The position numbers were made by a program, and so were the translations under genes. Below are positions 1 through 64,000 of a stretch of 64,000 bases of DNA, piece after piece (within the stretch, counting starts at the first letter, position 1; every line of letters starts with the position of its first letter). Source of the DNA: Rhytidiadelphus loreus (taxonomy: Eukaryota > Streptophyta > Bryopsida > Hypnales > Hylocomiaceae); NCBI GenBank assembly GCA_947034895.1, contig OX344765.1, forward strand, positions 17,737,001 through 17,801,000, read 5' to 3'. The notes beneath the pieces were generated by a model that made no database searches, was not told where the DNA came from, and saw only the letters and a list, made by a program, of their open reading frames with translations.

Positions 1-635
1 ACATGTTTGCTATTTTGTTCTTTTCTGAGTTATTTTGGGTGATTACGATAACAAGTAATTAAGGGCTGAAGACACCTCGCATGCGCACAAAAACATACTA
101 ATTGTTCGTTTTTGTGTATGGGTGCAGGTGAGGCCCTTGTCCTCTTAAAATCACTTAGAACGCGTGAACAGGAATTTTTTCTAAACCTCTGTTAGTCTTA
201 CTTGAAGAAAAAAAGAATGTATAGTGAGATGATTATTTTCTGATTACATTGCACTTTTGTTACTTCTATGGATAGTAACAAGTGTGTAACAGATTGAGCC
301 TTGGATACAAGTTTTTCTCAACACACATTATGTTTATCTGGAGTGAAACAATGGAGCAGTATGATGATAAATGTTTTATTCTTTATATTTTTTTGATTAC
401 ACTATGGACATTTTTTCTTGGTTGAAATGCTTGTTAAAACTACTATGTATCTTTATATGTAGTTTTCACAAACTTAGACACAAATACTTTGATATACAAC
501 CACAATATCAGTTCATGTTCAAAATAATCCTCTACAATAACTTGCTGAAGATATGTGAGTGTATATGGTTATGGGAGAACAAATTAATGCTCTTGATTGA
601 AAAGACATGTCCTGGAAAAGGTCTTTTTTTCCTGC

Positions 636-747
636 TTCTTGAACCAATATGAGGGGTACCAAGAGGCAACCTTAAAACCTCAATTGGGTCTGACTGAGGT
701 TTTGGGTGTGCCTTGCAATACCCCCATTTCTGGTTTGAGGGTGGCAA
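636..747. mobile_element. Foldback MITE-like hairpin (GGTCYGACTRAG-centre family)
   Basis: The two arms pair imperfectly around a centre that reads GGTCTGACTGAGG. The left arm (CCAATATGAGGGGTACC...) is the approximate reverse complement of the right arm (...AATACCCCCATTTCTGG). The same centre recurs in the hairpins at 19869-19998 and 23575-23678, so these are probably one non-autonomous foldback family. No coding sequence and no clear target duplication are seen. Confidence 0.5.
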
Positions 748-770
748 AACAAAATTTAGTCCAAATTTTT

Positions 771-3229
771 TTAAGTCATTGATACTTTTAAATTCTTTGC
801 TAAAACTAATGAATGCAAAGTTGTGCTCACCATTTGCATAAACCCTCCCCACTGTTGGTAACAAAAATGCCAAAAGGCTAGCCAATGGTCTAAGTGATGA
901 AGCCCATCTTCATTGGTAGCTCCAGATGACAACCACCATGACCGAATTGCTAAGTCCTGTATTTCTGCTTGTTCCATAGTCTTTGTATCTTTATATTGTT
1001 TACATAGCATAGTATGCTGCGATTGAAATGCTTCCTTGATATACTTTTGCGTGTGCTTCTACAAAGAGATAGTCCAATGTAGCAAATATGTTCTCTCACA
1101 ATTTTCCATCTTCTCATTGGCCAAACCACTACCGTAAACAATACGCACCGCATTCCAATTGGCCAAAGCGCTATCTACCATGAACCCCTTGAAATTTGGA
1201 TGATCCACACCATGTCATAACATTATCGTATTTAAGGAGCTCAAAACTGCACTTGAATCTCTATATCTTTGGATTGTCATGACTTTCTTGTACTGAGGAT
1301 CATACACGTGGCAAGCCATTATAGTCCATTCATTCACTCGCTTCACATGGTCAAACATCATCCGTCAATTCTGAAGATCTCCTCCAGATTGCATGCACTT
1401 CACTAGGTCCAACCCACTTCCAAGTCTTTTAGTCAACATCTTAAAAATGTAGACCTTTGCTTTGCTTTGTCTAGGAAAGATACTATCATGTATGAATTTG
1501 AACTTTGACTCCTTCTTTATAGTCATAATATTGTCAATGACACCTTCTTGGTTGTTTGAGCGAAATGAAGAAATTACATTCCGTATATTTGGATTGCTTA
1601 AGTATTGAAACTGATCCATGACCTCTTCTAGTTCCTTGCCCTTCAACATCTTCTTCTCTCCCTCTCCACTATGAAATAGGTAGTTTGTTAGGAAATCTTT
1701 GCTAGCGGAGAGTGCAATTGCAGAGTTGGTAGTCATGGGGGTCTTGGCCACTTGCTCCACTATTAATCCGCAAATTTTTTCTGTAGAATCTCTATACATG
1801 CCCTTTACTACAAGATGAGTATGATCTCCAAAATGAATAGCGGCCCTACTCATTTTTGGATTATCAGAATAGCAGTAGTAAATCTTACCATTGCATGTAT
1901 TAAGGCATGTAGGGGTTATTTTGCAAACCTTACAAATTACAGTACAATCTTTAGGAGGAATCTCTCATATAACAAAATAATAGATTGTATATCCAATCCA
2001 CTTTGTTTCGTTGCGTTTTCCTGCCCAAGTAATCACAATTTGGATTTATATAAGCAAGATGACCAGCGCAGTAAGACTTCAAGTTGTCAAAGTTGTGAAT
2101 GTTTGTTGTTAGTTGTTACCAACTTGCACCATGGGTGTTTGTCATACCACTTATCTATTCCCTCCAAGTTCATGGTTGTCGATGAAGACAAAGAAGAGCC
2201 ACAAGGAGGCAACTCAAAGATAACATCCCCATCAAAGACGAGTGGAAGATATTGTACGCAGTGGTGTTTCATGTTGCTGAAAGGCCTTATTCATTATAAT
2301 TGGACAATCGACAGATTTTGAGACTTTTGCCCTAAAACAATTTTATGGAGTTATCCTCGAGTCGAGGATAAGTTGAGACTGCAACCTTTTGGCAGTGAAA
2401 GGTTTTTATGCATAGTAATATTTTAAAGTCTCAAATTTCCCAAAAGTCTCAGAATTGAATAGTTATGACTATTTATCTTCGACTCGAGGATAAAATTGAG
2501 ACTACCATTTGTCCAAATATAACGAATAAGGCCTTCTGAGATCCATTGTTGACAATTTGTTCCTTTAGTGGTGCATATTCGTTAATCTCCTCAAACACTA
2601 AATTATGTTCATTCGGTCGCCGACATTCGGATTCAAAAGAGGGCAAGACAATAAAGATTGGGTATGGCTATTTGACAAGCTGCCAGACTCAGATTTCAAT
2701 AAAATGTTTTCATTCGATGCAGTTGGCACATGACATATATGCTTTGAAAGCGTTAGGCCCGGGGACTCTCCTTTCGATTCACTAAACAACTCTATGATTG
2801 GATCTAATTTCTCAACCTTTATTGCTTGAAGAATTGCGCACCATTATGAAGGACAAGGAAGACTTCACGAGGTGGACTTGGTGATTCCGATTGACTGACA
2901 TATGGCATATTCACTGTGGATGCATCTGATTATTGACTTTGAATTTCTATTGAAGCACCTAGCATAGTCAAAGGCAACCCATAAGCTCTATAGTTTTCGA
3001 GTGCAAGGTACCAATAATGCCCTATTTCTTCCAAAGACCTCACTACCGGAATTGACTGCTCCAGCTCTCTTGATTCGGACTTCTTCTTTCCTTCAACATA
3101 GATGGATGAATCTATGAATCTAAAGCAAACATGAAGAAGATGGCTCAAGACTCTAGAATCTAGTCTACTCTCCATCATCATTGGAAAGACAAGGGGAACA
3201 TCATAACCATCTATACGAATGCAAGCCAT
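771..3229 (-). pseudogene. Decayed DDE (MULE-like) transposase with a zinc-finger domain
   Basis: Minus-strand coding remnant that opens near 3229 (MACIRIDGYD...) and can be followed in pieces down to about 771. The middle part (about 2087-1780) shows a CxxC followed by a C and then an IHFGDHTH motif, the layout of WRKY/GCM1- or FLYWCH-type zinc fingers common next to MULE transposases. Downstream, one frame continues from 1853 to 771 through three in-frame stops (near 1365, 1215 and 1065) and contains FMVDSALANWNAVR, which could carry a catalytic Asp, and later AIRSWWLSSGA and LDHWLAFWHF. A frameshift separates the 2272-2087 segment. A 251-bp MITE sits inside the gene at 2283-2533. What I see is an old broken gene; the transposase assignment is by motif and context and could be wrong at superfamily level. 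Confidence 0.5.
2283..2533. mobile_element. hAT-like MITE inserted in the decayed transposase
   Basis: 251-bp element with terminal inverted repeats beginning GGCCTTATTC (left) and ending GAATAAGGCC (right); about 25 bp of each arm pair. The flanks TGCTGAAA and TTCTGAGA agree at 6 of 8 positions, compatible with an aged 8-bp target duplication as made by hAT transposases. Just inside is a near-perfect 21-bp palindrome (TTATCCTCGAG...), repeated in a variant form near the other end. It interrupts the minus-strand pseudogene, so it is younger than that gene. Confidence 0.6.
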
Positions 3230-3880
3230 CTTGAACAATATATATACACAAAAAAATGCAAAAGAAAGAAGGCAGTTCAATGTACCACATGAAAGACAAC
3301 TCAACATCTTCAAGCATTTACATGTTGTGTCACCTTTATTGTGAATGAAAGAAGTGGAAAGTAGGTTGTCAACAAGTAGTTCAATATGTCATGTCAGATA
3401 AGTGAGCATCTGCCACACCACCTTTCTAGCACAACATTAGTAATTAAAGCCATTTATAAATGTATTAAATGTGTAGTTTGGTTGTGTCAGGCATCCTATA
3501 AATGTGTTTGGTAACTCTATGAATTAGAATTTAATGAGTGTTCCAACAAGTGATTGCGCCAGAATGCCATACACCATATATATTTATTTTGGAATGTACC
3601 AACAAGGCAAAGGTCAGTGTCATAGTGCTATTAATATTAGTTTTATTTCAAATGTTGGCGACGCATTAAAATCATTGTCAAATTTATTAGTTGTCAATTC
3701 CTAATGGACGCGTTTGTCAACAACCTACTATAAGATAACGCATTGTATACAAAATATAGATGGTTTGTAAAGAAATATAAGCTCAGGCCAATTCTCAATA
3801 GCACTTGTCTTTGAAGCTCTAGAAGACGATTTGCATTACCAGTTCAGAGTGATAGGTTGGATACACTATGCTCTCAACTC

Positions 3881-4183
3881 ATGCTCACATATTCTTATAG
3901 CTTTTTTACCTTACTTTCAAAGCAATCTAAGAAGCGTAAGAGGCTTTCTTCTTTGTATTTCTCATCTCCCAAGGCACTTAGGAGGTTTAGAATGAATTGC
4001 GGAAAAAGAGCTATGTTTATGACAGCTCAATCGACAACAGTCAACCTTCAGAAAGTCCTTCAATATGAATCTGGAGCTAGTAGTGAGAAGGAGAATGTTG
4101 AGGTGCAGAACTTAGACTCATTGCAAGACATGGCGGAGGATAGAGTGAGTGGACGAAATGTTTCATTAAAAGCACTTCCTCAT
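3881..4183 (+). CDS. Hypothetical basic first exon
   Basis: Open reading frame from ATG 3881 that reads a Lys/Arg-rich stretch (SKQSKKRKR) followed by a Ser/Glu-rich part, and reaches a good donor site (CAT|GTAAGT) at 4184. It lies head-to-head with the decayed transposase, about 650 bp away. I do not recognise it. No convincing second exon was found, so it may be an orphan fragment or a chance open frame. Confidence 0.25.
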
Positions 4184-4775
4184 GTAAGTTATTCTTTAGA
4201 AATTTCTTGTAGAAATTTTGTACTTCTAATGCTTCTGAATATATTTGAATTTGTACTTGGACAATGCCCGTTTGTATAGGATTAATTTTAAACACTTGTA
4301 AGAATGTATTCTTCTTGTATTCTTTATCCATGTATGCAAACATTAAGTTTGTCTTCTATTGTGTAAATGGATCACCCTCTTTATTTTCATTTCATAAATG
4401 ACTTGTTGATTAAGGTAGGACGCTCGAATGTTTGAGCCTTTGAGGGGCAATTACAATCACCCAATAGAACTACCATGACTTATGACTAGTGCAAAGGGTT
4501 TTAGAAATAGATCATAATTCTTTGAATGCGCATTTTGATTTTAAATCCCTAAACGTTGGTGAAGCCATTTCGGGGCGTTTGGATGAGGTTTAGGGTGTGT
4601 GGAGGAAGATTTAAAATAGTTTTTCATGCATTTTTTTTCCTTGACCTTTGAGAGATACTTATGAAGAGTATCCAAGAGAATTTGTAGTTTGTCCAGTGTT
4701 TGTCATCATTCGAATGAGAACTTACTGAAAAAAAAAGGATCACAAAAAATGCTATCTTTAGTGTATCTTAGGTAT

Positions 4776-4994
4776 CACTACAAGAAACCCACGTTTAGTT
4801 GGCATTTAATTTGTGATTTTTTCAAACGGATTTTAGGTGAAGTCGGGAAAAACAACTTGTGTTTTTTCACGTCCAAGTTGACGTCTAGATGTTATATTGG
4901 ACGTGAAAAAACACAAGTTGTTTTTCCCGACGTCACTTAAAGTCCATCTGAAAAAATTACAAAACGCCAATTAAAACGCGAGTTTTTTATAGTG
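4776..4994. mobile_element. CACTA (EnSpm)-type MITE with 3-bp TAT duplication
   Basis: 219-bp palindromic element starting CACTACAAGAAA and ending TTTTTTATAGTG, flanked on both sides by TAT. The terminus and the 3-bp duplication are those of plant CACTA elements. The interior is one long hairpin: the arm AACAACTTGTGTTTTTTCACG pairs with its complement about 40 bp later, so a transcript would fold into an almost continuous duplex. A diverged relative lies at 60358-60568. Confidence 0.85.
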
Positions 4995-4997
4995 TAT

Positions 4998-7920
4998 TCC
5001 TTCCTCCTTGCTCTAAATCTGTAATTCCTCAACAAAGATGATATTTATTGAGTTTGAATCCAACTAATGAAAGGAAGTTCCTGTATTTTTAGTTTCTAAT
5101 CCAATTGGAATTTTGGAAAAAATAGTAATATTCTATATTTCATTGCGATTTGAATTTTGAATAGATTGTTAATGTAGATTACATTATAATTATATAAAGT
5201 TACAAAATTTGAGTTTACACCATGATGTGTGTTACTATAATGTACATCCAAGGTGATATTTTTAGAGTTTTTGAAATGATTATGTATTTCATATGATTTT
5301 ATTGCATTTAAAAAAAAAAACTCTTATAAAAAACAGTTTTCTAAAAAAAAATCTAATCTTTTTGTGAAGTAAATGACACAAGGGATTTCATCTCTAAAAA
5401 ATGAATATAAATTTTTTCATGCATATCTATTTTTAAAAATTCAAGAAATTGAGTGATGGGCAAGAAGGCCTAAAATCACTGAATATAGGTCTGTCTTTTA
5501 AAAAATCAATGTACTCTTAAATTGCTTTTAGTGAAATATACATTCTTGTAAGTGTATATTAAATGAAAGAATGATGAGGATCATTCTCTAAGAGGCAAAA
5601 TTATAGAAAACTTCCTAAATTTGCAGTGCTTCATTCAAAGGTTCATTTACATTCATATTGGTCTAGTCTATCAGCACCAAATCACCAATAGCTACTTACA
5701 CACCTTTGATTTAAGAAATTCATAGTTGGTTCATTGTAAGTTAGAAAATTATAATTTAAATTGTCATTGAATTGTTTCTCTTTTCCTTTTTCTAACAAAT
5801 ACATGTGAAATATATTCTACTCCACTGATTTTCCTATAGTGGCCCATTCTCCCTCAGATGGTTGGTATAAGATCTTGCTACCTTACTACACATCAAAATG
5901 GACCTTCATAAACCAGATTCAAATTCAGTGCTATTCGTTTCCAAAAATTAGTTCCCCATGCTACCAAAAAAACAGTTTCACTGAAGCTTTGAACGGAATG
6001 CACGTTGTCGTGCTGCAAATGTAGACATTATATACAATATATATTTACACATGATTTAGATAGATTAAAATGTTTATAGCACTATGTGAGTGTTTCTAAC
6101 TCCACCCCTAAGTTAGAAAATTGCACACAGGTTCTAGCGGCATAAGTTAATGGTTTAATTGGGTGAATGGTAAACTCAGTGTTCTTTGGCCTTCCAAGCA
6201 ATGGACACTTTGTTATGTTGATTTTTACCTAATTTAAGTACTTCAAAACACTCTAATAGTTAAGAAATAAAGGTTGTTGAGGGTTAGTTAATTGTGATTT
6301 AAACTTCTAGCTAAACTAAAATTCTACCTAAACTAAATCAAAGAATACAATTTGCCCTTTCCAAAATGGTAAAGCAAGTCGGATTCCGATATTCTTAATG
6401 AAAGTTATGTGTGGATGAAATTCGTACCTAATTCTATCCTAAAAACTTCATCCATCGACTAAAAATAGCAAAATAATGTAAAATAAATCTAAATTTCAGG
6501 GTTGAAAGGTTAATTAAGTTATCTAATGGAATTTTTAGAGAAAACCTAATTTTGACCTATTTTAGGACTTTCCATCCAAAATTAGGTCAAATCTTCATCC
6601 ACCCTTTTATCCTTCCAAATTAAAGTAAAGTAAAAAGTAAAAGGTGTATTTAGAATCTTCAAAAGATTCTTTAAAAGATTATGGTTTCAAAAGATTCCCT
6701 AGTCGTGCCTTGAGAATATTCCTAATTGTTTTTTAATTAATCCTAATTCTAAGTTATTATTCTAAATTTAGTGATTTTTTAGGGTTTTATGGTTTTTATG
6801 AGTAAAGTGATTAATTAACTTCTTGTTAAGATAAAAAGTAATAATTTAGGACTTTTAGGTAAAAACTTTTAAATGGATGAAAATTCCCCTTGGTTGGATG
6901 GAATTTGTTCCTTTAATAATTTTTAAGAGAATAAGTAGATGAATTAGGCTTTGACTTCCCCTAATTATTCTAATATTTCCTAAGTTCCTAGATTAAATTA
7001 GATTCCTTTTGAAATTCTTTTGGATGAGATTACTATTTCATTTTCCAATTTAATTCAAAGTTAATCTAATTATTATGACTTTAGTTAAATTTTCAAAGGT
7101 TGTCTAACAATTTAAATTCTACTAGCTATTGGATTCTTAATGGTTAATTTTGTTAGTTCCAATTTTCTAATCTAAGTTTTTAAAGAATGAAAGCAAAAGA
7201 AAAGACAAAAGATAAATTTTGAAATTATACCTCGGTGTCAAGAATGTCGATCGTCCCGTCATCGCAAAACACCATCATTATCATCTCCTCATAGTCCCCC
7301 ATTGCCTTTCACAATTTTAGTGAAGTTTGATTAAGTTGTTGTTATATTATGGTTTCAACACCTATCTAAAAAGTCCAATTTTGTTAGTTTGGCAAATAAA
7401 AAGACTAATCCTTTGATCTTAGAATTTTAAATTAAATGATATAATTTAATTCAAGTTTCTTTAAGTTTCAATGAATAGTATTTTTATTCGGTTGCCAATT
7501 GTTTAATAATTGTTAGTTTTATATTCCAAAGATATTAGTTGTTTCTTTGTTTTATCTATTTGGCTTATTAGCCTAATAAAACAAAACTTAAACAACAATT
7601 TTAGACTTCTAATGTAATTGGAATCCTAATTAATGACTACCAAACAACTATATGAATAGTAAATAGAATAAAATCTAACGATGGGTCCCTACCTATAGAA
7701 GATAATATTCCTTTCAATCTCCTAACCCCACGAGCTTCTTAATCATCACTCTCACATGGTTTTGTTCATTTGGTGATGTTATGTTTTGAGGTTGGTATGC
7801 AACTTATGAAGTTAGCACTTGTTAGATAGACGAGATGATCAAATGTGCATGCAAGATAATTAAAAATAAGGTGAGAGTGTGATGGAATGATTTGTAAGCC
7901 TACTTACCATTTAGTTTAGT
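4998..7920. other. AT-rich non-coding stretch, old repeat
   Basis: No gene is visible. Parts of about 6.2-7.8 kb resemble about 61.2-62.5 kb (for example the shared TTCCAAGCAATG context near 6195 and 61212), so this is dispersed repeat DNA. It is probably the untranslated or internal part of an LTR element. Confidence 0.4.
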
Positions 7921-8127
7921 TGATTAATTGTGGGTTGCAATCTCCCCTCTGAATTGGAACTCCAACTGTGTACTTCCCCTTCCGAATTGGAGATCGAGCT
8001 GTGTGTCCAGGTTGAGCTCGGGCTCTGGAGGCTCCCTGTGCAGCCTGCTTGTCTGGTCGTCGAGGCTCCCTTCCGCACAGCCACGTGGCAGGGCGGGATT
8101 GGCCTTCCGTCGCCTTCCCAACGTCAG

Positions 8128-8325
8128 TCTTCCGTCACCTAGCTTCCCCGTCGTCAGTCTTCCCGTTGCCAGCTCCCCGTCGCCTAGTCTCCCCGTCGTC
8201 AGTCTTCCCGTCGTCAGTCTCCCCGTTGCCCAGTCTCCCCGTTGCCCAGCTCCCCGTCGCCGAGTCTCCCTGTCGTCCAGTCCTCGTCGTCAGTCTTCTC
8301 GTCGTCCAGTCTTGCAGTTACCAGC
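8128..8325. repeat. GC-rich minisatellite (CCCCGTCGTCAGTCTT-like units)
   Basis: Imperfect tandem units of about 14-28 bp built from CCCCGTCGTCAGTCTT and CCCCGTTGCCCAGTCT. Open frames here are Pro/Ser/Val-rich and exist on several frames at once because of the repeat, so I do not call a gene. It stands out as a GC island in AT-rich DNA. Confidence 0.7.
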
Positions 8326-8749
8326 CCCCAGTACTAACGAGATTTTCTTGCCTCCCTTTGCCTTCAGGCTGAAATTCTAAACTTTGGATCAACTGAAATT
8401 TCTAATGATTTAAGAAACACTTAATCAAAATTAAGCATACTTCAATAATGGAACAATTAATTTCATGAGTTTGATACAACAGTGCAAGTAACCAATTTTG
8501 ATGAGATGGGAAAGAAATAACAAAGCAAACAAAAAGAACAATTCACCCAAAACCACAATCAATGGTAAGCTTAAAGGTCAAGTACCTCAACCAGGTGTTT
8601 AACAGGAAAAGGAGAAACATCAACCATCTTTGGTGCTTAAATAAGTTTCCAAAGAACCTTATTTGGTTGAAATTTCTTTTAAACTTCGCTTTATAAGACA
8701 AACCATGAATTAGTGTCTTTTTATGGAGGTGAATTTTGTGACTTATAAG

Positions 8750-8951
8750 TCGAAGCTTCGCCGTGCGGGAGCAACCCCAGCCCCCAGGAAATAACTGACA
8801 ACTTTAAGTTTCAAGTACCCGTTTCCAGGTTTCAAAGTCAAAGCTTCGCTGTGTGGGAGCAACCCCAGGAAATAACTGACAACTTTAAGTTTCAAGTACC
8901 CGTTTCCAGGTTTCAAAGTCAAAGCTTCGCCGTGCGGGAGCAACCCCAGGA
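8750..8951. repeat. Tandem repeat, about 92-bp unit
   Basis: About 2.2 near-identical copies of a unit containing AAGCTTCGCCGTGCGGGAGC and GTTTCCAGGTTTCAAAGTC. It lies downstream of the minus-strand LTR, where the transcribed leader of that element would be. Confidence 0.75.
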
Positions 8952-9502
8952 ATAACCAGCATCCAAGGTCTCAAACTAGTATTTTGAAACTTAATTCTTA
9001 AAGGAGGTACACATGACAGTGTTTAACCGAACATTAAAAACTAATTTTCAAAATGTAAGGCAAAGTTCTAGTTTAATCACTAAAGGAGGTACACATGACA
9101 GTGTTTAACTGAACATTAACAACTATTCAAACCAAATATCCGTTATACAACGAGTTTTGGCACGTGGTGATTCTCAAAACCTTTTGGCAAAGTCCAGCCT
9201 TGCCGGTTTAAAGTTTAAAGTTCACAGACTAGTATCAATTCGCACAAATGGTTGGTTAGTATCCAAAAGAATAATAAATCAAAGTAGAGTTTGGGCACTA
9301 CTCCCACAACTCCCAAAATCTCAAAGTTTTGGGGCTTGAAGCCTCCAAATTCAAGAAATAAGTTAATTAACACAAACAACACTAGAGTTAGGGGATTTCC
9401 TCCACCTACACTCTTGAAAAGCAAAGTTTTGGGGCTTGAAGCCTCCAAATTCAAACAAGAAAAAAAAAAAAGCTTTGAAGGGGCCCTCCGGACCTTCAAA
9501 GT

Positions 9503-11217
9503 ACAAGAGAATAGAAGAAAATAGAAGAACTAGCCAAAATTTGGCTTTAAAAAGTGCTCCGACAAGTGTCGGTAGCACGACAAGAGCAACAACAAGAATG
9601 AAACAAAGAATGAGGGCCACGAACAACCTCGAGGAAGGGCCTTATATACTCGCTCCCGGCCCCCCCCGGTAAGTTGTTCATAAAATAATCTTCACTTTCA
9701 ATCTAGATATTTTGCTAAACTACCTAAACGTATTTTCTAAATAATCTTTGTTTAATGGGAAAGAAGGTTCTCAAGCGAGTTCCTTCTAGGCCCTAAATGG
9801 CCTTAGAATCTTTTCCCAAATCAAATATTTGATTTTCCCAAAGATATTTTGAAAACCTACCTAATTAACCAAGATATTTTGTGTTTTAATCTAAGGTTAG
9901 TTATAAATTGGCTTTCTTTAGTCCAAAAGATGGCTTCTTACGCAAGACAAGTATCTTGGGCAAATCCAATCTTCGATTTTACAAGAGATATTTGCAAAAT
10001 CAACCCAGATTAATCAAAAATTACCTTTTAAAAGTCAAACTAAGGGCTGACCCTCTCTATCTTTTGAGGGACAACTCGAAACTGAAAACAAACTGCGCCA
10101 TCGCGTTCAGAAGACCCCAATTAGCCTAAGGGAGCCCTTACCCTTACCTCTCCAGCCGTTTAAAGCGCGAATTTGAGTCACGGTAACTCAGAATAAAAGT
10201 TAAAAAGCTAACTTTTGGAGTTTGCGTCTTTTGATGAAACTGTCAGTCTTGGGTGGTTTAGAATATTCGTGGGAGTAAGAATTGACCCTTGAAACGCTCC
10301 GTTCGGACACCGCTAGCTCTTGGTTCGCCGGTCAATCCGCCACCAAGTTGTAAATTCTTGTAAAATTCACTGTCGGTCCTAATTCTGGTACTTGGGAATG
10401 TCGGAATGTCTTCAAACTTGACAGGGCTCTTTATTGGCACACGAAACACTATCCTAATTTTTAGTGAGATTTTACCGCAACATTGGTAATTTCTAGGAAT
10501 TTACGAATGCAGTTTTAAGCGGTTGACTTCCCATGGAGTCATCATGGAGTTTTGTAAAATCCCGAAACTTTTGGGCAATCTTCTACAAGATGTCCATCAA
10601 CTAAGGGCAAAACCAAATCTCCAATAAGAATGCTATTTTTAGCAATTCTTTAATAATTTCCACCCGGGGGGGAAAATTATTCTTGATACCGGAGGAATCT
10701 TGGATGATCGGGCTTCTATTTGACCTCTTGGCATGCTTTGACCTAGAAAAGCACCTCTCTGTATGTTCCAAACTTCCAATCATCATTTCCTCCATCTTGG
10801 TCTGTGAATGAATGTATTTCTCAAAATTACCTGTAAACAATAAATCTAATTCTTTCGAGTTGGATTTGGACTGACTCGGACTAGACTCTAACTTTTAACC
10901 AATTTGTTACATGTATACTTATAGCTGTTGTATTACATGAACAAGACACTAGGACTGGTTAACTCTCAAATTCTCACATCGCTCGGAATTACTGACTTAA
11001 CTACTTATTTATACTAATAAGACCTAAAATTAGTGAAAATGTAACATCTTACGTGTTTCACGCATTTAAGGCCATTACCCACCTCTTTGGTAGGGACTTC
11101 TACCAAAACCCACAATAATTGTATTTTTATATGTTTGTTCCTATTTTTCACTTAAAAATTAACTAAAAATCGCGAAAAATAAGTTCAGAGTTCCAAGTGC
11201 CAACTTGAGGGCTCACA
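9503..11217 (-). mobile_element. LTR of a retrotransposon (minus orientation; lower boundary uncertain)
   Basis: Read on the minus strand it starts TGTGAGCCCTCAAGTTGGCA at 11217 and matches, with indels, the plus-strand sequence 62644-64000. Both copies carry a TATA-like TATATAAGGCCC just after a GGCCGGGAGCGAG box (here the complement at 9642-9648), marking the U3/R part. The comparison stops at 9503 only because the other copy runs off the window at 64000. Short duplicated blocks (GGGGCTTGAAGCCTCC at about 9320 and 9430) lie further downstream in the same direction. Confidence 0.7.
9642..9648 (-). promoter_or_regulatory. LTR TATA box
   Basis: On the minus strand reads TATATAA, directly downstream of GGGAGCGAG. 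It is conserved in the LTR copy at 63864-63870. Confidence 0.6.
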
Positions 11218-11480
11218 CACTATAAAGAAGATAATGTCAGTTGAGGTGGCTTCAAGGTGACGCCTTCTCTCTCCAACTATATAGAGAAGAATTCACTTGA
11301 AAGTTTTATCTTATTTGATATTTTTCTTCTTCGTGTTTTATTTAGATTGTATTATGTCAAATTGAAGGGGGGGTTTTAGTCTGAAGACGAAGAATCTTAA
11401 CCGGAGCGTGAGTTTGAATTTTCTTTATCGCAACTGCCAGATTAGCCATAATTGCCATTGGGTCTTTCATTGCTACATGG

Positions 11481-13100
11481 TGTGAGCTCCAAATTCGTCA
11501 CTTGTGACTCATTGTTTTCTTTTTTTTAGTTTATTACAAATTAAGGCATAAAGTACTACAAAAAGTCTAAAAAAGAGTGTAGAACCAAAATAGGTATGTC
11601 ACATACCAGTATAGCATTTGATCATAAATAGCCTTTTATCCATAGACTACCCACAAAACCCACTTGTATATAGATTAGAATCCGTAAATAGTGGAAAACA
11701 ATAGGGTTACCGGGAACTTATCCAAAATAGCCAAAGCCTGTGCATGTGACTATGATAGGCTAAATTGGTCTTAGGAGAGTTAGGGAGATCCCCACATAAA
11801 TCTCCAAAGATAGGTTCTAGTTTCCCCGTTCCATCGATGAAACTTTAGGAATCCCAATTGTTAGCTTGCAGGTGTTACTTGTCCAAGACAGGCCGCACGG
11901 AGGAATCCACAGCCGCCGGATAGTGTTCTTGGATCTAGAACATGTCGGGGTATCCACGGCGAAATCCATTCGCCAAGATTCCCTCACGTGTAAAAGATTC
12001 CCTGACTGCCGATAATTTAAACGAAGTCAGTTTTCACCTCGCCACCGACTGTGTGCCAGAATAGCCCAAGACTTGGCACGTGGCTTGGGGGATTCCATGA
12101 GAGGTTCCCTAAAAAGTCTCGGTTTTTTCTGATCTCCAAAGGATCTTTTTCCGAGCAGTCAACTGCCAAAGGCCACGACGGGAAATTCATAGAAAATACC
12201 CAGGCCGCGGTAAAATCTCACTAAAAATTAGACTAGCATCTTTTATGTTAATAACGCGCCCCAACAAATTTCACGGTGTTCCGATAACAGGAGGCAGCCG
12301 AAACTGACAACATTCCCCCAATTAATAATTACGACAAGATCTTTGCGGGGTTGACCGGTGTCCCGGGAGCGTACGAAGTCGGAACGAAGCCATCAAGGAG
12401 TCTTTTCTTACTCCCTAGAGCCTCCCCAACAACCCTAGCTAGTTACCCAGGCCAAAAGAGGTAAACCCCAAAAGTTAGGTTTTTACCCTTTTAATTGGCC
12501 CTAGTTGGCACTAGTTTCCGATGGTTCTTTTGTGATAGAAATAGGGGTAAGGGGTCTTTTAGGCTAAAAATGGCATTCCAAAGCCATTGGTGCAATCCGT
12601 TTGCAATTCCGAGATAAACTCCAAAAGTTAGAAGTTAGGACCAGCGTAAAACCCAAAATTAGGTGAAAATCTCAAATTTGGATGAAAATCCGGATGGATG
12701 AGGTTACTCGTTGAGGGGGGGAGTGGGCCCTTGGAAACCTATAAAAGGGGGCCCTTCTCTCTCCCAAAACACCCCCAATACTTGTTTTGGGTCCGTGGGT
12801 CCAACCTCTCTTTGGTTTTGGCAACTTTTGGCCAAAACTCCCTATGGTGTTTTTGGAGCACTTTGCTCCTCTTTGTTGTTGCAATTTTAGTGTTGAAGGT
12901 CCGTGGGGGGCCCTTCTTTCTTGTCTTGTAACTCTTGTGTGGTTTCTTTTTTATGTTTTCTTACCGTCTAAAGTCGGGTTGAATGTCCTTCGTTCGTGTC
13001 TTGTACTAATCCTAGAACCACCCTCCATCGTACCTTGGCGATGCCGCTTTGGGGGGCTTCCAGTTCATGTTGTGTTATTTATGTTGCACTAACCTTCCTT
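11481..13100 (+). mobile_element. Diverged LTR of the same family (plus orientation; 3' end approximate)
   Basis: Begins TGTGAGCTCCAAATTCGTCA, a diverged version of the start of the other LTRs. It keeps in order the block CGGTAAAATCTCACTAAAAATTAG (about 12208), a GGGTTGACCGGTGTCCCGGGAG block (about 12350) and a TATA box CTATAAAAG at 12739. It lies about 260 bp from, and head-to-head with, the minus-strand LTR ending at 11217, so two separate insertions are likely. No gag-pol is readable downstream, so it is a solo LTR or part of a coding-deficient element. Confidence 0.5.
12739..12747 (+). promoter_or_regulatory. LTR TATA box
   Basis: CTATAAAAG followed by a GC-rich leader, in the position equivalent to the TATATAA of the related LTRs. 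Confidence 0.45.
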
Positions 13101-13564
13101 TACTAACCACGTCTCTCTCCGTATTTCGTTACTAACCAAGTCTATTACCTTTGCATTTGAGTCGAGTCCTTGTGTCCGTATTTGGAAAAGAGTGGGGTAG
13201 TTACCTTCGGGAAACAAAACTCTACCTTTCTTAGTGGTCCCAAGTCCTAGATGGTGTGTTAAAAGAGTGTCAGACGGCGAAGCTTTGAACCTCCAAAGTA
13301 GTGCTAAGTCCTAGATTTGGTGTTAAATCCAAATCAAGGGCGGAGCTTTGGACTTACCGTCTAGTCAGTGCCAAAGTTTAGTCTCCAAAACGTGTTGGAG
13401 ACAAACCAAAGTTTAGCGTCCAAAATTACGTCTCATAGGTTCACGATTATTGTCAAGCTCCGCCTCGGCCAGTTCGCTAGGGTAATTCTAACCCTTTGGG
13501 TACCATTAGGGCCCATAACCGAACCACCCAACCAAAGGAGGGGGGAATGACCCATTAACTAGTT

Positions 13565-13762
13565 CATTTTGTTAAAAAACCGCCCAGCCAGGCAGCCCGC
13601 TAGCCAAGCAGCGGCCCAACCAGGCGGCAGGCCCAGCTAGGAGCGGCCCTCCAGTGGCAGCGAGCCCAGCTAGGAGGCCCCCTAGCAAGCTGCAAGCCAA
13701 CTAGAGGCCCCCAGCAGGCAGTGAGCCCAGCTAGAGCGGCCCCCGCCCAGCCTTGGCCCCCG
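13565..13762. repeat. GC-rich low-complexity tract (CCCAGC/GGCAG units)
   Basis: Short imperfect repeats of CCCAGCTAGGAGCGGCCC-like words. No open reading frame is supported. Confidence 0.55.
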
Positions 13763-13825
13763 ATTAGTTCATTTTTTTGGTTTTTTTCCTTTGGCTAAAC
13801 TATATTAGGAAACTAAAAAAGGAGG

Positions 13826-14040
13826 GGGTAAAGAAATAGAATTAGCAAAGTAGAATAGCATAGGAAACTAGGGACCAAACTAGAAAGTAGGATAGCATAA
13901 GAGAGTAGGGAAAGAGATAGAATTAGCAAAGTAGGATAGCATAGGAAACTAGGGGAACAAACTAGAAAGTAGGATAGCATAAGAGACTAGGGAACGAAAT
14001 AGCAAAGTAGAATAGCATGGGAAACTAGGGGGAAACTAAC
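13826..14040. repeat. Minisatellite, GTAGGATAGCATAGGAAACTA units
   Basis: Repeating words AAACTAGG, AGAAAGTAGGATAGCATA and AGAATTAGCAAAGTA alternate in an imperfect higher-order tandem array. Non-coding. Confidence 0.65.
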
Positions 14041-16900
14041 GAGTGGATAGAGTAGAAGCTGTAGGAAGGGAAGAGATCCGCCACCCACACTAAAAAGTTA
14101 TAACCCGAAAGACAAGGAGACGTTTCCATCTCACCTCACTAACTCTCCCCTCCCAACCCACACATCACCACCTCCAAGTGCCATGGGAGAAGTGGGGAGG
14201 AAGTTTAAATAGGAATAGAATACCACCGATAGAGTAGAAGGGAAATCCATCTCACCATTAGGGTGAGACGGGCGTAAGAGGTAGTTAGGCCATATTTTGA
14301 CTTTTAGATTCCTTCTACATTAGGATAAGATGACGCGTAAGGGGTAGTTAGGACGTAGTTTGACCTTCTAAGTAGGTAGGTGTCCAACCCACCCCCTTCC
14401 ATCAATGGGGCACGCGGGTTGAGGAGAAGGAGAAAGAAGAAAGAAGTAGCATGCACGGAAAGAAGTGTTAGTCTTTTGAAATTACAAATACGTCGGGACC
14501 AACCAAATACGTGGCCTACAAACTGCAATTTACCATGGTGGAAGAAGGTGAATTGACCGCCCTCCTCACGGAACACCATGCCGGGATAAGAACCTAACCT
14601 CCCCCGCGTCATTGGCCGACTAGGGGTAAAAGTCTCAACTAGGCCGAGAGCTAGGTACCATTAGAGTCCAAGTCAAGTCAGATATGATTAGGAAATCTTA
14701 GAGTAGGCTTTGAGGGGTTTCCAAAAACATAAGATACATAGGAATCGGAGTTAGGATGCCCAAGATACCGATGGATGAAGTTTAGAGCCCGAAACGAATG
14801 AAACTTGGAAGTGTTTGTCCACCCAAGTTGGGGCTTAGGATTTAGATAGAAAATAGGGAGTCACGTCCGTAGGTCAAATTTCAACCCCAACCAGATTTGG
14901 AAACCCATAGAAAACCATGGATGAAGTTTGATAGCCTTGCGGTCAAAACTTCATCCGTCCATAGCAAGTGATTAGAAGGTCCAAACTGAGCGAGTCTTAG
15001 GTTTTTAGAAATGGCGAGAGATAATCTCCTACCTTAGGACATTAGAGTAGGATTTGGAAATAGGAAACACAAAAAACATAATATAGCAAGATAGTCAACT
15101 TAGGAGTCATTAGATTCACGATTAGAGAGTCACGATTAGGAACTTAGCAAAAAAGATCCATTGTTTGGAAGGCACAATGGATTGACATTTAGACACCCAT
15201 TAGAGTAGGACACTATCATAGAACTAGAACCTGGTTGTGTTCGCCGATTTACCAAGGGTGGGTAAATAAGCACCCATACATGGGCGACCAGACGATGAAG
15301 CTGGGCCGTCACGACCACCGAAACAACCACGCATGTAGAAATAATGGCACGGTAACCTTCAGCGTGAAGTTCGAGCATTGATGATTTTATTGTAGGTTGA
15401 ATGTGTTGAACTCGGTAGCCGTGAAGTGACATTTGAAAAATGTTTTGAAGGCTTAAACAACAAGCAGTACTATTGCATAATGAAGCTTATCGAAAAGAGT
15501 GGTGATCATCAACGATGGTTGGAAGGGCCAATCAATCCTTTAACTAAGGTAGATCGTGCCGATTATGTTGCTACTATCGTCAAACGCATTCTCAAATATT
15601 TGTAGAAGAAGTGGCATTTTGATTGGAGCTCTAGTTTTTTACCTCTACTAAATATATGTTGGATTTTAGTTCTTCATTTTGTAGTTGGAGTGATTTTTTG
15701 AAATAAATTGTGTTTGTGAAGTAGTATAAGGGAAATATTCAAATAATTTGTTTTTTAGATGAACTTGAAGTGAATTTCCTTCAAAGTTAAAGATAAAAAA
15801 ATAATTGTGGAGCCAAATAAGTGCTTAATTATTGATGTTGTAACTTTGGGAGTGAATTAGAGGCTGATCCCACTTGTTTTGGTTAGAGTGGAGATAAGGT
15901 GAAGAAAAAAAGGAAGGCTATTAATCTTCTCTCTTGTTGTAAGTTTAAAGAGGACCCGAATGTTTGGAGGATTTGTGTTGTGAGTTTTAGGAAATTTGAA
16001 ATGAAATTTAGAGGATTTGTGTATTATAATGTGCAGTTTCTAAATTGATTTCACTTGCTTGATTTGGAGTTGTGAATCAAAAGTTGTACTAGTTTGAGTG
16101 GAAGGAGGTTTGTTGCCTTCAAAATTAAAAGACAAAGACTTTAACTAGCCATAAAAGACGGACATGTTTTTGGTTTGCAATAAGATTTAAAGAAAGTGCA
16201 GGAAATTGTATTAGCTTTCTATAAAGATATCATTCATTATATTTGAAATTTGTATGAGTGAATTGTGAATGTGAAGGTAAAAGAGGATCTGTTGTCTTTC
16301 TTTTCTCAAGGCCGAAACTTTGGATGGCCATAGAATTTGGACGAAGTTTTAGAATTGCTTGAGATTTAGAGGAAAAAGTAGAAGTTTTGGAAATTGGAGG
16401 AAGTGTTGAAGATTTGTGTGTATATGTGTGACTTGTGACTTTGTAAAATTTGTTATTGCAAGCGGTTTGGGTTACACCAACGCTAGCCTCATTTTGTGTT
16501 GTGGATGCGACGAAGTGAGGTTAACTGCCCACATGGTTGAGACTTTTATGTTATTCCCACTAGTGAGGTAAGATTGCTGGTCACTATGAGTTTGAAATTT
16601 ACGATTCAATTCCTTGGACAATTCAGCTCGTGGTTTGGTCGTCCTTTTTTACACGTTCATAGCCTGTGGTTTCTTATTACCTTAGCTTAACCCTTAGCCT
16701 ATTTAGAAACACTACAAGATAGAACAACATGTAGCAGTTTGAAGATTTGAAGACTCAAAGATTCAAAGACTTGAAGATTCAACAATTATTTTAGTATCAA
16801 TAATTTCTTGTCGCAGCCAAAATCCCTGTGATTTTCCGAGGCAAACCACTCTCTATTTGACAATGCTTGGCTGCTTTTCACCTACCTCTACCTACAAATC
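14041..16900. other. No supported gene
   Basis: Moderately AT-rich DNA without a convincing reading frame. A short open frame near 15450-15605 (ending IVKRILKYL) could be the tail of a lost gene, but has no other support. Confidence 0.35.
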
Positions 16901-17099
16901 GTAACATTAGAACTCGGGTTTGCAAACTTTTAGAAATCCCACAATGCACGAAGCTAGCACTCAGTCATATGTCAGACAATTATTTAAAGATTACTATCAT
17001 CGCAATCTCAATCTTGGGTCTTGTTCTTGACTTTTTAAAACTAAGCTAAGTCATGTCCAAGAATTCTCGTAGTAGGCAGAGAGTTAGAGAGATCAAATG

Positions 17100-17440
17100 G
17101 CGAACGGACTACTGAAAATTTGAAACTCTGATGTTGTGTTTGTCCAAGTTCAATGTTGCAACGGATCCGATAGAGTGGTATGATCACATATAGAAGATCT
17201 GTCGATTCACATGTTCCATAGATTGGGGAAATCCAATTGCTCCCCAGATGATCATCACATGATTAACTTGCCATGACTTGAAGAAAAACCCTTCCATTTG
17301 GAGCTCTATTGATTCATGTACTAGTGAAAGAAGATTTATTTTGACACTTTTGGATCAGGAAGGTCATATTCTTTAGCACTAATCTTGGCACCCACTTGCA
17401 ATTATTTGAAGATGAGTATCTTCCATGAGTCTAGCAATTA
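17100..17440 (+). pseudogene. Possible gag-like remnant
   Basis: One frame reads FNVATDPIEWYDHI, a stop, then KICRFTCSIDWGNP, a pattern like the start of the retrotransposon gag core (target Asp-Pro, an aromatic pair, then a Cys-containing helix). It is interrupted by several stops. The call rests on a short stretch only and may be wrong. Confidence 0.25.
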
Positions 17441-19100
17441 AAATTTCCCACCTAGTGCCATCTGATCAACAACGACAAAATCAAGTCATAATACTCTAGG
17501 ATTGAAATGAATGGCGTCATGCAAGTTGCCATGTAGTGGATTAGAATAGAACATTGAAAAGTTGAGAGCATTCCTTGATTAGAATAGAATTTTCTATACT
17601 CGGAGAGTCCACAGGTGCAAACACTGAATGATCTATTGGCTAGTTTAGTAGCTAATTAAATGCAACCGCAACAAAAAATGGATCACTTCACACATAGAGC
17701 CAGAACTACAGAGGTCACTAGCAATATTAAATCGGGAAAGACTTTCAATCTTGAAGCTCAATGCACTAACTAACAATATTTAATGCCATGGTCGCTTTCC
17801 TAAACACCCATTCTGATTTTGATTTCATCAGTCTTGAGAATTTTCTTGCCTACAAGGGGAGGAATTTCATAATACTAATGAACTGACGGTTGGCCTGACA
17901 ATGTCTTCGCAGCGTGAAGGCGAGAAGCTCCTAAGCCAGTTCACCCAAGGTCGTCGAAATCGAGAATGTAGTCTATAAGATGTCAAGGAGTATGAGGATT
18001 CTCAGCCTACTCGCAAGGAACTTTCCCCTGTACAACACCAACGACCGACAACCCAAACTAAGGTATGTTTCTAAATTTTTATTTTAGTCATTAATGTTTG
18101 CATTTTGTTAATGTGTACTCTTCACTTTCAAGCTTGAGTCATTTAGTTGGAAAAAAATGCAAAGATTATCATTTCATAGCGATTAAGTATTAATCAACCT
18201 ACATTTTGTGATTTTGGTCAAAGATTAATGCACTGCAAATGCCAGAAGATAGATTGTGATATTTGTGAAGTAGTTGAAGAGAGTCTCAAATGTTTGAAAT
18301 AGAGAACACTGTATGAAACAAATTTAAGGGTTATTGTATCCCATCTGCTGCTTGCTAAATCAGTCCAAAACTTGAACAAAATATTGAATATGAGAGCTCT
18401 ATAAAAAATTACCAGTCTTGCATGATCTTGAAGTTCATATGATGTGCTCCTATTGCTTGAAGTTGAATGTTTCTAGCATCTTCCTATGGATGCTTTGCAT
18501 CTGATCCGCTCGAAGTTAAATGTTCGTTGCTTTGCCTCCAAAGTAGCTACCTCACTCATGCAACTATCGCCAATCTTTCGATGCTTTCCCTTGCTGCTTT
18601 CCCTTGTTGTCGGCAATCCTTGCTCAATTGTTGAAGTATAGTTCACAAGTAGTTGAATTTTTTTTAGAGTCACGGACTCACGGTCCTACAAATGTAGCAC
18701 TATTGCCAAATGAGTTCAAAAATAAAAAAAAACGCAATTAAAATGCTTGGAAGCTCAAAAGCTCAAAAGCTGATAGGTCTTCCTCATTGATCTATGAAAA
18801 CTCAAAGCTAAAAAGCAGCAGGGATTCCAGACTTTTAATGATTATTGAGAATCTGAATTGTGTGAGCTAAGGGTTAGAATAGGCTTTGAAAATATGAAAC
18901 GATGCCAAGATTGTTAGGTACATCTCTGCAAATTTCTTGACCCGATAAAAAGATTCATTAAAAAAATACAGAACCTCTAAAACGCTTTTTTAAACAGCAT
19001 CCCAATAGATTCAGCGTGCGGTGCTTTGGTGAGGATGACAATAAGGCTGGACTCAAGCGGAAAGTTAGGATGTAAAATCAAGCCACGCCGATAGTTTCCT

Positions 19101-19304
19101 ACTCCGATGACCAATTTTGAGGGAAGCAGACGCTACCCCCAAAACCGGTCATTGTGTAAATCCTCTGCAAGACTAGAGGCCAAGACAAAGAAGACAAGTT
19201 ACAATATATTAATCAAAACTTCTAAAACGTAAATCAAATACTTGCAATGACCGATTTCGGAGGTAGCGTTTGCTTCCTCCAAAACCGGTCATCAGAGTAA
19301 GCCG
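19101..19304. repeat. Inverted pair of short hairpins (ACCGGTCAT family)
   Basis: Two about 53-bp hairpins (19101-19153 and 19246-19304) are reverse complements of each other. Each carries GGAAGCARACGCTACC between arms ending ATGACC and GGTCAT. The whole resembles a small foldback element with a hairpin at each end. Confidence 0.5.
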
Positions 19305-19868
19305 GAGCAAGAATGTTACCTTCATATTTTTTTCTTAAGGATTGTAGATGAAAATTGGGCAATAGACTCCGCAGGTGATGTAGAGCTCTTAGTCTCCAAA
19401 GGTTGATGTAGAACTTGCACTAGAGTTAACTTTGCGATGAAGTTGAAGTGTAGACACTTCTTTGAAGTTAGGTTTACTGAGTCCTCTGCAATTAGGTTAT
19501 CAGTGAGCTAAGAGTTGGGGGGTAAGGAATTTAACAGGTTAAGTAATATAATGAATCCTTATTCATCGATTGCAATGATTTGAAAGTTTTAAAAATTGGA
19601 AATGAAATATAGAAATAATTACACATTAATTTCATCTATCACTAATTATTTACGAACATAAACATTTGATTCCTTTAAATATCATTATCACGTTGTTCTA
19701 AAACCTTGAAAATATGTTCACCGTAAAGTTGTGGCAAAGTATTTATCCTTGAAAGAATCTTTCATATGCATTTTGAGGACATTACATTGGAAATTAAATA
19801 GAATTTTAGATTTTTTTATGTCTTTACTACTATTAACTTAGAATTTGAAAATGTTTGGGATGAGTAGT

Positions 19869-19998
19869 CCAAATTCTTTTAATATTGATCGATTTTGGGG
19901 GTACTGGGAGGTACTCCAAAAACCTTAGTCGGGTCTGACTGAGGTTTTCGAGATATTTCTTGGTACCCCCTAAATCGGTCAATACTAAAAGAATTTGG
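19869..19998. mobile_element. Foldback MITE, 130 bp
   Basis: Near-complete inverted repeat. The ends CCAAATTCTTTTAATATTGA and its complement pair, then GGGGGTAC pairs with GTACCCCC, and the centre reads GGGTCTGACTGAGG. It is the same family as 636-747 and 23575-23678. No clear target duplication. Confidence 0.65.
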
Positions 19999-20748
19999 AA
20001 GATCTATAAAATTTTATAAGGTAATTAAATAGATAAAAATTTCCAATTCTAGATGATTATGAAGACTTTTAGCATATAATAATGGATGCAATCTCTCTTG
20101 TAACTTTCGCTAGTGTCTTCAAAGTCAATTAAAGAAAGGATGAGAAATGCATTTGGCATGTAATTCAAGTTTGTCTATGCACTTTAAGATTTTGTGATAT
20201 GAGTAACAATATCCTAGAAAGTATATTTCTCTAAATCTTTTTTGTAAATGAAGGTATCATATGATTTTAACCAATACTTAAAGAGTTCCAAAGTCTTTGA
20301 CTTTATCTTCATTTGATGTAAATATCCCATTTAGTCTATAAAATCATTTTAAGAATAGTGAACTAGGAAGGATTGAATTATAAATTACTGTGAAATTGAT
20401 ATTGGTTAATTTGGGGGGGGCATAATGAAGTTCATATACTTTCTTCAATATTTACATTTTATTTTTTTAGTAAGCTATTGCAATTGATATTTAATTCACA
20501 TAATGCATTCATATTATTATGGTAAAGTTTGAACTTGAGTCTCTCAAAGTTCATGGTACACAAATAATCTCCCTTTCAATAGAAGCCTCTCATTTGAAAT
20601 TGGCATTTTTGATCTTTGAGCCTATGTCTTAGTAATGATTAGATTCTTCTGCACTACTTATGAGCAATTGAATTCATTACTATACATTTTTTTACTTTAC
20701 TTTATGTTGTGAAAGGTGATCATTAAAGAAAATTATTGGAATGTGCAG

Positions 20749-23430
20749 ATGGATGTGATAGGTCAAAAAAGTGTTGTGGCTTCTTCATCAATGGCAGCAA
20801 CCACGATTGAGAAGAACTTTAAAATAGTAGAGAACACGATCCCTCAAACTCTTAGAACATATATAGTAGAGGTTTGCAACAATTCCTTGGTTGTTGATGA
20901 AACGGATGTGGTAAGTCTAGGGGACATCTTGGATGCATGTGATCATGCCGCAGATCAATTGGAAGTGCCTATACAAGTATACATAGTCATAATAATGTCT
21001 CCAAGAAAAGGAAGAGGAAACTGTTGGTGTTCTCTGATGAGAGTTTTAAGATGGAGTATAGCTCTCAAGAACATGGCAAGTCGGAGTCAGAGTCATCCGT
21101 TTCTATTTCAAGCCCATGGAGTCCAAAATCGTACTAGTGTGCTTGTAGTCTTCCTATACGTAGACATGAGGTGGTTTTCATCCATATAGGTTCGGACTCT
21201 GAGGATAGCGTTGACATTGATTGAATGTAAACGGAATTTTTATGCTATGATAGTTTTTTAATTTTACCTGGCACATAACAATCATTGATTTTTGAGGTAT
21301 TCAATATACTATGTTATTGGTGTATGCAATCATTGGGTATGTTGTGATTGAAACTCATTATATGTTTTATTTTTTATAATTAGATATAATTATATTCTAT
21401 TTCATGAGTTTTCATTTAAATGTAAAGTAATATTTGAAGTCTCCATTTGAATTTGCAGGTGGAAGAGTCACCAATCATTTTGGCTCAAAATGAAGAACAC
21501 CAAAAGACACCAGAGGCCGATGATACACAACAACCAGAGATTGGAGTTGAAGAAGAAAGGGATTTGCAAATGGAGGACATTGATAATGATGAAGAAGAGA
21601 AAGAATTGCTTGAGGATGAGCTATGTCAGCTACAAATGGTAGATTTAGTTGCGACCATTGCCAGTCTTAGAATCGAACCGGCAAAACTCTCGAGACTGCA
21701 AATTCTGCTTTGCAGACTTGTTCCAATGCCTATAGTGAAGCCATCATTGTCCTTTGACCTATTGAAACTTGAGCAAGAGTTTGTACACGGTTACTGTGAG
21801 GGAGTAGCGGTGTTTTATGTTTCTAGTATGAATAAAGCAGGAGAGAGTTTGGAGTTTATAATGGATGAAGTTTTCTGATAGGACCCATGGTGGAAGCAAG
21901 AAAATGAAGATTTCAATGCACTTGTTGAATCAGACCCTAACTTGAAGTTCATGAAGAACCTCAAGTTTTTTGAGAATGACGAAAATCATCGTCGAATTGC
22001 ATGGATGAGCCATATTACAAGGCGTTATCTTGCAGACCCAAATTGACACATCTTATTGGACTGTATTATTTTTGAAACAAAAAGTAGAATCGAATTGGTC
22101 ATGCAAGTCATGCATGACATCAACAAGTGAGTTATTTCCTTCTTGAGAATGGTGACTTTTGTAATGTTTTCAATTTTGTAAATATTGTGTGTTGCATTGT
22201 GCATTAAGAAATTAGTTCCCTTATCAAATGGTTTGATTTCAGGTGTATGGAGGATTCTCATGTGAAGACAAATTTAGTGTACACACTGTATCGCGTATAG
22301 AAATATGGGTGTCTATCATTGGAGAAGTTTATGAAGATACTCAGACCTTCTGAAAGAAAACGTTGTGGAATCCAAACGGGGAGGAAGTCATGATACTCTA
22401 TGCTAGTTGATGTTTTTATGGCTTTCAACTTCAAGGTGAGAACTACATTTCAAAAGTAATTTTTATAAGATTTTGTATATCTTTGTATTTGACATTGATG
22501 TGTTGTGATTCTTAAGAGACTTGAAAATTCAAATGTTTGAGTACTCTTGCAGCAAGAGATATCTCATGCAGCGGATAGTGCTGCATGAAAATACAATGAA
22601 ATTACACCATTCAAGGAAAAGAGTGAGTACGGGATAGCAAATGCAATAAGGGTTGAAGCAAAAGAGAAGTCAACGAAGTTGTATGTTAAGATGGTGAAGT
22701 TACTATCAGTGGCAAACTCGGCACTGAGTTCCAAGTTTCTTGAGGAGGTAAGTGTTGTATGTGATTCATTCTCTTGTAGTGATTTTTTTTCTTGACATTT
22801 CATGTATTTTTTTGTAATACCATGTCTTTGTAATACCATGGTTTGTAATACCATGTCTTTCTATTGTAGGTTGAAGAACACTGAACAATGAATCAAGTTC
22901 AAGAGATGACACATGAGAAGTTGCAAATGGTTGCAACCTATAATACCACAACAACTCAGAAGTTGAAGTATTTGAAATGGTGGAATTCCTCTGTGCCTTC
23001 ACGGGAGGCACGGAAATTTCCACCATGTCAAATTTCTGATGAGAAATTATTATCCTTTGTACACAAATGCATGTGGTGGTCTGGGGTAAGTTTTTGCATG
23101 ATCAAATTTTAGTAGCATTGATGTCATATTATCTTATGGAAATATCAAAATTGTGATGTCCTATTTTTTTCACTTCTATAACAACCATGTGAACATAAAT
23201 TAATAAGTTACTTCTGCAAATTGAGGATGCTACTCATGAATACTTTGAAAATGTGGTCAGCAAAGACAACCTCCAAATCAACATGGATGTCCCACTTGAG
23301 CCAAAGTCACTTGCTCAATACATTGAGGGATGGAGAAGAAAAATATAGGAACAAGGCTTTGGACCGAATTTGAAGGGAGCAAATTCATTCAAGAAATCTG
23401 ACTCCTTCTCAAATTATGAAAGATAAGACC
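20749..23430 (+). pseudogene. Multi-exon remnant, probable ParB-like 5' half of the interrupted gene
   Basis: Series of plus-strand exons with good splice signals: 20749-21222 (after GTGCAG|ATG; Ser/Glu-rich end), 21459-22126 (after TTTGCAG, acidic then WWKQENEDFNALV, donor AA|GTGAGT), one starting at 22243 (after TTTCAG), and further pieces to about 23430. Several in-frame stops (for example TGA in place of a probable Trp at 22044, and stops near 22300 and 22390) and a frameshift near 20990 mark it as dead. The last part (YNTTTTQKLKYLKWWNSSVP) loosely resembles the segment after the ParB-like motif in gene A of the transposon (CNDGN...LWENAGKP). I therefore read it, tentatively, as the upstream half of the methyltransferase-like gene that continues at 25.7 kb. 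A repeat-rich 2-kb stretch separates the two. Confidence 0.4.
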
Positions 23431-23574
23431 TAGCTGTGTAAAGACTTCTTTTTCGGTTAGTTTGTGGAGCTTGTTGATTCTATACTTTCATCATTTTTAG
23501 GAGCCTAAGGGAATGTGATTTGCAGTTCTTAATTTTTTTGGTTCATGTGAATTGTTATTTAGTTAGAACTACGT

Positions 23575-23678
23575 GAGATAACTAAAAGTGGGGGTAGTGT
23601 GAGGTACTCCAAAAAGCTCAATCAGGTCCGACTAAGCTTTTTGGAGTACCTCACACTACTCCCACTTTTAGTTATCTC
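23575..23678. mobile_element. Foldback MITE, 104 bp, nearly perfect hairpin
   Basis: GAGATAACTAAAAGTGGG at the left pairs with its complement at the right, and the stem continues through GTGTGAGGTACTCCAAAAAGC to a centre CAGGTCCGACTAAG. Third member of the GGTCYGACTRAG-centre family in this window and the least decayed. Confidence 0.7.
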
Positions 23679-24524
23679 AGGCATTTTTTCTAATTTGTTT
23701 TGTTTTATTTTAGTTGATCTTCAAAATTTGTTGGACATAAATGTAGTGATGTTGTAATAAATAAAAGTATGTTGACATTTCAATCATTGTTTTATTGAAA
23801 ATGACTCTCTATAATATTATAATACTTAAAAATGAATATTTTGTGGTTGTATTTCTTGGTGTAGACAGTAAATTGAAGTATTTAAAAATATTGAAAGCCT
23901 AGAACCTTCAAGAATTGAGTACGTATTTTTTTTTTTAGTAATAGTAATTTTATGTGAGGCAAGCCATCTCAGTGATCCACAAACTGGTTGATTGATTTCA
24001 TTGTACTACTTCTATAATTGAGTGCACAATGTAATAGTAAATGTAATAGTTGATAAATTAACTCTTATAAATATGTTTGTTTGGCAGTTACCTCAAGCTT
24101 GAACTTGTAGCAAAAAAAACTTTGTTACGTGTGGATCTTCCTCCTTTCTTGTCATTGTGGCTGAATCAAAGTTTGTAAGAATGCATGTATACAACAGCCC
24201 AGCTTCGAATGTTTACGATTGCAAATCTCATCGGTGTCGGGTAGAGAGGCCTTGGGGAAACGCAGAGTTCTTGGCTGCAACTAGAAATGGCTCAAAATAC
24301 GGAAGATCCCAAAATCAAATATACCCATAATCAAACCTTATGATTTGCATCATAATCATGCTCATGTAACCTCCATCATGAACCATAGAGATCAAATAAG
24401 TATCACATGTTTGTACAAAGTGATATAAGTTGTGCATAAACTGTACAAAGTCCTCCAAAAGTATACCCGACACTAATAGGAGTGCCAAATCTTCTTCAAA
24501 GGTTCAAATTGAGAGTATAATATC

Positions 24525-24900
24525 TCTCTGAAAAGATAACGCAAAGAACTATAACACATCCAAATTTCAACTCAAAACCTCATACTGTCCGACTTTTATA
24601 GCCGGTCAAAGTTTACTCTCTTCAACTCAAAGGCAACTCACTACTACTTCACTTCCAAGGCTATAACTCTCACATACTAACTCCAAACTGACCACATAAT
24701 ATCTCATTGAAAAAGTAACACAAATATATACAACACTTAAAAGTTTCACTCAAAACTAAGGTACTGTACGACTTTTATAGTCGATCCAAGTTCACCCTCT
24801 CTAATTCAAAAGGCAGCTCTTCACTACTTCACCTTCAAGACCATAACTTTTGCATCTTAACTTCAAACTAAGAGAAGCTTTTTGGAAAGCTAAAAACTCA
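24525..24900. repeat. Tandem duplication, about 179-bp unit
   Basis: Two copies of a unit holding CTGTMCGACTTTTATAG (24585 and 24764) and CACTACTTCACYTYCAAG. The sequence context (short CT-rich words, no open frame) suggests LTR or satellite-like DNA inserted between the two coding halves of the neighbouring pseudogene. Confidence 0.6.
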
Positions 24901-25713
24901 ATAAACAACCATGCCAAATCTCAAAAGCAAAAACTTCATAATCAGATAGATATGAGCCCTCAAAAATTCTGCCCTCAAACTTCATGACAAATTTTCTTCT
25001 CTCACTCCATCAAGCATAACTTTCACACAAAAACTCCAATTTGAGAGAGTGATAGGTTTTCGGAATCACCAAAACAAGATGAACATCCTCCCAAAATTTC
25101 ATAGCCAAACTCCCCATTTACAAAGTGTTATCCTTCTCCAAACACACGGCTCTCCAAAACTAACTTGGAGGTGGAAGAAGAAGAGCCTCCACCTCATCCG
25201 CCACCTCAACCTCCATGCCATCCACCTAAGCAAGTGGATTTTGGCCTCTAAAACGCCACATGGACTATCTTTCATCCATTGGCCGTCCCTTTGTCCCCAT
25301 AACTCTATCCTTATCCCCTACGTGGACTTCTAATCCATTTAAAATTAAACAAAAGGTAAAACAAGCTTCACCTTTCATTTTTAACAATTCTAACCAAACA
25401 AAATAAAGCTTCAAAACATCTCTAAGTACAAGAATATAAGAACTAAGATTAAGTAGTTGTCTAACAGAGGTAAAAAAAATTAAAGTTCAAGAGGATCATC
25501 ACTCCAAATGTCTCTTGAAACTTCAATGAAAAAAAACCCTCCGCTTTTACACACAATTATAGATTTCATATAATGTACACATATACGATGCGACACCAGT
25601 GGAGGGTGGTATTTGGATTGCCCTGTGACATTCACTCATCCAATGGAGGTGGAGCTTTATAAATCATTTGATGCCTCAATATTATTGATTTTGAGGTTTC
25701 AGAGTTTGCCGAT

Positions 25714-26576
25714 TTGTCGGACATTCAAAAGAGGACTATTGCGCAAAAAATGCTTGCTGATAAAAAGAAGAAGGGCAAGGAACAAGAGATTAGGGCAAAC
25801 AAGGAGAAAAAGGAAGTTGAGCGTTTGACAAAATTGGCGGAAAAGGAGAAAAATGCTGAGAGGAAAGACAAGGGAAAAGGCAAAAGAAAGAAGAAGGTTG
25901 AAGGCACTAACCAAGTTTCAATGTCTTCAACGGTGAACCAGGGCTCTCAAATGCAATCAAGTTCACGTAGTGGAGTAAAAAAGAAGGCCATTTTGCTGAA
26001 GGTCACTGAGAAAATGCTCATGTAAGTCACCGAAGTCATCGTTATTAACAATGATGATGAAATGAACTCGGTAGAATTGATCCTCAGCAACTTTATCAAT
26101 GATGTGATGGAGAACGAGGATAGAGAGGGGAGAACATGCTACAAAGATCTCATGAACTTTTTAGAGAAGGTAAAGATTTATCTTCGGAATGTGCAAGTTT
26201 ATTATTTGCATTGCATATGATGATTGTAATGTATTAATTGTTGTTTTTTGGTATAATATTTGTTTGTAGTTGTCAACTGAGAATGTTTGAAAATACGGTG
26301 ATGAAGTGGCTTGTCAACTTCCAAAAGTAGATCTAATTTTCTTTGACTGCCATGAAAATCTGCTCGTCTCGGGGGTGTCGCCTCCAACAGATCATGTGCC
26401 AAAATGGAACGCTGATAAAAAGTAAAAAGAAATTCAAGAGTTTTTTCATTTTCCAGAGAAACAATTATAGCACCATGGGTGTATTGTGGTATTTCACTCA
26501 TGGAGTGCTAGCGCAAAAGGCATCATTGCTAGACTGTGTGAGGTGTACTCGATCAAGAAGAAGAAAAAGTGGTTAG
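25714..26576 (+). pseudogene. DNA-methyltransferase-like gene, 5' side of the transposon insertion
   Basis: A Lys/Glu-rich helical segment (25714-26169, ending at a GAAGGTAAAG donor) is followed by an exon from 26270 (after TTTGTAG). That exon reads, through three stops, VDLIFFDCHENL..., KEIQEFFHFPEKQL, HGCIVVFHSW and IIARLCEVYSIKKKKKWL. The order (DLIF-D, a helix, a Gly-Cys-hydrophobic strand, a further helix) fits the catalytic half of amino-type DNA methyltransferases, but the usual (D/N)PPY tetrapeptide is not intact. The frame is cut by the giant transposon right after Leu; removing the element joins it to 58466. A Lys-rich linker before a methyltransferase half parallels gene A inside the element. 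Confidence 0.5.
26573..26576. other. Target site duplication, left copy (TTAG)
   Basis: TTAG directly abuts the left terminal repeat and is repeated directly outside the right one at 58462-58465. It falls in a codon pair of the interrupted methyltransferase-like frame. Confidence 0.8.
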
Positions 26577-26607
26577 ATGGGGAATTTCGTTAAAATGGCG
26601 GTATTCC
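26577..26607 (+). repeat. Left terminal inverted repeat (31 bp)
   Basis: Perfect reverse complement of 58431-58461. Immediately inside, the words GTTAAAATGGCGGT (26590) and ATTAAAATGGCGGT (26608) form a short direct repeat, as often seen for transposase-binding sites at transposon ends. Confidence 0.85.
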
Positions 26608-26812
26608 ATTAAAATGGCGGTTCAGAGCTCCCAAGTCTGAATGAAATCCGACCGAAAATGGTAGCCGGGGGGATGAAATCCTGCAACAATGATGGGTTCC
26701 TGTGATAAAAACACCTTTTCCTCGATTCAATCAAAGTTGGAGGGGTCCAGTTCAGGACGAAATCATATCCATTCCGTGCCTTCTTAGAGCGGGCTACTTG
26801 AAAGAAAGTTCC

Positions 26813-27460
26813 AAAACAACTCTAAGCGCCATTTGTTGTGCGAGGCATGCATGACTCTTACAATTTGGGGTGGATCACAAAGACACATCACATGGCCACT
26901 TGGGTGTGGGGCAAAGTGGCCGAGAGGAAAACAATTCACGGATCTGGATGCGCGGCCATGCACGGGAGAAGAGGGGGCGGTGCAAATGAAAGCGTGGCCT
27001 CGGTGTAAAGAAGACAGTCTACATTCAATAGTAAGGGTAATTATAGTGGTTTTTGCATAGGGATCCGAACCCGCTTACATCCAACAGTTGGGGTGGATCA
27101 CACACACATAACATTCAATTGGCCACTCGGGTTTTGGGCAAAGTGGCCAAGAAAAAAACAATGTCTGGATCTGCATGCGTGGCCATGCACGGGGAGCAGA
27201 GGGAAAACAACTCTAAGCGCCATTTGTTGTGCGAGGCGTGGATGACTCTTACAGTTTGTGGGGGATCACAAAGACACATCCCATGGCCACTTGGGTTTGG
27301 GGCAAAGTGGCCAAGAGGAAAACAATTCACGGATCGGGATGCGCGGCCATGCACGGGGAGAAGAGGGGCGCAAATGAAAGCGCGGCCTCGGTTTAAAGAA
27401 GACAGTCTTTATTGAATAGGGTAATTATAGTGGATTTTGCATAGGGATCCCAACCTGCTT
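26813..27460. repeat. Tandem repeat, about 390-bp unit, with an extra partial copy
   Basis: The unit begins AAAACAACTCTAAGCGCC (26813 and 27204) and ends GCATAGGGATCCSAACC...CTTACATC. A partial copy (27083-27203) sits between them. Each unit contains AAGTGGCCRAGARGAAAACA and CGGCCATGCACGGG. Open frames inside (about 75-120 aa) follow the repeat and are not supported as genes. Confidence 0.75.
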
Positions 27461-27714
27461 ACATCATTTCTAGCTCTCTTCTACGGGAGAAGGTGCAATC
27501 CAAGAAGAAACTAGTTACGCCCAACTTTGGGGGACCATGTGCTGCAGGACAAACTCAAAAATGGAGGAAGGTACAATCTGAACTATACCATTCTAAGTTC
27601 ACGCCGGGACGCACGACTCGTTTTTCATTCGCCGACGCAGAGGGGTGAATTTGCACTCCGCATTCTCAAGTCGTGCCTCCTAAATCGCATGCAACCATCT
27701 TTGAGTGAAGGGTC

Positions 27715-28812
27715 TTGAGCTTCATGAACAAAAGCAAGCGCTTATTGACCAATCATGTCGTTGGGAAGTCTTTACAGGGCATTCGCAGATTCCCAGACAA
27801 ATGCTCGTCAATTGCGACATGGACCACTTCCGGCGTCGCCTCTTTGCCAAATACATCAGGGTTCAACCGGTCGACCGGGAGAGGTAAAAGCAAGAGCACT
27901 CACAACCCATCCACGTTCATAGGGGAAGTCAACTTCTTCCTCGAAAGATGGTGACACATGGTCACCCATGAAGCACACCAAGACCCACCTCGCAAACAGG
28001 ACGTCACTTGCATTCAAGGAGCTCCTGGGCGCAAGGAAGGACGGCGCTGTGATACACATTCTCCCCAAGTTGTTCGAGTGTACTTGGTAGCAGCGACGGC
28101 CATCCACCGTCCACGTCCTAGCATCCGGAGTTTGGGAGGGTGAGAACCAAAAACGGTCGACTTTTCCCGGGAAGTGCACTGGTGTGAAGAGGGTGTCCAT
28201 TAGAGTACCTATTGGCTGCTCATAACTCAATCCGTCAAGCGGATGTGCCGTCGTCCGAATACCACGGTGCATAGTGAGAGCCAACTTGGTTTACGACGAC
28301 ACATACACTCGACGGCTTGAGTTATGAGCAGTCAATACATACTTCGATGGACACCCTCCCCACACCGATCCATCGCCCCGAGAATAGTAGACCGCATCTG
28401 GCACATGTCCACAGAAACCCCGGATGCCGGGAGAAGGACGGTGGATGGACGTTGCTGCTACCAAGTACCTTAGAACAACAGGAGGAGAATGTGCATGACA
28501 ACGTCGTCCTTCCTTGCGCCGAGGAGCTCCTTGAATGCAAGTGACACCCTACGAAGATCAGGGCCATGGATTCTTGTGCCATGAATCCCCTATGCATATT
28601 GGTGTTCGGACAAAAGATGGGCCGCGAGCGTCCCTACTTTTTTGCTCTACACCGAGTCAGCAAGTTCAACCATGAACGAGCCAGCACGATAACAACGCCT
28701 GAATGGATCCACACCGCACTTGACGGGCATTTGTCCGCGTGTCTCCGAATGCCCTGTAAGGTCCTCACAAGCGACATGAATAGCAAATAAACACCCGCTG
28801 GTGTTGGTGAAA
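27715..28812. repeat. Foldback unit 1, about 1.1 kb
   Basis: Arms of about 500 bp pair around a centre near 28270. For example GCGCAAGGAAGGACG near 28030 pairs with CGTCCTTCCTTGCGC near 28510, GCTGCTCATAACTCAA near 28220 with TTGAGTTATGAGCA near 28318, and the outer CGAATGCCCTGTAA block (28747) with its complement near 27775. Small open frames on both strands reflect this symmetry and are not called as genes. A transcript would form a long imperfect duplex. Confidence 0.65.
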
Positions 28813-29186
28813 TGGTGGTCCGCTGACAATCTACAGTTTTGCAAACTAGAGGGGGTGTAAGCAACGTGGGGACGTGGTCGACACCCAGAAACTAGATCGC
28901 CTTGCTGTTGGAGAGAGCAAGTATCCTGTACAAAAAGGCCAACGGTCAATTCCGGACTTGGGGGGGCAAAACAGCGCACTCAAAGACCACGTAGGCTACT
29001 GATAAGCCCACCTTATGATATACGGAGTCCTCAACCTCATTTACAATCGCACCAGGGTGACGTCCAGGCCTTCCTCCTTTGGGGCCACGAAGCCGAAGCC
29101 AGAGCACTCTGAGTCCCACCTTCGTCTGCCTGTGATGAATGTCGAGGCCCCAAGAGAAGGGGTTGGTGGACAAGTATTGTGACACC

Positions 29187-29447
29187 ATTGCCGGGATGGG
29201 GACTATTGTGAACAGGGTGCCTATCAACGCACATGTTGGCTGCTCAGAACAAGGACCTTCAAGTGGGAGTGGAACATTCATATCCAACAATGCGCAATCA
29301 TCAAACACATGCTGTTATGCATTTTTCGAGGAATGAGCAGAGCTGGATATCATTGCTCCACTCCCACTTGAGGGCTCGCATTGTGAGCAACGAACAGGTG
29401 CGTCGATATGCCCCCTGTCCACAATAGTCCCCATCCCGACAATGGTA
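29187..29447. repeat. Foldback unit 2, about 260 bp
   Basis: CCGGGATGGGGACTATTGTG at the left pairs with its complement at the right, continuing through CTTCAAGTGGGAGTGG against CCACTCCCACTTGAG. The loop holds ACAATGCGCAATCAT. The sequence to the left (28.83-29.17 kb) does not pair, so this unit is a truncated version of units 3 and 4. Confidence 0.65.
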
Positions 29448-29741
29448 GAGCGGCTGCAATCAAAGCCCACGAAGACGGAAGGATGTCGCGGAGGAGGACG
29501 ACGCATGACGGTGGCTCTCATGGTGTACCTCGAATGATGACGGAGGGAGGGATTCATGGCAACGCCTCCCGTCGTTGCCCTTGCCATTCCCGTGAACGCA
29601 AGGCGCATCCAATTCCTGTGAACGCAAGGAGCAATGCCTTCCGAGTTCTCCGCGTGCGAGCTGATGATGCTGCCCACGGTTCAGACCGCACGGTCTAAAC
29701 TGCAGGCGCCGACGCTCCAACCATCGTCGCTTCGTGATGAT

Positions 29742-30655
29742 TCTCCAGCTTGATCAACACCAGCAAGAGTCTATTTGCCGATCACATTGTCGTGAGGTCC
29801 TCGCACGGCACTCCGAGGTGCGCAGTCAAATGCTCGTCCACTGCAGTGCGGACCCATGCTGTCGTCATCCCATAGCCGGATGGATCATTGCTGAACCCGC
29901 TCTTGTGTTTACGAGAACCCACCCCGTAACAAAGTGCGCCTTGTATTCACGGGACTTCCAGTGCGCAACGACGGGAGGCGTTGGCATGGATGCACTCCTC
30001 GCATCGTTCAAGGGCACCGTTATCGAGGGTTGGCACCGAAACCGGTCAACCTTTGCCGGGATGGGGACTTCCGCGAAAAGGTGCCTATCAGCGCACCTGT
30101 TGTCTGCTCATAACAAGTGCCCTCAAGTGAGAGTCGAACAGTCATATCCAACAATGCGCAATCATCGAACACATGCTCCTATGCATTTTCCGAGGAATGA
30201 GCAGAGTTGGATATCATTGCTCCACTCTCACTCGAGGGCTCGCATTGTGAGCAGCCAACAGGTGCGTTGATAGGCCCCATCCACGGCAGTCCCCATCCCG
30301 ACAATGGTAGACCGGCTGCGGTTGAAGCCCACGGAGACGCAAGAAGTCGCGGAGGAGGACGACGGAGGCTGGTGGCTCTCCTGGTGTACCTCCAACGATG
30401 ACGGAGGGAGGGGTTCATGACAACACCTCCCGTGGTTGCCCTTGGAAGTCCCGTGAACGCAAGGCGCATCCGCTCCACATAAGAGACGCGTTCAACAACG
30501 ATCCATCCACCACGTTGACATCGTTCGAATTGGTCAGCACTACAATGGACGAATATTTTCCGGACCTTCTCAGTGTGCCGTGCAACGAACACCCAAACGA
30601 TATGATCGGCAAATAGATGCCTACTGGCGTTGGTGAAATGATGTTGCGAGGACCT
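29742..30655. repeat. Foldback unit 3, about 0.9 kb
   Basis: Arms centred near 30185. The outer blocks TCTATTTGCCGATCACATTG (about 29770) and CGATATGATCGGCAAATAGA (about 30598) pair, and the inner CCGGGATGGGGACTTCCGCG pairs with the block ending CCCATCCCG near 30300. Palindromes lie outside it on both sides (29680, 30901). Confidence 0.65.
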
Positions 30656-31099
30656 TTCATCTGCGTGCTACGATGTACAGAAGCCTACTCTACGGGGTCG
30701 GGGACTCGTGTTAAAAAAGTGAGAATATTTGTATTAGTGTATCCAATGTGGGAATGAGTATATTGTTGACAAGAATGAACTGAAAATGTCTCTACAATTC
30801 TCTAATAAATGAGATGCATCTGTAAATGTCATTTATGTTGTAGCAATGTTCAGCAATGTCAATGTGACCTTCGCAGACGAGTTGAGGATGCTGCCCATGT
30901 TTCAGACCGCGCGGTCTGAACCGCAGGCGCCGACGTTCCAACCTTCGTCGCCTCGTGATGACGCAAGGCGCATCCAATTCCCGTGAGCGCAAGGAGCAAT
31001 GCCTACCGAGTTCTCCACGTGCGAGCTGATGATGCTGCCCACGGTTCAGACCGCGCGGTTTGAACTGCAAGCGCCGACGCTCCAACCATCGTCTCTTCG

Positions 31100-32055
31100 T
31101 GATGACTCTCCAGCTTGATCAACACCAGCAAGAGTCTATTCGCCGATCACATCATCATAAGGTCCTCGCACGGCACTCCAAGGTTCGCGGTCAAATGCTC
31201 GTCCACTGTAGTGCGGACGCATACTGGTGTCGTCCCTTTGCCGGATGGATCATTGCTGAACCCGCTCTTGTAATGAGAAGAGGCAAGGACATGGATACCC
31301 CATCCACGGTCACGTCAAGAACGTCCTCTTCACATCCCGGAACCCACCGCCTAGCGGAGTACGTGTTGTGTTCTTAAGACTTCCAGTGCACAACCAGGGG
31401 AGGCGTTGTCATGAACGCCTTCCTCCAACCGTTCAAGGGCACCCCATCCGTGCGACATGCGTCCCCCTCCGCCACATCCTCGCGTTCTCCGTGGGCTTCG
31501 ACCGCAGCCGGTCTACCATTGCCGGGATGGGGACTGCCGTGAAAGGTGCATATCAACGCACCTGTTGGCTGCTAATAACAAATGCCTTCAAGTGAGATTG
31601 GAACACTCATATCCAACAATGCGCAATCATCGAACACATGCTCCTATGCATTTTCCGAGAAATGAGCAGAGTTGGATATCATTGCTCCACTCTCACTCGA
31701 GGGCATTGTGAGTAGCCAACAAGTGCGTTGATAGGCACCCTGTCCACGGCAGTCCCCATCCCGGCAATGGTAGATCGGCTGCGGTCGAAGCCCACGGAGA
31801 ACGCGAGGATGTGGCGGAGGGGGACGCATGACGGTGGCTCTCATGGTGTACCTCCAACGATGGTTGCCCTTGGAAGTCCCGTGAACGCAAGGCGCATCCG
31901 CTCCACACAAGAGACGAGTTCAACAACGATCCATCCAGCACGTTCGAATTGGTCAGCACTACAATGGACGAATATTTTCCGGACCTTCTCAAGGTGCTTT
32001 ACAACGGCCACCCACACGATATGATCGGCAAATAGATGCCTACTTGCATTGGTGA
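31100..32055. repeat. Foldback unit 4, about 0.95 kb
   Basis: Closest relative of unit 3, centred near 31637. CGTGGGCTTCGACCGCAGCC (about 31490) pairs with GGCTGCGGTCGAAGCCCACG (about 31778) exactly, and the outer GCCGATCACATC pairs with GATATGATCGGC. The spacers 30.66-31.09 and 32.06-32.45 kb share AATGAGATGCATCTGTAAAT and a palindrome, so unit plus spacer appears duplicated as a block of about 1.4 kb. Confidence 0.65.
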
Positions 32056-33042
32056 AATGATGTTACGACGAAGGGAACCACGCTCTATGGGATCGGGGAC
32101 TCGTGTTAAAAAAATGCGGGTATTTGTATTAGTCTATCCAATGTGGGAAACAGTATATTGTTGACAAGAATGATGAACTGAAAATGTTTCTAAAATTTTG
32201 AAAATGTTTCTAAAATATCTCTAATGAGATGCATCTGTAAATGTCATTTATGTTGTATGGGAAAGTCATCCGTGGCTCACCATGAGTCCACGTTCAGCAA
32301 TGTTAGTGTGGAGCTATTACTAAAAGCAATGAAGGGTAGACCGGACTTTGGACTTGGAACGCGACTGTGCAGCCTTCCGTCGTAACCTTCGCAGACGAGT
32401 TGAGGATGCTGCCCACGGTTCAGACCGCGCGGTCTGAACTGCAGGCGCTGACACTCCAACCTTCGTCGCGTCAGCCACTTGGGGAGGTGACTGCCCGGAG
32501 GGATCCTGCACAACGAAGACAATGGTCACGACCGTGCAAACGTGATTGCGATTTTCTGGACGAGCTCCAGAAAGACAAAGTTCAGAGTGGGAAAAGAGGA
32601 GCAACGGAGTATTCGATGGACAAACAATTTCACCCCATCCTAGACTACAGCCTAGTGTAGGGCGGGAAAAAATTGTTTCTCCATCAAACTCATCCATCGT
32701 CCCCTGCGTACCTCAGTTCATCCCAAGGGAGCAAACAACCCACCTTACCACATACGTACACCGTTGCACCACGCGCTCGTTAGCAGTGATGTCTTCTTAT
32801 AGGGAAGTCGAGGTCACGTCCTCGCCCGCGTCGCCCGCCTCGCCCGGCGCCTCGCAACTGTCGGAGGAGCCCACTCCTTCCGTCGTCTGGGTCCGCCGTC
32901 GCTTCATCCGTCAAGGGCCCCTTCGCGCGCTGTCAACGGAGTGCCCGCCGAAAGCGCGAACGCGGCGCAGCCCCTGCACACCCATCCATTTCCGCTTGGT
33001 GCATCAACCCTTTTCTTTCTTTTGCACCACGTGCTTCGCTCT
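32056..33042. other. Spacer downstream of gene B
   Basis: Contains the palindrome at 32419 and a small imperfect hairpin at about 32617-32700 (CGATGGACAAACAATTTC against its complement). Plus-strand open frames here are GC-driven and show no recognisable domain. This is probably the 3' flank of gene B, transcribed from the right. Confidence 0.35.
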
Positions 33043-36000
33043 TCAACAGACGAAATGATCGTTCCCGTCTCTACTGTACGTGCCGACGAACTCTGGATAC
33101 TCCAACAAGAGAGACCTGTCCTGCAACGCAACTAACCCGCGCACATTGAGTCTGAAAAAGGGCGTCGTGAGGTTTCCGAAAAACGGATTCCGAGACACGT
33201 ACTGCGACACGCTAAGACCGGACTCTAGCAGGCCCTTGAGATAGAGTCGCAATGTCCTGTCCAGGGTGGAATCGTGCGGGCTGCCAATGTACGACAACGG
33301 GAAGATGGCATTGTGCACGGGATTGAGGATGCTGCTCTCGGGGGAGGAATCGATGAGCAGTGTGTTGCTGGAATTGGCCCTGAACGTGCCGGATTTGAAC
33401 CTATCTCCATCCCAGACGGCCTTGTGCAGAACCTTGAGCCTCAGCCTCCCCTTGGGATGGTCGGGGAACTGAACGTACGTGTCCTCGTCCACGTCGGTAT
33501 CCCACTTGGGTTGGTAGGGGTGCGCCGGACAAGGCAACGAAGGGAGGTGTGGGGGGGGCCTACACCTGCACAACCGCCACGATCGTCTCTCCACGATGGA
33601 GGTGCAGTCCTCGAGCGTGAGCACGCGCATGGACGAGCGCTCCAAGCCGCGGAAGAGGAAATCAATCATGGGATTGGCTACGACGGCCGGCAGCCTCGTC
33701 CACATAGACAAGCGAAACCTCTTCACTAGGCCTCTGAGGAATTCGCGCACTTCCGGACGACACGAGAGGGAGAACTCGCCGAAGACGTGGCGTTTCGTCG
33801 GATCGTAATCGTCCTCCGATGGTGCGCTTGCTGCGGGCGAGCGACCGGATCCGAGGGGCCCGACGTGCTCAACTTGGCATAGGACTCCTTCCAACTCCAA
33901 GACAACAAAATAACTGTACAAGGGCAAAGCAACGGGAGGCGGCGGCGCAGGCAACGGCAACGAGGCCTGCGTATGCGAAATCCCTTGTTCAAAGTAGTAT
34001 TTGAAAATTGAATAAACGGGAGTCCACAATTGAAAATGCGCCCCCCCCAACAGGTGTGGGAGGCTTGAACACAGAGACGTGAACCCTTGTCCATTATCAT
34101 CCTCTTTCTAAACGAGATCCACGTCCGATCCCTACAAACTATCTAGGCAAGCGCTACGGAGGCAGTGAGCAAAGGGATGCAAGGAGATCGAGCCTCACCT
34201 TTGTTACATCCGGAGTGGTGGCTGCAACGGGAGTGGTGGCCGCCACGGGAGTGGTGGCACGCCTCGTGGCGGCGCGAGTCTGGACACCCGCGACGATGGG
34301 AGACATGACCTGTGCAGCTTGCGGAGGGGGGAGTTCCACCTCAGAGACCAGAGGGGGGACTTCAGCAATGGCGGGAGCCTCCAGTGCCATCAGTGGCGGA
34401 CAAGGAGGGCAACTCAGTCGACGGAGTACCAGTGCAGACTCTTCGCCCAACCCAAGAGCATGGCCACCCTGAACCGCAAATGCCAATTGCCAAGAGCGTA
34501 ACTACATTGCCCAAGAGGACTCGGGATAGAAAGCACAATGCACAACACTCTACATTGCACATCACTCAACGCCACGAATTCCCGAAAACACGAATTGCCA
34601 AAAAACGAAACCGATATATTACAAATAGAATACAATGTTTGTACAAACTTTACGAACAGTGTTTCACGAACAATCCGAAAATCACGTCTATACAACTAAA
34701 ATGTCTGTACAACTAAAATCGTCACAGGCCTCGCCAAAAGGGCTCCTACATCTATGGGCCTGTCGCTCCATGGACGGTGGACCCGTCGGGACGACCTTCG
34801 ATCGGCCCGACGTAACACCCTCACATAGCTTCCACACCTGGAAGCGCAATTCAAAAGATGGGGAGCTATGTGGAGGGGTTACCCACCGTGGGAGTCTGGA
34901 CGTCGTCGGAGGGTGAGTCGACTAGCGCATGCTCCTCGTGCCTCGCAGGGGGCAGCGCCGGAGCGATTGGGGCCTGCAAGGGAGCATACTGCTGGGTCAA
35001 GTTAGTGAAGGAGACCTCCATATCTCCCAAGTTGACTTCCAAGTCGTAAGGGTCATCGTCGTGGATGCTCGGACGATGCACTGGCCCAGCGACATGCACA
35101 AACGGAAATTGACTGAGGGCTAGGTCATCGAATTTGTCTGGATCGTCAACGACACTCACCGAAATATTTGCAGCCTCTCCTGAACCCAGCTGTCGAAGTC
35201 CGGACGCTGCGGTGGCCGTGGCGGCGGAAATCGAATTCGTGGTGGAGACTCCGGAGACGTTGTGGAGCTCGCTCACAGGAATGGGAGTCGCAGCCATCGG
35301 AGGGGCACTTGTCTGTGCGGCCTGCTTCGCCAAAATCTGCTCCTGCAGTTGCTTGAGCAACAAAGTGTTCGTCTCGCGATCCCTCCTGTACTCCATTTCC
35401 TTCTCGGCCTGCAGCCTTCGCTCCTCCGCGAGTTCCTTCTCCTTCTGCGCCTTCTTGGCCTTCCGCTTCACCTTCTTCTCCTCCTCCACCCGCTCCCTCT
35501 CCTCCCTCTCCCTCTTGAGCTCCCGATCCTTCTCCCTTAAATCCCTCACGAGGTTGTCGATGGCGTCATTGCGCTTGTCAAGCGCCCCCGAGTGCCTCTG
35601 CCTTTCCCGCTCGAGCATCATCTCCACGTACGCGAGGTTGATCCCTGCCTTGACATCCATGTGGATGGGTTTGGCGTCCATGTCCACCGCGACCGGAGTC
35701 CCTCCTGCCTCGGAGGAAGTCCCCGCGTCCGATGTTGCCGCTTCCGCCGCGGCCTTGGCCATCTTGCTGTACTCGTCTCTGCCGGTTGCTGCCAAGGCCA
35801 GTCGGTTGTCCAAATCTCCGTCGTCCATCTCGTCCAGATCGATCGGGCTGCTCTTTGTATTCGTGGACTTGAGGGCGAGTTGCCGATACACGGCGCGCGT
35901 ATGGGCCATGAGCAGAAGCTCGCCCGCGCTGGCGGCAGGCAGTTCCGACTCCAGGATGTCGACGCTGACCTGCGCACCGATCAGCTTCATCATGTTCTCA

Positions 36001-36503
36001 TCCCCATTGAGATCGGATGGATCGCGGATGGACCTCAATTCCTGGACAATCGCCTGCGACGCCTGAATCCTACATTCCACGAAGTCATCACTGGGATTCG
36101 CGGGAGAGGCGGCGAGGTCGGTCCTCACACTCGCCACCTCCGCCTACCTGGCCGAAGACAGTAGTCTCTGCAATGCAGCCAAATCAGCCTGCAGGTCCTG
36201 AATGAGCATTCTCGGGGGAGAGGGCGGAAGAGACTCCTCCGCAGGAGTGGACACCTCCACTCCAGCCGCCTGCGGTCGGGGAGTGGGAACGCGGAAGACA
36301 TGTGGCCGTGTTTCAGACCGCGCGGTCAGAACTGGAGCGCGGTGATCCTTGGAAGATTGGGTGACGGGATCCGACTGCAGGGCCGGATCTTCAGGTCGGG
36401 GGGAAGTAGAGGGAGTGCGAGGAGGTGGAGGTGGAGGAGACAGTAGTCGGTTTGCGGAGGGAGAGGGGGGGTTGGAGGGAGAGAGAGGAGTGTGCGGGTG
36501 CAT
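33043..36503 (-). CDS. Gene B: coiled-coil protein with an FCP1/NIF-like HAD domain
   Basis: Three exons, all joined in phase 0: 36503-34887, 34468-34199 and 33966-33043, about 936 aa. The order is a Pro/Ser-rich N-terminus, a mixed helical region, a charged coiled coil (about nt 35630-35330, REKDRELKREREERERVEEE), a Pro/Ala-rich linker, and a C-terminal domain. That domain reads YSYFVVLELEGVLC (about 33900), then FLRGLVKRFRLSMWTR, KVLHKAVW, NTLLIDSSPE (about 33350) and YLKGLL...YVSRNPF, the full order of FCP1/NIF (TIM50-like) HAD phosphatases. The nucleophile motif DxDG is ELEG and the usual DDSP is DSSP, so a phosphatase reaction is unlikely; binding of a phosphopeptide is possible. One amber stop (36144-36146) lies in an otherwise open 1.6-kb exon. 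ATG 36503 directly abuts a palindrome (36504-36523). The frame is also open upstream to the amber stop that ends gene A, so A and B could be one gene. Confidence 0.6.
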
Positions 36504-36589
36504 ATCAAACCGCGCGGTCTGATTCCTGCGCGGAGGCGCACTCGAGCTCCGCGGGGAGGCTGGCGTCGAATCAGACCGCGCGGTCTGAT
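36312..36589. repeat. Three palindromes at the gene A/gene B junction
   Basis: Copies at 36312-36331, 36504-36523 and 36570-36589. The last two lie in the 96 bp between the gene A stop and the gene B ATG. In the gene B frame they are read as QTARSD, QTARFD and LTARSE, so they do not interrupt the minus-strand frame. Confidence 0.85.
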
Positions 36590-36599
36590 CCGTCTCCCT

Positions 36600-39500
36600 C
36601 TAGACAGAGTGGACGCCGGACACCGAGGCATCTCCGTGGTCTGAAACGTCGTCGCCTTTGCCGTCTCGCCCTCCTGCGCGGTCGACGTCTTCATCTTCGT
36701 CCTTGTCCTCGTCGTCCTTGTCCTCTTCCTTGTCCTCGTTGTCCTTGTCCTCGTCCTCGTCCTTCTCCTTCTCCACTTCCGAGTCGGAGTCGCTTCCATC
36801 GCGGAGGTTGAGGGCGCCCTCTTGTGATTCCTCCTTGCCCTCTCTTTCATCATCCGAAGACTCGCTCTCCACGGGGTCAGGGTCTTGGAGCCTCCGTGTC
36901 TGAGACTTGGGGTCGTAGATGAAGTCGAGGGTGTGTAGCTGCGGCACCAAGATGTCGGGCCACATCTGTGTACCGATTCGAGCGTGCACGCTCTGGCGCA
37001 GGAGGCACTTATCGGTGGGGCGCACGAAGGAGACAGAGCTCCGACACAACATCTGCAGTGCCAAACAAGTCACACGGCATGAATTCTCCGAATGACGCAT
37101 TCAGACGGTCAGATGAGCTCTACATTGGAAGCGAGAAAGGGAAGGAGTGGAGAGCTTACCGAGCACGCGGAGACGGGCTTGGATCCCGCAAAGACGAGCA
37201 TGATCGTTCCCTGGTCCCTGCAGAACTTGTCGATGAAGCGGAGGTACACTTCGTACCGCAGTTCGCGATTCGTCAAGATCCAGGGGTTATCGTGGCGACA
37301 GAGCTCCCGGGTCTTGTACTTGACGTCATCCGTCGCCAGAGGCTTGTCCTCGACAGCCGAGAGTCGGGGAATCGGTTCCCCGACATTGACAAGTGGGGAG
37401 TTCGTGAAATGCCTCATGGTCTGCTGAATGTACATGACCCTGTCCTTCCCCCTGGTGTAATAGTTCGGCTCGCCCTTGGAATACACGTACGTCGCGATGC
37501 GCCGAGTGTTATGCTCGGGGAAGAATTTCTCGAGCGCCTGTTCCACTCCCACCACCCTCTCGGCGCCCATGATGAGCATCCACGTGTGGACCCCCTTGGC
37601 CATGGTATTTTGGGAGACCCGCGCGACTTGTTTGATGATTTTCTCGTACGCGTAGTGAATCTCCATATTCCCGACCGCCGGGAACAGGCGGAAATCCATA
37701 ATCCCCACCTCGCAGAAGCGAATGTTGGTGGGTCCGTCCACGTATTCCACCCATTCGCGCTTCTGCTTCACGTAGACAAAGGGATCGAACACCCTCCTGA
37801 CACGATCCCACCGGCAGACCGTGGCCCGCGCACACCTCTTGACGGTGTTGCAGCGTTCGTTGTTGGTGAGCAGTCGCTAGATCATGGCGACGACGTCCGA
37901 GGGAGCAACCATCGTTTTCTTCCCCGAGCCACATTGGTGCCTGAGCCACTTCTGCCCAATGTGCATGGCGGCCCACATGTTGTGCCCCCGAATGCACAGC
38001 AGCGCCTTGAACTCCCGCCAGGCTTTAAGGACGACCTCCCCCTAGGAAATCACCTCCTTGGCCTTGTCGATGCCCAGGACGTCAGCCTTCTCCTTCATCT
38101 CGAAGATGAGCACGGCCTTGTGCTTCTTGTTGGTGCACCACTGGGCGAAGGGAATGGCCGCCGTCCAACTGGTCGGCCTCTTCAGGTAGACCTTGGGCGG
38201 CGTCTCCAGGATTCTGCTCGCGAGCTCGCCTACGGCAGCGTCATCCATCCCCAGAAGGTTCTTCATCTGGTTGTAATTGATCGCCATGAACTTGTAGATC
38301 TTGGAGCCCCCTTTCCCGTCCGGAATTTGGTTGAACGGGACGCCGGTGTCGATGTCGTGCAGTGCCCCGGACTCGTGCTTCTGGAAGACCTCTTGCCAAC
38401 TGGTCCAGGTCGCATTTGAGGCCATGACGATCTTCCGGTCGCCCATCTTGTCGAAGTCCCAGGTCCTCCCCCCTCCGTTTCGGTGCTTGGCGCTCCCCAC
38501 CGCCTCGAAGCTTTGGTGTGCCTTCTCCTTGAAATCCTGGACACGCATCGGCGCGGTGAGTATGTGTCGTGATTTGACCGCGCAGTCTAAACTGTCCCCG
38601 AACAATCCACGACACCAAGTGGCGTCGAGGTCGGAATATCGCGGGATCAGACCGCGTGGTCCGAAGTGACCATGAATCAGAAAGGTGACGAGCGTAACGA
38701 GGACAATGGGAGCCTACCGATATGGAATGGGACGGAATTGCATCACTGGGATTCAGACCGCGCGGTCTGAAATGTGTAGGGAAGTCGTGCGTACCTCATA
38801 GACCTTCGGGTCCTCCCCTTCAATGATGACCTTCGCGTTCTTCCGATGTTGCGCAGGCTTGCCCGCGTTTTCCCAGAGGTGGCGAACATGCATGAGTGTT
38901 GCCGGCAGGGACGACAAGTACGGGCCCGCGACGTTTCCGTCGTTGCACTTGGACGACAACGCGTGGAGGTGGTCCTTGTTCTGGGACCACACGATTTCGC
39001 ACGTCCACCTGTGCATTTTGGCGACGACCTTCTCATCGTCGACGGTAGTGTTTCCGGAGATGATGTCCTTGGCGGCCATCCAGGTGTGCTGCCCGTTGAT
39101 GATGAGCAGCGGCCGCGCCTTCCAGCAATCCGCCCAGCATGTCGGTCTGGTGCGCGTGTCCGGCATGACGGTGAGGATTTGCTTGGCATAGTTCACCTTC
39201 ACCATCCTGTCCAGGACTGCCAAGACGCCGTCATTCTCGAGGGGCCTCACGATGATTCCCGACTCCTCCTGGGCATTCACCATGTCGGCCACGTCCAACT
39301 CGAAGTACTGTCCCCGACCGAATATGTACATGTACGAGGACAGTTCCTTGAACACCTTGTTGGCCGCCGCTTCGGCCTTGAGGCGCGTTCGCGTTTCCAA
39401 CTCGACGCTGCGTCGCGGATTGCGCTTGTACTCCGCGGGCACGGACACGCTAGCCGGGACGGCGTCGGCATCGAAGGGCAGGGTTCGTGGATTCTTGGTC

Positions 39501-40476
39501 CACTTCCCGTTCACCTTCTTGATCGCAATCTTCTGCGCCTCTTCCTCGGACACCTCTGCCGGTTCCGTATTGGCCTCGTGGGTCGATGAGCTGGGGGTGC
39601 CATGCGATTCCTCGGCCACGCGTCTCGTCCGGACCCAGCGCCCCGCATCTTCTTCCGAGGATGCTTGCGTCGCCACGGGCGGGCCCGCTGACTTCCGTTT
39701 CACGGCCTTCTGTTTAGACCGAGAAGTCGGCGCTGTGGTGGCTCGGCCCGCCGACTGAGTCGCCTGTGGCGGTCGTTGGATGGATCCACGCGCCGGTGGG
39801 AGTGGGTCGGTACGCTCGGACGCTCCAGCAAGGGCCGACGCAGGGGGGGCCGGCTGCGCGTTCCCGCTCCCGACGCCTTGGCGACATTCTTGGCGGACCC
39901 CTCTGGCGAAGCCATTGGTCGACTTCCTTCACCCTGGCAGACGTTCAAGGGCGACACACTCAGTGATTTGTTGTGAATGGCAAACGCTTTGGCGACGTAC
40001 GAGTTGGCTACCTTTTCGGTCTCGTGGAAGTCACTAGAGACGGCTTCGTAGTGCGATTGGGTTTCGGCCATCAAGAGTTGATATGCACGAGGGACGGACG
40101 CGTAATTCTTCATGAGGCGTTTGCTACAGAAGGTCATCTCATTTTCTACACGGATGGCGATGACTCCGAATGCATTATTACTGGCATTCACCACGTCGAC
40201 GAGAATGGCCTCCCTCATCACATGAACATTCACGAGTACCAAAGTGGAGAAGGATTTCCATCGAGGATCCCCCGTCTTCGTGAATCCCAGCTCCAGATTG
40301 AAGATGGGGGAACCCATCAGGAAATTCAGTTCGATCGTCCACAATGACTTGGACGCAACGAACTCCAAGGGGAATTTCTTTTCGATGTGTAGCTTCCAGG
40401 ACTCGTGGATTCGGTCAGTCGAGATGGGCCTCAAGTAGCCCGCAAGCGGTAGACTACTCTCCAGGAATGACTCCAT
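36600..40476 (-). pseudogene. Gene A: ParB-like plus DNA-methyltransferase-like protein
   Basis: Exons 40476-38795, 38536-37160 and 37052-36600, with GT-AG introns of 258 and 107 bp and phase-0 joins, about 1,170 aa. Exon 1 has an unrecognised N-terminal region, a basic Pro/Ala-rich linker, then FELDVADMV...GIIVRPLENDG and LLIINGQHTWMAAKDI (near 39090). This resembles the ParB/Srx fold, where a strand ends in (D/N)GQHR. Exon 2 ends GTIMLVFAGSKPVSACS and exon 3 begins MLCRSSVSF. Together they look like motif I of a permuted amino-methyltransferase (DxFAGSG...A...gR...E.D), with the Asp and a Gly changed. The rest of exon 3 is an Asp/Glu/Lys-rich tail (36685-36800). Damage: a 1-nt loss in a run of seven C (39843-39849, plus strand G), and amber codons at 38042-38044 and 37877-37879. 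ParB-methyltransferase pairs are known in phages and some eukaryotic elements. The enzyme here is probably dead. Confidence 0.55.
38537..38794 (-). other. Intron 1 of gene A, holding three palindromes
   Basis: Bounded by GAG|GTACGC and GTGTCCAG|GAT on the minus strand. Contains palindromes at 38572-38591, 38646-38665 and 38752-38771. The upstream exon frame read into the intron ends SDRAV-stop inside the palindrome at 38752, so unspliced product would stop there. Confidence 0.6.
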
Positions 40477-40502
40477 GCCATTGTCCACAAGCAGTACTTC
40501 AA

Positions 40503-42003
40503 ATCAGACCGCGCGGTCTAAATTGGACGACTCAGGAGATTGCTACACGCCCAGCATGCAGTGGTCATGCGATGCACTAACGAGTTGAGGATTCATTTCC
40601 TACGGTCGTTGACGATCTATTGCATTCTAGCGTACTTCTGATAGGACAATACTCCTTCATGCTATGCTGAGTCCATGGCGTGGTTTTGACCGCGCAGTCT
40701 AAACCAGGGACACGATTCATAGCCTAGACAGACCAGGCTAGCATGACGGTATTTCTACAATGACTGCTGCTCGAGGTTTTGACCGCGCGGTCTAAAACGC
40801 CTTCCCTTTCTATTCGGCTGATGACGATGCTCCTCGCTACGGGACCCTGCGAACGACATTATTTTCGTCTCGCCCATCACCTGGAACTGTCCTTCATCTA
40901 TTAGATCGGACCGCGCGGTCTGATCCTGTCATTCCTAAGTCTACCCCGTATGCGGCGAGAATTAACAGATACTGATCGCAGGGTCGACAACCATTACTTC
41001 TGTTATCTTGGGCAGGGATTGGCGTAGGTCCTTTATTCGTCATCCGTCAAGGATTTGACCGCGCGGTCTGATTTACTCCTGTGGAGGCTCTGCACAATGC
41101 TACCAGCCATCGTGGCGTCTAGTTCCTTTTACTCTTTATCCAATCCCTCATGAATCGATCCTACAATACTAAAAGTATTAGGTTTTGACCACGCTGTGTG
41201 ATCCATGTGTAATGCTTATTCATGGTGCGTGATTAGATGAACATGCAGAGGCCCTCTATTCGTGATGCATCTTTGGATATGGTTTAGACCGCGCGGTCTG
41301 AATTTGCCAACATTCGGTTATTACTTAGACGTACCCACTAATATAGTGCATCCCCCCTGGCTGGGTTACTAGTTGGCATACAATGGGTCTAAATTATTGG
41401 AGGCGTTGACAATGGATCAGTCATGACAACACTACATGAACGCATTTACCTTTGAGGATATCTTCTAGCCGCTCGGTCTGGTCGGTCCGTTCCCATCTAT
41501 TTTATGGCCGGGGGACCAGTTTAGACCGCGCAGTCTGAACCAGTATCTAGAGAAACGTGGACTAATTGGATCAGTAATTCGTCCTTGACATTCTGTAGAC
41601 GTTTTATCACTTTTGACCGCACGGTCTAATCCTATATTTAGAATATCGTGACATAATTTGATCAGTAGTTCGTCCAGAACATTTTAGGAGCGGTGCATCA
41701 CTTTAGACCGCGCGGTCTGAACCTGTATATATACTAACTTGACAATGTCGATCGGCAATTAGTCCAGGTCATTTTGGGGACAGTTCATTACTTCAGACCG
41801 CGCGGTCTGAAACTACTTCAACTTGATTGATATGAAGTTGGATAGGTCTAGAATTCGTCCAACATTTTGAGGAAATTGCATCAAGAATTCACTTCAGACC
41901 GCGCGGTCTGAAACTATTTTACCTAATGCTCTCAGAAATTTCTACGTCGACAACTCCGGGCCATTTCAGGGACGCCGGAACACTTTAGACCGCGCGGTCT
42001 GAA
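40503..42003. repeat. Palindrome array, 14 copies in 1.5 kb
   Basis: Copies start at 40503, 40684, 40777, 40905, 41053, 41183 (degenerate), 41283, 41464 (degenerate), 41520, 41612, 41702, 41792, 41893 and 41984. The last six are spaced 92, 90, 90, 101 and 91 bp. Their spacers share only traces (AATTCGTCC, CATTTTGRGGA, TCACTT), whereas the 12-bp core GACCGCGCGGTC is mostly intact. The array lies directly upstream of gene A; the first copy is 27 bp before its ATG. A role as promoter, operator or transposase-binding region is inference. Confidence 0.9.
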
Positions 42004-42410
42004 ACATGGATGGGGCCACATACACTGCACGGTTATAGGTGCCTCTTCTAAATTTCCGCAACATTCACAACTGAGAATAGATTTTGCAGACAGCTTACCT
42101 CAATTGTGCAGTTCAGATTGCTGTGGATGTCGTGACTCCAATGAAAGCAGCAACACGACAATGTTCGAATGCCACTGATCGCCAATGAAACCAGATTCTC
42201 AGCAATTCGATGACGCCAAGGACTGCAGATTCTTAACAATTCGTCAATGGTACAAACAAACAAATGAATGAATGCAAGCACGAGAACACAAACAATGAAA
42301 TCACGAGAACACAAACCCATACAATGCCTACCATGATAGAATACTAAACTCTGAAAACACAGAAAGCACACAGAAAGCCAAGCACACGAAAGCTTAGAAT
42401 TCTGGAACGA

Positions 42411-42932
42411 TTGGGTCTACTTCTACGGTGCCATGGAAAGCCAGGCACACGGAAAGCCAGAAGATCAGCCAGGCACACGAAAGATCAGCCAAGCACACAA
42501 GAAGATCAGCCAGGCACACGGAAAGTCAAAAAAAAGGTCCACAAGCATACCTGCGCAGCTCCAGCAGAAGAACACCGCCCCAGCAGAAAAACAACGCTCC
42601 AGCTAGCCGAACGCTTCGCCGATCAGTCAAACCAGTCTCCTCCACAGCATACAAAACCAACGACAGAAATGACGAACAAGCAAGACAGAGGAAGGAGGAA
42701 CAACAGAAACGCTAAACAACAAAAAAAACGCACACGAAAAGGAGTAACAGCGACAACAATTGACGAAACGCGGAGCAACAGTGAGGAACGCGAAGAAAAC
42801 AAAAGACTCAGCGAAACCCTAGCCGACGGAGAAGACGACCGACCGAGCCTCCCAAATACCGAACCTGCATCGAGCCTCCAAGCTGGTACGGAGCTCCTCC
42901 GAGCCTGCACGCGCATCCCGAAGCAGTCCTGA
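42411..42932 (+). CDS. Basic low-complexity open frame, doubtful
   Basis: 173-codon frame, Arg/Lys/Gln/Glu-rich, over a stretch with short tandem words (AAGCCAGGCACACGGAAAG, AAGATCAGCC). The composition follows the repeat, there is no ATG context or splice evidence, and the opposite strand is also open. It may instead be the leader of a transcript starting near 43 kb on the minus strand. Confidence 0.15.
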   Translation: MGLLLRCHGKPGTRKARRSARHTKDQPSTQEDQPGTRKVKKKVHKHTCAAPAEEHRPSRKTTLQLAERFADQSNQSPPQHTKPTTEMTNKQDRGRRNNRNAKQQKKRTRKGVTATTIDETRSNSEEREENKRLSETLADGEDDRPSLPNTEPASSLQAGTELLRACTRIPKQS

Positions 42933-43069
42933 GCCTCCCACGAACCTGCGCACACCACACGAAGCTGCCCCAAAGTAATCATGTTTAATGGTCAGTTTAG
43001 GGTTATAACAGTGGGACTTAAAAGCGAGCTTAGAAGGGACCAATGAAGGGCGGCTCTGCCTTTTTCATA

Positions 43070-46000
43070 GGCTTTCGTGGTCCGGAAAAAAAAAAGGGAG
43101 CTCTTTACAAAAAGAGAAATACATGTGCAACCTAACACAAGTAGTTTCGTATTTTTCTAAGCGTTTGTTAATTACTTATAAATTTGCAAAGATGGAAGAT
43201 ATAAGCAAGTACTCGTGGACATAGGTCTCCCAAAATACGTCCACTTGCAACTTGTACAGAAATGTGAGGAAATCAATGACAATGATTCACTCCTTCAATA
43301 CAAAAATAATTTTTCCTCCAAGCGATGAATTCAATTGATAAAGCTCAGTGCTCCGTTGAAGAATCACCCCATCTCTATTTTGCACTTAAAAATAGGGGTG
43401 GTTTGAAGAAAAGGGGTGCTCTTAGAACACACATTGTCGACCTTAAATCAACCCTAGTTTTTTCAATCAATTCACCCAAAAGCCCATTTTCCTAAATTCA
43501 AGGAAGTTGTACAATATTAAAGAAGCTCTAGGATATTGGAGGCACGTTTCTATGAATCCTCAATCCTAGAAAATAAAGATTTGGGATGGGCTTGGAAAAA
43601 AATTAGGAACATGAAAATCATAATCAATCATTTCCAAAATTGGATTTCGAATGCTAAAATGAACTTCCAAAATATTTGGATCATTTGCACTTGGCACTGA
43701 TGGACAAACATGAAAGGGACTGGCAACATACTCAAAATAGGCCATATGTACATTAACTCTTATTCAAATCTCACAACTCACATGCACTCGTGCACTGCCT
43801 ACAAATTAAATCAACGATTACAACATGTATATTATGCTTAGTTCTAGAAGGGGGAAGAATTTGCTTAATTGGAGAGGATTAGGAGTTCTACTTATTCTTA
43901 ATCAATCATTTAAAATGTACTTCAGAAGATCGAGGTATTTACCAACTCACACAGGAAATCTTCAACCAAAATACAAAAAATACAAAAGGCATAAGGGTTG
44001 CTTTGTAACCTCATAAATGTCCACAATAAACTTATGCATCGGTATTTATGTAGCATAAATTGTAAAGGGTCATTTAAGGCATTGATTTTTGAGAATTAAG
44101 GAAAGCAACTCAAACTCCAACAAGGCTCTAGAAGCAAACATGATTTAGAAGTACATTTCAATGTACCCGTTTTAGAAGGGGTTTTGTTTTGATGACCATT
44201 TTTTGTGAACTTCAAGAATTTGTAACTAATTTTACAAAGCTTGAAAAAATAGGAAGTGACTTCGGTTAGATGTCTATTCTACTTGTCTGTTGAGGGAAAT
44301 TTACTACAAAATATTTAAAAATGTTTCACTTCCCAAATTTCAATTTTAGCCTTGAATTGGTTGATTTGTGAACCTCCTATCTCATTTATAGCAATTTGTA
44401 CCGTTGGATGAGTTTCATATTTTGTTAGGTTGAAGAATCTCCCTTATGGAAACACCTTGTACAGTTTGATATAAGACTGCATCTTTGCAATGGACACAAA
44501 ATTCAGTTTCTAGAAAAACCTGGCCCGCCCCTCAAATCAACCACGGTCACTAAAGGGTTAACTTCCTTAGTGACCAAAACGTGGTCACTTTGATTTCTAA
44601 AGTACTTATTCAATTATTCGCAATATTCAAATGATATGGCACTTCTAGGGATCCTTCGGAGAATCAAATTCATTTGGTCATCTTTCGGTACAATTGGATG
44701 TACATAACTAGCTTTTATGTAAAAAGAAAATCCCAAACTTTGAGTGTTTGGGTACTTACCCCGATAAAGCAACAGGTTGGGGGATTTGGTCAATGAAAGC
44801 ATATATTACACCACTAACTTGTCCATCCGCCAACTAATGCTTGGCGCTAGCAGGGTTAGAGCTTCATTTCCTCCATGTATTGTATAATCCTATTTAATGG
44901 TCAAGCAACCACGTTATAATCACTTCAGCGTCTGCGATAAAAAGAACACAAAATGCGACCGTGAAGAATTGGTACTCAATCCTGTTCATAAATAGTTATA
45001 TATTTTTCCACTCATAACACACCATTCTAAAACGAAAAAAAAAGAATTTAGAATTTTGCAACTATCATATTTCTTGTGAACTAAATCCAAAAATACTTGA
45101 TATATAATTTGAAAACACAATACTGGGTACTTAGAAATATAACGAACTTACTAGGATGGTTTATTAAATTTGGGATTTTGTTATCTTAATTTGTTTGTTT
45201 GAATTATTGTGTTTCGTTGTTGCTATTCTAGAAGTGGAGGTATTTTAATCTAGATCAATGTACCAACTCTTCTCAATTTCCAACATCTGAAACTGTGTCC
45301 GAAATTGTACCTGGCCAAGTTGTTGTTCCTCCTACACTTCACAACAATTATGTGAGTCTATTTGGGATATCAAAGAATGCAACATGGCTTGCTCTCTAAA
45401 CTTGTCACCATTCTTTCATTTATGAAAATTGAAACTTACACAATTCTATTAATGTACCATGATGCACAAATTAATTTCTTCTCTTCTTCGATTTTATTCA
45501 CCATTGCATTCATATCTCCTATTTTTTTTAAATCAAGAGATTTTCCAATACCCTATTTGATATATAATCCTATTTCAAGAATGAAATGTAGGCTGAAGTA
45601 GACATTTGAATCATATTTGATATTAATTTCTTCACTTAGTCTATCTTTTGAAGATGGAACAATAATTTCAAATCGTCACAGACTTAGACTCTTACATTAA
45701 CAAATTCTACACACAATGAGATTCCATCATAGAAAAGAAAAAATTGCAATTTATATCACACCTTGACGATTTGAAAAATGGATCTATACTAACTAAGACC
45801 TTATAGGGGTTCATGACATTGTTAGTAGCTCAAATATTATTGACACCTAGGAATTTTGAATATTGTGCTTTTATGTGAACGCTAAACAATTGATTTATAA
45901 CCATGATATTTTAAATAGCACATACGACAATAAACCAAAAATTTTCTTTCAAATTTTGAACAAGCTCAGTTATACGCTCATTAAGACAAACGTACAAATA

Positions 46001-48840
46001 CCTTCCATCAGCCCTAAGAAGATCCATGCTACTACAAAATAGTGACCAACAAAAATGAAATTTGCTTCACCTAAGCTATTTCTACATATAATGAATTATT
46101 TGTTATGAACAAATTTTTGTTTCGAAAATCTAAACAAGTCTACAGACTTACAAATCAAGACGGAAGTATTGATACCCTTTCATTGACTTGGAGAAGATCC
46201 ATGATGCTATAAGACAATGTTCAACGAAAATAAAATTCAATGTGATAAAGATCATTAGATATAAAAATAATTATTATCAACCATGTTTTTTTTCTAAAAT
46301 CGAAACAAGTCTAACAACAATGCATTAAGAGAAAATTATTAGTACCCTCCCATCAACCATTCAATCCTAAGAGGACCCTTGTTGCTATAAGATCGTAATC
46401 AATCATTATTCTATATGAACTTATTTCCATCTCCATTCATCTTTCACATCAATTGAGTTCATGATTGTTATAATTTCTACTTCTAATATTTTAAGAAACA
46501 TTGGAAATTTTGAATTCTACAAAACCACGGTAATAGGTTCACGGCAATAGGTCTATAGTAATAGATACGATAATCCACTAAAAATAGAAGATTTTGATCA
46601 AAAATTTCAGATGGATTTTTATTTTTAGCAATATTCTTAATTTTTTAGTACTTCTTTAAATTTTTGAACTTAACGCTCGCACAATCTTGCTCACCGCTTG
46701 AAATCTCATCATGCTCGTAGGCTCACAAACTAGCACCGCTGACTTTGGCAATTTTTTCAATTTCGACCGGGTAGTCTAAAATGTTCAAATGTCCTAGATT
46801 CGCACCTAGATTTCTTAGAACTTCATCATTTTTAAATGTCTGAAATCTACATGAGTCATAGATGGCACTTCTGTAGTTCAAAATACACCGCTTGAAATCT
46901 ATAGAGATCCTAGATTTCTGAAATCTATATAAATTCAAGATTGTTGAAATCTATACCTGTCCTAGATGTCACTTTTGTGGTTCGAACTAGGTACTTTGAA
47001 AATGGTACACAAAATATGGATAATGTGTACAGCATTAAAAAAATGGTATGTGCAAAAATTCAGACCTAAATTTTTTATTCTCTAAGAGTTATGCACGGTC
47101 AAAGAGGGTTGAAAAATGCAAGAAAATAGACAGTTTGAAATTTAATTCTTAAGAAACAGTAAAAAAATTCAAAAAATTCAAAAAAAAATCTATTTTTTCT
47201 AACTTATAGATACTCCTTTTCACCAATTTTCATTATTGGAAAAATAAAATTGTGTTCTCTACACTTGCGCAAAGGTAGTGCACTTTGAGCACATGTGGCA
47301 GATGGAAAATTATCTATTTTTAGAAAATCTTTGGTAAGGTTGTGTAACTCTAGTAGAAGTTCTAGTATACCAATTTTGAGCTTCAAATTCGTATTTTTGG
47401 GTGGAAAATAGTGCTAAAACCCTTCAAAATGGCCACGGTAGACATCCAATCGGGGGCAATTTAAAAATAGTAGAATAACTAAAAAAAAAAGCCTTAAAAA
47501 GTACTCAACATCTGAAACTACCACATGTACCTTCATTTCAAGTTTCATAGAAGATGGACACACGATGCAAAAGTTATGAGCAAAAAACCAGCTATCTAAG
47601 GTTCAGGGGACCAAAAAAACGTGAAGTGTTTCTTGCAATCACCCTATATCAAAAATCTTGTTCATTTTGCTTCTAATTATGTGAAAATGAAACAATTGAT
47701 TCATAACCATGACATTTCGAATAGCATATATACTACCCAAAAAAAAAAAAAAAATAGGTACACCTAAGGTCAATCACTCAATGATCAAACTCAATTGTCA
47801 TTTAAAAAATCATGGCTTTTTAAATGATTCTCACACATATGAACTTGATCATGTATCTCATAGCAAGATGTCTCATCCGATGCTTTTTAAATGCAAGTTT
47901 CTTGCTCACCTTTGTGCGTGAAGTTCAGAGCTTACTGTACCTTCTCTAAAGCTCACTCACAACTTGAGAAACTGAGTGTTATATTTCAGACTTATGAAGT
48001 TGAAGTTTTCCCGGAGTTGCAAGTGAACTCCAGCATTATCTAACTTGGATTATTTACAAATTCGATGTAACATGATTGTTCCAATACTACAAAATGATCG
48101 AGAGCTTCACTCTATGATGAGTTCCAAGGAAACGAGATATAACAAAGAAGCATAATTATATGAAATATACAACATAAAATGTGTTGAATTTCCAATGAAA
48201 AAGTAGACATTTATTCTATGAGATATCCTAGTAAGTGGAAAATATAGATGTAGAGCATTTGCGGCCCGCCCAACTATGGCTTGAGAAGATCGGTGCTAAT
48301 ATGCTCACATTTGTTGAAGTTGCCATTTCTTTGTATTCGTATATAATTAGACCAATTCATTGAGAGGCTTGTTGAAACACACCATCTGTAAGTCCAATAC
48401 TATTGCTGAAGAAAAGGTAGAATTATTTGAAAATTCTAAAGCTTAAAGAAACTCAGGATTCAACGTTGCTGAATGAATGACTGTGTGTAGTTAGAGGCTT
48501 GTTTTTTTGGATCATTCGGAGGCAACCCATTCTAAGTATTGAAATATGAGAGCCACCCCCCCTAGGTAGTTGAAACCCCGGATGCAAATATAGACCACCA
48601 TAACAAATCTTATATTCATAAAGTCCCAAAATAACTGACATTGGAAGGATTTGGATTGGAAGCCAGAAGTGAAAAACCAAGCAGTATAGATGATTGCCAT
48701 GAGTAGGAATTCACAGCATACATCTTTCGTTCTAGGAAAACAAGAGACTACGAACGGAATATGAAGCAATATAACAAGGGCAATGTCTTTTTTCTATAAA
48801 ACCTGTTCCCCATGCAATGCTACTCAGCAAGAGCTGATTC
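43070..48840. other. AT-rich block inside the transposon, no palindromes, no supported gene
   Basis: About 5.8 kb of host-like AT-rich DNA with no GC-rich exons. It holds only one highly degenerate palindrome (46761-46780, TTTCGACCGGGTAGTCTAAA). It splits the palindrome-bearing DNA at 29.6-42.0 kb from that at 50.1-54.5 kb and may be a later nested insertion. I could not find matching ends or a target duplication. Confidence 0.4.
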
Positions 48841-48874
48841 CTCATAGATACAGTGAGCCCGCAAAAAAGTGCGA

Positions 48875-51518
48875 TCAGCGGTTGCGACGTCGAGCCCCGC
48901 GAGGTTGAGGCGAGAGGTTTGCCAGATTCACTTGTGCTTGATTCAGCCGAGCCCGCACTTGCTCAAAAATATCTAGGTCGACATGAACGGCTTGCGACTC
49001 TCTGTGGAGATGTTCGGTTCCGTGCTCATCATCCTGAGAGAGTAGTGGTGGAAACACGTATTCCAATGAGTCAATATTGGTATCAGGTACTTGGCAATTG
49101 AACCTCGATGAATTTAGAACATTCGTTTACCAACTTAACCGACATCATTGCATATCATGGATGACTTCTTCCCAAGTGGGTGAAGATTGTTGTGTCCCTT
49201 CCGAAGTTTGACATGGATTTGAGAGTGGAGTCCCTTCGATGACAAGGTAGCATTGGACATATTAATCTTTGTCTATCTCCTAGTAGATGCTATTCGTAGA
49301 TAGGGACGAGCGTTTACTACTAACCTGAATGAGTTGTAGTAATAAGGAACCATTCTCGGAGGTTGATAGCTTGTTGGCATCGTCGAATTCTTCCATGAGA
49401 GCTCTGTATGTCACGCCGCAGCCCCCAGTTGAGCATGATTAGGACGAAAGAAATTCTGGAGTGAAGAACATGATTGCATGGTACAAACCCACTGTACTAC
49501 TTGTTGCTCCAAATGGGGTCTGACATGATTGACATGGAGTGGTCACCTGAGGTTCTTGCAGTCCTTGCCATGGCGGATGTGGACATACTCCTCCATCATG
49601 ACCCACACATCCCGAATCGCTGCATCAAATAGTGCACCCCATGCCACTTCCATTGTGTTTTGCAACGCACACATCACTTGACCTACAGAAAGGAAGCCAT
49701 CAATGTTGTCCGAAGTAGTATTCACGAGCGCGCCATTTAAAAAATAAATGATTTGAATTGAATGCAACATACAAATGCACGAAGCCCAACATGGTCCATA
49801 TAGCACTCACCCATCTTGCTGTCTTGGAACAACCCCTTGGATGTATCACAGTGAGAATAATGGGCAAAGTAGTACAGTTTGTATCCTTGCCAGAAATCTT
49901 GAGCTCTGTTTGGGAAATCATTCCAATTGGAATTCGCAAAGATTGATGTCAGCAGTAATGGTCATTTCCAGAATACATGGGCAAGCACACGAGCATCAGA
50001 TTCTACTTTAATTTCGTGAAAATGGCGGGTTTTTGTGGACCATTTCCGAAGACCGCATTTCGAAGTGTCCGGCTTCCTGAGTGAGTTGTACCGAGTTCAG
50101 ACCGCGCGGTCTGAACTGTGGAGGTTGCGTCATTGAAATTTTCTGATGTTGGACAGTTTTCTCAAATTTTCGACAGTTGGCGTGAAGCGACGAAGGGAAG
50201 GTCACTATCGTCATGGAATTCCGCAGTCTCGGACTCCAGACCGCGCGGTCTGAAGTCCGTGAGTCCCGTTCGTGTCAATTTTAGTTTTCGGACTTCTAGG
50301 AAGCATGTCATCTCGTTTTCCTAAATCTAGGACTATGGGAGAATCGTAAAAGTGACTGACAGGCCCTACAGCGTTTTGGATTTCCTAAGTCGTGGACTTC
50401 GACACACTTCAGACCGCGCGGTCTGAAGTGTGACAGTCCCGTCCGTGTGAATTGTAACTTTCTTCCATCCACTTGTGATCCAGTTTTCCGAAATCTAGGA
50501 CAGTTGTGGATTTCGGACCGCGCGGTCTGATCTGCAGAAACGTGTAGATTTGCGAAACCTCGTTGCTAAACCTCGCCAGTCGAATGGGATTATCATAATG
50601 GCCGTGATGGCTTTCAATGAACACAATGCTCGGAAAGCAACAACTTGAAGTCAGTTCAACGTACCCGAAGTTTTGATGGTCAAGTATAGTTCTGAGGTTG
50701 TGGGAGCACTTGCTGAAACGTGAGTCTGCCATTGAGCCTCGTCGAATGTGCACCTACCCCCAAATCCAAGAAACTTGTATGCTTTAGTTGTGCAATTTGG
50801 AGCCAAGGGAGGTACCTTTTGAATCCCACTTCGGAAATGACAAGCATTGCAAGTCAGTAGGGAGCGGAGCCGTGATCCATTGACATCTACAAAGTTCAAA
50901 GTTCAAAGTTTAACGAAATTGACCATACAGTCACGTAGTTACTAAGCGGCGAGTGAAACATGAAGTGTATTATTTATTTCCTACAATAGGCTCCATGAAA
51001 GCGCGTACTAGGAGAAAGCATTCTCTCTTTGCGCAATCTGTGACTCCTATAATTCCTAAACCGAAAACATGTTCTCTATGACATCGTGCAATGGATGGAA
51101 ATAGAAGTCTTGAGACTTGCATGCATTTGCGTGTCATCTACACTGAAATCAATCCATTGACAATGTCCATTTCTTGAGTTGATCGGTTTTGACTGGCGCA
51201 ATCCCAAGAAAGCAAGAATGGAAACAATTGAAATATGTTTTACCTTGTGAAGAGTGTTGCGAAACTGCCCTCCTCTTCCGCGTTTGGATGTTCGCCTTCT
51301 TTCCACCGTCCCCTGTGCTTGAGTTTGTGCCGCCTTCTTCCCACCCGGCCGTCCACCTCCCTTGTGTCGATGTTGCGAAATGCAGCGCAAGTTGAAATGA
51401 ACGCCGCTACCTTGTTGCGCCCAACTACTTTGGACGCCGCCTTGAAGTTTGCCCGAAAATCCCAGGTGAAGTATCCTCGAAGGTACAAGGCTTGCATCCG
51501 TTTGCAATGCGCCGCCAC
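48875..51518 (-). CDS. Gene C: unrecognised multi-exon gene (tentative)
   Basis: Several minus-strand open segments end at good donor sites and follow acceptors: 51518-51240 (basic, VGRRRHKLKHRGRW, then NAEEEGSFATLFTR, donor AAG|GTAAAA); about 50899-50668 (TCNACHFRSGIQKV, FLGFGGRCTFDEAQW; donor GG|GTACGT); about 49945-49833 (DFWQGYKLYYFAHYSHCD; donor ATG|GTGAGT); 49681-49543 (after TTTCTGTAG; MCALQNTMEVAWGALFDA; donor CAG|GTGACC); and a last piece, 49066-48875, ending QPRGARRRNR-stop. Four palindromes (50097-50531) fall between the second and third segments, that is in a presumed intron. I recognise no domain. Exon chaining is not proven and some exons may be missing. Confidence 0.3.
50097..50531. 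repeat. Four palindromes, including a perfect 30-bp one
   Basis: Copies at 50097-50116, 50235-50254, 50408-50427 and 50512-50531. The third extends to a perfect 30-bp palindrome (50403-50432, outer arms CACACTTCAG and CTGAAGTGTG). The second extends with arms CGGACT and AGTCCG apart from one mismatch. The spacers share words such as CCTAAATCTAGGAC. Confidence 0.9.
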
Positions 51519-51971
51519 TTACACGAGTTTCCCTTAAACTATATTAAATGGGAGAGTATCACACGAGTTTTCTGTAGATGACCCTACTGTACGTCCCATG
51601 ATTCTCTTGTATTTGTCGCTTCCCTCGTATTTTGAAGCCCGAGCCATTGACAGAGCTTGATGGACAAATGAATGTGTTGTACTATTAGTAATTCTTGTTC
51701 CATCCCACTTTGACTAATTCCTGACTTTCAACGACCTTTTCTTTGAAATGAAATTGAATGCATTGCATTGCCTTTGGTTTCGTGTTTTTTCAGTAATTTA
51801 CATGAAATCAAATTATTGTTCCCCTTGGAGCTTCCAAAGGTATCATTCCCTTTCTATTTGAGTTCGTAATTCTGATTTGTGATTATTCAATGACATGTAG
51901 AGTGCCTATTAGATTGAATTTCAGTACACCTTCAGCTTGTTCGATTTCCGCGAGGTCCGTGACTTTCACAT

Positions 51972-52162
51972 TTGAGACCGCGGGGTCTGAAATGTAAACC
52001 TGTCAATATGAAAGGACACTCCGAGGTCAGGCAAAAGGCCTCGTTTGGAGGATGACAAATTTCTATGACTGGATTCCTGTGAAGACGTCCAGTCCCTGTC
52101 GTGCAGGAATTTTTCAAATTCTGCCGTTTTCACAGTTCAGACCGCGCGGTCTGAACTGTGAA
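51972..52162. repeat. Two palindromes, including a perfect 34-bp one
   Basis: A degenerate copy at 51972-51991 (core GACCGCGGGGTC) and a copy at 52137-52156 that extends to a perfect 34-bp palindrome at 52129-52162 (outer arms TTCACAGTTC and GAACTGTGAA). Confidence 0.85.
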
Positions 52163-53400
52163 TGTTCACTTTCTGGTTTTGTGAGCATGTTTTTGTGAAA
52201 TGACTTTCGTGACTGAGTTCTGAATGCAGTTGTTCCAATATCCCAGTGGACATTGTTCGAACCAGGTCCCCGTTGGGGTTCACATAGTTCAAATCCAATT
52301 TAGAACAAGTCTATGCATGGTCGGGTTCAATTCTCCCTTTAATTGTGATCCTTCTTTAATTTTTCGTGCCCGATCCAGTTCTGAATGCCTCGGAAATGAA
52401 ACAAATCGGAATAGGATTCTCCTATTTTATCCCCCTCTTCCCTCCATTCGACAATTCAGAACTAATACTCCCAACCTGAAATTGAAATTAGAGTATAAAG
52501 TGTGGTCACAATATATATGATGTATATGTCAATGTTTGCGCACATGTTTATTTTTTCATAATGTGAACTTTGTTCTTCTTGTGTTATTTGATTTGCTTAT
52601 CACCAAGTGACATCTTTTCTTATCATTCGGAAATTCCGAATTCTACGTCATCACCTACCTGCAGCATACTTAGGTGCAAAAAGATACACAACGAACGGGC
52701 TTCCAAGTGGGCCCCACGGGCTTTTATGTGCTGGCCGCCGAGCGCATTAAATGAAGGAAGTCTAGCACTCTAGGTCGCCGGCTTCGTTTGCCGCATGTCT
52801 CCCTCCCGTCGCCGTTCTCCCGCGGGCTCCATCGCTGCATGTCTTCCTCCCGTCGTCGTTCTCGCGTGAGCTCCGTAGACACGCGTTTGGGGCGAATTTT
52901 GGATCGCTGCGCTGCCGCTCGTGAGTCGCTGGGTTGCCGCTCGTCGGCGCCTTGAGTCGGAAGATCACGTCAGACCGCCTCCCTTTCAAGTACGAAGACG
53001 TCTCCGTGTTTGATTTCGCTTCCTAGTCGGAGAATGTAGGGTTCGTTCCTTTGCGTAGTGTGACTTGTGTGGTCGGAATGGAAGGCTCGGCCTCATCGAA
53101 TCCTACTGATTTCGGATGAGATGGATGCGAAGGTGTTTTCCGAATTCAAATCAAGTACTTGCAATTTCATGGATGTTTGATCTGCTGTCATTGCCAAATG
53201 AATGCTCGATTTCATTCCATTCAATGTTATATTGTCCATTGCAAATGTAAGTCATTCTCCGCGTGCATGCATTTAATTTGTGGCTTACCTCATTCAGTTT
53301 CGGGTGTATCCCGATTTCAAGAATTGTGATCGGTTGTTCAATTATGCTCACTGGGTCCATTTTGCGAGAATGGCGGCAAGCTTGTCATTTTTCCGGAATG
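52163..53400. other. No supported gene
   Basis: Mixed composition. A GC-rich patch at 52.74-53.0 kb (open on the minus strand for about 75 codons, Arg/Ala/Asn-rich) and a short ATG frame near 53083 have no further support. Could be the 5' region of gene C. Confidence 0.3.
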
Positions 53401-53428
53401 TAGTGTTCTTGTCTCGCGAATTCAGTGC

Positions 53429-53470
53429 CATTTTAATGGAATGCGGTGCCATTACATTGGAATACCGGCA
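53429..53470. repeat. Internal TIR-like sequence
   Basis: GCCATTTTAATGGAAT matches the complement of the left-end sequence just inside the TIR, followed by two further diverged words (GCCATTACATTGG, GGAATACCGGCATT) that echo the terminal repeat. Either a remnant of an older end or extra copies of an end-binding site. Confidence 0.45.
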
Positions 53471-53742
53471 TTGCAACTAGGAATACCATTCTGGATTTCT
53501 AGAATTATATCAATTTTGTTTGGTTGTCATTGTTATATTATCCACTCTTCCCCTGTGGAATTGCCTTTTGATTGGTTGGCATTCTGGACAACAGTTCATC
53601 GTCATTTGTGTTACCTCCCTGACTGCACATTAGTTACCTAGATGCTCCGTTTTATTAGGTACGTCTGTACACCGACTTATTCACGTTGCACGGTGTGAAC
53701 ACATTGAGGTTGGAAGTCACCTTACGAGTGAGGCCTTTTTGT

Positions 53743-54533
53743 TTTTGACCGCGCGGTCTGAAACGTTTTGAGACGGAGGATTTGATATCCTGAAACTGCA
53801 CCCCCCACTCATTCCAGACTGCGCGGTCTGAAATGTTTTTCGACCGTATTCAGAGATCCGACAACGGAGAGTCCATTTTGGAGATCCATCGGATTTCACA
53901 TTTCAGACCGCGCGGTCTGAAATGTTTGATACCTCACCTCGTGTTCCAACATCGGATTTTCATTTATGTCCAAGCGATGACAACTGTTTCCTGCTCGTAC
54001 AGCATTTGTCAAAATTCTGGATTATCATTCCAGACCGCGCGCTCTGAAATGCTCCATGTTACCTCTACTTGGAAGGACTGGATCCGAGTAGTTCGGACAA
54101 CAGTTCAGACCGCGCGGTCTAAAATGTTCCGAGCAAGTTACTGCTCCGGGAGGTTCCGCTCATCGGATTCCGAAACATGCATGGTCCTATTTCTATGAAT
54201 CCACAGACCTCTCGAATTAGACCGCACGGTCTAAACGAACGACACGTTCACTGCCGAAGATATCGTCCTATGCAAGTATGGAATTTGGCAGTGAGTTTGA
54301 GGCCGTCGAATTCTGACTAGTACCGGTTGCCGTAGGTTCATCTCCTGCTCTAGTGGTCTTCCCGTGGCTCCTCACGAACAGACCGCGCGGTCTGATCCTA
54401 GAGAGCACTTGGCAATTAGGAATGACATTTTCAAGACAAAGGTTGCAGTCCATCAGATGAGTATCATGTCATGCATGCACACGGGATGTCTGAATGATTT
54501 GCATATCCTGTCTTCCAGACCGCGCGGTCGGAT
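53743..54533. repeat. Eight palindromes upstream of the transposase-like gene
   Basis: Copies start at 53743, 53813, 53902, 54029, 54104, 54217, 54377 and 54514. The one at 53902 extends to a perfect 28-bp palindrome (53898-53925). The last ends 113 bp before the ATG at 54647, mirroring the array in front of gene A. Confidence 0.9.
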
Positions 54534-54646
54534 CGAATTCGTCGGGGAAGCATTTACCACTTCCTGCGACAACTTACGGAGCTCCCGTGCGGGCCCTCCG
54601 TGGAGTGGGAGACTTCGTTTCCGGAAACAACTTCCGAGGGGCCAGT

Positions 54647-57600
54647 ATGGCTTCTGGCAGAGAATCCGACGGCGACGAGGTACCCCACTTACTCATCGAC
54701 CCTGCGTCACCTCTCGGCATTCTGCTCCGCGTCCCGAGTTGATTCTTGACTGCGGCATGCACAGGGGTTCCAAGAATGTGAAGAGGAAGACGTCGACTTG
54801 GAGGCACCTGCCCAGGCAGATGTGGACGCCACTCCCATTCCGGATTGTGAGGGCATTGGTCGGGACGCATGGTCTGGCAAAGCACTGCTCGCGAGGCACG
54901 CCGACGGCACCGATTTCGCGGAAGTCATCATCATCAATGCCAATCCGAACGCATGCATTGATGGTAACAGCAGGCTGGGCGTGGATGACGTCGGCATTGT
55001 TGTGCTCGAGGTCCTCAATGGGGACCACAGCGTCAGCGACATGTGCTTGCGATGGCCTATGCGACGCGTCTTTTATCACGGTGAACACGGGTATGTCAGT
55101 GTTTATGATCACGCTCGCAAACGACAGGCTATCAAGGAAGAACTGCAAGGAAACCAGAAGAGAACGGGCGGACGACAATATCGCTATGACAGGAGAACTC
55201 GAGCTGCCGCAACACTGAACAAAAGGACCAAGATGCTATCACATGAGTCCATCGCCGAGGTCTACGCGCAACTTTGTTGCGACAAGGAATGCACTCGCAA
55301 ATTCTCTCCTTCCACCATTCGCGCGCTGCGGACAGAAATGCACATGCAGTCATTTCAAATCAGGAGCACCCAAAATTTGGACGTACACAGGGCGCTGCAC
55401 GAAGTATGGGGAAGCGGAAGGAGGAAAATGGTCACCGTAGAAGGCATAGACATCTGTCCGCATGCCTGGAGGGTTGTGCACAACATTACTCGCCGCACGT
55501 TCGAGAGGTACAAAGCCAAGGCCAAGGTTGGCGTCAGAGGCGCTCCGCACGGAAACCACCACCATACAAAGGCTAGGGATGCAACTGTACAAGCCATCGA
55601 GACTTTGCGCTCATTATTGGAGGCAAGGGCCGACCACATGCCCCATTTGTCTCACACCTTGCGCACAGGCGAGAAAGTGGGCGTCAAAGTGCTCCCCGCC
55701 GGAACCGAATGGGGGCAATTGTTGGTCACCGTGAACGAGGTAAGCTTCCCACGTACCTACAGCATCACTTGAGATTCAGAGAATGAGGCACTGGCTCCAC
55801 TGCGCATTACTCATGACAATGATCCAAAGTCCTTGTCCATTGTGATCATTCATCCAACAACCATGTGCTTGGCACTGTTTGCAGGCCAACTCCGGACTCG
55901 GGTTGTCCGCCCTTTCGCAATCTTGTTTCAGTAAGATCCGGACAAAACATTTTTCCGAGTACGTCATCAAGGGAAGAGGAGATTCCTTTGCAAGATGTAG
56001 CATTTGCGACACCTTGAAGCAATTACGTGCTTCTTTTGCACCTGGGTGCGAGGACTACGAACGAATCCAGAAGCGTTTCGAGAAGCACTTGTTTCTGCAA
56101 GAGGCCTGTCGGCATGCCTACTACCGGAGTAGATGGTTGTCCAAATTGCAACCCATGCAATTGTTATCCATCATGCACGACAAGATGGACCATTCGAAAA
56201 CAGCGTGTCCCGCATTGGCGAGAAAAACGAAGGCACTCGATGGACTCATGAAGTTGCCCATGAAAGTGACAGGAATCTTTGCACACGGGCACGAGGATGG
56301 CAAATACACACATTACAATTTGGACGTGTTTCGGAGCGACAACAACTTCACCGTGGGATCCATCGCCAAGCTGTTGCGAGATTTGGAAGCCCCTCCCATC
56401 AAGTCTTCTCGATCTTTGTTTGCTGGAGGCGGCAGCACAAAGTTGTATCGAGCATTGCTGTCGGGTAGCGAGATTTGTGTGGCTTCTTTGGGAGAGGTTC
56501 CTCCACAACCCATCGAAGCCCAACCATTGCCCCCGGTGCTCCACGTTCAAATGGACAACTCGTGGAGGGAAAACAAGAACCGGTACGTCTTTTGTTTTTG
56601 GTCGCTCTTGGTGGCAAGGCGGATCGTGAAAGAGGTGATCGTATCCTTCATGATCGTGGGACACACGCACGACGACATGGATGCATCGTTCGGGCGTTGG
56701 AGCATGTAACTCCGCGAAAAGGACCATCCCACTTTACCGTTGTTGATGCAGTCGTACATGGAAATGGAACAAGGCCCCTTCATTCCCCACCTGGTCGAAG
56801 AAGTTCCGGATTTCAAGGCTTACGTGAAACCTTACATCGGGATGCAGAAGCAACAACTGGTGGGCCACTCGCACGGCCGACAATACAAGTTCTTCATGGA
56901 CGACAACGGTTGGCCGATCATGCAATACAAACTGGCGTGTACAGACATTCCTTGGTTGCCGGAAGCGGGCTTGAGGTTATGGAAGGAAGATGCTGAGCAC
57001 AAGCCTCTGCTTCCGCAAGGCGATCCCCTCCGCGTGTCTCCGAAGAAAATGACGAGCGAAGCCGAGATCGTGCGCGGACTGAACGGATACATCCAACACT
57101 GGACGGACGTATGCAGAGACGGGACGGCGGAGTACAAGGCGCGCATGTCCTATTTGGTCGCGTATTGGAGCGGCGTGAGAAATGCGCTGCGTGACGGAGC
57201 GGAAGAAGACCCTCGCGACTCTGATGAGTTGCAGCAGGGGTTTTGGCCTCAGACTCGACAACCTGGGGATTTCACAATGGACTTCATGCAAGACGGCCGA
57301 ACGCGGGAGGAGCACGAGGCGGAAGACCCTTACATCGGCACTCTGGAGGGGAGGCCCCCGCCAGCGTACAACGTGGCCACTGATCTGCGCGAAGGCTTCT
57401 ACGTGTTTGTGAGGCCGGGCTTGGATTGCGAGGATCCAGTGTGGCTTGGTAGGGCCGTGGAGAATCCTCAATTCGATCCCGCGGGAGTCCACTTCCGTGA
57501 AGTTTTGGTGCAATGGTACATCCCGTGCGGCACCTCGAAGGACACCGCGCGGTTGTACGCCGGGTGGGACACGAAGTCCAGTTTCAGATGGAAGATTGAC

Positions 57601-57756
57601 CGTAGGGCGAGCCAGGCGGACTACGTATCCACGGACAGTATTATGGCCTCGTGGAAACCGAAGAAAAATGACAGGAAGAGCTTCATTGCGCCGCGTCAAC
57701 AAGTGCAATTTGCGGTGGACAATTTGCGTCGCATTGCAGAGGAAGAGGTACACTAA
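54647..57756 (+). CDS. DUF7869-type, RNase-H-fold transposase-like protein
   Basis: Three exons: 54647-54679 (MASGRESDGDE, donor GAG|GTACCC), 54765-55739 (after GCACAG; donor GAG|GTAAGC) and 55885-57756 (after TTTGCAG). All joins are in phase 0, about 958 aa. Exon 2 has an acidic start, a Lys/Arg-rich helix and CPHAWRVVHNITRRTFERYK. Exon 3 has CSIC near a possible zinc site (about 55996), HDKMDHSK (about 56176), MDNSWRENKNRYVF (about 56551) and GHTHDDMDASFGRWS (about 56659). The spaced D...DN..ENKNR...GHTHxDxD series is the signature I know from DUF7869 proteins and fits a DDE/D-like active site; no residue of it is lost. One ochre stop (56707-56709, one transition from CAA) follows directly. 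The same frame then continues for 349 codons to LRRIAEEEVH-stop. It is the best candidate for the mobilising enzyme of the element; that role is inference. Confidence 0.65.
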
Positions 57757-58430
57757 CTTTTGAAGAATAATTATGATGGGCTTTGCTGGAGAGGGACGTT
57801 GGAAGCTGTATCTTCGATGCGCGCTCAGCTACCATGCGTTTTTGCCGAGTGACGGCGTTTGACATATAATGTAGCCAACGGTGAGCGGTCAATGGCAATC
57901 CATGTAGTTTTGGACTGGTGCTTGAGATTGCATTGTTGAGGTCCTTGGTAGACTCTAGGAAGCGTGGCGTGCATGCTGGCCGATTTTTGTACCGACCATT
58001 TTCTTCGAGGAGAAATAATATTAAATGATGCGTTTCGTTTTGGGGGGGTCTCGTCCATTTGAAGGAGTCCTATTTTGAGTTCTCTTTGTGCAATATTTGT
58101 TGATCCCGCGTTCATGAATGATCACGCCGAATTGTCCATCGTGGGTTCCTGACCCCTACCCCTGATGCCCCCCCCTTCCATTTGAGGAGGCGACGACAGA
58201 AAGCCTGTGGTTCCAAAGATTCCAGGAATATTCCACCATCTCCCCGTTCGTTTTGCCCGCCTTTTGCGAACTAGATTTGTGCCCATTGTCTGTCCTTCCT
58301 CTCCTAGTACGCAGAAATGCATCTTCTCGTGCCGTGGGATCACTTTGTCGGACCCTACCATCACATCCAACTGGCTACGTAGCACACATCCTAAACCACC
58401 TTTCCGGACCTTCATGTACAAATGGCATTC
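57757..58430. other. Right subterminal region, non-coding
   Basis: Between the transposase-like gene and the right TIR. No palindrome copies and no supported gene. An open frame at 58207-58542 crosses the TIR and the target duplication into the interrupted host gene and is not real as a unit. Confidence 0.45.
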
Positions 58431-58461
58431 GGAATACCGCCATTTTAACGAAATTCCCCAT
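58431..58461 (-). repeat. Right terminal inverted repeat (31 bp)
   Basis: Begins GGAATACCGCC and ends AAATTCCCCAT; exact complement of 26577-26607. Confidence 0.85.
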
Positions 58462-58465
58462 TTAG
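58462..58465. other. Target site duplication, right copy (TTAG)
   Basis: Same four bases as 26573-26576, directly outside the right TIR. Confidence 0.8.
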
Positions 58466-59552
58466 GCATTAATCGTGTGCACTTGATTTCGGACGTGGAC
58501 CCTTCAAACATGATATACTTCAAAAAATTCTTGTTCACTTAACTAGCATTGTGCAAAACGTGCTATATTATTCATTTCTAATGTATTTTCTGATTCAATT
58601 ATTTTAGACACTGAAGTTTGGAATCACCTCTCTGGTGAAAGACCTCCATCGGAGAGGGAAATCAAAATTCATTTTCCATCAAATATAGTCTATGAAGAAG
58701 GTAAAAGTAAATCTCAAACGTGACAACACATTGATCAACTATATCACGGAGGATACAATGTTAATGAATGATCAAGTACCATGGCATGGGCCTCATAAGG
58801 ACACAAGGTTTTTACAGTTTCTCATTGAAAGGACAACAATTGAAAGAACAAACAATTGAAGGGGATTTGGTTCTCAAATGCACTGCAGCTACCAATAAGT
58901 ATTCAATTCATTGATTCTATATTTAAATCCTACTTCATTCACAAATCTTTCAATTAATAAATTGCATGTTGTTTAAATCAGGTGCATTGATTATGGCTTG
59001 TTGTGAAACTGAGCGCCACATTGTAGCTTTGGAAGAGGATAAGGATATCTTCAAAAACATTTTGTTTTTTATGCAGAGGACCAATTCAACTGTAGTAATG
59101 ATAGAAAAGTTTGTGGAGATTGCACCGTCTCAAGATCCGGATGCAATGAACATTGTGGTTCACAAATTTGTTCGAAAGATTAAACCCAGTAAGTAAGTTT
59201 TCAGAGATTTGAATTGAATATAAGCATACAATTATATATGTTTCATGATAGTATCATGTTTTATTGTTTTTTTTCTAGCCGCCATAGGTTGATGTCAACA
59301 GATTCAACGATGTAGAAACAAAGGCTTCTCCTTAATCTAGAGAGGTCTTTTAATCTTCATGTTTATGTCGAGGTTCATGCAGAGCAGTTGACATCAGTGT
59401 TTGTGGAGTTTGTTTGTTCTAAACAAAAAAAGCGTAAGGAGACTTATGCTTTGAATGTTTTAGAGTTCTTAGATGTTAGCGCATTTGAGGATGGTGAGAC
59501 TTCAAAGTCATCTACCAATGAGGATTCCGCGATCGAGTTCACTATGATTTAG
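58466..59552 (+). pseudogene. DNA-methyltransferase-like gene, 3' side of the transposon insertion
   Basis: Continues the frame broken at 26576 as GINRVHLISDVDPSN. Further exon pieces follow: from 58608 (after ATTTTAG), a frame with LKRDNTLINYITEDTM and VPWHGPHKDTRFLQFLIERTT (to about 58850); a short segment GDLVLKCTAATN after a small duplication-type frameshift (about 58860-58900); an exon from 58982 reading GALIMACCETERHIVALEEDKDIF; and a last exon, about 59279-59552, acidic at its end (SSTNEDSAIEF). The block 'GDLV-x-CTAATN-GA...AC...RHIVALEED' is a clear match to methyltransferase motif I with the Asp replaced by Lys. Stops and the frameshift show it is dead. It follows the same domain order as gene A inside the transposon. 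Confidence 0.55.
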
Positions 59553-59924
59553 AGTCACGAGATTGACATATTTCATGAGTTACTGTAGTGGGTGTTGATT
59601 TTTAATATGGCTACAATTTGAGCATGATATATTTTGCTTTACAATTTTGTTTCTTGTGATTTCAATCATCATCACGTACAATTGCATGTTACAATAGAAA
59701 ATTATAGAAAACATTTGTAGGTGACTTTAATTTTCGAATAATATATTGATATTTTACAACTCAAAAAATTACCTATACCCACGGTAATAGGTTCTTAATA
59801 CATTTTTTTCAAAAAAAAATTTCCACTTATGGGCTCACAGGCTTACAAGTTCACACTCATAGGCTCACAAGCTCACAAGATCACGCTCATAGACTCACAA
59901 GCTCACAAGATCACGCTCACAAGC

Positions 59925-61035
59925 TCACATACTAGCAACCCAAACAAGAACAGTTAGTACCAACATCGGCTCTTGAGTTGCAATTGAAGTAAGATTTTTG
60001 GGGAATGAAAAGCGATAGGATAGAGAATTAGTACGTTGATGATGGACATGATTGAAGGCATGTATAGGATCATTTATTCTTCTTATCATTTGTTCATTTT
60101 CTTTCTCGATAATCTTGATGTCTAATGTTGCTTGTATAGCATCATTTAAGTTCACTAGTTGTCGCGATAGGATTTCTCGTATGGTCGTTGCGGAATCCAC
60201 TTCTTCGATGAAGTAATGACGGATGGTGTTATCGTTAAATAGACCTCCTACGTAGTGGGTGCAAACCATTTGGAATCATCTGATGTAAAAAATGCAATCT
60301 TCCGTTGGTCCCTGTCGAATGCTAGTTAAAGCAGAAAGGCTTGTTGTTAGGTCGGAACACTATAAGAACCCTGCGTAGTTGGCGTTTTGTAATTTTTTTC
60401 AAATGGATTTAGGTGACGTCAGAAAAACAACTTGTGTTTCTTCACGTCCAATAGAACGTCCAAATGTTATATTGGACGTGAAAGTACACAAGTTGTTTTT
60501 TCTGAGGTCACCTAAATCCGTCTAAAAAAATTACAAAATGCCAACTAAAATGCGGATTTCTTATAGTAACTAGATTGGAGATGAGGATTTCTTCAAATCG
60601 TTTTATATAGACTACAAGATCATCATCCCTAGACCTTGAGAACTTAGGAAGGTAATGAGGAACCAAAATTTCTCGCAACCCTTGAAGTACTACAATGTAA
60701 AATCCCCTTGGTAGCATCATGGGATCAACTTCAAGTTCAAATGGTACTTCTGATGAACCTTTATCAAGATTTGGAAGGCCTGGTGGCCTAGAAGGTGACT
60801 TCGATTCACGTTCTATCTCTTTAGATGGTTCTAATGAGTTGTTGCCAAGTTCAAAAGAATTTCTTTGTTCTTCAACTAGCTGAGATGGGTCTTCTTGGTC
60901 TTCAACCGGGTTAGGAAAAATAGACCTTCTTTTTAAAGGTATCGGAGAGTGTTGTCATCTAGAGGTGCTTCTTCTTTTGACTTGAGACCTTAAAATTCTT
61001 GTAAACCTAGGTGTATTAGTAGATTTGAGTGGCAT
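59925..61035 (-). pseudogene. Ty3/gypsy-like gag remnant
   Basis: Minus-strand frame starting near ATG 61035 (MPLKSTNTPR), with a Ser/Glu/Pro-rich region, then REILVPHYLPKFSRSRDDDLVVYIKRFEEILISNLV (60720-60570), the typical gag core opening. After a CACTA-like MITE (60358-60568) it continues as VCTHYVGGLFNDNTIRHYFIEEV...QLVNLNDAIQATLDIKI (60269 onwards), resembling the gag C-terminal helices. Stops and the MITE break it. No protease or polymerase follows. Confidence 0.5.
60358..60568. mobile_element. CACTA-like MITE inserted in the gag remnant
   Basis: Starts CACTATAAGAACCCTGCG and ends CGGATTTCTTATAGTA. The interior repeats the long hairpin of the element at 4776 (CAACTTGTGT...CACGTCCAA against its complement). 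The last base of the terminal CACTA motif is mutated, and the 3-bp flanks GAA and ACT do not match. Confidence 0.7.
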
Positions 61036-62643
61036 CTATACTCAAGAACTTTTCATGCATACAAAACCAATGCACTCATAACCAACCACTTCCAACAAAC
61101 GCACCATTATATGAGCGCTTATTTATCCACCCTTAATAAATACGTGTGTACTATCAAGTTCTAGCAATCATGCTTAATTCCTATGGGTATCTAATGTCGG
61201 TCCAATTTGCCTTCCAAGCAATGAATCTTTTTTTATATCTTAAGTATGCAAAACATCCTAGATAAACAAGAAATCCTTAAAAGATCCAAGTTTTTACCTT
61301 ATTATGTCAACTAACTAAACCACTGTGGTTTTTAAATCAAAGTGAATTCATTCTAAATTTATCAATCCTAAGTGATATAAAATCTTGTGCCAATTCTAAA
61401 AACATAAAATTCACTTGGTTTCAATCTTCCTAGCAAAAGTTATGGACATATGAAGTTTAGCTTTTACAAGGCTCTAAAAATTTCATCCACTACTTTAAAA
61501 GGGTTCCCAATTTCAATTCCTTTTTAAACTTTAGCTCTGAACTTAGGTATCTTACCTCTACCTAATTTCCAAATTTGAGCTTGAATGGATGATTTTTGTC
61601 CTACTTCATTCAATTTATACCCTACACTTCATCCATTTCTATCTTCTTTGTTTTTTTTTATCTTTCTTCAAGTATAGGGTATCTATGGACTCCCCTTGAT
61701 CAACTCTAAGTGTTTGAATTTCTAAATCTTCCTCTTAAAACTATCTTCTAAGTGTTTGATTAGGTTTCCATCAACTCTAAGACTTGAGTTGATTTCTTCC
61801 AATTTATTATTTCTAAAAGCTTGATGATTCTGTCTTGTAGGGTCTAATTTTAGCTTTTCAAACTATTAAGACACCTGTTAATTGGACTTTTCCACTAGAT
61901 GATATCAATGGATGAAGTTTGACTACTAATCGGTTCTTTGAACTTCATCTGTTGTCTTCTCGTAATCTATGACTCCTAATTTATGACTCCAAATCAACTT
62001 CTGCTTTTGGCTATGAGTTTGAAATATTTGTATCTTCCTAACTCTACACTCTTATTCCAAAGTTTTAGTTTATACTAATCTTCATTTGTTTTGGGTCATA
62101 ATCTTCATTTGATCATATCTTTCTTAATTTAACTCTAATTTCTAAGTGTCACATGCTTTTAGAAACCTCTAACCAAAATCTACATGGTTTTCTATCTGAA
62201 AGTCTTATTCTCAACACTCTGACTTGCATTTGAAGTTCGGCTAGACATAGAAATAACTAATATTGAAAATTGAATAGAAATTGGAGTAATTAATAGCTTA
62301 TCTTGAAATTTGCCTCATCTGAGAGGTGGTCAAATACTCCTTCCAAACCTCCATCGTTGGCCATAGTTGAATCCTTTGTGAAATTTTGCTCACCGCTTGA
62401 AAATGACTTTTTAATACAAGTTGCCAATTCTTTGGATTTCTTTATCTTCTTTATCTTTTTTTTTTGCACTTTCTTTCTCTCTAACATTGTTCCTCTCACT
62501 ATTCCAAATGTTGACTTCGACTGCCTTCTATCTACATTCTATTGGTTCAAAGTGATCCCCTAGGATTTCCTTCCAATCCTTTCGTTCCAATCATTTCCCC
62601 TTTCCTTCCCACAACTATAAACAATCTAAGTTTTTTTGTAGTT
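61036..62643. other. AT-rich repeat DNA, no supported gene
   Basis: Shares stretches with about 6.2-7.8 kb. Repeated words around GATGAAGTTT/AACTTCATC recur as in the LTR-flanking DNA at 14.7-15.0 kb. Probably untranslated internal sequence of an LTR element. Confidence 0.4.
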
Positions 62644-64000
62644 TGTGAGCCCTCAAGTTGGCACTTGGAACTCTAAACTTATTTTTTGCAATTTTCTGTT
62701 AGTTTTTAGGTTAATTATATGAAAAAACATTAAAAAATAGAGTTATTGAAAATTTTGGTAGAAGTCCCTACCAAAGTAGTGAGGAATGGCCTTAAATGTG
62801 TGAAACACATAAAACTTTATATTTTCACTAATTTTAGGTCTTATTAGTAGAATTAGGTAGTTAATTAGTAATTCTGAGTGAAAAAAGAATATGAGAGTTA
62901 GGAAATTATTCTTATGGACACCTTGTAGAAGAATGCCCAAAAGTTTCAGGATTTTACAAAACTTCGCAATGACTCCATAGAAAGTCAACTGCTTAAAACT
63001 GCATTCGTAAATTCCTAGATATTACCAATATTGCGGTAAAATCTCATTAAAAATTAGGATAGTGTTTTGTGTGCCAATAAAGAGCCTCGTGAAGTTTGAA
63101 GACATTCTAACATTCTCAAGTACCAGAATTAGGACCGACAACAAATTTGACAAGAATTTATAACTTGGTGGCGGGTTGACCGATGTACCAGGAGCTAACG
63201 GTGTCCGAATGGAGCGATTCAAGGGTCAATTTTTACTCCCATGAATATTCTAAACCACCCTAGCCAAATAGTTTCATCAAAAAGCACAAACTTCCAAATT
63301 AAAATTTTTGACTTTTGTTCAGAGTTATTGTGACTCAAATTTGTGCTTAAAAACGGCCGGAGAGGCAGGGATAAAGGATCTATTTTGCTAATTGGAGTTT
63401 TCTGAACATGATGGCGAAATTTGTTTTCAGTTTTGAGTTGTCCCTCAAAAGATAGAGAGGGTCAGCCCTTAGTTTGACATTTTTATAGTAATTTTAGATT
63501 AATCTAGGATGATTTTACAAATATCTTTTGAAAAATCGAAGATTGGATTTGCTCAAAATACTTGTCTTGCGTAAGAAACCATCTTTTAAACTAAAGAAAG
63601 ACAATTTGGAACTAACCTTAGGTTAATTTGCAAAATATCTTGGTTAATTAGGTTGATTTTGAAAATATCTTTGGGAAAAATCTAATATTTGATTTGGGGA
63701 AGATTCTAAGGCCATTTACGGCCTAAAAGGCACTTGTTTGAAGACCTTCCTTTCCATTAAACAAAAATTATTTAGATAATACTTTAGATTAGTTTAGCAA
63801 AATATCTAGATTGAAAGTAAGAAAATATTTACAAACAATTTACCGAAGGGGGCCGGGAGCGAGTATATAAGGCCCTTCCTTGAAGTTGTTCATGGCTCTC
63901 ATTCTCTTATTTCATTCTTGTTATTGTTCTTGTCGTGCTATCGACACTTTGTTGGAGCACTTTTAAGCCAAATTTTGGCTATTTCTTTCTATTTTCTTGT
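62644..64000 (+). mobile_element. LTR of a retrotransposon, cut by the window end
   Basis: Starts TGTGAGCCCTCAAGTTGGCA and matches the minus-strand LTR at 9503-11217 in inverted orientation along its whole visible length, with a TATA box (TATATAA, 63864-63870) after GGCCGGGAGCGAG. The upper end is outside the window. It points away from the gag remnant on its left, so it is not the 5' LTR of that gag. Confidence 0.7.

Follow-up and report, generated by a model that had tools for sequence, protein, structure and literature searches.

Positions 26577-58461 of the window (the whole analysed stretch of 64,000 nucleotides from Rhytidiadelphus loreus) are supported as a member of a family of giant TIR DNA transposons present in high copy number, referred to here as family A, whose ends are common to MITEs of ~246 bp. 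This assignment is supported by copy number, target site duplications (TSDs), relatives of the flanks that are uninterrupted, the MITEs and a constrained transposase-like gene. The explanation judged reasonably probable is that of a giant DUF7869 TIR family in which a ParB-like product would bind the family's own palindrome and so control or shield both transcription units of the element.

Element boundaries and composition

The ends and target duplication claimed in the initial annotation were confirmed, with a perfect inverted repeat directly flanked on both sides by TTAG. The boundaries and the non-genic segments are as follows.

26573-26576, no strand: target site duplication TTAG, left copy
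26577-26607, plus strand: left TIR, 31 bp, perfect
26813-32500, no strand: left repeat-rich segment, with direct and inverted repeats of up to 300 nt
42100-48900, no strand: AT-rich part of the element, common to two other copies whose middles were examined
58431-58461, minus strand: right TIR, 31 bp, perfect
58462-58465, no strand: target site duplication TTAG, right copy

The reading frame said to continue across the junction after removal of the element is present, but at just 60 codons it is weak evidence alone. Distinctive content had also been described as confined to the interval, which holds for the palindromes (see below), found inside the element only; GC-richness, however, is not uniform, the part at 42.1-48.9 kb having a GC content of 35.5%. 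A nested insertion at 42-49 kb was considered and rejected, as most of this part is present in two other copies. The AT-rich part belongs to the unit because it is common to other copies, with 97.5-97.8% identity to the two whose middles were compared, one of which gave no alignment over the first ~0.7 kb. In the left segment, ~1.4 kb of extra tandem repeat was present in 8 of the 10 other left ends compared.

Copies in the genome

The TIR is found elsewhere in the genome, as the initial annotation had anticipated: a search of the 407-Mb genome with a 25-base TIR core, allowing up to 3 mismatches, yielded 3,478 matches (1745 forward and 1733 reverse), against 0 forward and 0 reverse matches for reversed controls of the core. 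Exact 4-bp duplications were present at 11 of the 12 giant-element end pairs examined, every one different and the set showing no obvious target sequence, the single pair without an exact TSD being L023/L024. Copies are typically ~33.4 kb long, and over the last 9.5 kb ten of them have pairwise identities of 97.5-98.9%. For one other copy, the window contains a host paralogue to which the joined flanks align through the junction; identity is 76-80%, no gap is longer than 72 bases and the giant insert is absent. A segmental duplication or an assembly artefact with chance inverted repeats is excluded in practice, given many dispersed copies with different TSDs and flank relatives without the insert.

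The left-end 45-mer has 246 genome-wide matches at up to 3 mismatches, at least 3 of which are MITE ends. Ends of the type ATGGGCAATTTC were at one point assigned to a third giant family, wrongly, since the 3 ends examined were those of 246-bp MITEs. Exact TSDs were present at three of four free MITEs of 246-247 bp. Another giant copy is nested within a 246-bp MITE that has its own CTTG duplication; the element around this copy was not found empty elsewhere, and one free MITE compared with it agrees at 135 of 247 positions, most of them near the ends. Mobility of the family as whole units is shown by these comparisons, and its chemistry is putative. Of the cut-and-paste element originally proposed, the giant TIR DNA transposon is thus supported, and cut-and-paste movement, with excision, is presumed from the sequence.

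Transposase

Two sets of plus-strand reading frames were assigned to the transposase.

54750-55772, plus strand: N-terminal transposase reading frame (omega ~0.52; no Pfam match)
55846-57756, plus strand: DUF7869 transposase-like catalytic reading frames (Pfam)

The presence of a transposase-like gene within the interval was borne out by a match to DUF7869 (PF25273, E 1.8e-33) and by constraint on the reading frame, omega being ~0.53 in frame; the other frames gave 0.86, 1.62 and 0.84, and one stretch of noncoding sequence gave 1.05. The window copy is broken by a stop codon at 56707-56709, where 9 of 9 other aligned copies have a sense codon. From 1508 first-look candidates, 136 loci were scored, which were divided by us into 75 of family A and 61 of a sister family B (described below).

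DUF7869 has conserved acidic residues, placed along its predicted strands in an RNase-H-like order. Structure comparison of a transposase model (pLDDT 58) returned no RNase H fold and gave winged-helix-like matches for residues 63-151; because of the low confidence of this model, the missing fold is no evidence against one. Just two matches were obtained in a PDB profile search (E 0.56-0.59), both to RNA-binding proteins, and no paper on DUF7869 was found in the openly accessible literature.

Opposite-strand genes

The remaining genes described here lie on the minus strand.

33043-34107, minus strand: NIF/FCP1-like HAD phosphatase reading frame (PF03031)
34866-37100, minus strand: acidic, proline-rich and coiled-coil reading frames (one continuous frame of 574 aa in copy L029)
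37109-38713, minus strand: putative exon, possibly methyltransferase-like (a 509-aa frame in L029)
38753-40503, minus strand: ParB-like accessory gene, first exon (a 583-aa frame in L029; two frames in the window copy)

The HAD-like gene was confirmed by its Pfam NIF match (2.4e-10), and its codon constraint over 8 copies is 0.58, whereas readings out of frame gave 1.05 and 1.09. As the phosphatase region is 2 bp longer in 7 other aligned copies, the unbroken frame of the window probably crosses a former intron.

The methyltransferase-like and ParB-like labels of the initial annotation are tentative. For the former, there is only a resemblance in motif order, and the putative exon has conserved GIMDF and FIDKFCRDQGT..FAG motifs, but searches of Pfam, NCBIfam and PDB gave nothing relevant and the model is of low confidence (pLDDT 49). 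For the latter, a motif resemblance is joined by a published parallel in Ectocarpus (see below), but a relevant Pfam match is absent. The ParB-like exon has a presumed start Met near 40476 and a presumed splice donor, GAG/GTACGC, just ahead of a palindrome at 38754. At 63 of 75 ParB-like loci, a family-A transposase was found on the opposite strand and on the side predicted, 10-60 kb away (median distance 16.9 kb), compared with 4 for the control arrangement. Other assemblies encode relatives of the accessory gene, in two sets of 22 and 7 proteins, and tblastn with the two accessory exons detected none in phages. For two accessory parts other than the two ParB-like parts and 'MTase ORF b', codon constraint was 0.37 and 0.57 in 3 copies only. 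Eighteen ParB-like loci, counted by hand and including the window copy, have only a frame of ~391 codons and are nonetheless amplified; the ParB-like product is therefore not needed in cis.

Palindromes of the window element

The palindrome CAGACCGCGCGGTCTG, allowing up to 2 mismatches, has 31 sites in the window, every one within the element and none in the 32 kb of flanks, whereas shuffled sequence would be expected to give 0.01. The sites lie mainly upstream of the transposase and ParB-like genes and beside the splice donor of the ParB-like exon.

29682-32436, no strand: 4 family-A palindromes, left segment
36314-36587, no strand: 3 palindromes
38648-38769, no strand: 2 palindromes, directly following the ParB-like splice donor in what is presumed to be an intron (same place in family B)
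40505-42001, no strand: palindrome array, 9 sites, upstream of the ParB-like gene (partly with a 91-bp period)
50098-52153, no strand: 6 palindromes
53745-54531, no strand: palindrome cluster, 7 sites, upstream of the transposase reading frames

Nearer to the right end, at a distance of 0.9 kb, position 57543 has a weaker match of 12 bases.

In CACTA or Ac/Ds elements, subterminal repeats are transposase binding sites, and the palindromes might likewise be bound by the transposase and be unrelated to the ParB-like gene. This is thought rather unlikely: the outermost 16-base matches are not at the ends, lying 3.1 kb inside the left and 3.9 kb inside the right end, three 246-bp MITEs have no palindrome site, and between families the TIR core is almost unchanged whereas the palindrome is switched.

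A reading with less probability still is that the palindromes are signals recognised by the host (chromatin boundary, origin or methylation) or selfish tandem repeats, with no cognate protein encoded by the element. The array is indeed partly a tandem repeat, and CpGs within the palindromes show no clear protection against mutation, with changes in 17 of 904 cells (1.9%) compared with 298 of 10,662 (2.8%) elsewhere. However, the flanks are free of sites, and two families in one host have different palindromes at matching positions. Possible remnants of palindromes beside the same splice donor, seen in proteins from other assemblies, also speak weakly against a host signal, the pattern used being one that is not specific and that matched 15 DUF7869 proteins too, in a coding motif.

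Comparison with sister family B

The preferred reading, in which the ParB-like product binds the palindrome, draws on the comparison of family A with family B. The transposase core of B is 83-87% identical to that of A and the N-terminal part 72% identical, and the right-end TIR core differs at one base of 25. The ParB-like proteins are 52% identical (dN 0.40 and dS 1.63 for the accessory gene, the latter saturated). The family B palindrome is CAGAGCG-GG-CGCTCTG, at places matching those of family A, namely upstream of the ParB-like gene, after its splice donor and upstream of the transposase. The window element has 31 palindromes with C/C arms, 0 with G/G arms and 2 mixed; the B stretches L034, L035 and L036 combined have 0 C/C, 31 G/G and 5 mixed. 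This co-variation is one evolutionary contrast between two families, with B sites taken from two copies of that family, in one of which the array preceding the ParB-like gene was observed. At 4 mismatches, A-type matches were found in L034 (4), L035 (2) and L036 (2) and B-type matches in the window element (4), because the two palindromes are similar. A different ParB-like protein together with a different palindrome in sister families suggests that each family may recognise itself. The transposase, the N-terminal part of which also differs between A and B, could be the reader of the palindrome instead of the ParB-like protein.

Relationship to described systems

Several superfamilies were tried and rejected. 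Ginger (TGTNR termini; CCGG/CCGT in Ginger1 or RTATAY in Ginger2) does not agree with the ATGGG termini and with TSDs such as CGGG, TTAG, ATTT and AGTG. The target site of piggyBac and Kolobok is TTAA, which was found at 0 of 12 giant-element pairs and 1 of 4 MITEs. KDZ and Zisupton elements have an 8-bp TSD and a KDZ transposase; here the 8-base flanks of ten pairs repeat no further than 4 bp, and the transposase frames match DUF7869 alone in Pfam.

An endogenous virus or virophage-like (Maverick-type) element would account for the large size, the several genes and a GC content differing from the flanks. Maverick/Polinton elements have DNA polymerase B, packaging ATPase and capsid genes and a 5-6-bp TSD. 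In contrast, no polymerase, packaging or capsid Pfam match was obtained among the element frames scanned (a subset of all frames), the 54 stretches matched in IMG/VR with two peptide patterns included 0 confirmed relatives of the transposase, and a 4-bp TSD with MITE partners suits a TIR transposon. A viral or proviral origin was, for the frames and patterns scanned, rejected as highly improbable.

Bacterial ParB-parS combines ParB, a protein with helix-turn-helix and CTPase domains, with clustered palindromic sites, and the element has clustered palindromic sites too, along with a protein likened to ParB by motif; unlike ParB-parS, it is a eukaryotic-type transposon, and no partition role is suggested.

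The initial remark that the element is of no standard superfamily that could be named has a partial answer: among described elements, the nearest relative found is a giant Sola-1 element of Ectocarpus. The available text of PMC12477816 describes Sola1-1_Ec32 as a 21.5-kb giant Sola-1 transposon with an accessory gene opposite the transposase, encoding ParB-like and DNA-methyltransferase domains, and suggests that accessory proteins of this kind attach to the transposon that encodes them and modify it. By that description, the two are alike as giant DNA transposons with a ParB-like accessory gene opposite the transposase. Unlike Sola1-1_Ec32, as far as the same text goes, the window family is ~33.4 kb in size and of high copy number, and its palindrome arrays, NIF phosphatase and MITEs are not among the features found described there (PMC12477816). 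The Sola superfamily, according to the accessible parts of two papers (PMC10741241, PMC3627910), has 4-bp TSDs, TIRs and a DDD transposase, with some elements >15 kb, and is reported in a moss. The 4-bp TSDs and the 31-bp perfect TIRs of the window family agree with this, and DUF7869 may be homologous to the Sola transposases. Giant transposons that carry a ParB-methyltransferase gene on the opposite strand are an already described type, and within the openly accessible literature the family-specific palindromes are new.

VANDAL/VANC concerns another transposon group and another protein than the family described here. In Arabidopsis, a family-specific motif is located in introns of VANC21 and VANB21 and upstream of VANA21, it diverges together with the accessory protein, and loss of methylation is shown, in the portions of PMC5735166 that were accessible. 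To that extent, both systems have a short family-specific motif, arrayed in noncoding sequence and diverging with an accessory protein; the VANDAL motif is a 9-mer in one orientation, whereas here it is a 16-20-bp palindrome and methylation loss is only proposed.

Proposed mechanism and significance

In the proposed mechanism, a DUF7869 transposase of DDE/D type would move the elements as whole units, leaving 4-bp target duplications, and the opposite-strand accessory gene would comprise two exons, the first ParB-like and the second possibly methyltransferase-like. The ParB-like product may bind the family's own 16-20-bp palindrome, as the two-family co-variation suggests, at sites arrayed upstream of the ParB-like and transposase genes and adjoining the splice donor of the first intron. 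Binding might control the two transcription units of the element by autoregulation or, alternatively, shield it against silencing by the host, the part that VANC proteins play in VANDAL transposons. More tentatively, and with somewhat less confidence than in binding and control, the ParB(-methyltransferase)-like protein and its cognate palindrome may form a self-recognition system whose parts diversify together, each family binding, and possibly marking (4mC/6mA) or un-silencing, only its own copies and their two promoters. On the same reading, the system would be a ParB-based, independently evolved counterpart of VANC/VANDAL.

Sister families that are close in transposase core and TIR and differ in ParB-like protein and palindrome make the role of the accessory gene directly testable. 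If the A and B proteins do pair with their own palindromes, transposon self-recognition would have evolved at least twice, in unrelated proteins.

Termini, target duplications and copy number

Both copies of the perfect 31-bp terminal inverted repeat (TIR) claimed in the initial annotation were recovered (26577-26607 and 58431-58461), and TTAG adjoins each of them directly, as described. Twelve large-element end pairs (the window, ten other fetched pairs and the fetched ends L001/L002) were examined for 4-bp repeats, the follow-up that had been proposed, and 11 of them have exact 4-bp target-site duplications (TSDs), all of which differ (TTAG, ATTT, CGGG, AAAT, AGTG, TTGT, ATTG, AATT, CCAT, ATAT and AGTC). 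The sole mismatched pair, L023/L024 (contig coordinates C1:79012659-79043724), has GTTT versus AGTT, its ends having possibly recombined. In the 407-Mb assembly that contains the window (489 contigs), the 25-base TIR core, with up to 3 mismatches allowed, gave 1745 matches in forward and 1733 in reverse orientation, whereas its reversed controls gave no match. A 45-base left-end pattern gave 246 matches (122 + 124; controls 0), and all three of its fetched one-mismatch variants were MITEs. Four fetched stretches each contain a free MITE, 246-247 bp long and bounded by these TIRs:

L003:1501-1747
L037:84-329
L038:78-323
L039:97-342

Giant elements and MITEs therefore have one end type in common. 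Exact TSDs were found in three of the four, the MITEs of L037-L039 are ~91-94% identical, and at a guess most of the 3,478 TIR matches may come from such MITEs. The giant copy at C1:21759362 is nested in a 246-bp element that has TIRs and a target duplication (CTTG) of its own. Beside the MITE of L003, another TIR-like start at 1771 precedes a degenerate palindrome, TTCAGACCAGGCGGTCTGAA, near 1824.

A reading frame across the junction of the window element, also claimed initially, does exist but is weak evidence at 60 codons. When the sequences on either side of the C1:35933252 copy were joined with one ATTT kept, they aligned through the junction to window 58999-59856 at 76-80% identity, with gaps of at most 72 bases and no giant insert. 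Judged by this alignment, 58999-59856 is a host paralogue of those flanks, and a second giant element thus occupies a sequence related to the flank in the window itself. Long inverted repeats at 9607-11229 and 62632-63905 (~52 kb apart, 84-87% complementary) flank the element on each side and are probably two copies of one host repeat.

Extent and divergence of the unit

Fetched pieces of other copies align along the length of the window element, and the spans of the 20 listed end pairs range from 31.1 to 38.2 kb, mostly ~33.4 kb. About 1.4 kb of left-hand tandem repeat is absent from the window copy and present in eight of ten other left ends fetched; dense direct and inverted repeats of up to 300 nt occupy 26813-32500 in the left part. 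The AT-rich region at 42-49 kb was assigned to the unit because it is common to both copies with fetched middles (97.5-97.8% identical), one of which has no alignment over the first ~0.7 kb. Across the last 9.5 kb, ten copies share 97.5-98.9% pairwise identity. Their substitutions are mostly transitions (720 versus 179), with C-to-T and G-to-A changes ~2.5 times commoner at CpG, as would be expected from cytosine methylation of inserted copies.

Transposase

55846-56709, plus strand, DUF7869 frame (Pfam, 1.8e-33)

Beyond these coordinates the DUF7869 match continues weakly in the next frame (0.0089, below the Pfam cut-off). A protein search returned 288 relatives, 120 of them listed, and an alignment of 53 relatives shows hardly any variation at most residues of HDKMDH, QxDN and GHTHxDID. 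In a low-confidence model (58) of one relative, the first Asp comes immediately after strand 214-219, the second closes strand 339-345, and strand 371-377 and helix 384-389 bracket GHTHDDID, a modelled order that we take to be that of the RNase H fold; structure comparison of this model yielded winged-helix-like matches at residues 63-151 and no RNase H fold. The window frame is broken by a stop codon (56707-56709) that is a sense codon in all nine other aligned copies. Omega is ~0.53 across the ten copies, compared with 0.86, 1.62 and 0.84 when other frames are read and 1.05 for a noncoding stretch; the transposase frame is under constraint.

In a genome search (136 scored of 1508 first-look candidates, the counts being lower bounds), we divided the loci into at least 75 of family A, to which the window element belongs, and at least 61 belonging to its sister family, B. 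Among the 75 A loci, 38 were counted by hand as having a 635-636-codon frame that is open and free of stops within the match; this frame is thus intact in some copies. One and the same score is shared by seven B loci, which points to recent spread.

Accessory genes

Minus strand: ParB-like exon, second conserved exon, acidic/coiled-coil part, NIF/HAD phosphatase

The HAD-like gene of the initial annotation corresponds to a NIF phosphatase match (Pfam, 2.4e-10). Its ParB- and methyltransferase-like genes retain motif resemblance and a parallel in Ectocarpus, but obtained no support from Pfam, NCBIfam or PDB profiles. We take IINGQHTW...AAKEI in the first exon to be a ParB-like motif, and GIMDF... 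followed by ...FAG(A/S)K in the second is possibly methyltransferase-like; the second-exon model is poor (49). The NIF phosphatase frame is unbroken at 33043-34107, where the window copy is 2 bp shorter than seven other aligned copies, and a former intron seems to lie in this interval.

A different copy has the ParB-like exon in a single frame of 583 aa and the second exon in one of 509 aa. By hand count, 11 ParB-like rows have a 583-codon match and no stops and 18, the window copy included, only a 391-397-codon frame, indicating that amplification needed no accessory protein in cis. Relatives in other assemblies number 22 for the ParB-like exon and seven for the second exon; since the transposase (P0002), the ParB-like exon (P0136) and the second exon (P0148) each have a relative on a foreign contig of 338,987 bp, these three relatives probably lie on one contig. 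The genome search with the ParB-like exon yielded 78 matches (of 1450 candidates, 75 were scored), or 75 loci after removal of three second pieces. At 63 of the 75, an opposite-strand family-A transposase lies on the expected side, 10-60 kb off (median 16.9 kb), compared with four in a control arrangement. Between A and B the ParB-like protein has a dN of 0.40 and a saturated dS of 1.63, indicating purifying selection.

Palindromes in families A and B

With up to 2 mismatches allowed, CAGACCGCGCGGTCTG has 31 occurrences, every one within the element (0.01 expected from shuffles):

Left repeats, four palindromes
~36.3-36.6 kb, three palindromes
38648 and 38754, two palindromes in a presumed intron, directly after the splice donor of the ParB-like exon
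40505-42001, nine-site array upstream of the ParB-like gene
50.1-52.2 kb, six palindromes
53745-54531, seven palindromes upstream of the transposase

Residues in seven foreign proteins (P0121, P0123, P0125, P0127, P0129, P0145 and P0146) fit a read-through palindrome that follows this donor or precedes the second exon; judged from protein sequence alone, their reading as palindrome remnants is suggestive only, and one pattern of the scan also matches 15 DUF7869 proteins within a coding motif.

One B copy was sampled at its right end (L033), ParB region (L034) and transposase upstream region (L035), and a second around the ParB-like gene (L036). In the right TIR core, B and A are distinguished by one base in 25, while identity is 52% for the ParB-like protein, 46% for the second exon, and 72% (N-terminal part) and 83-87% (core) for the transposase. 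The B palindrome, CAGAGCG-GG-CGCTCTG, has 20 sites in L034 (7 kb, up to 4 mismatches; none in 30 base shuffles), 11 in L035, six in L036 and none in L033. The similarity of the two palindromes lets a few sites in either family match the other pattern too at 4 mismatches. At the diagnostic arm base, however, the window element has 31 C/C, 0 G/G and 2 mixed sites, with no G/G-arm site at six other A loci checked, whereas B (L034, L035 and L036) has 0 C/C, 31 G/G and 5 mixed. The layout matches that of A: in L034 the ParB-like gene has an array upstream and its splice donor is followed by a site, and in L035 an array lies upstream of the transposase. The palindrome has therefore switched along with the fast-evolving accessory genes, the TIR having barely changed.

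Interpretation and classification

The simplest reading of these sequences is that the ParB-like protein would read its family's palindrome and, once bound, would act on the element's two transcription units. The main rival, binding of the palindromes by the transposase, is made less likely by the distance of most palindromes from the element ends and by MITEs that have no palindrome sites.

The element works like, and probably is, a relative of Sola-1, though not a proven member: its giant size, its TIRs, the 4-bp TSD and the ParB-like gene on the opposite strand all agree with giant Sola-1 elements. The giant-element ends examined showed neither the termini and targets of Ginger nor TTAA targets nor 8-bp duplications.

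The palindrome layout closely resembles that of the published VANC system, where arrays of a motif occupy introns and upstream sequence and diverge along with the accessory protein (PMC5735166). For Ectocarpus, ParB-methyltransferase proteins have been proposed to bind the transposon that encodes them and to modify it (PMC12477816); the contrast between families A and B supplies this proposal with a candidate binding site and a way of testing it.
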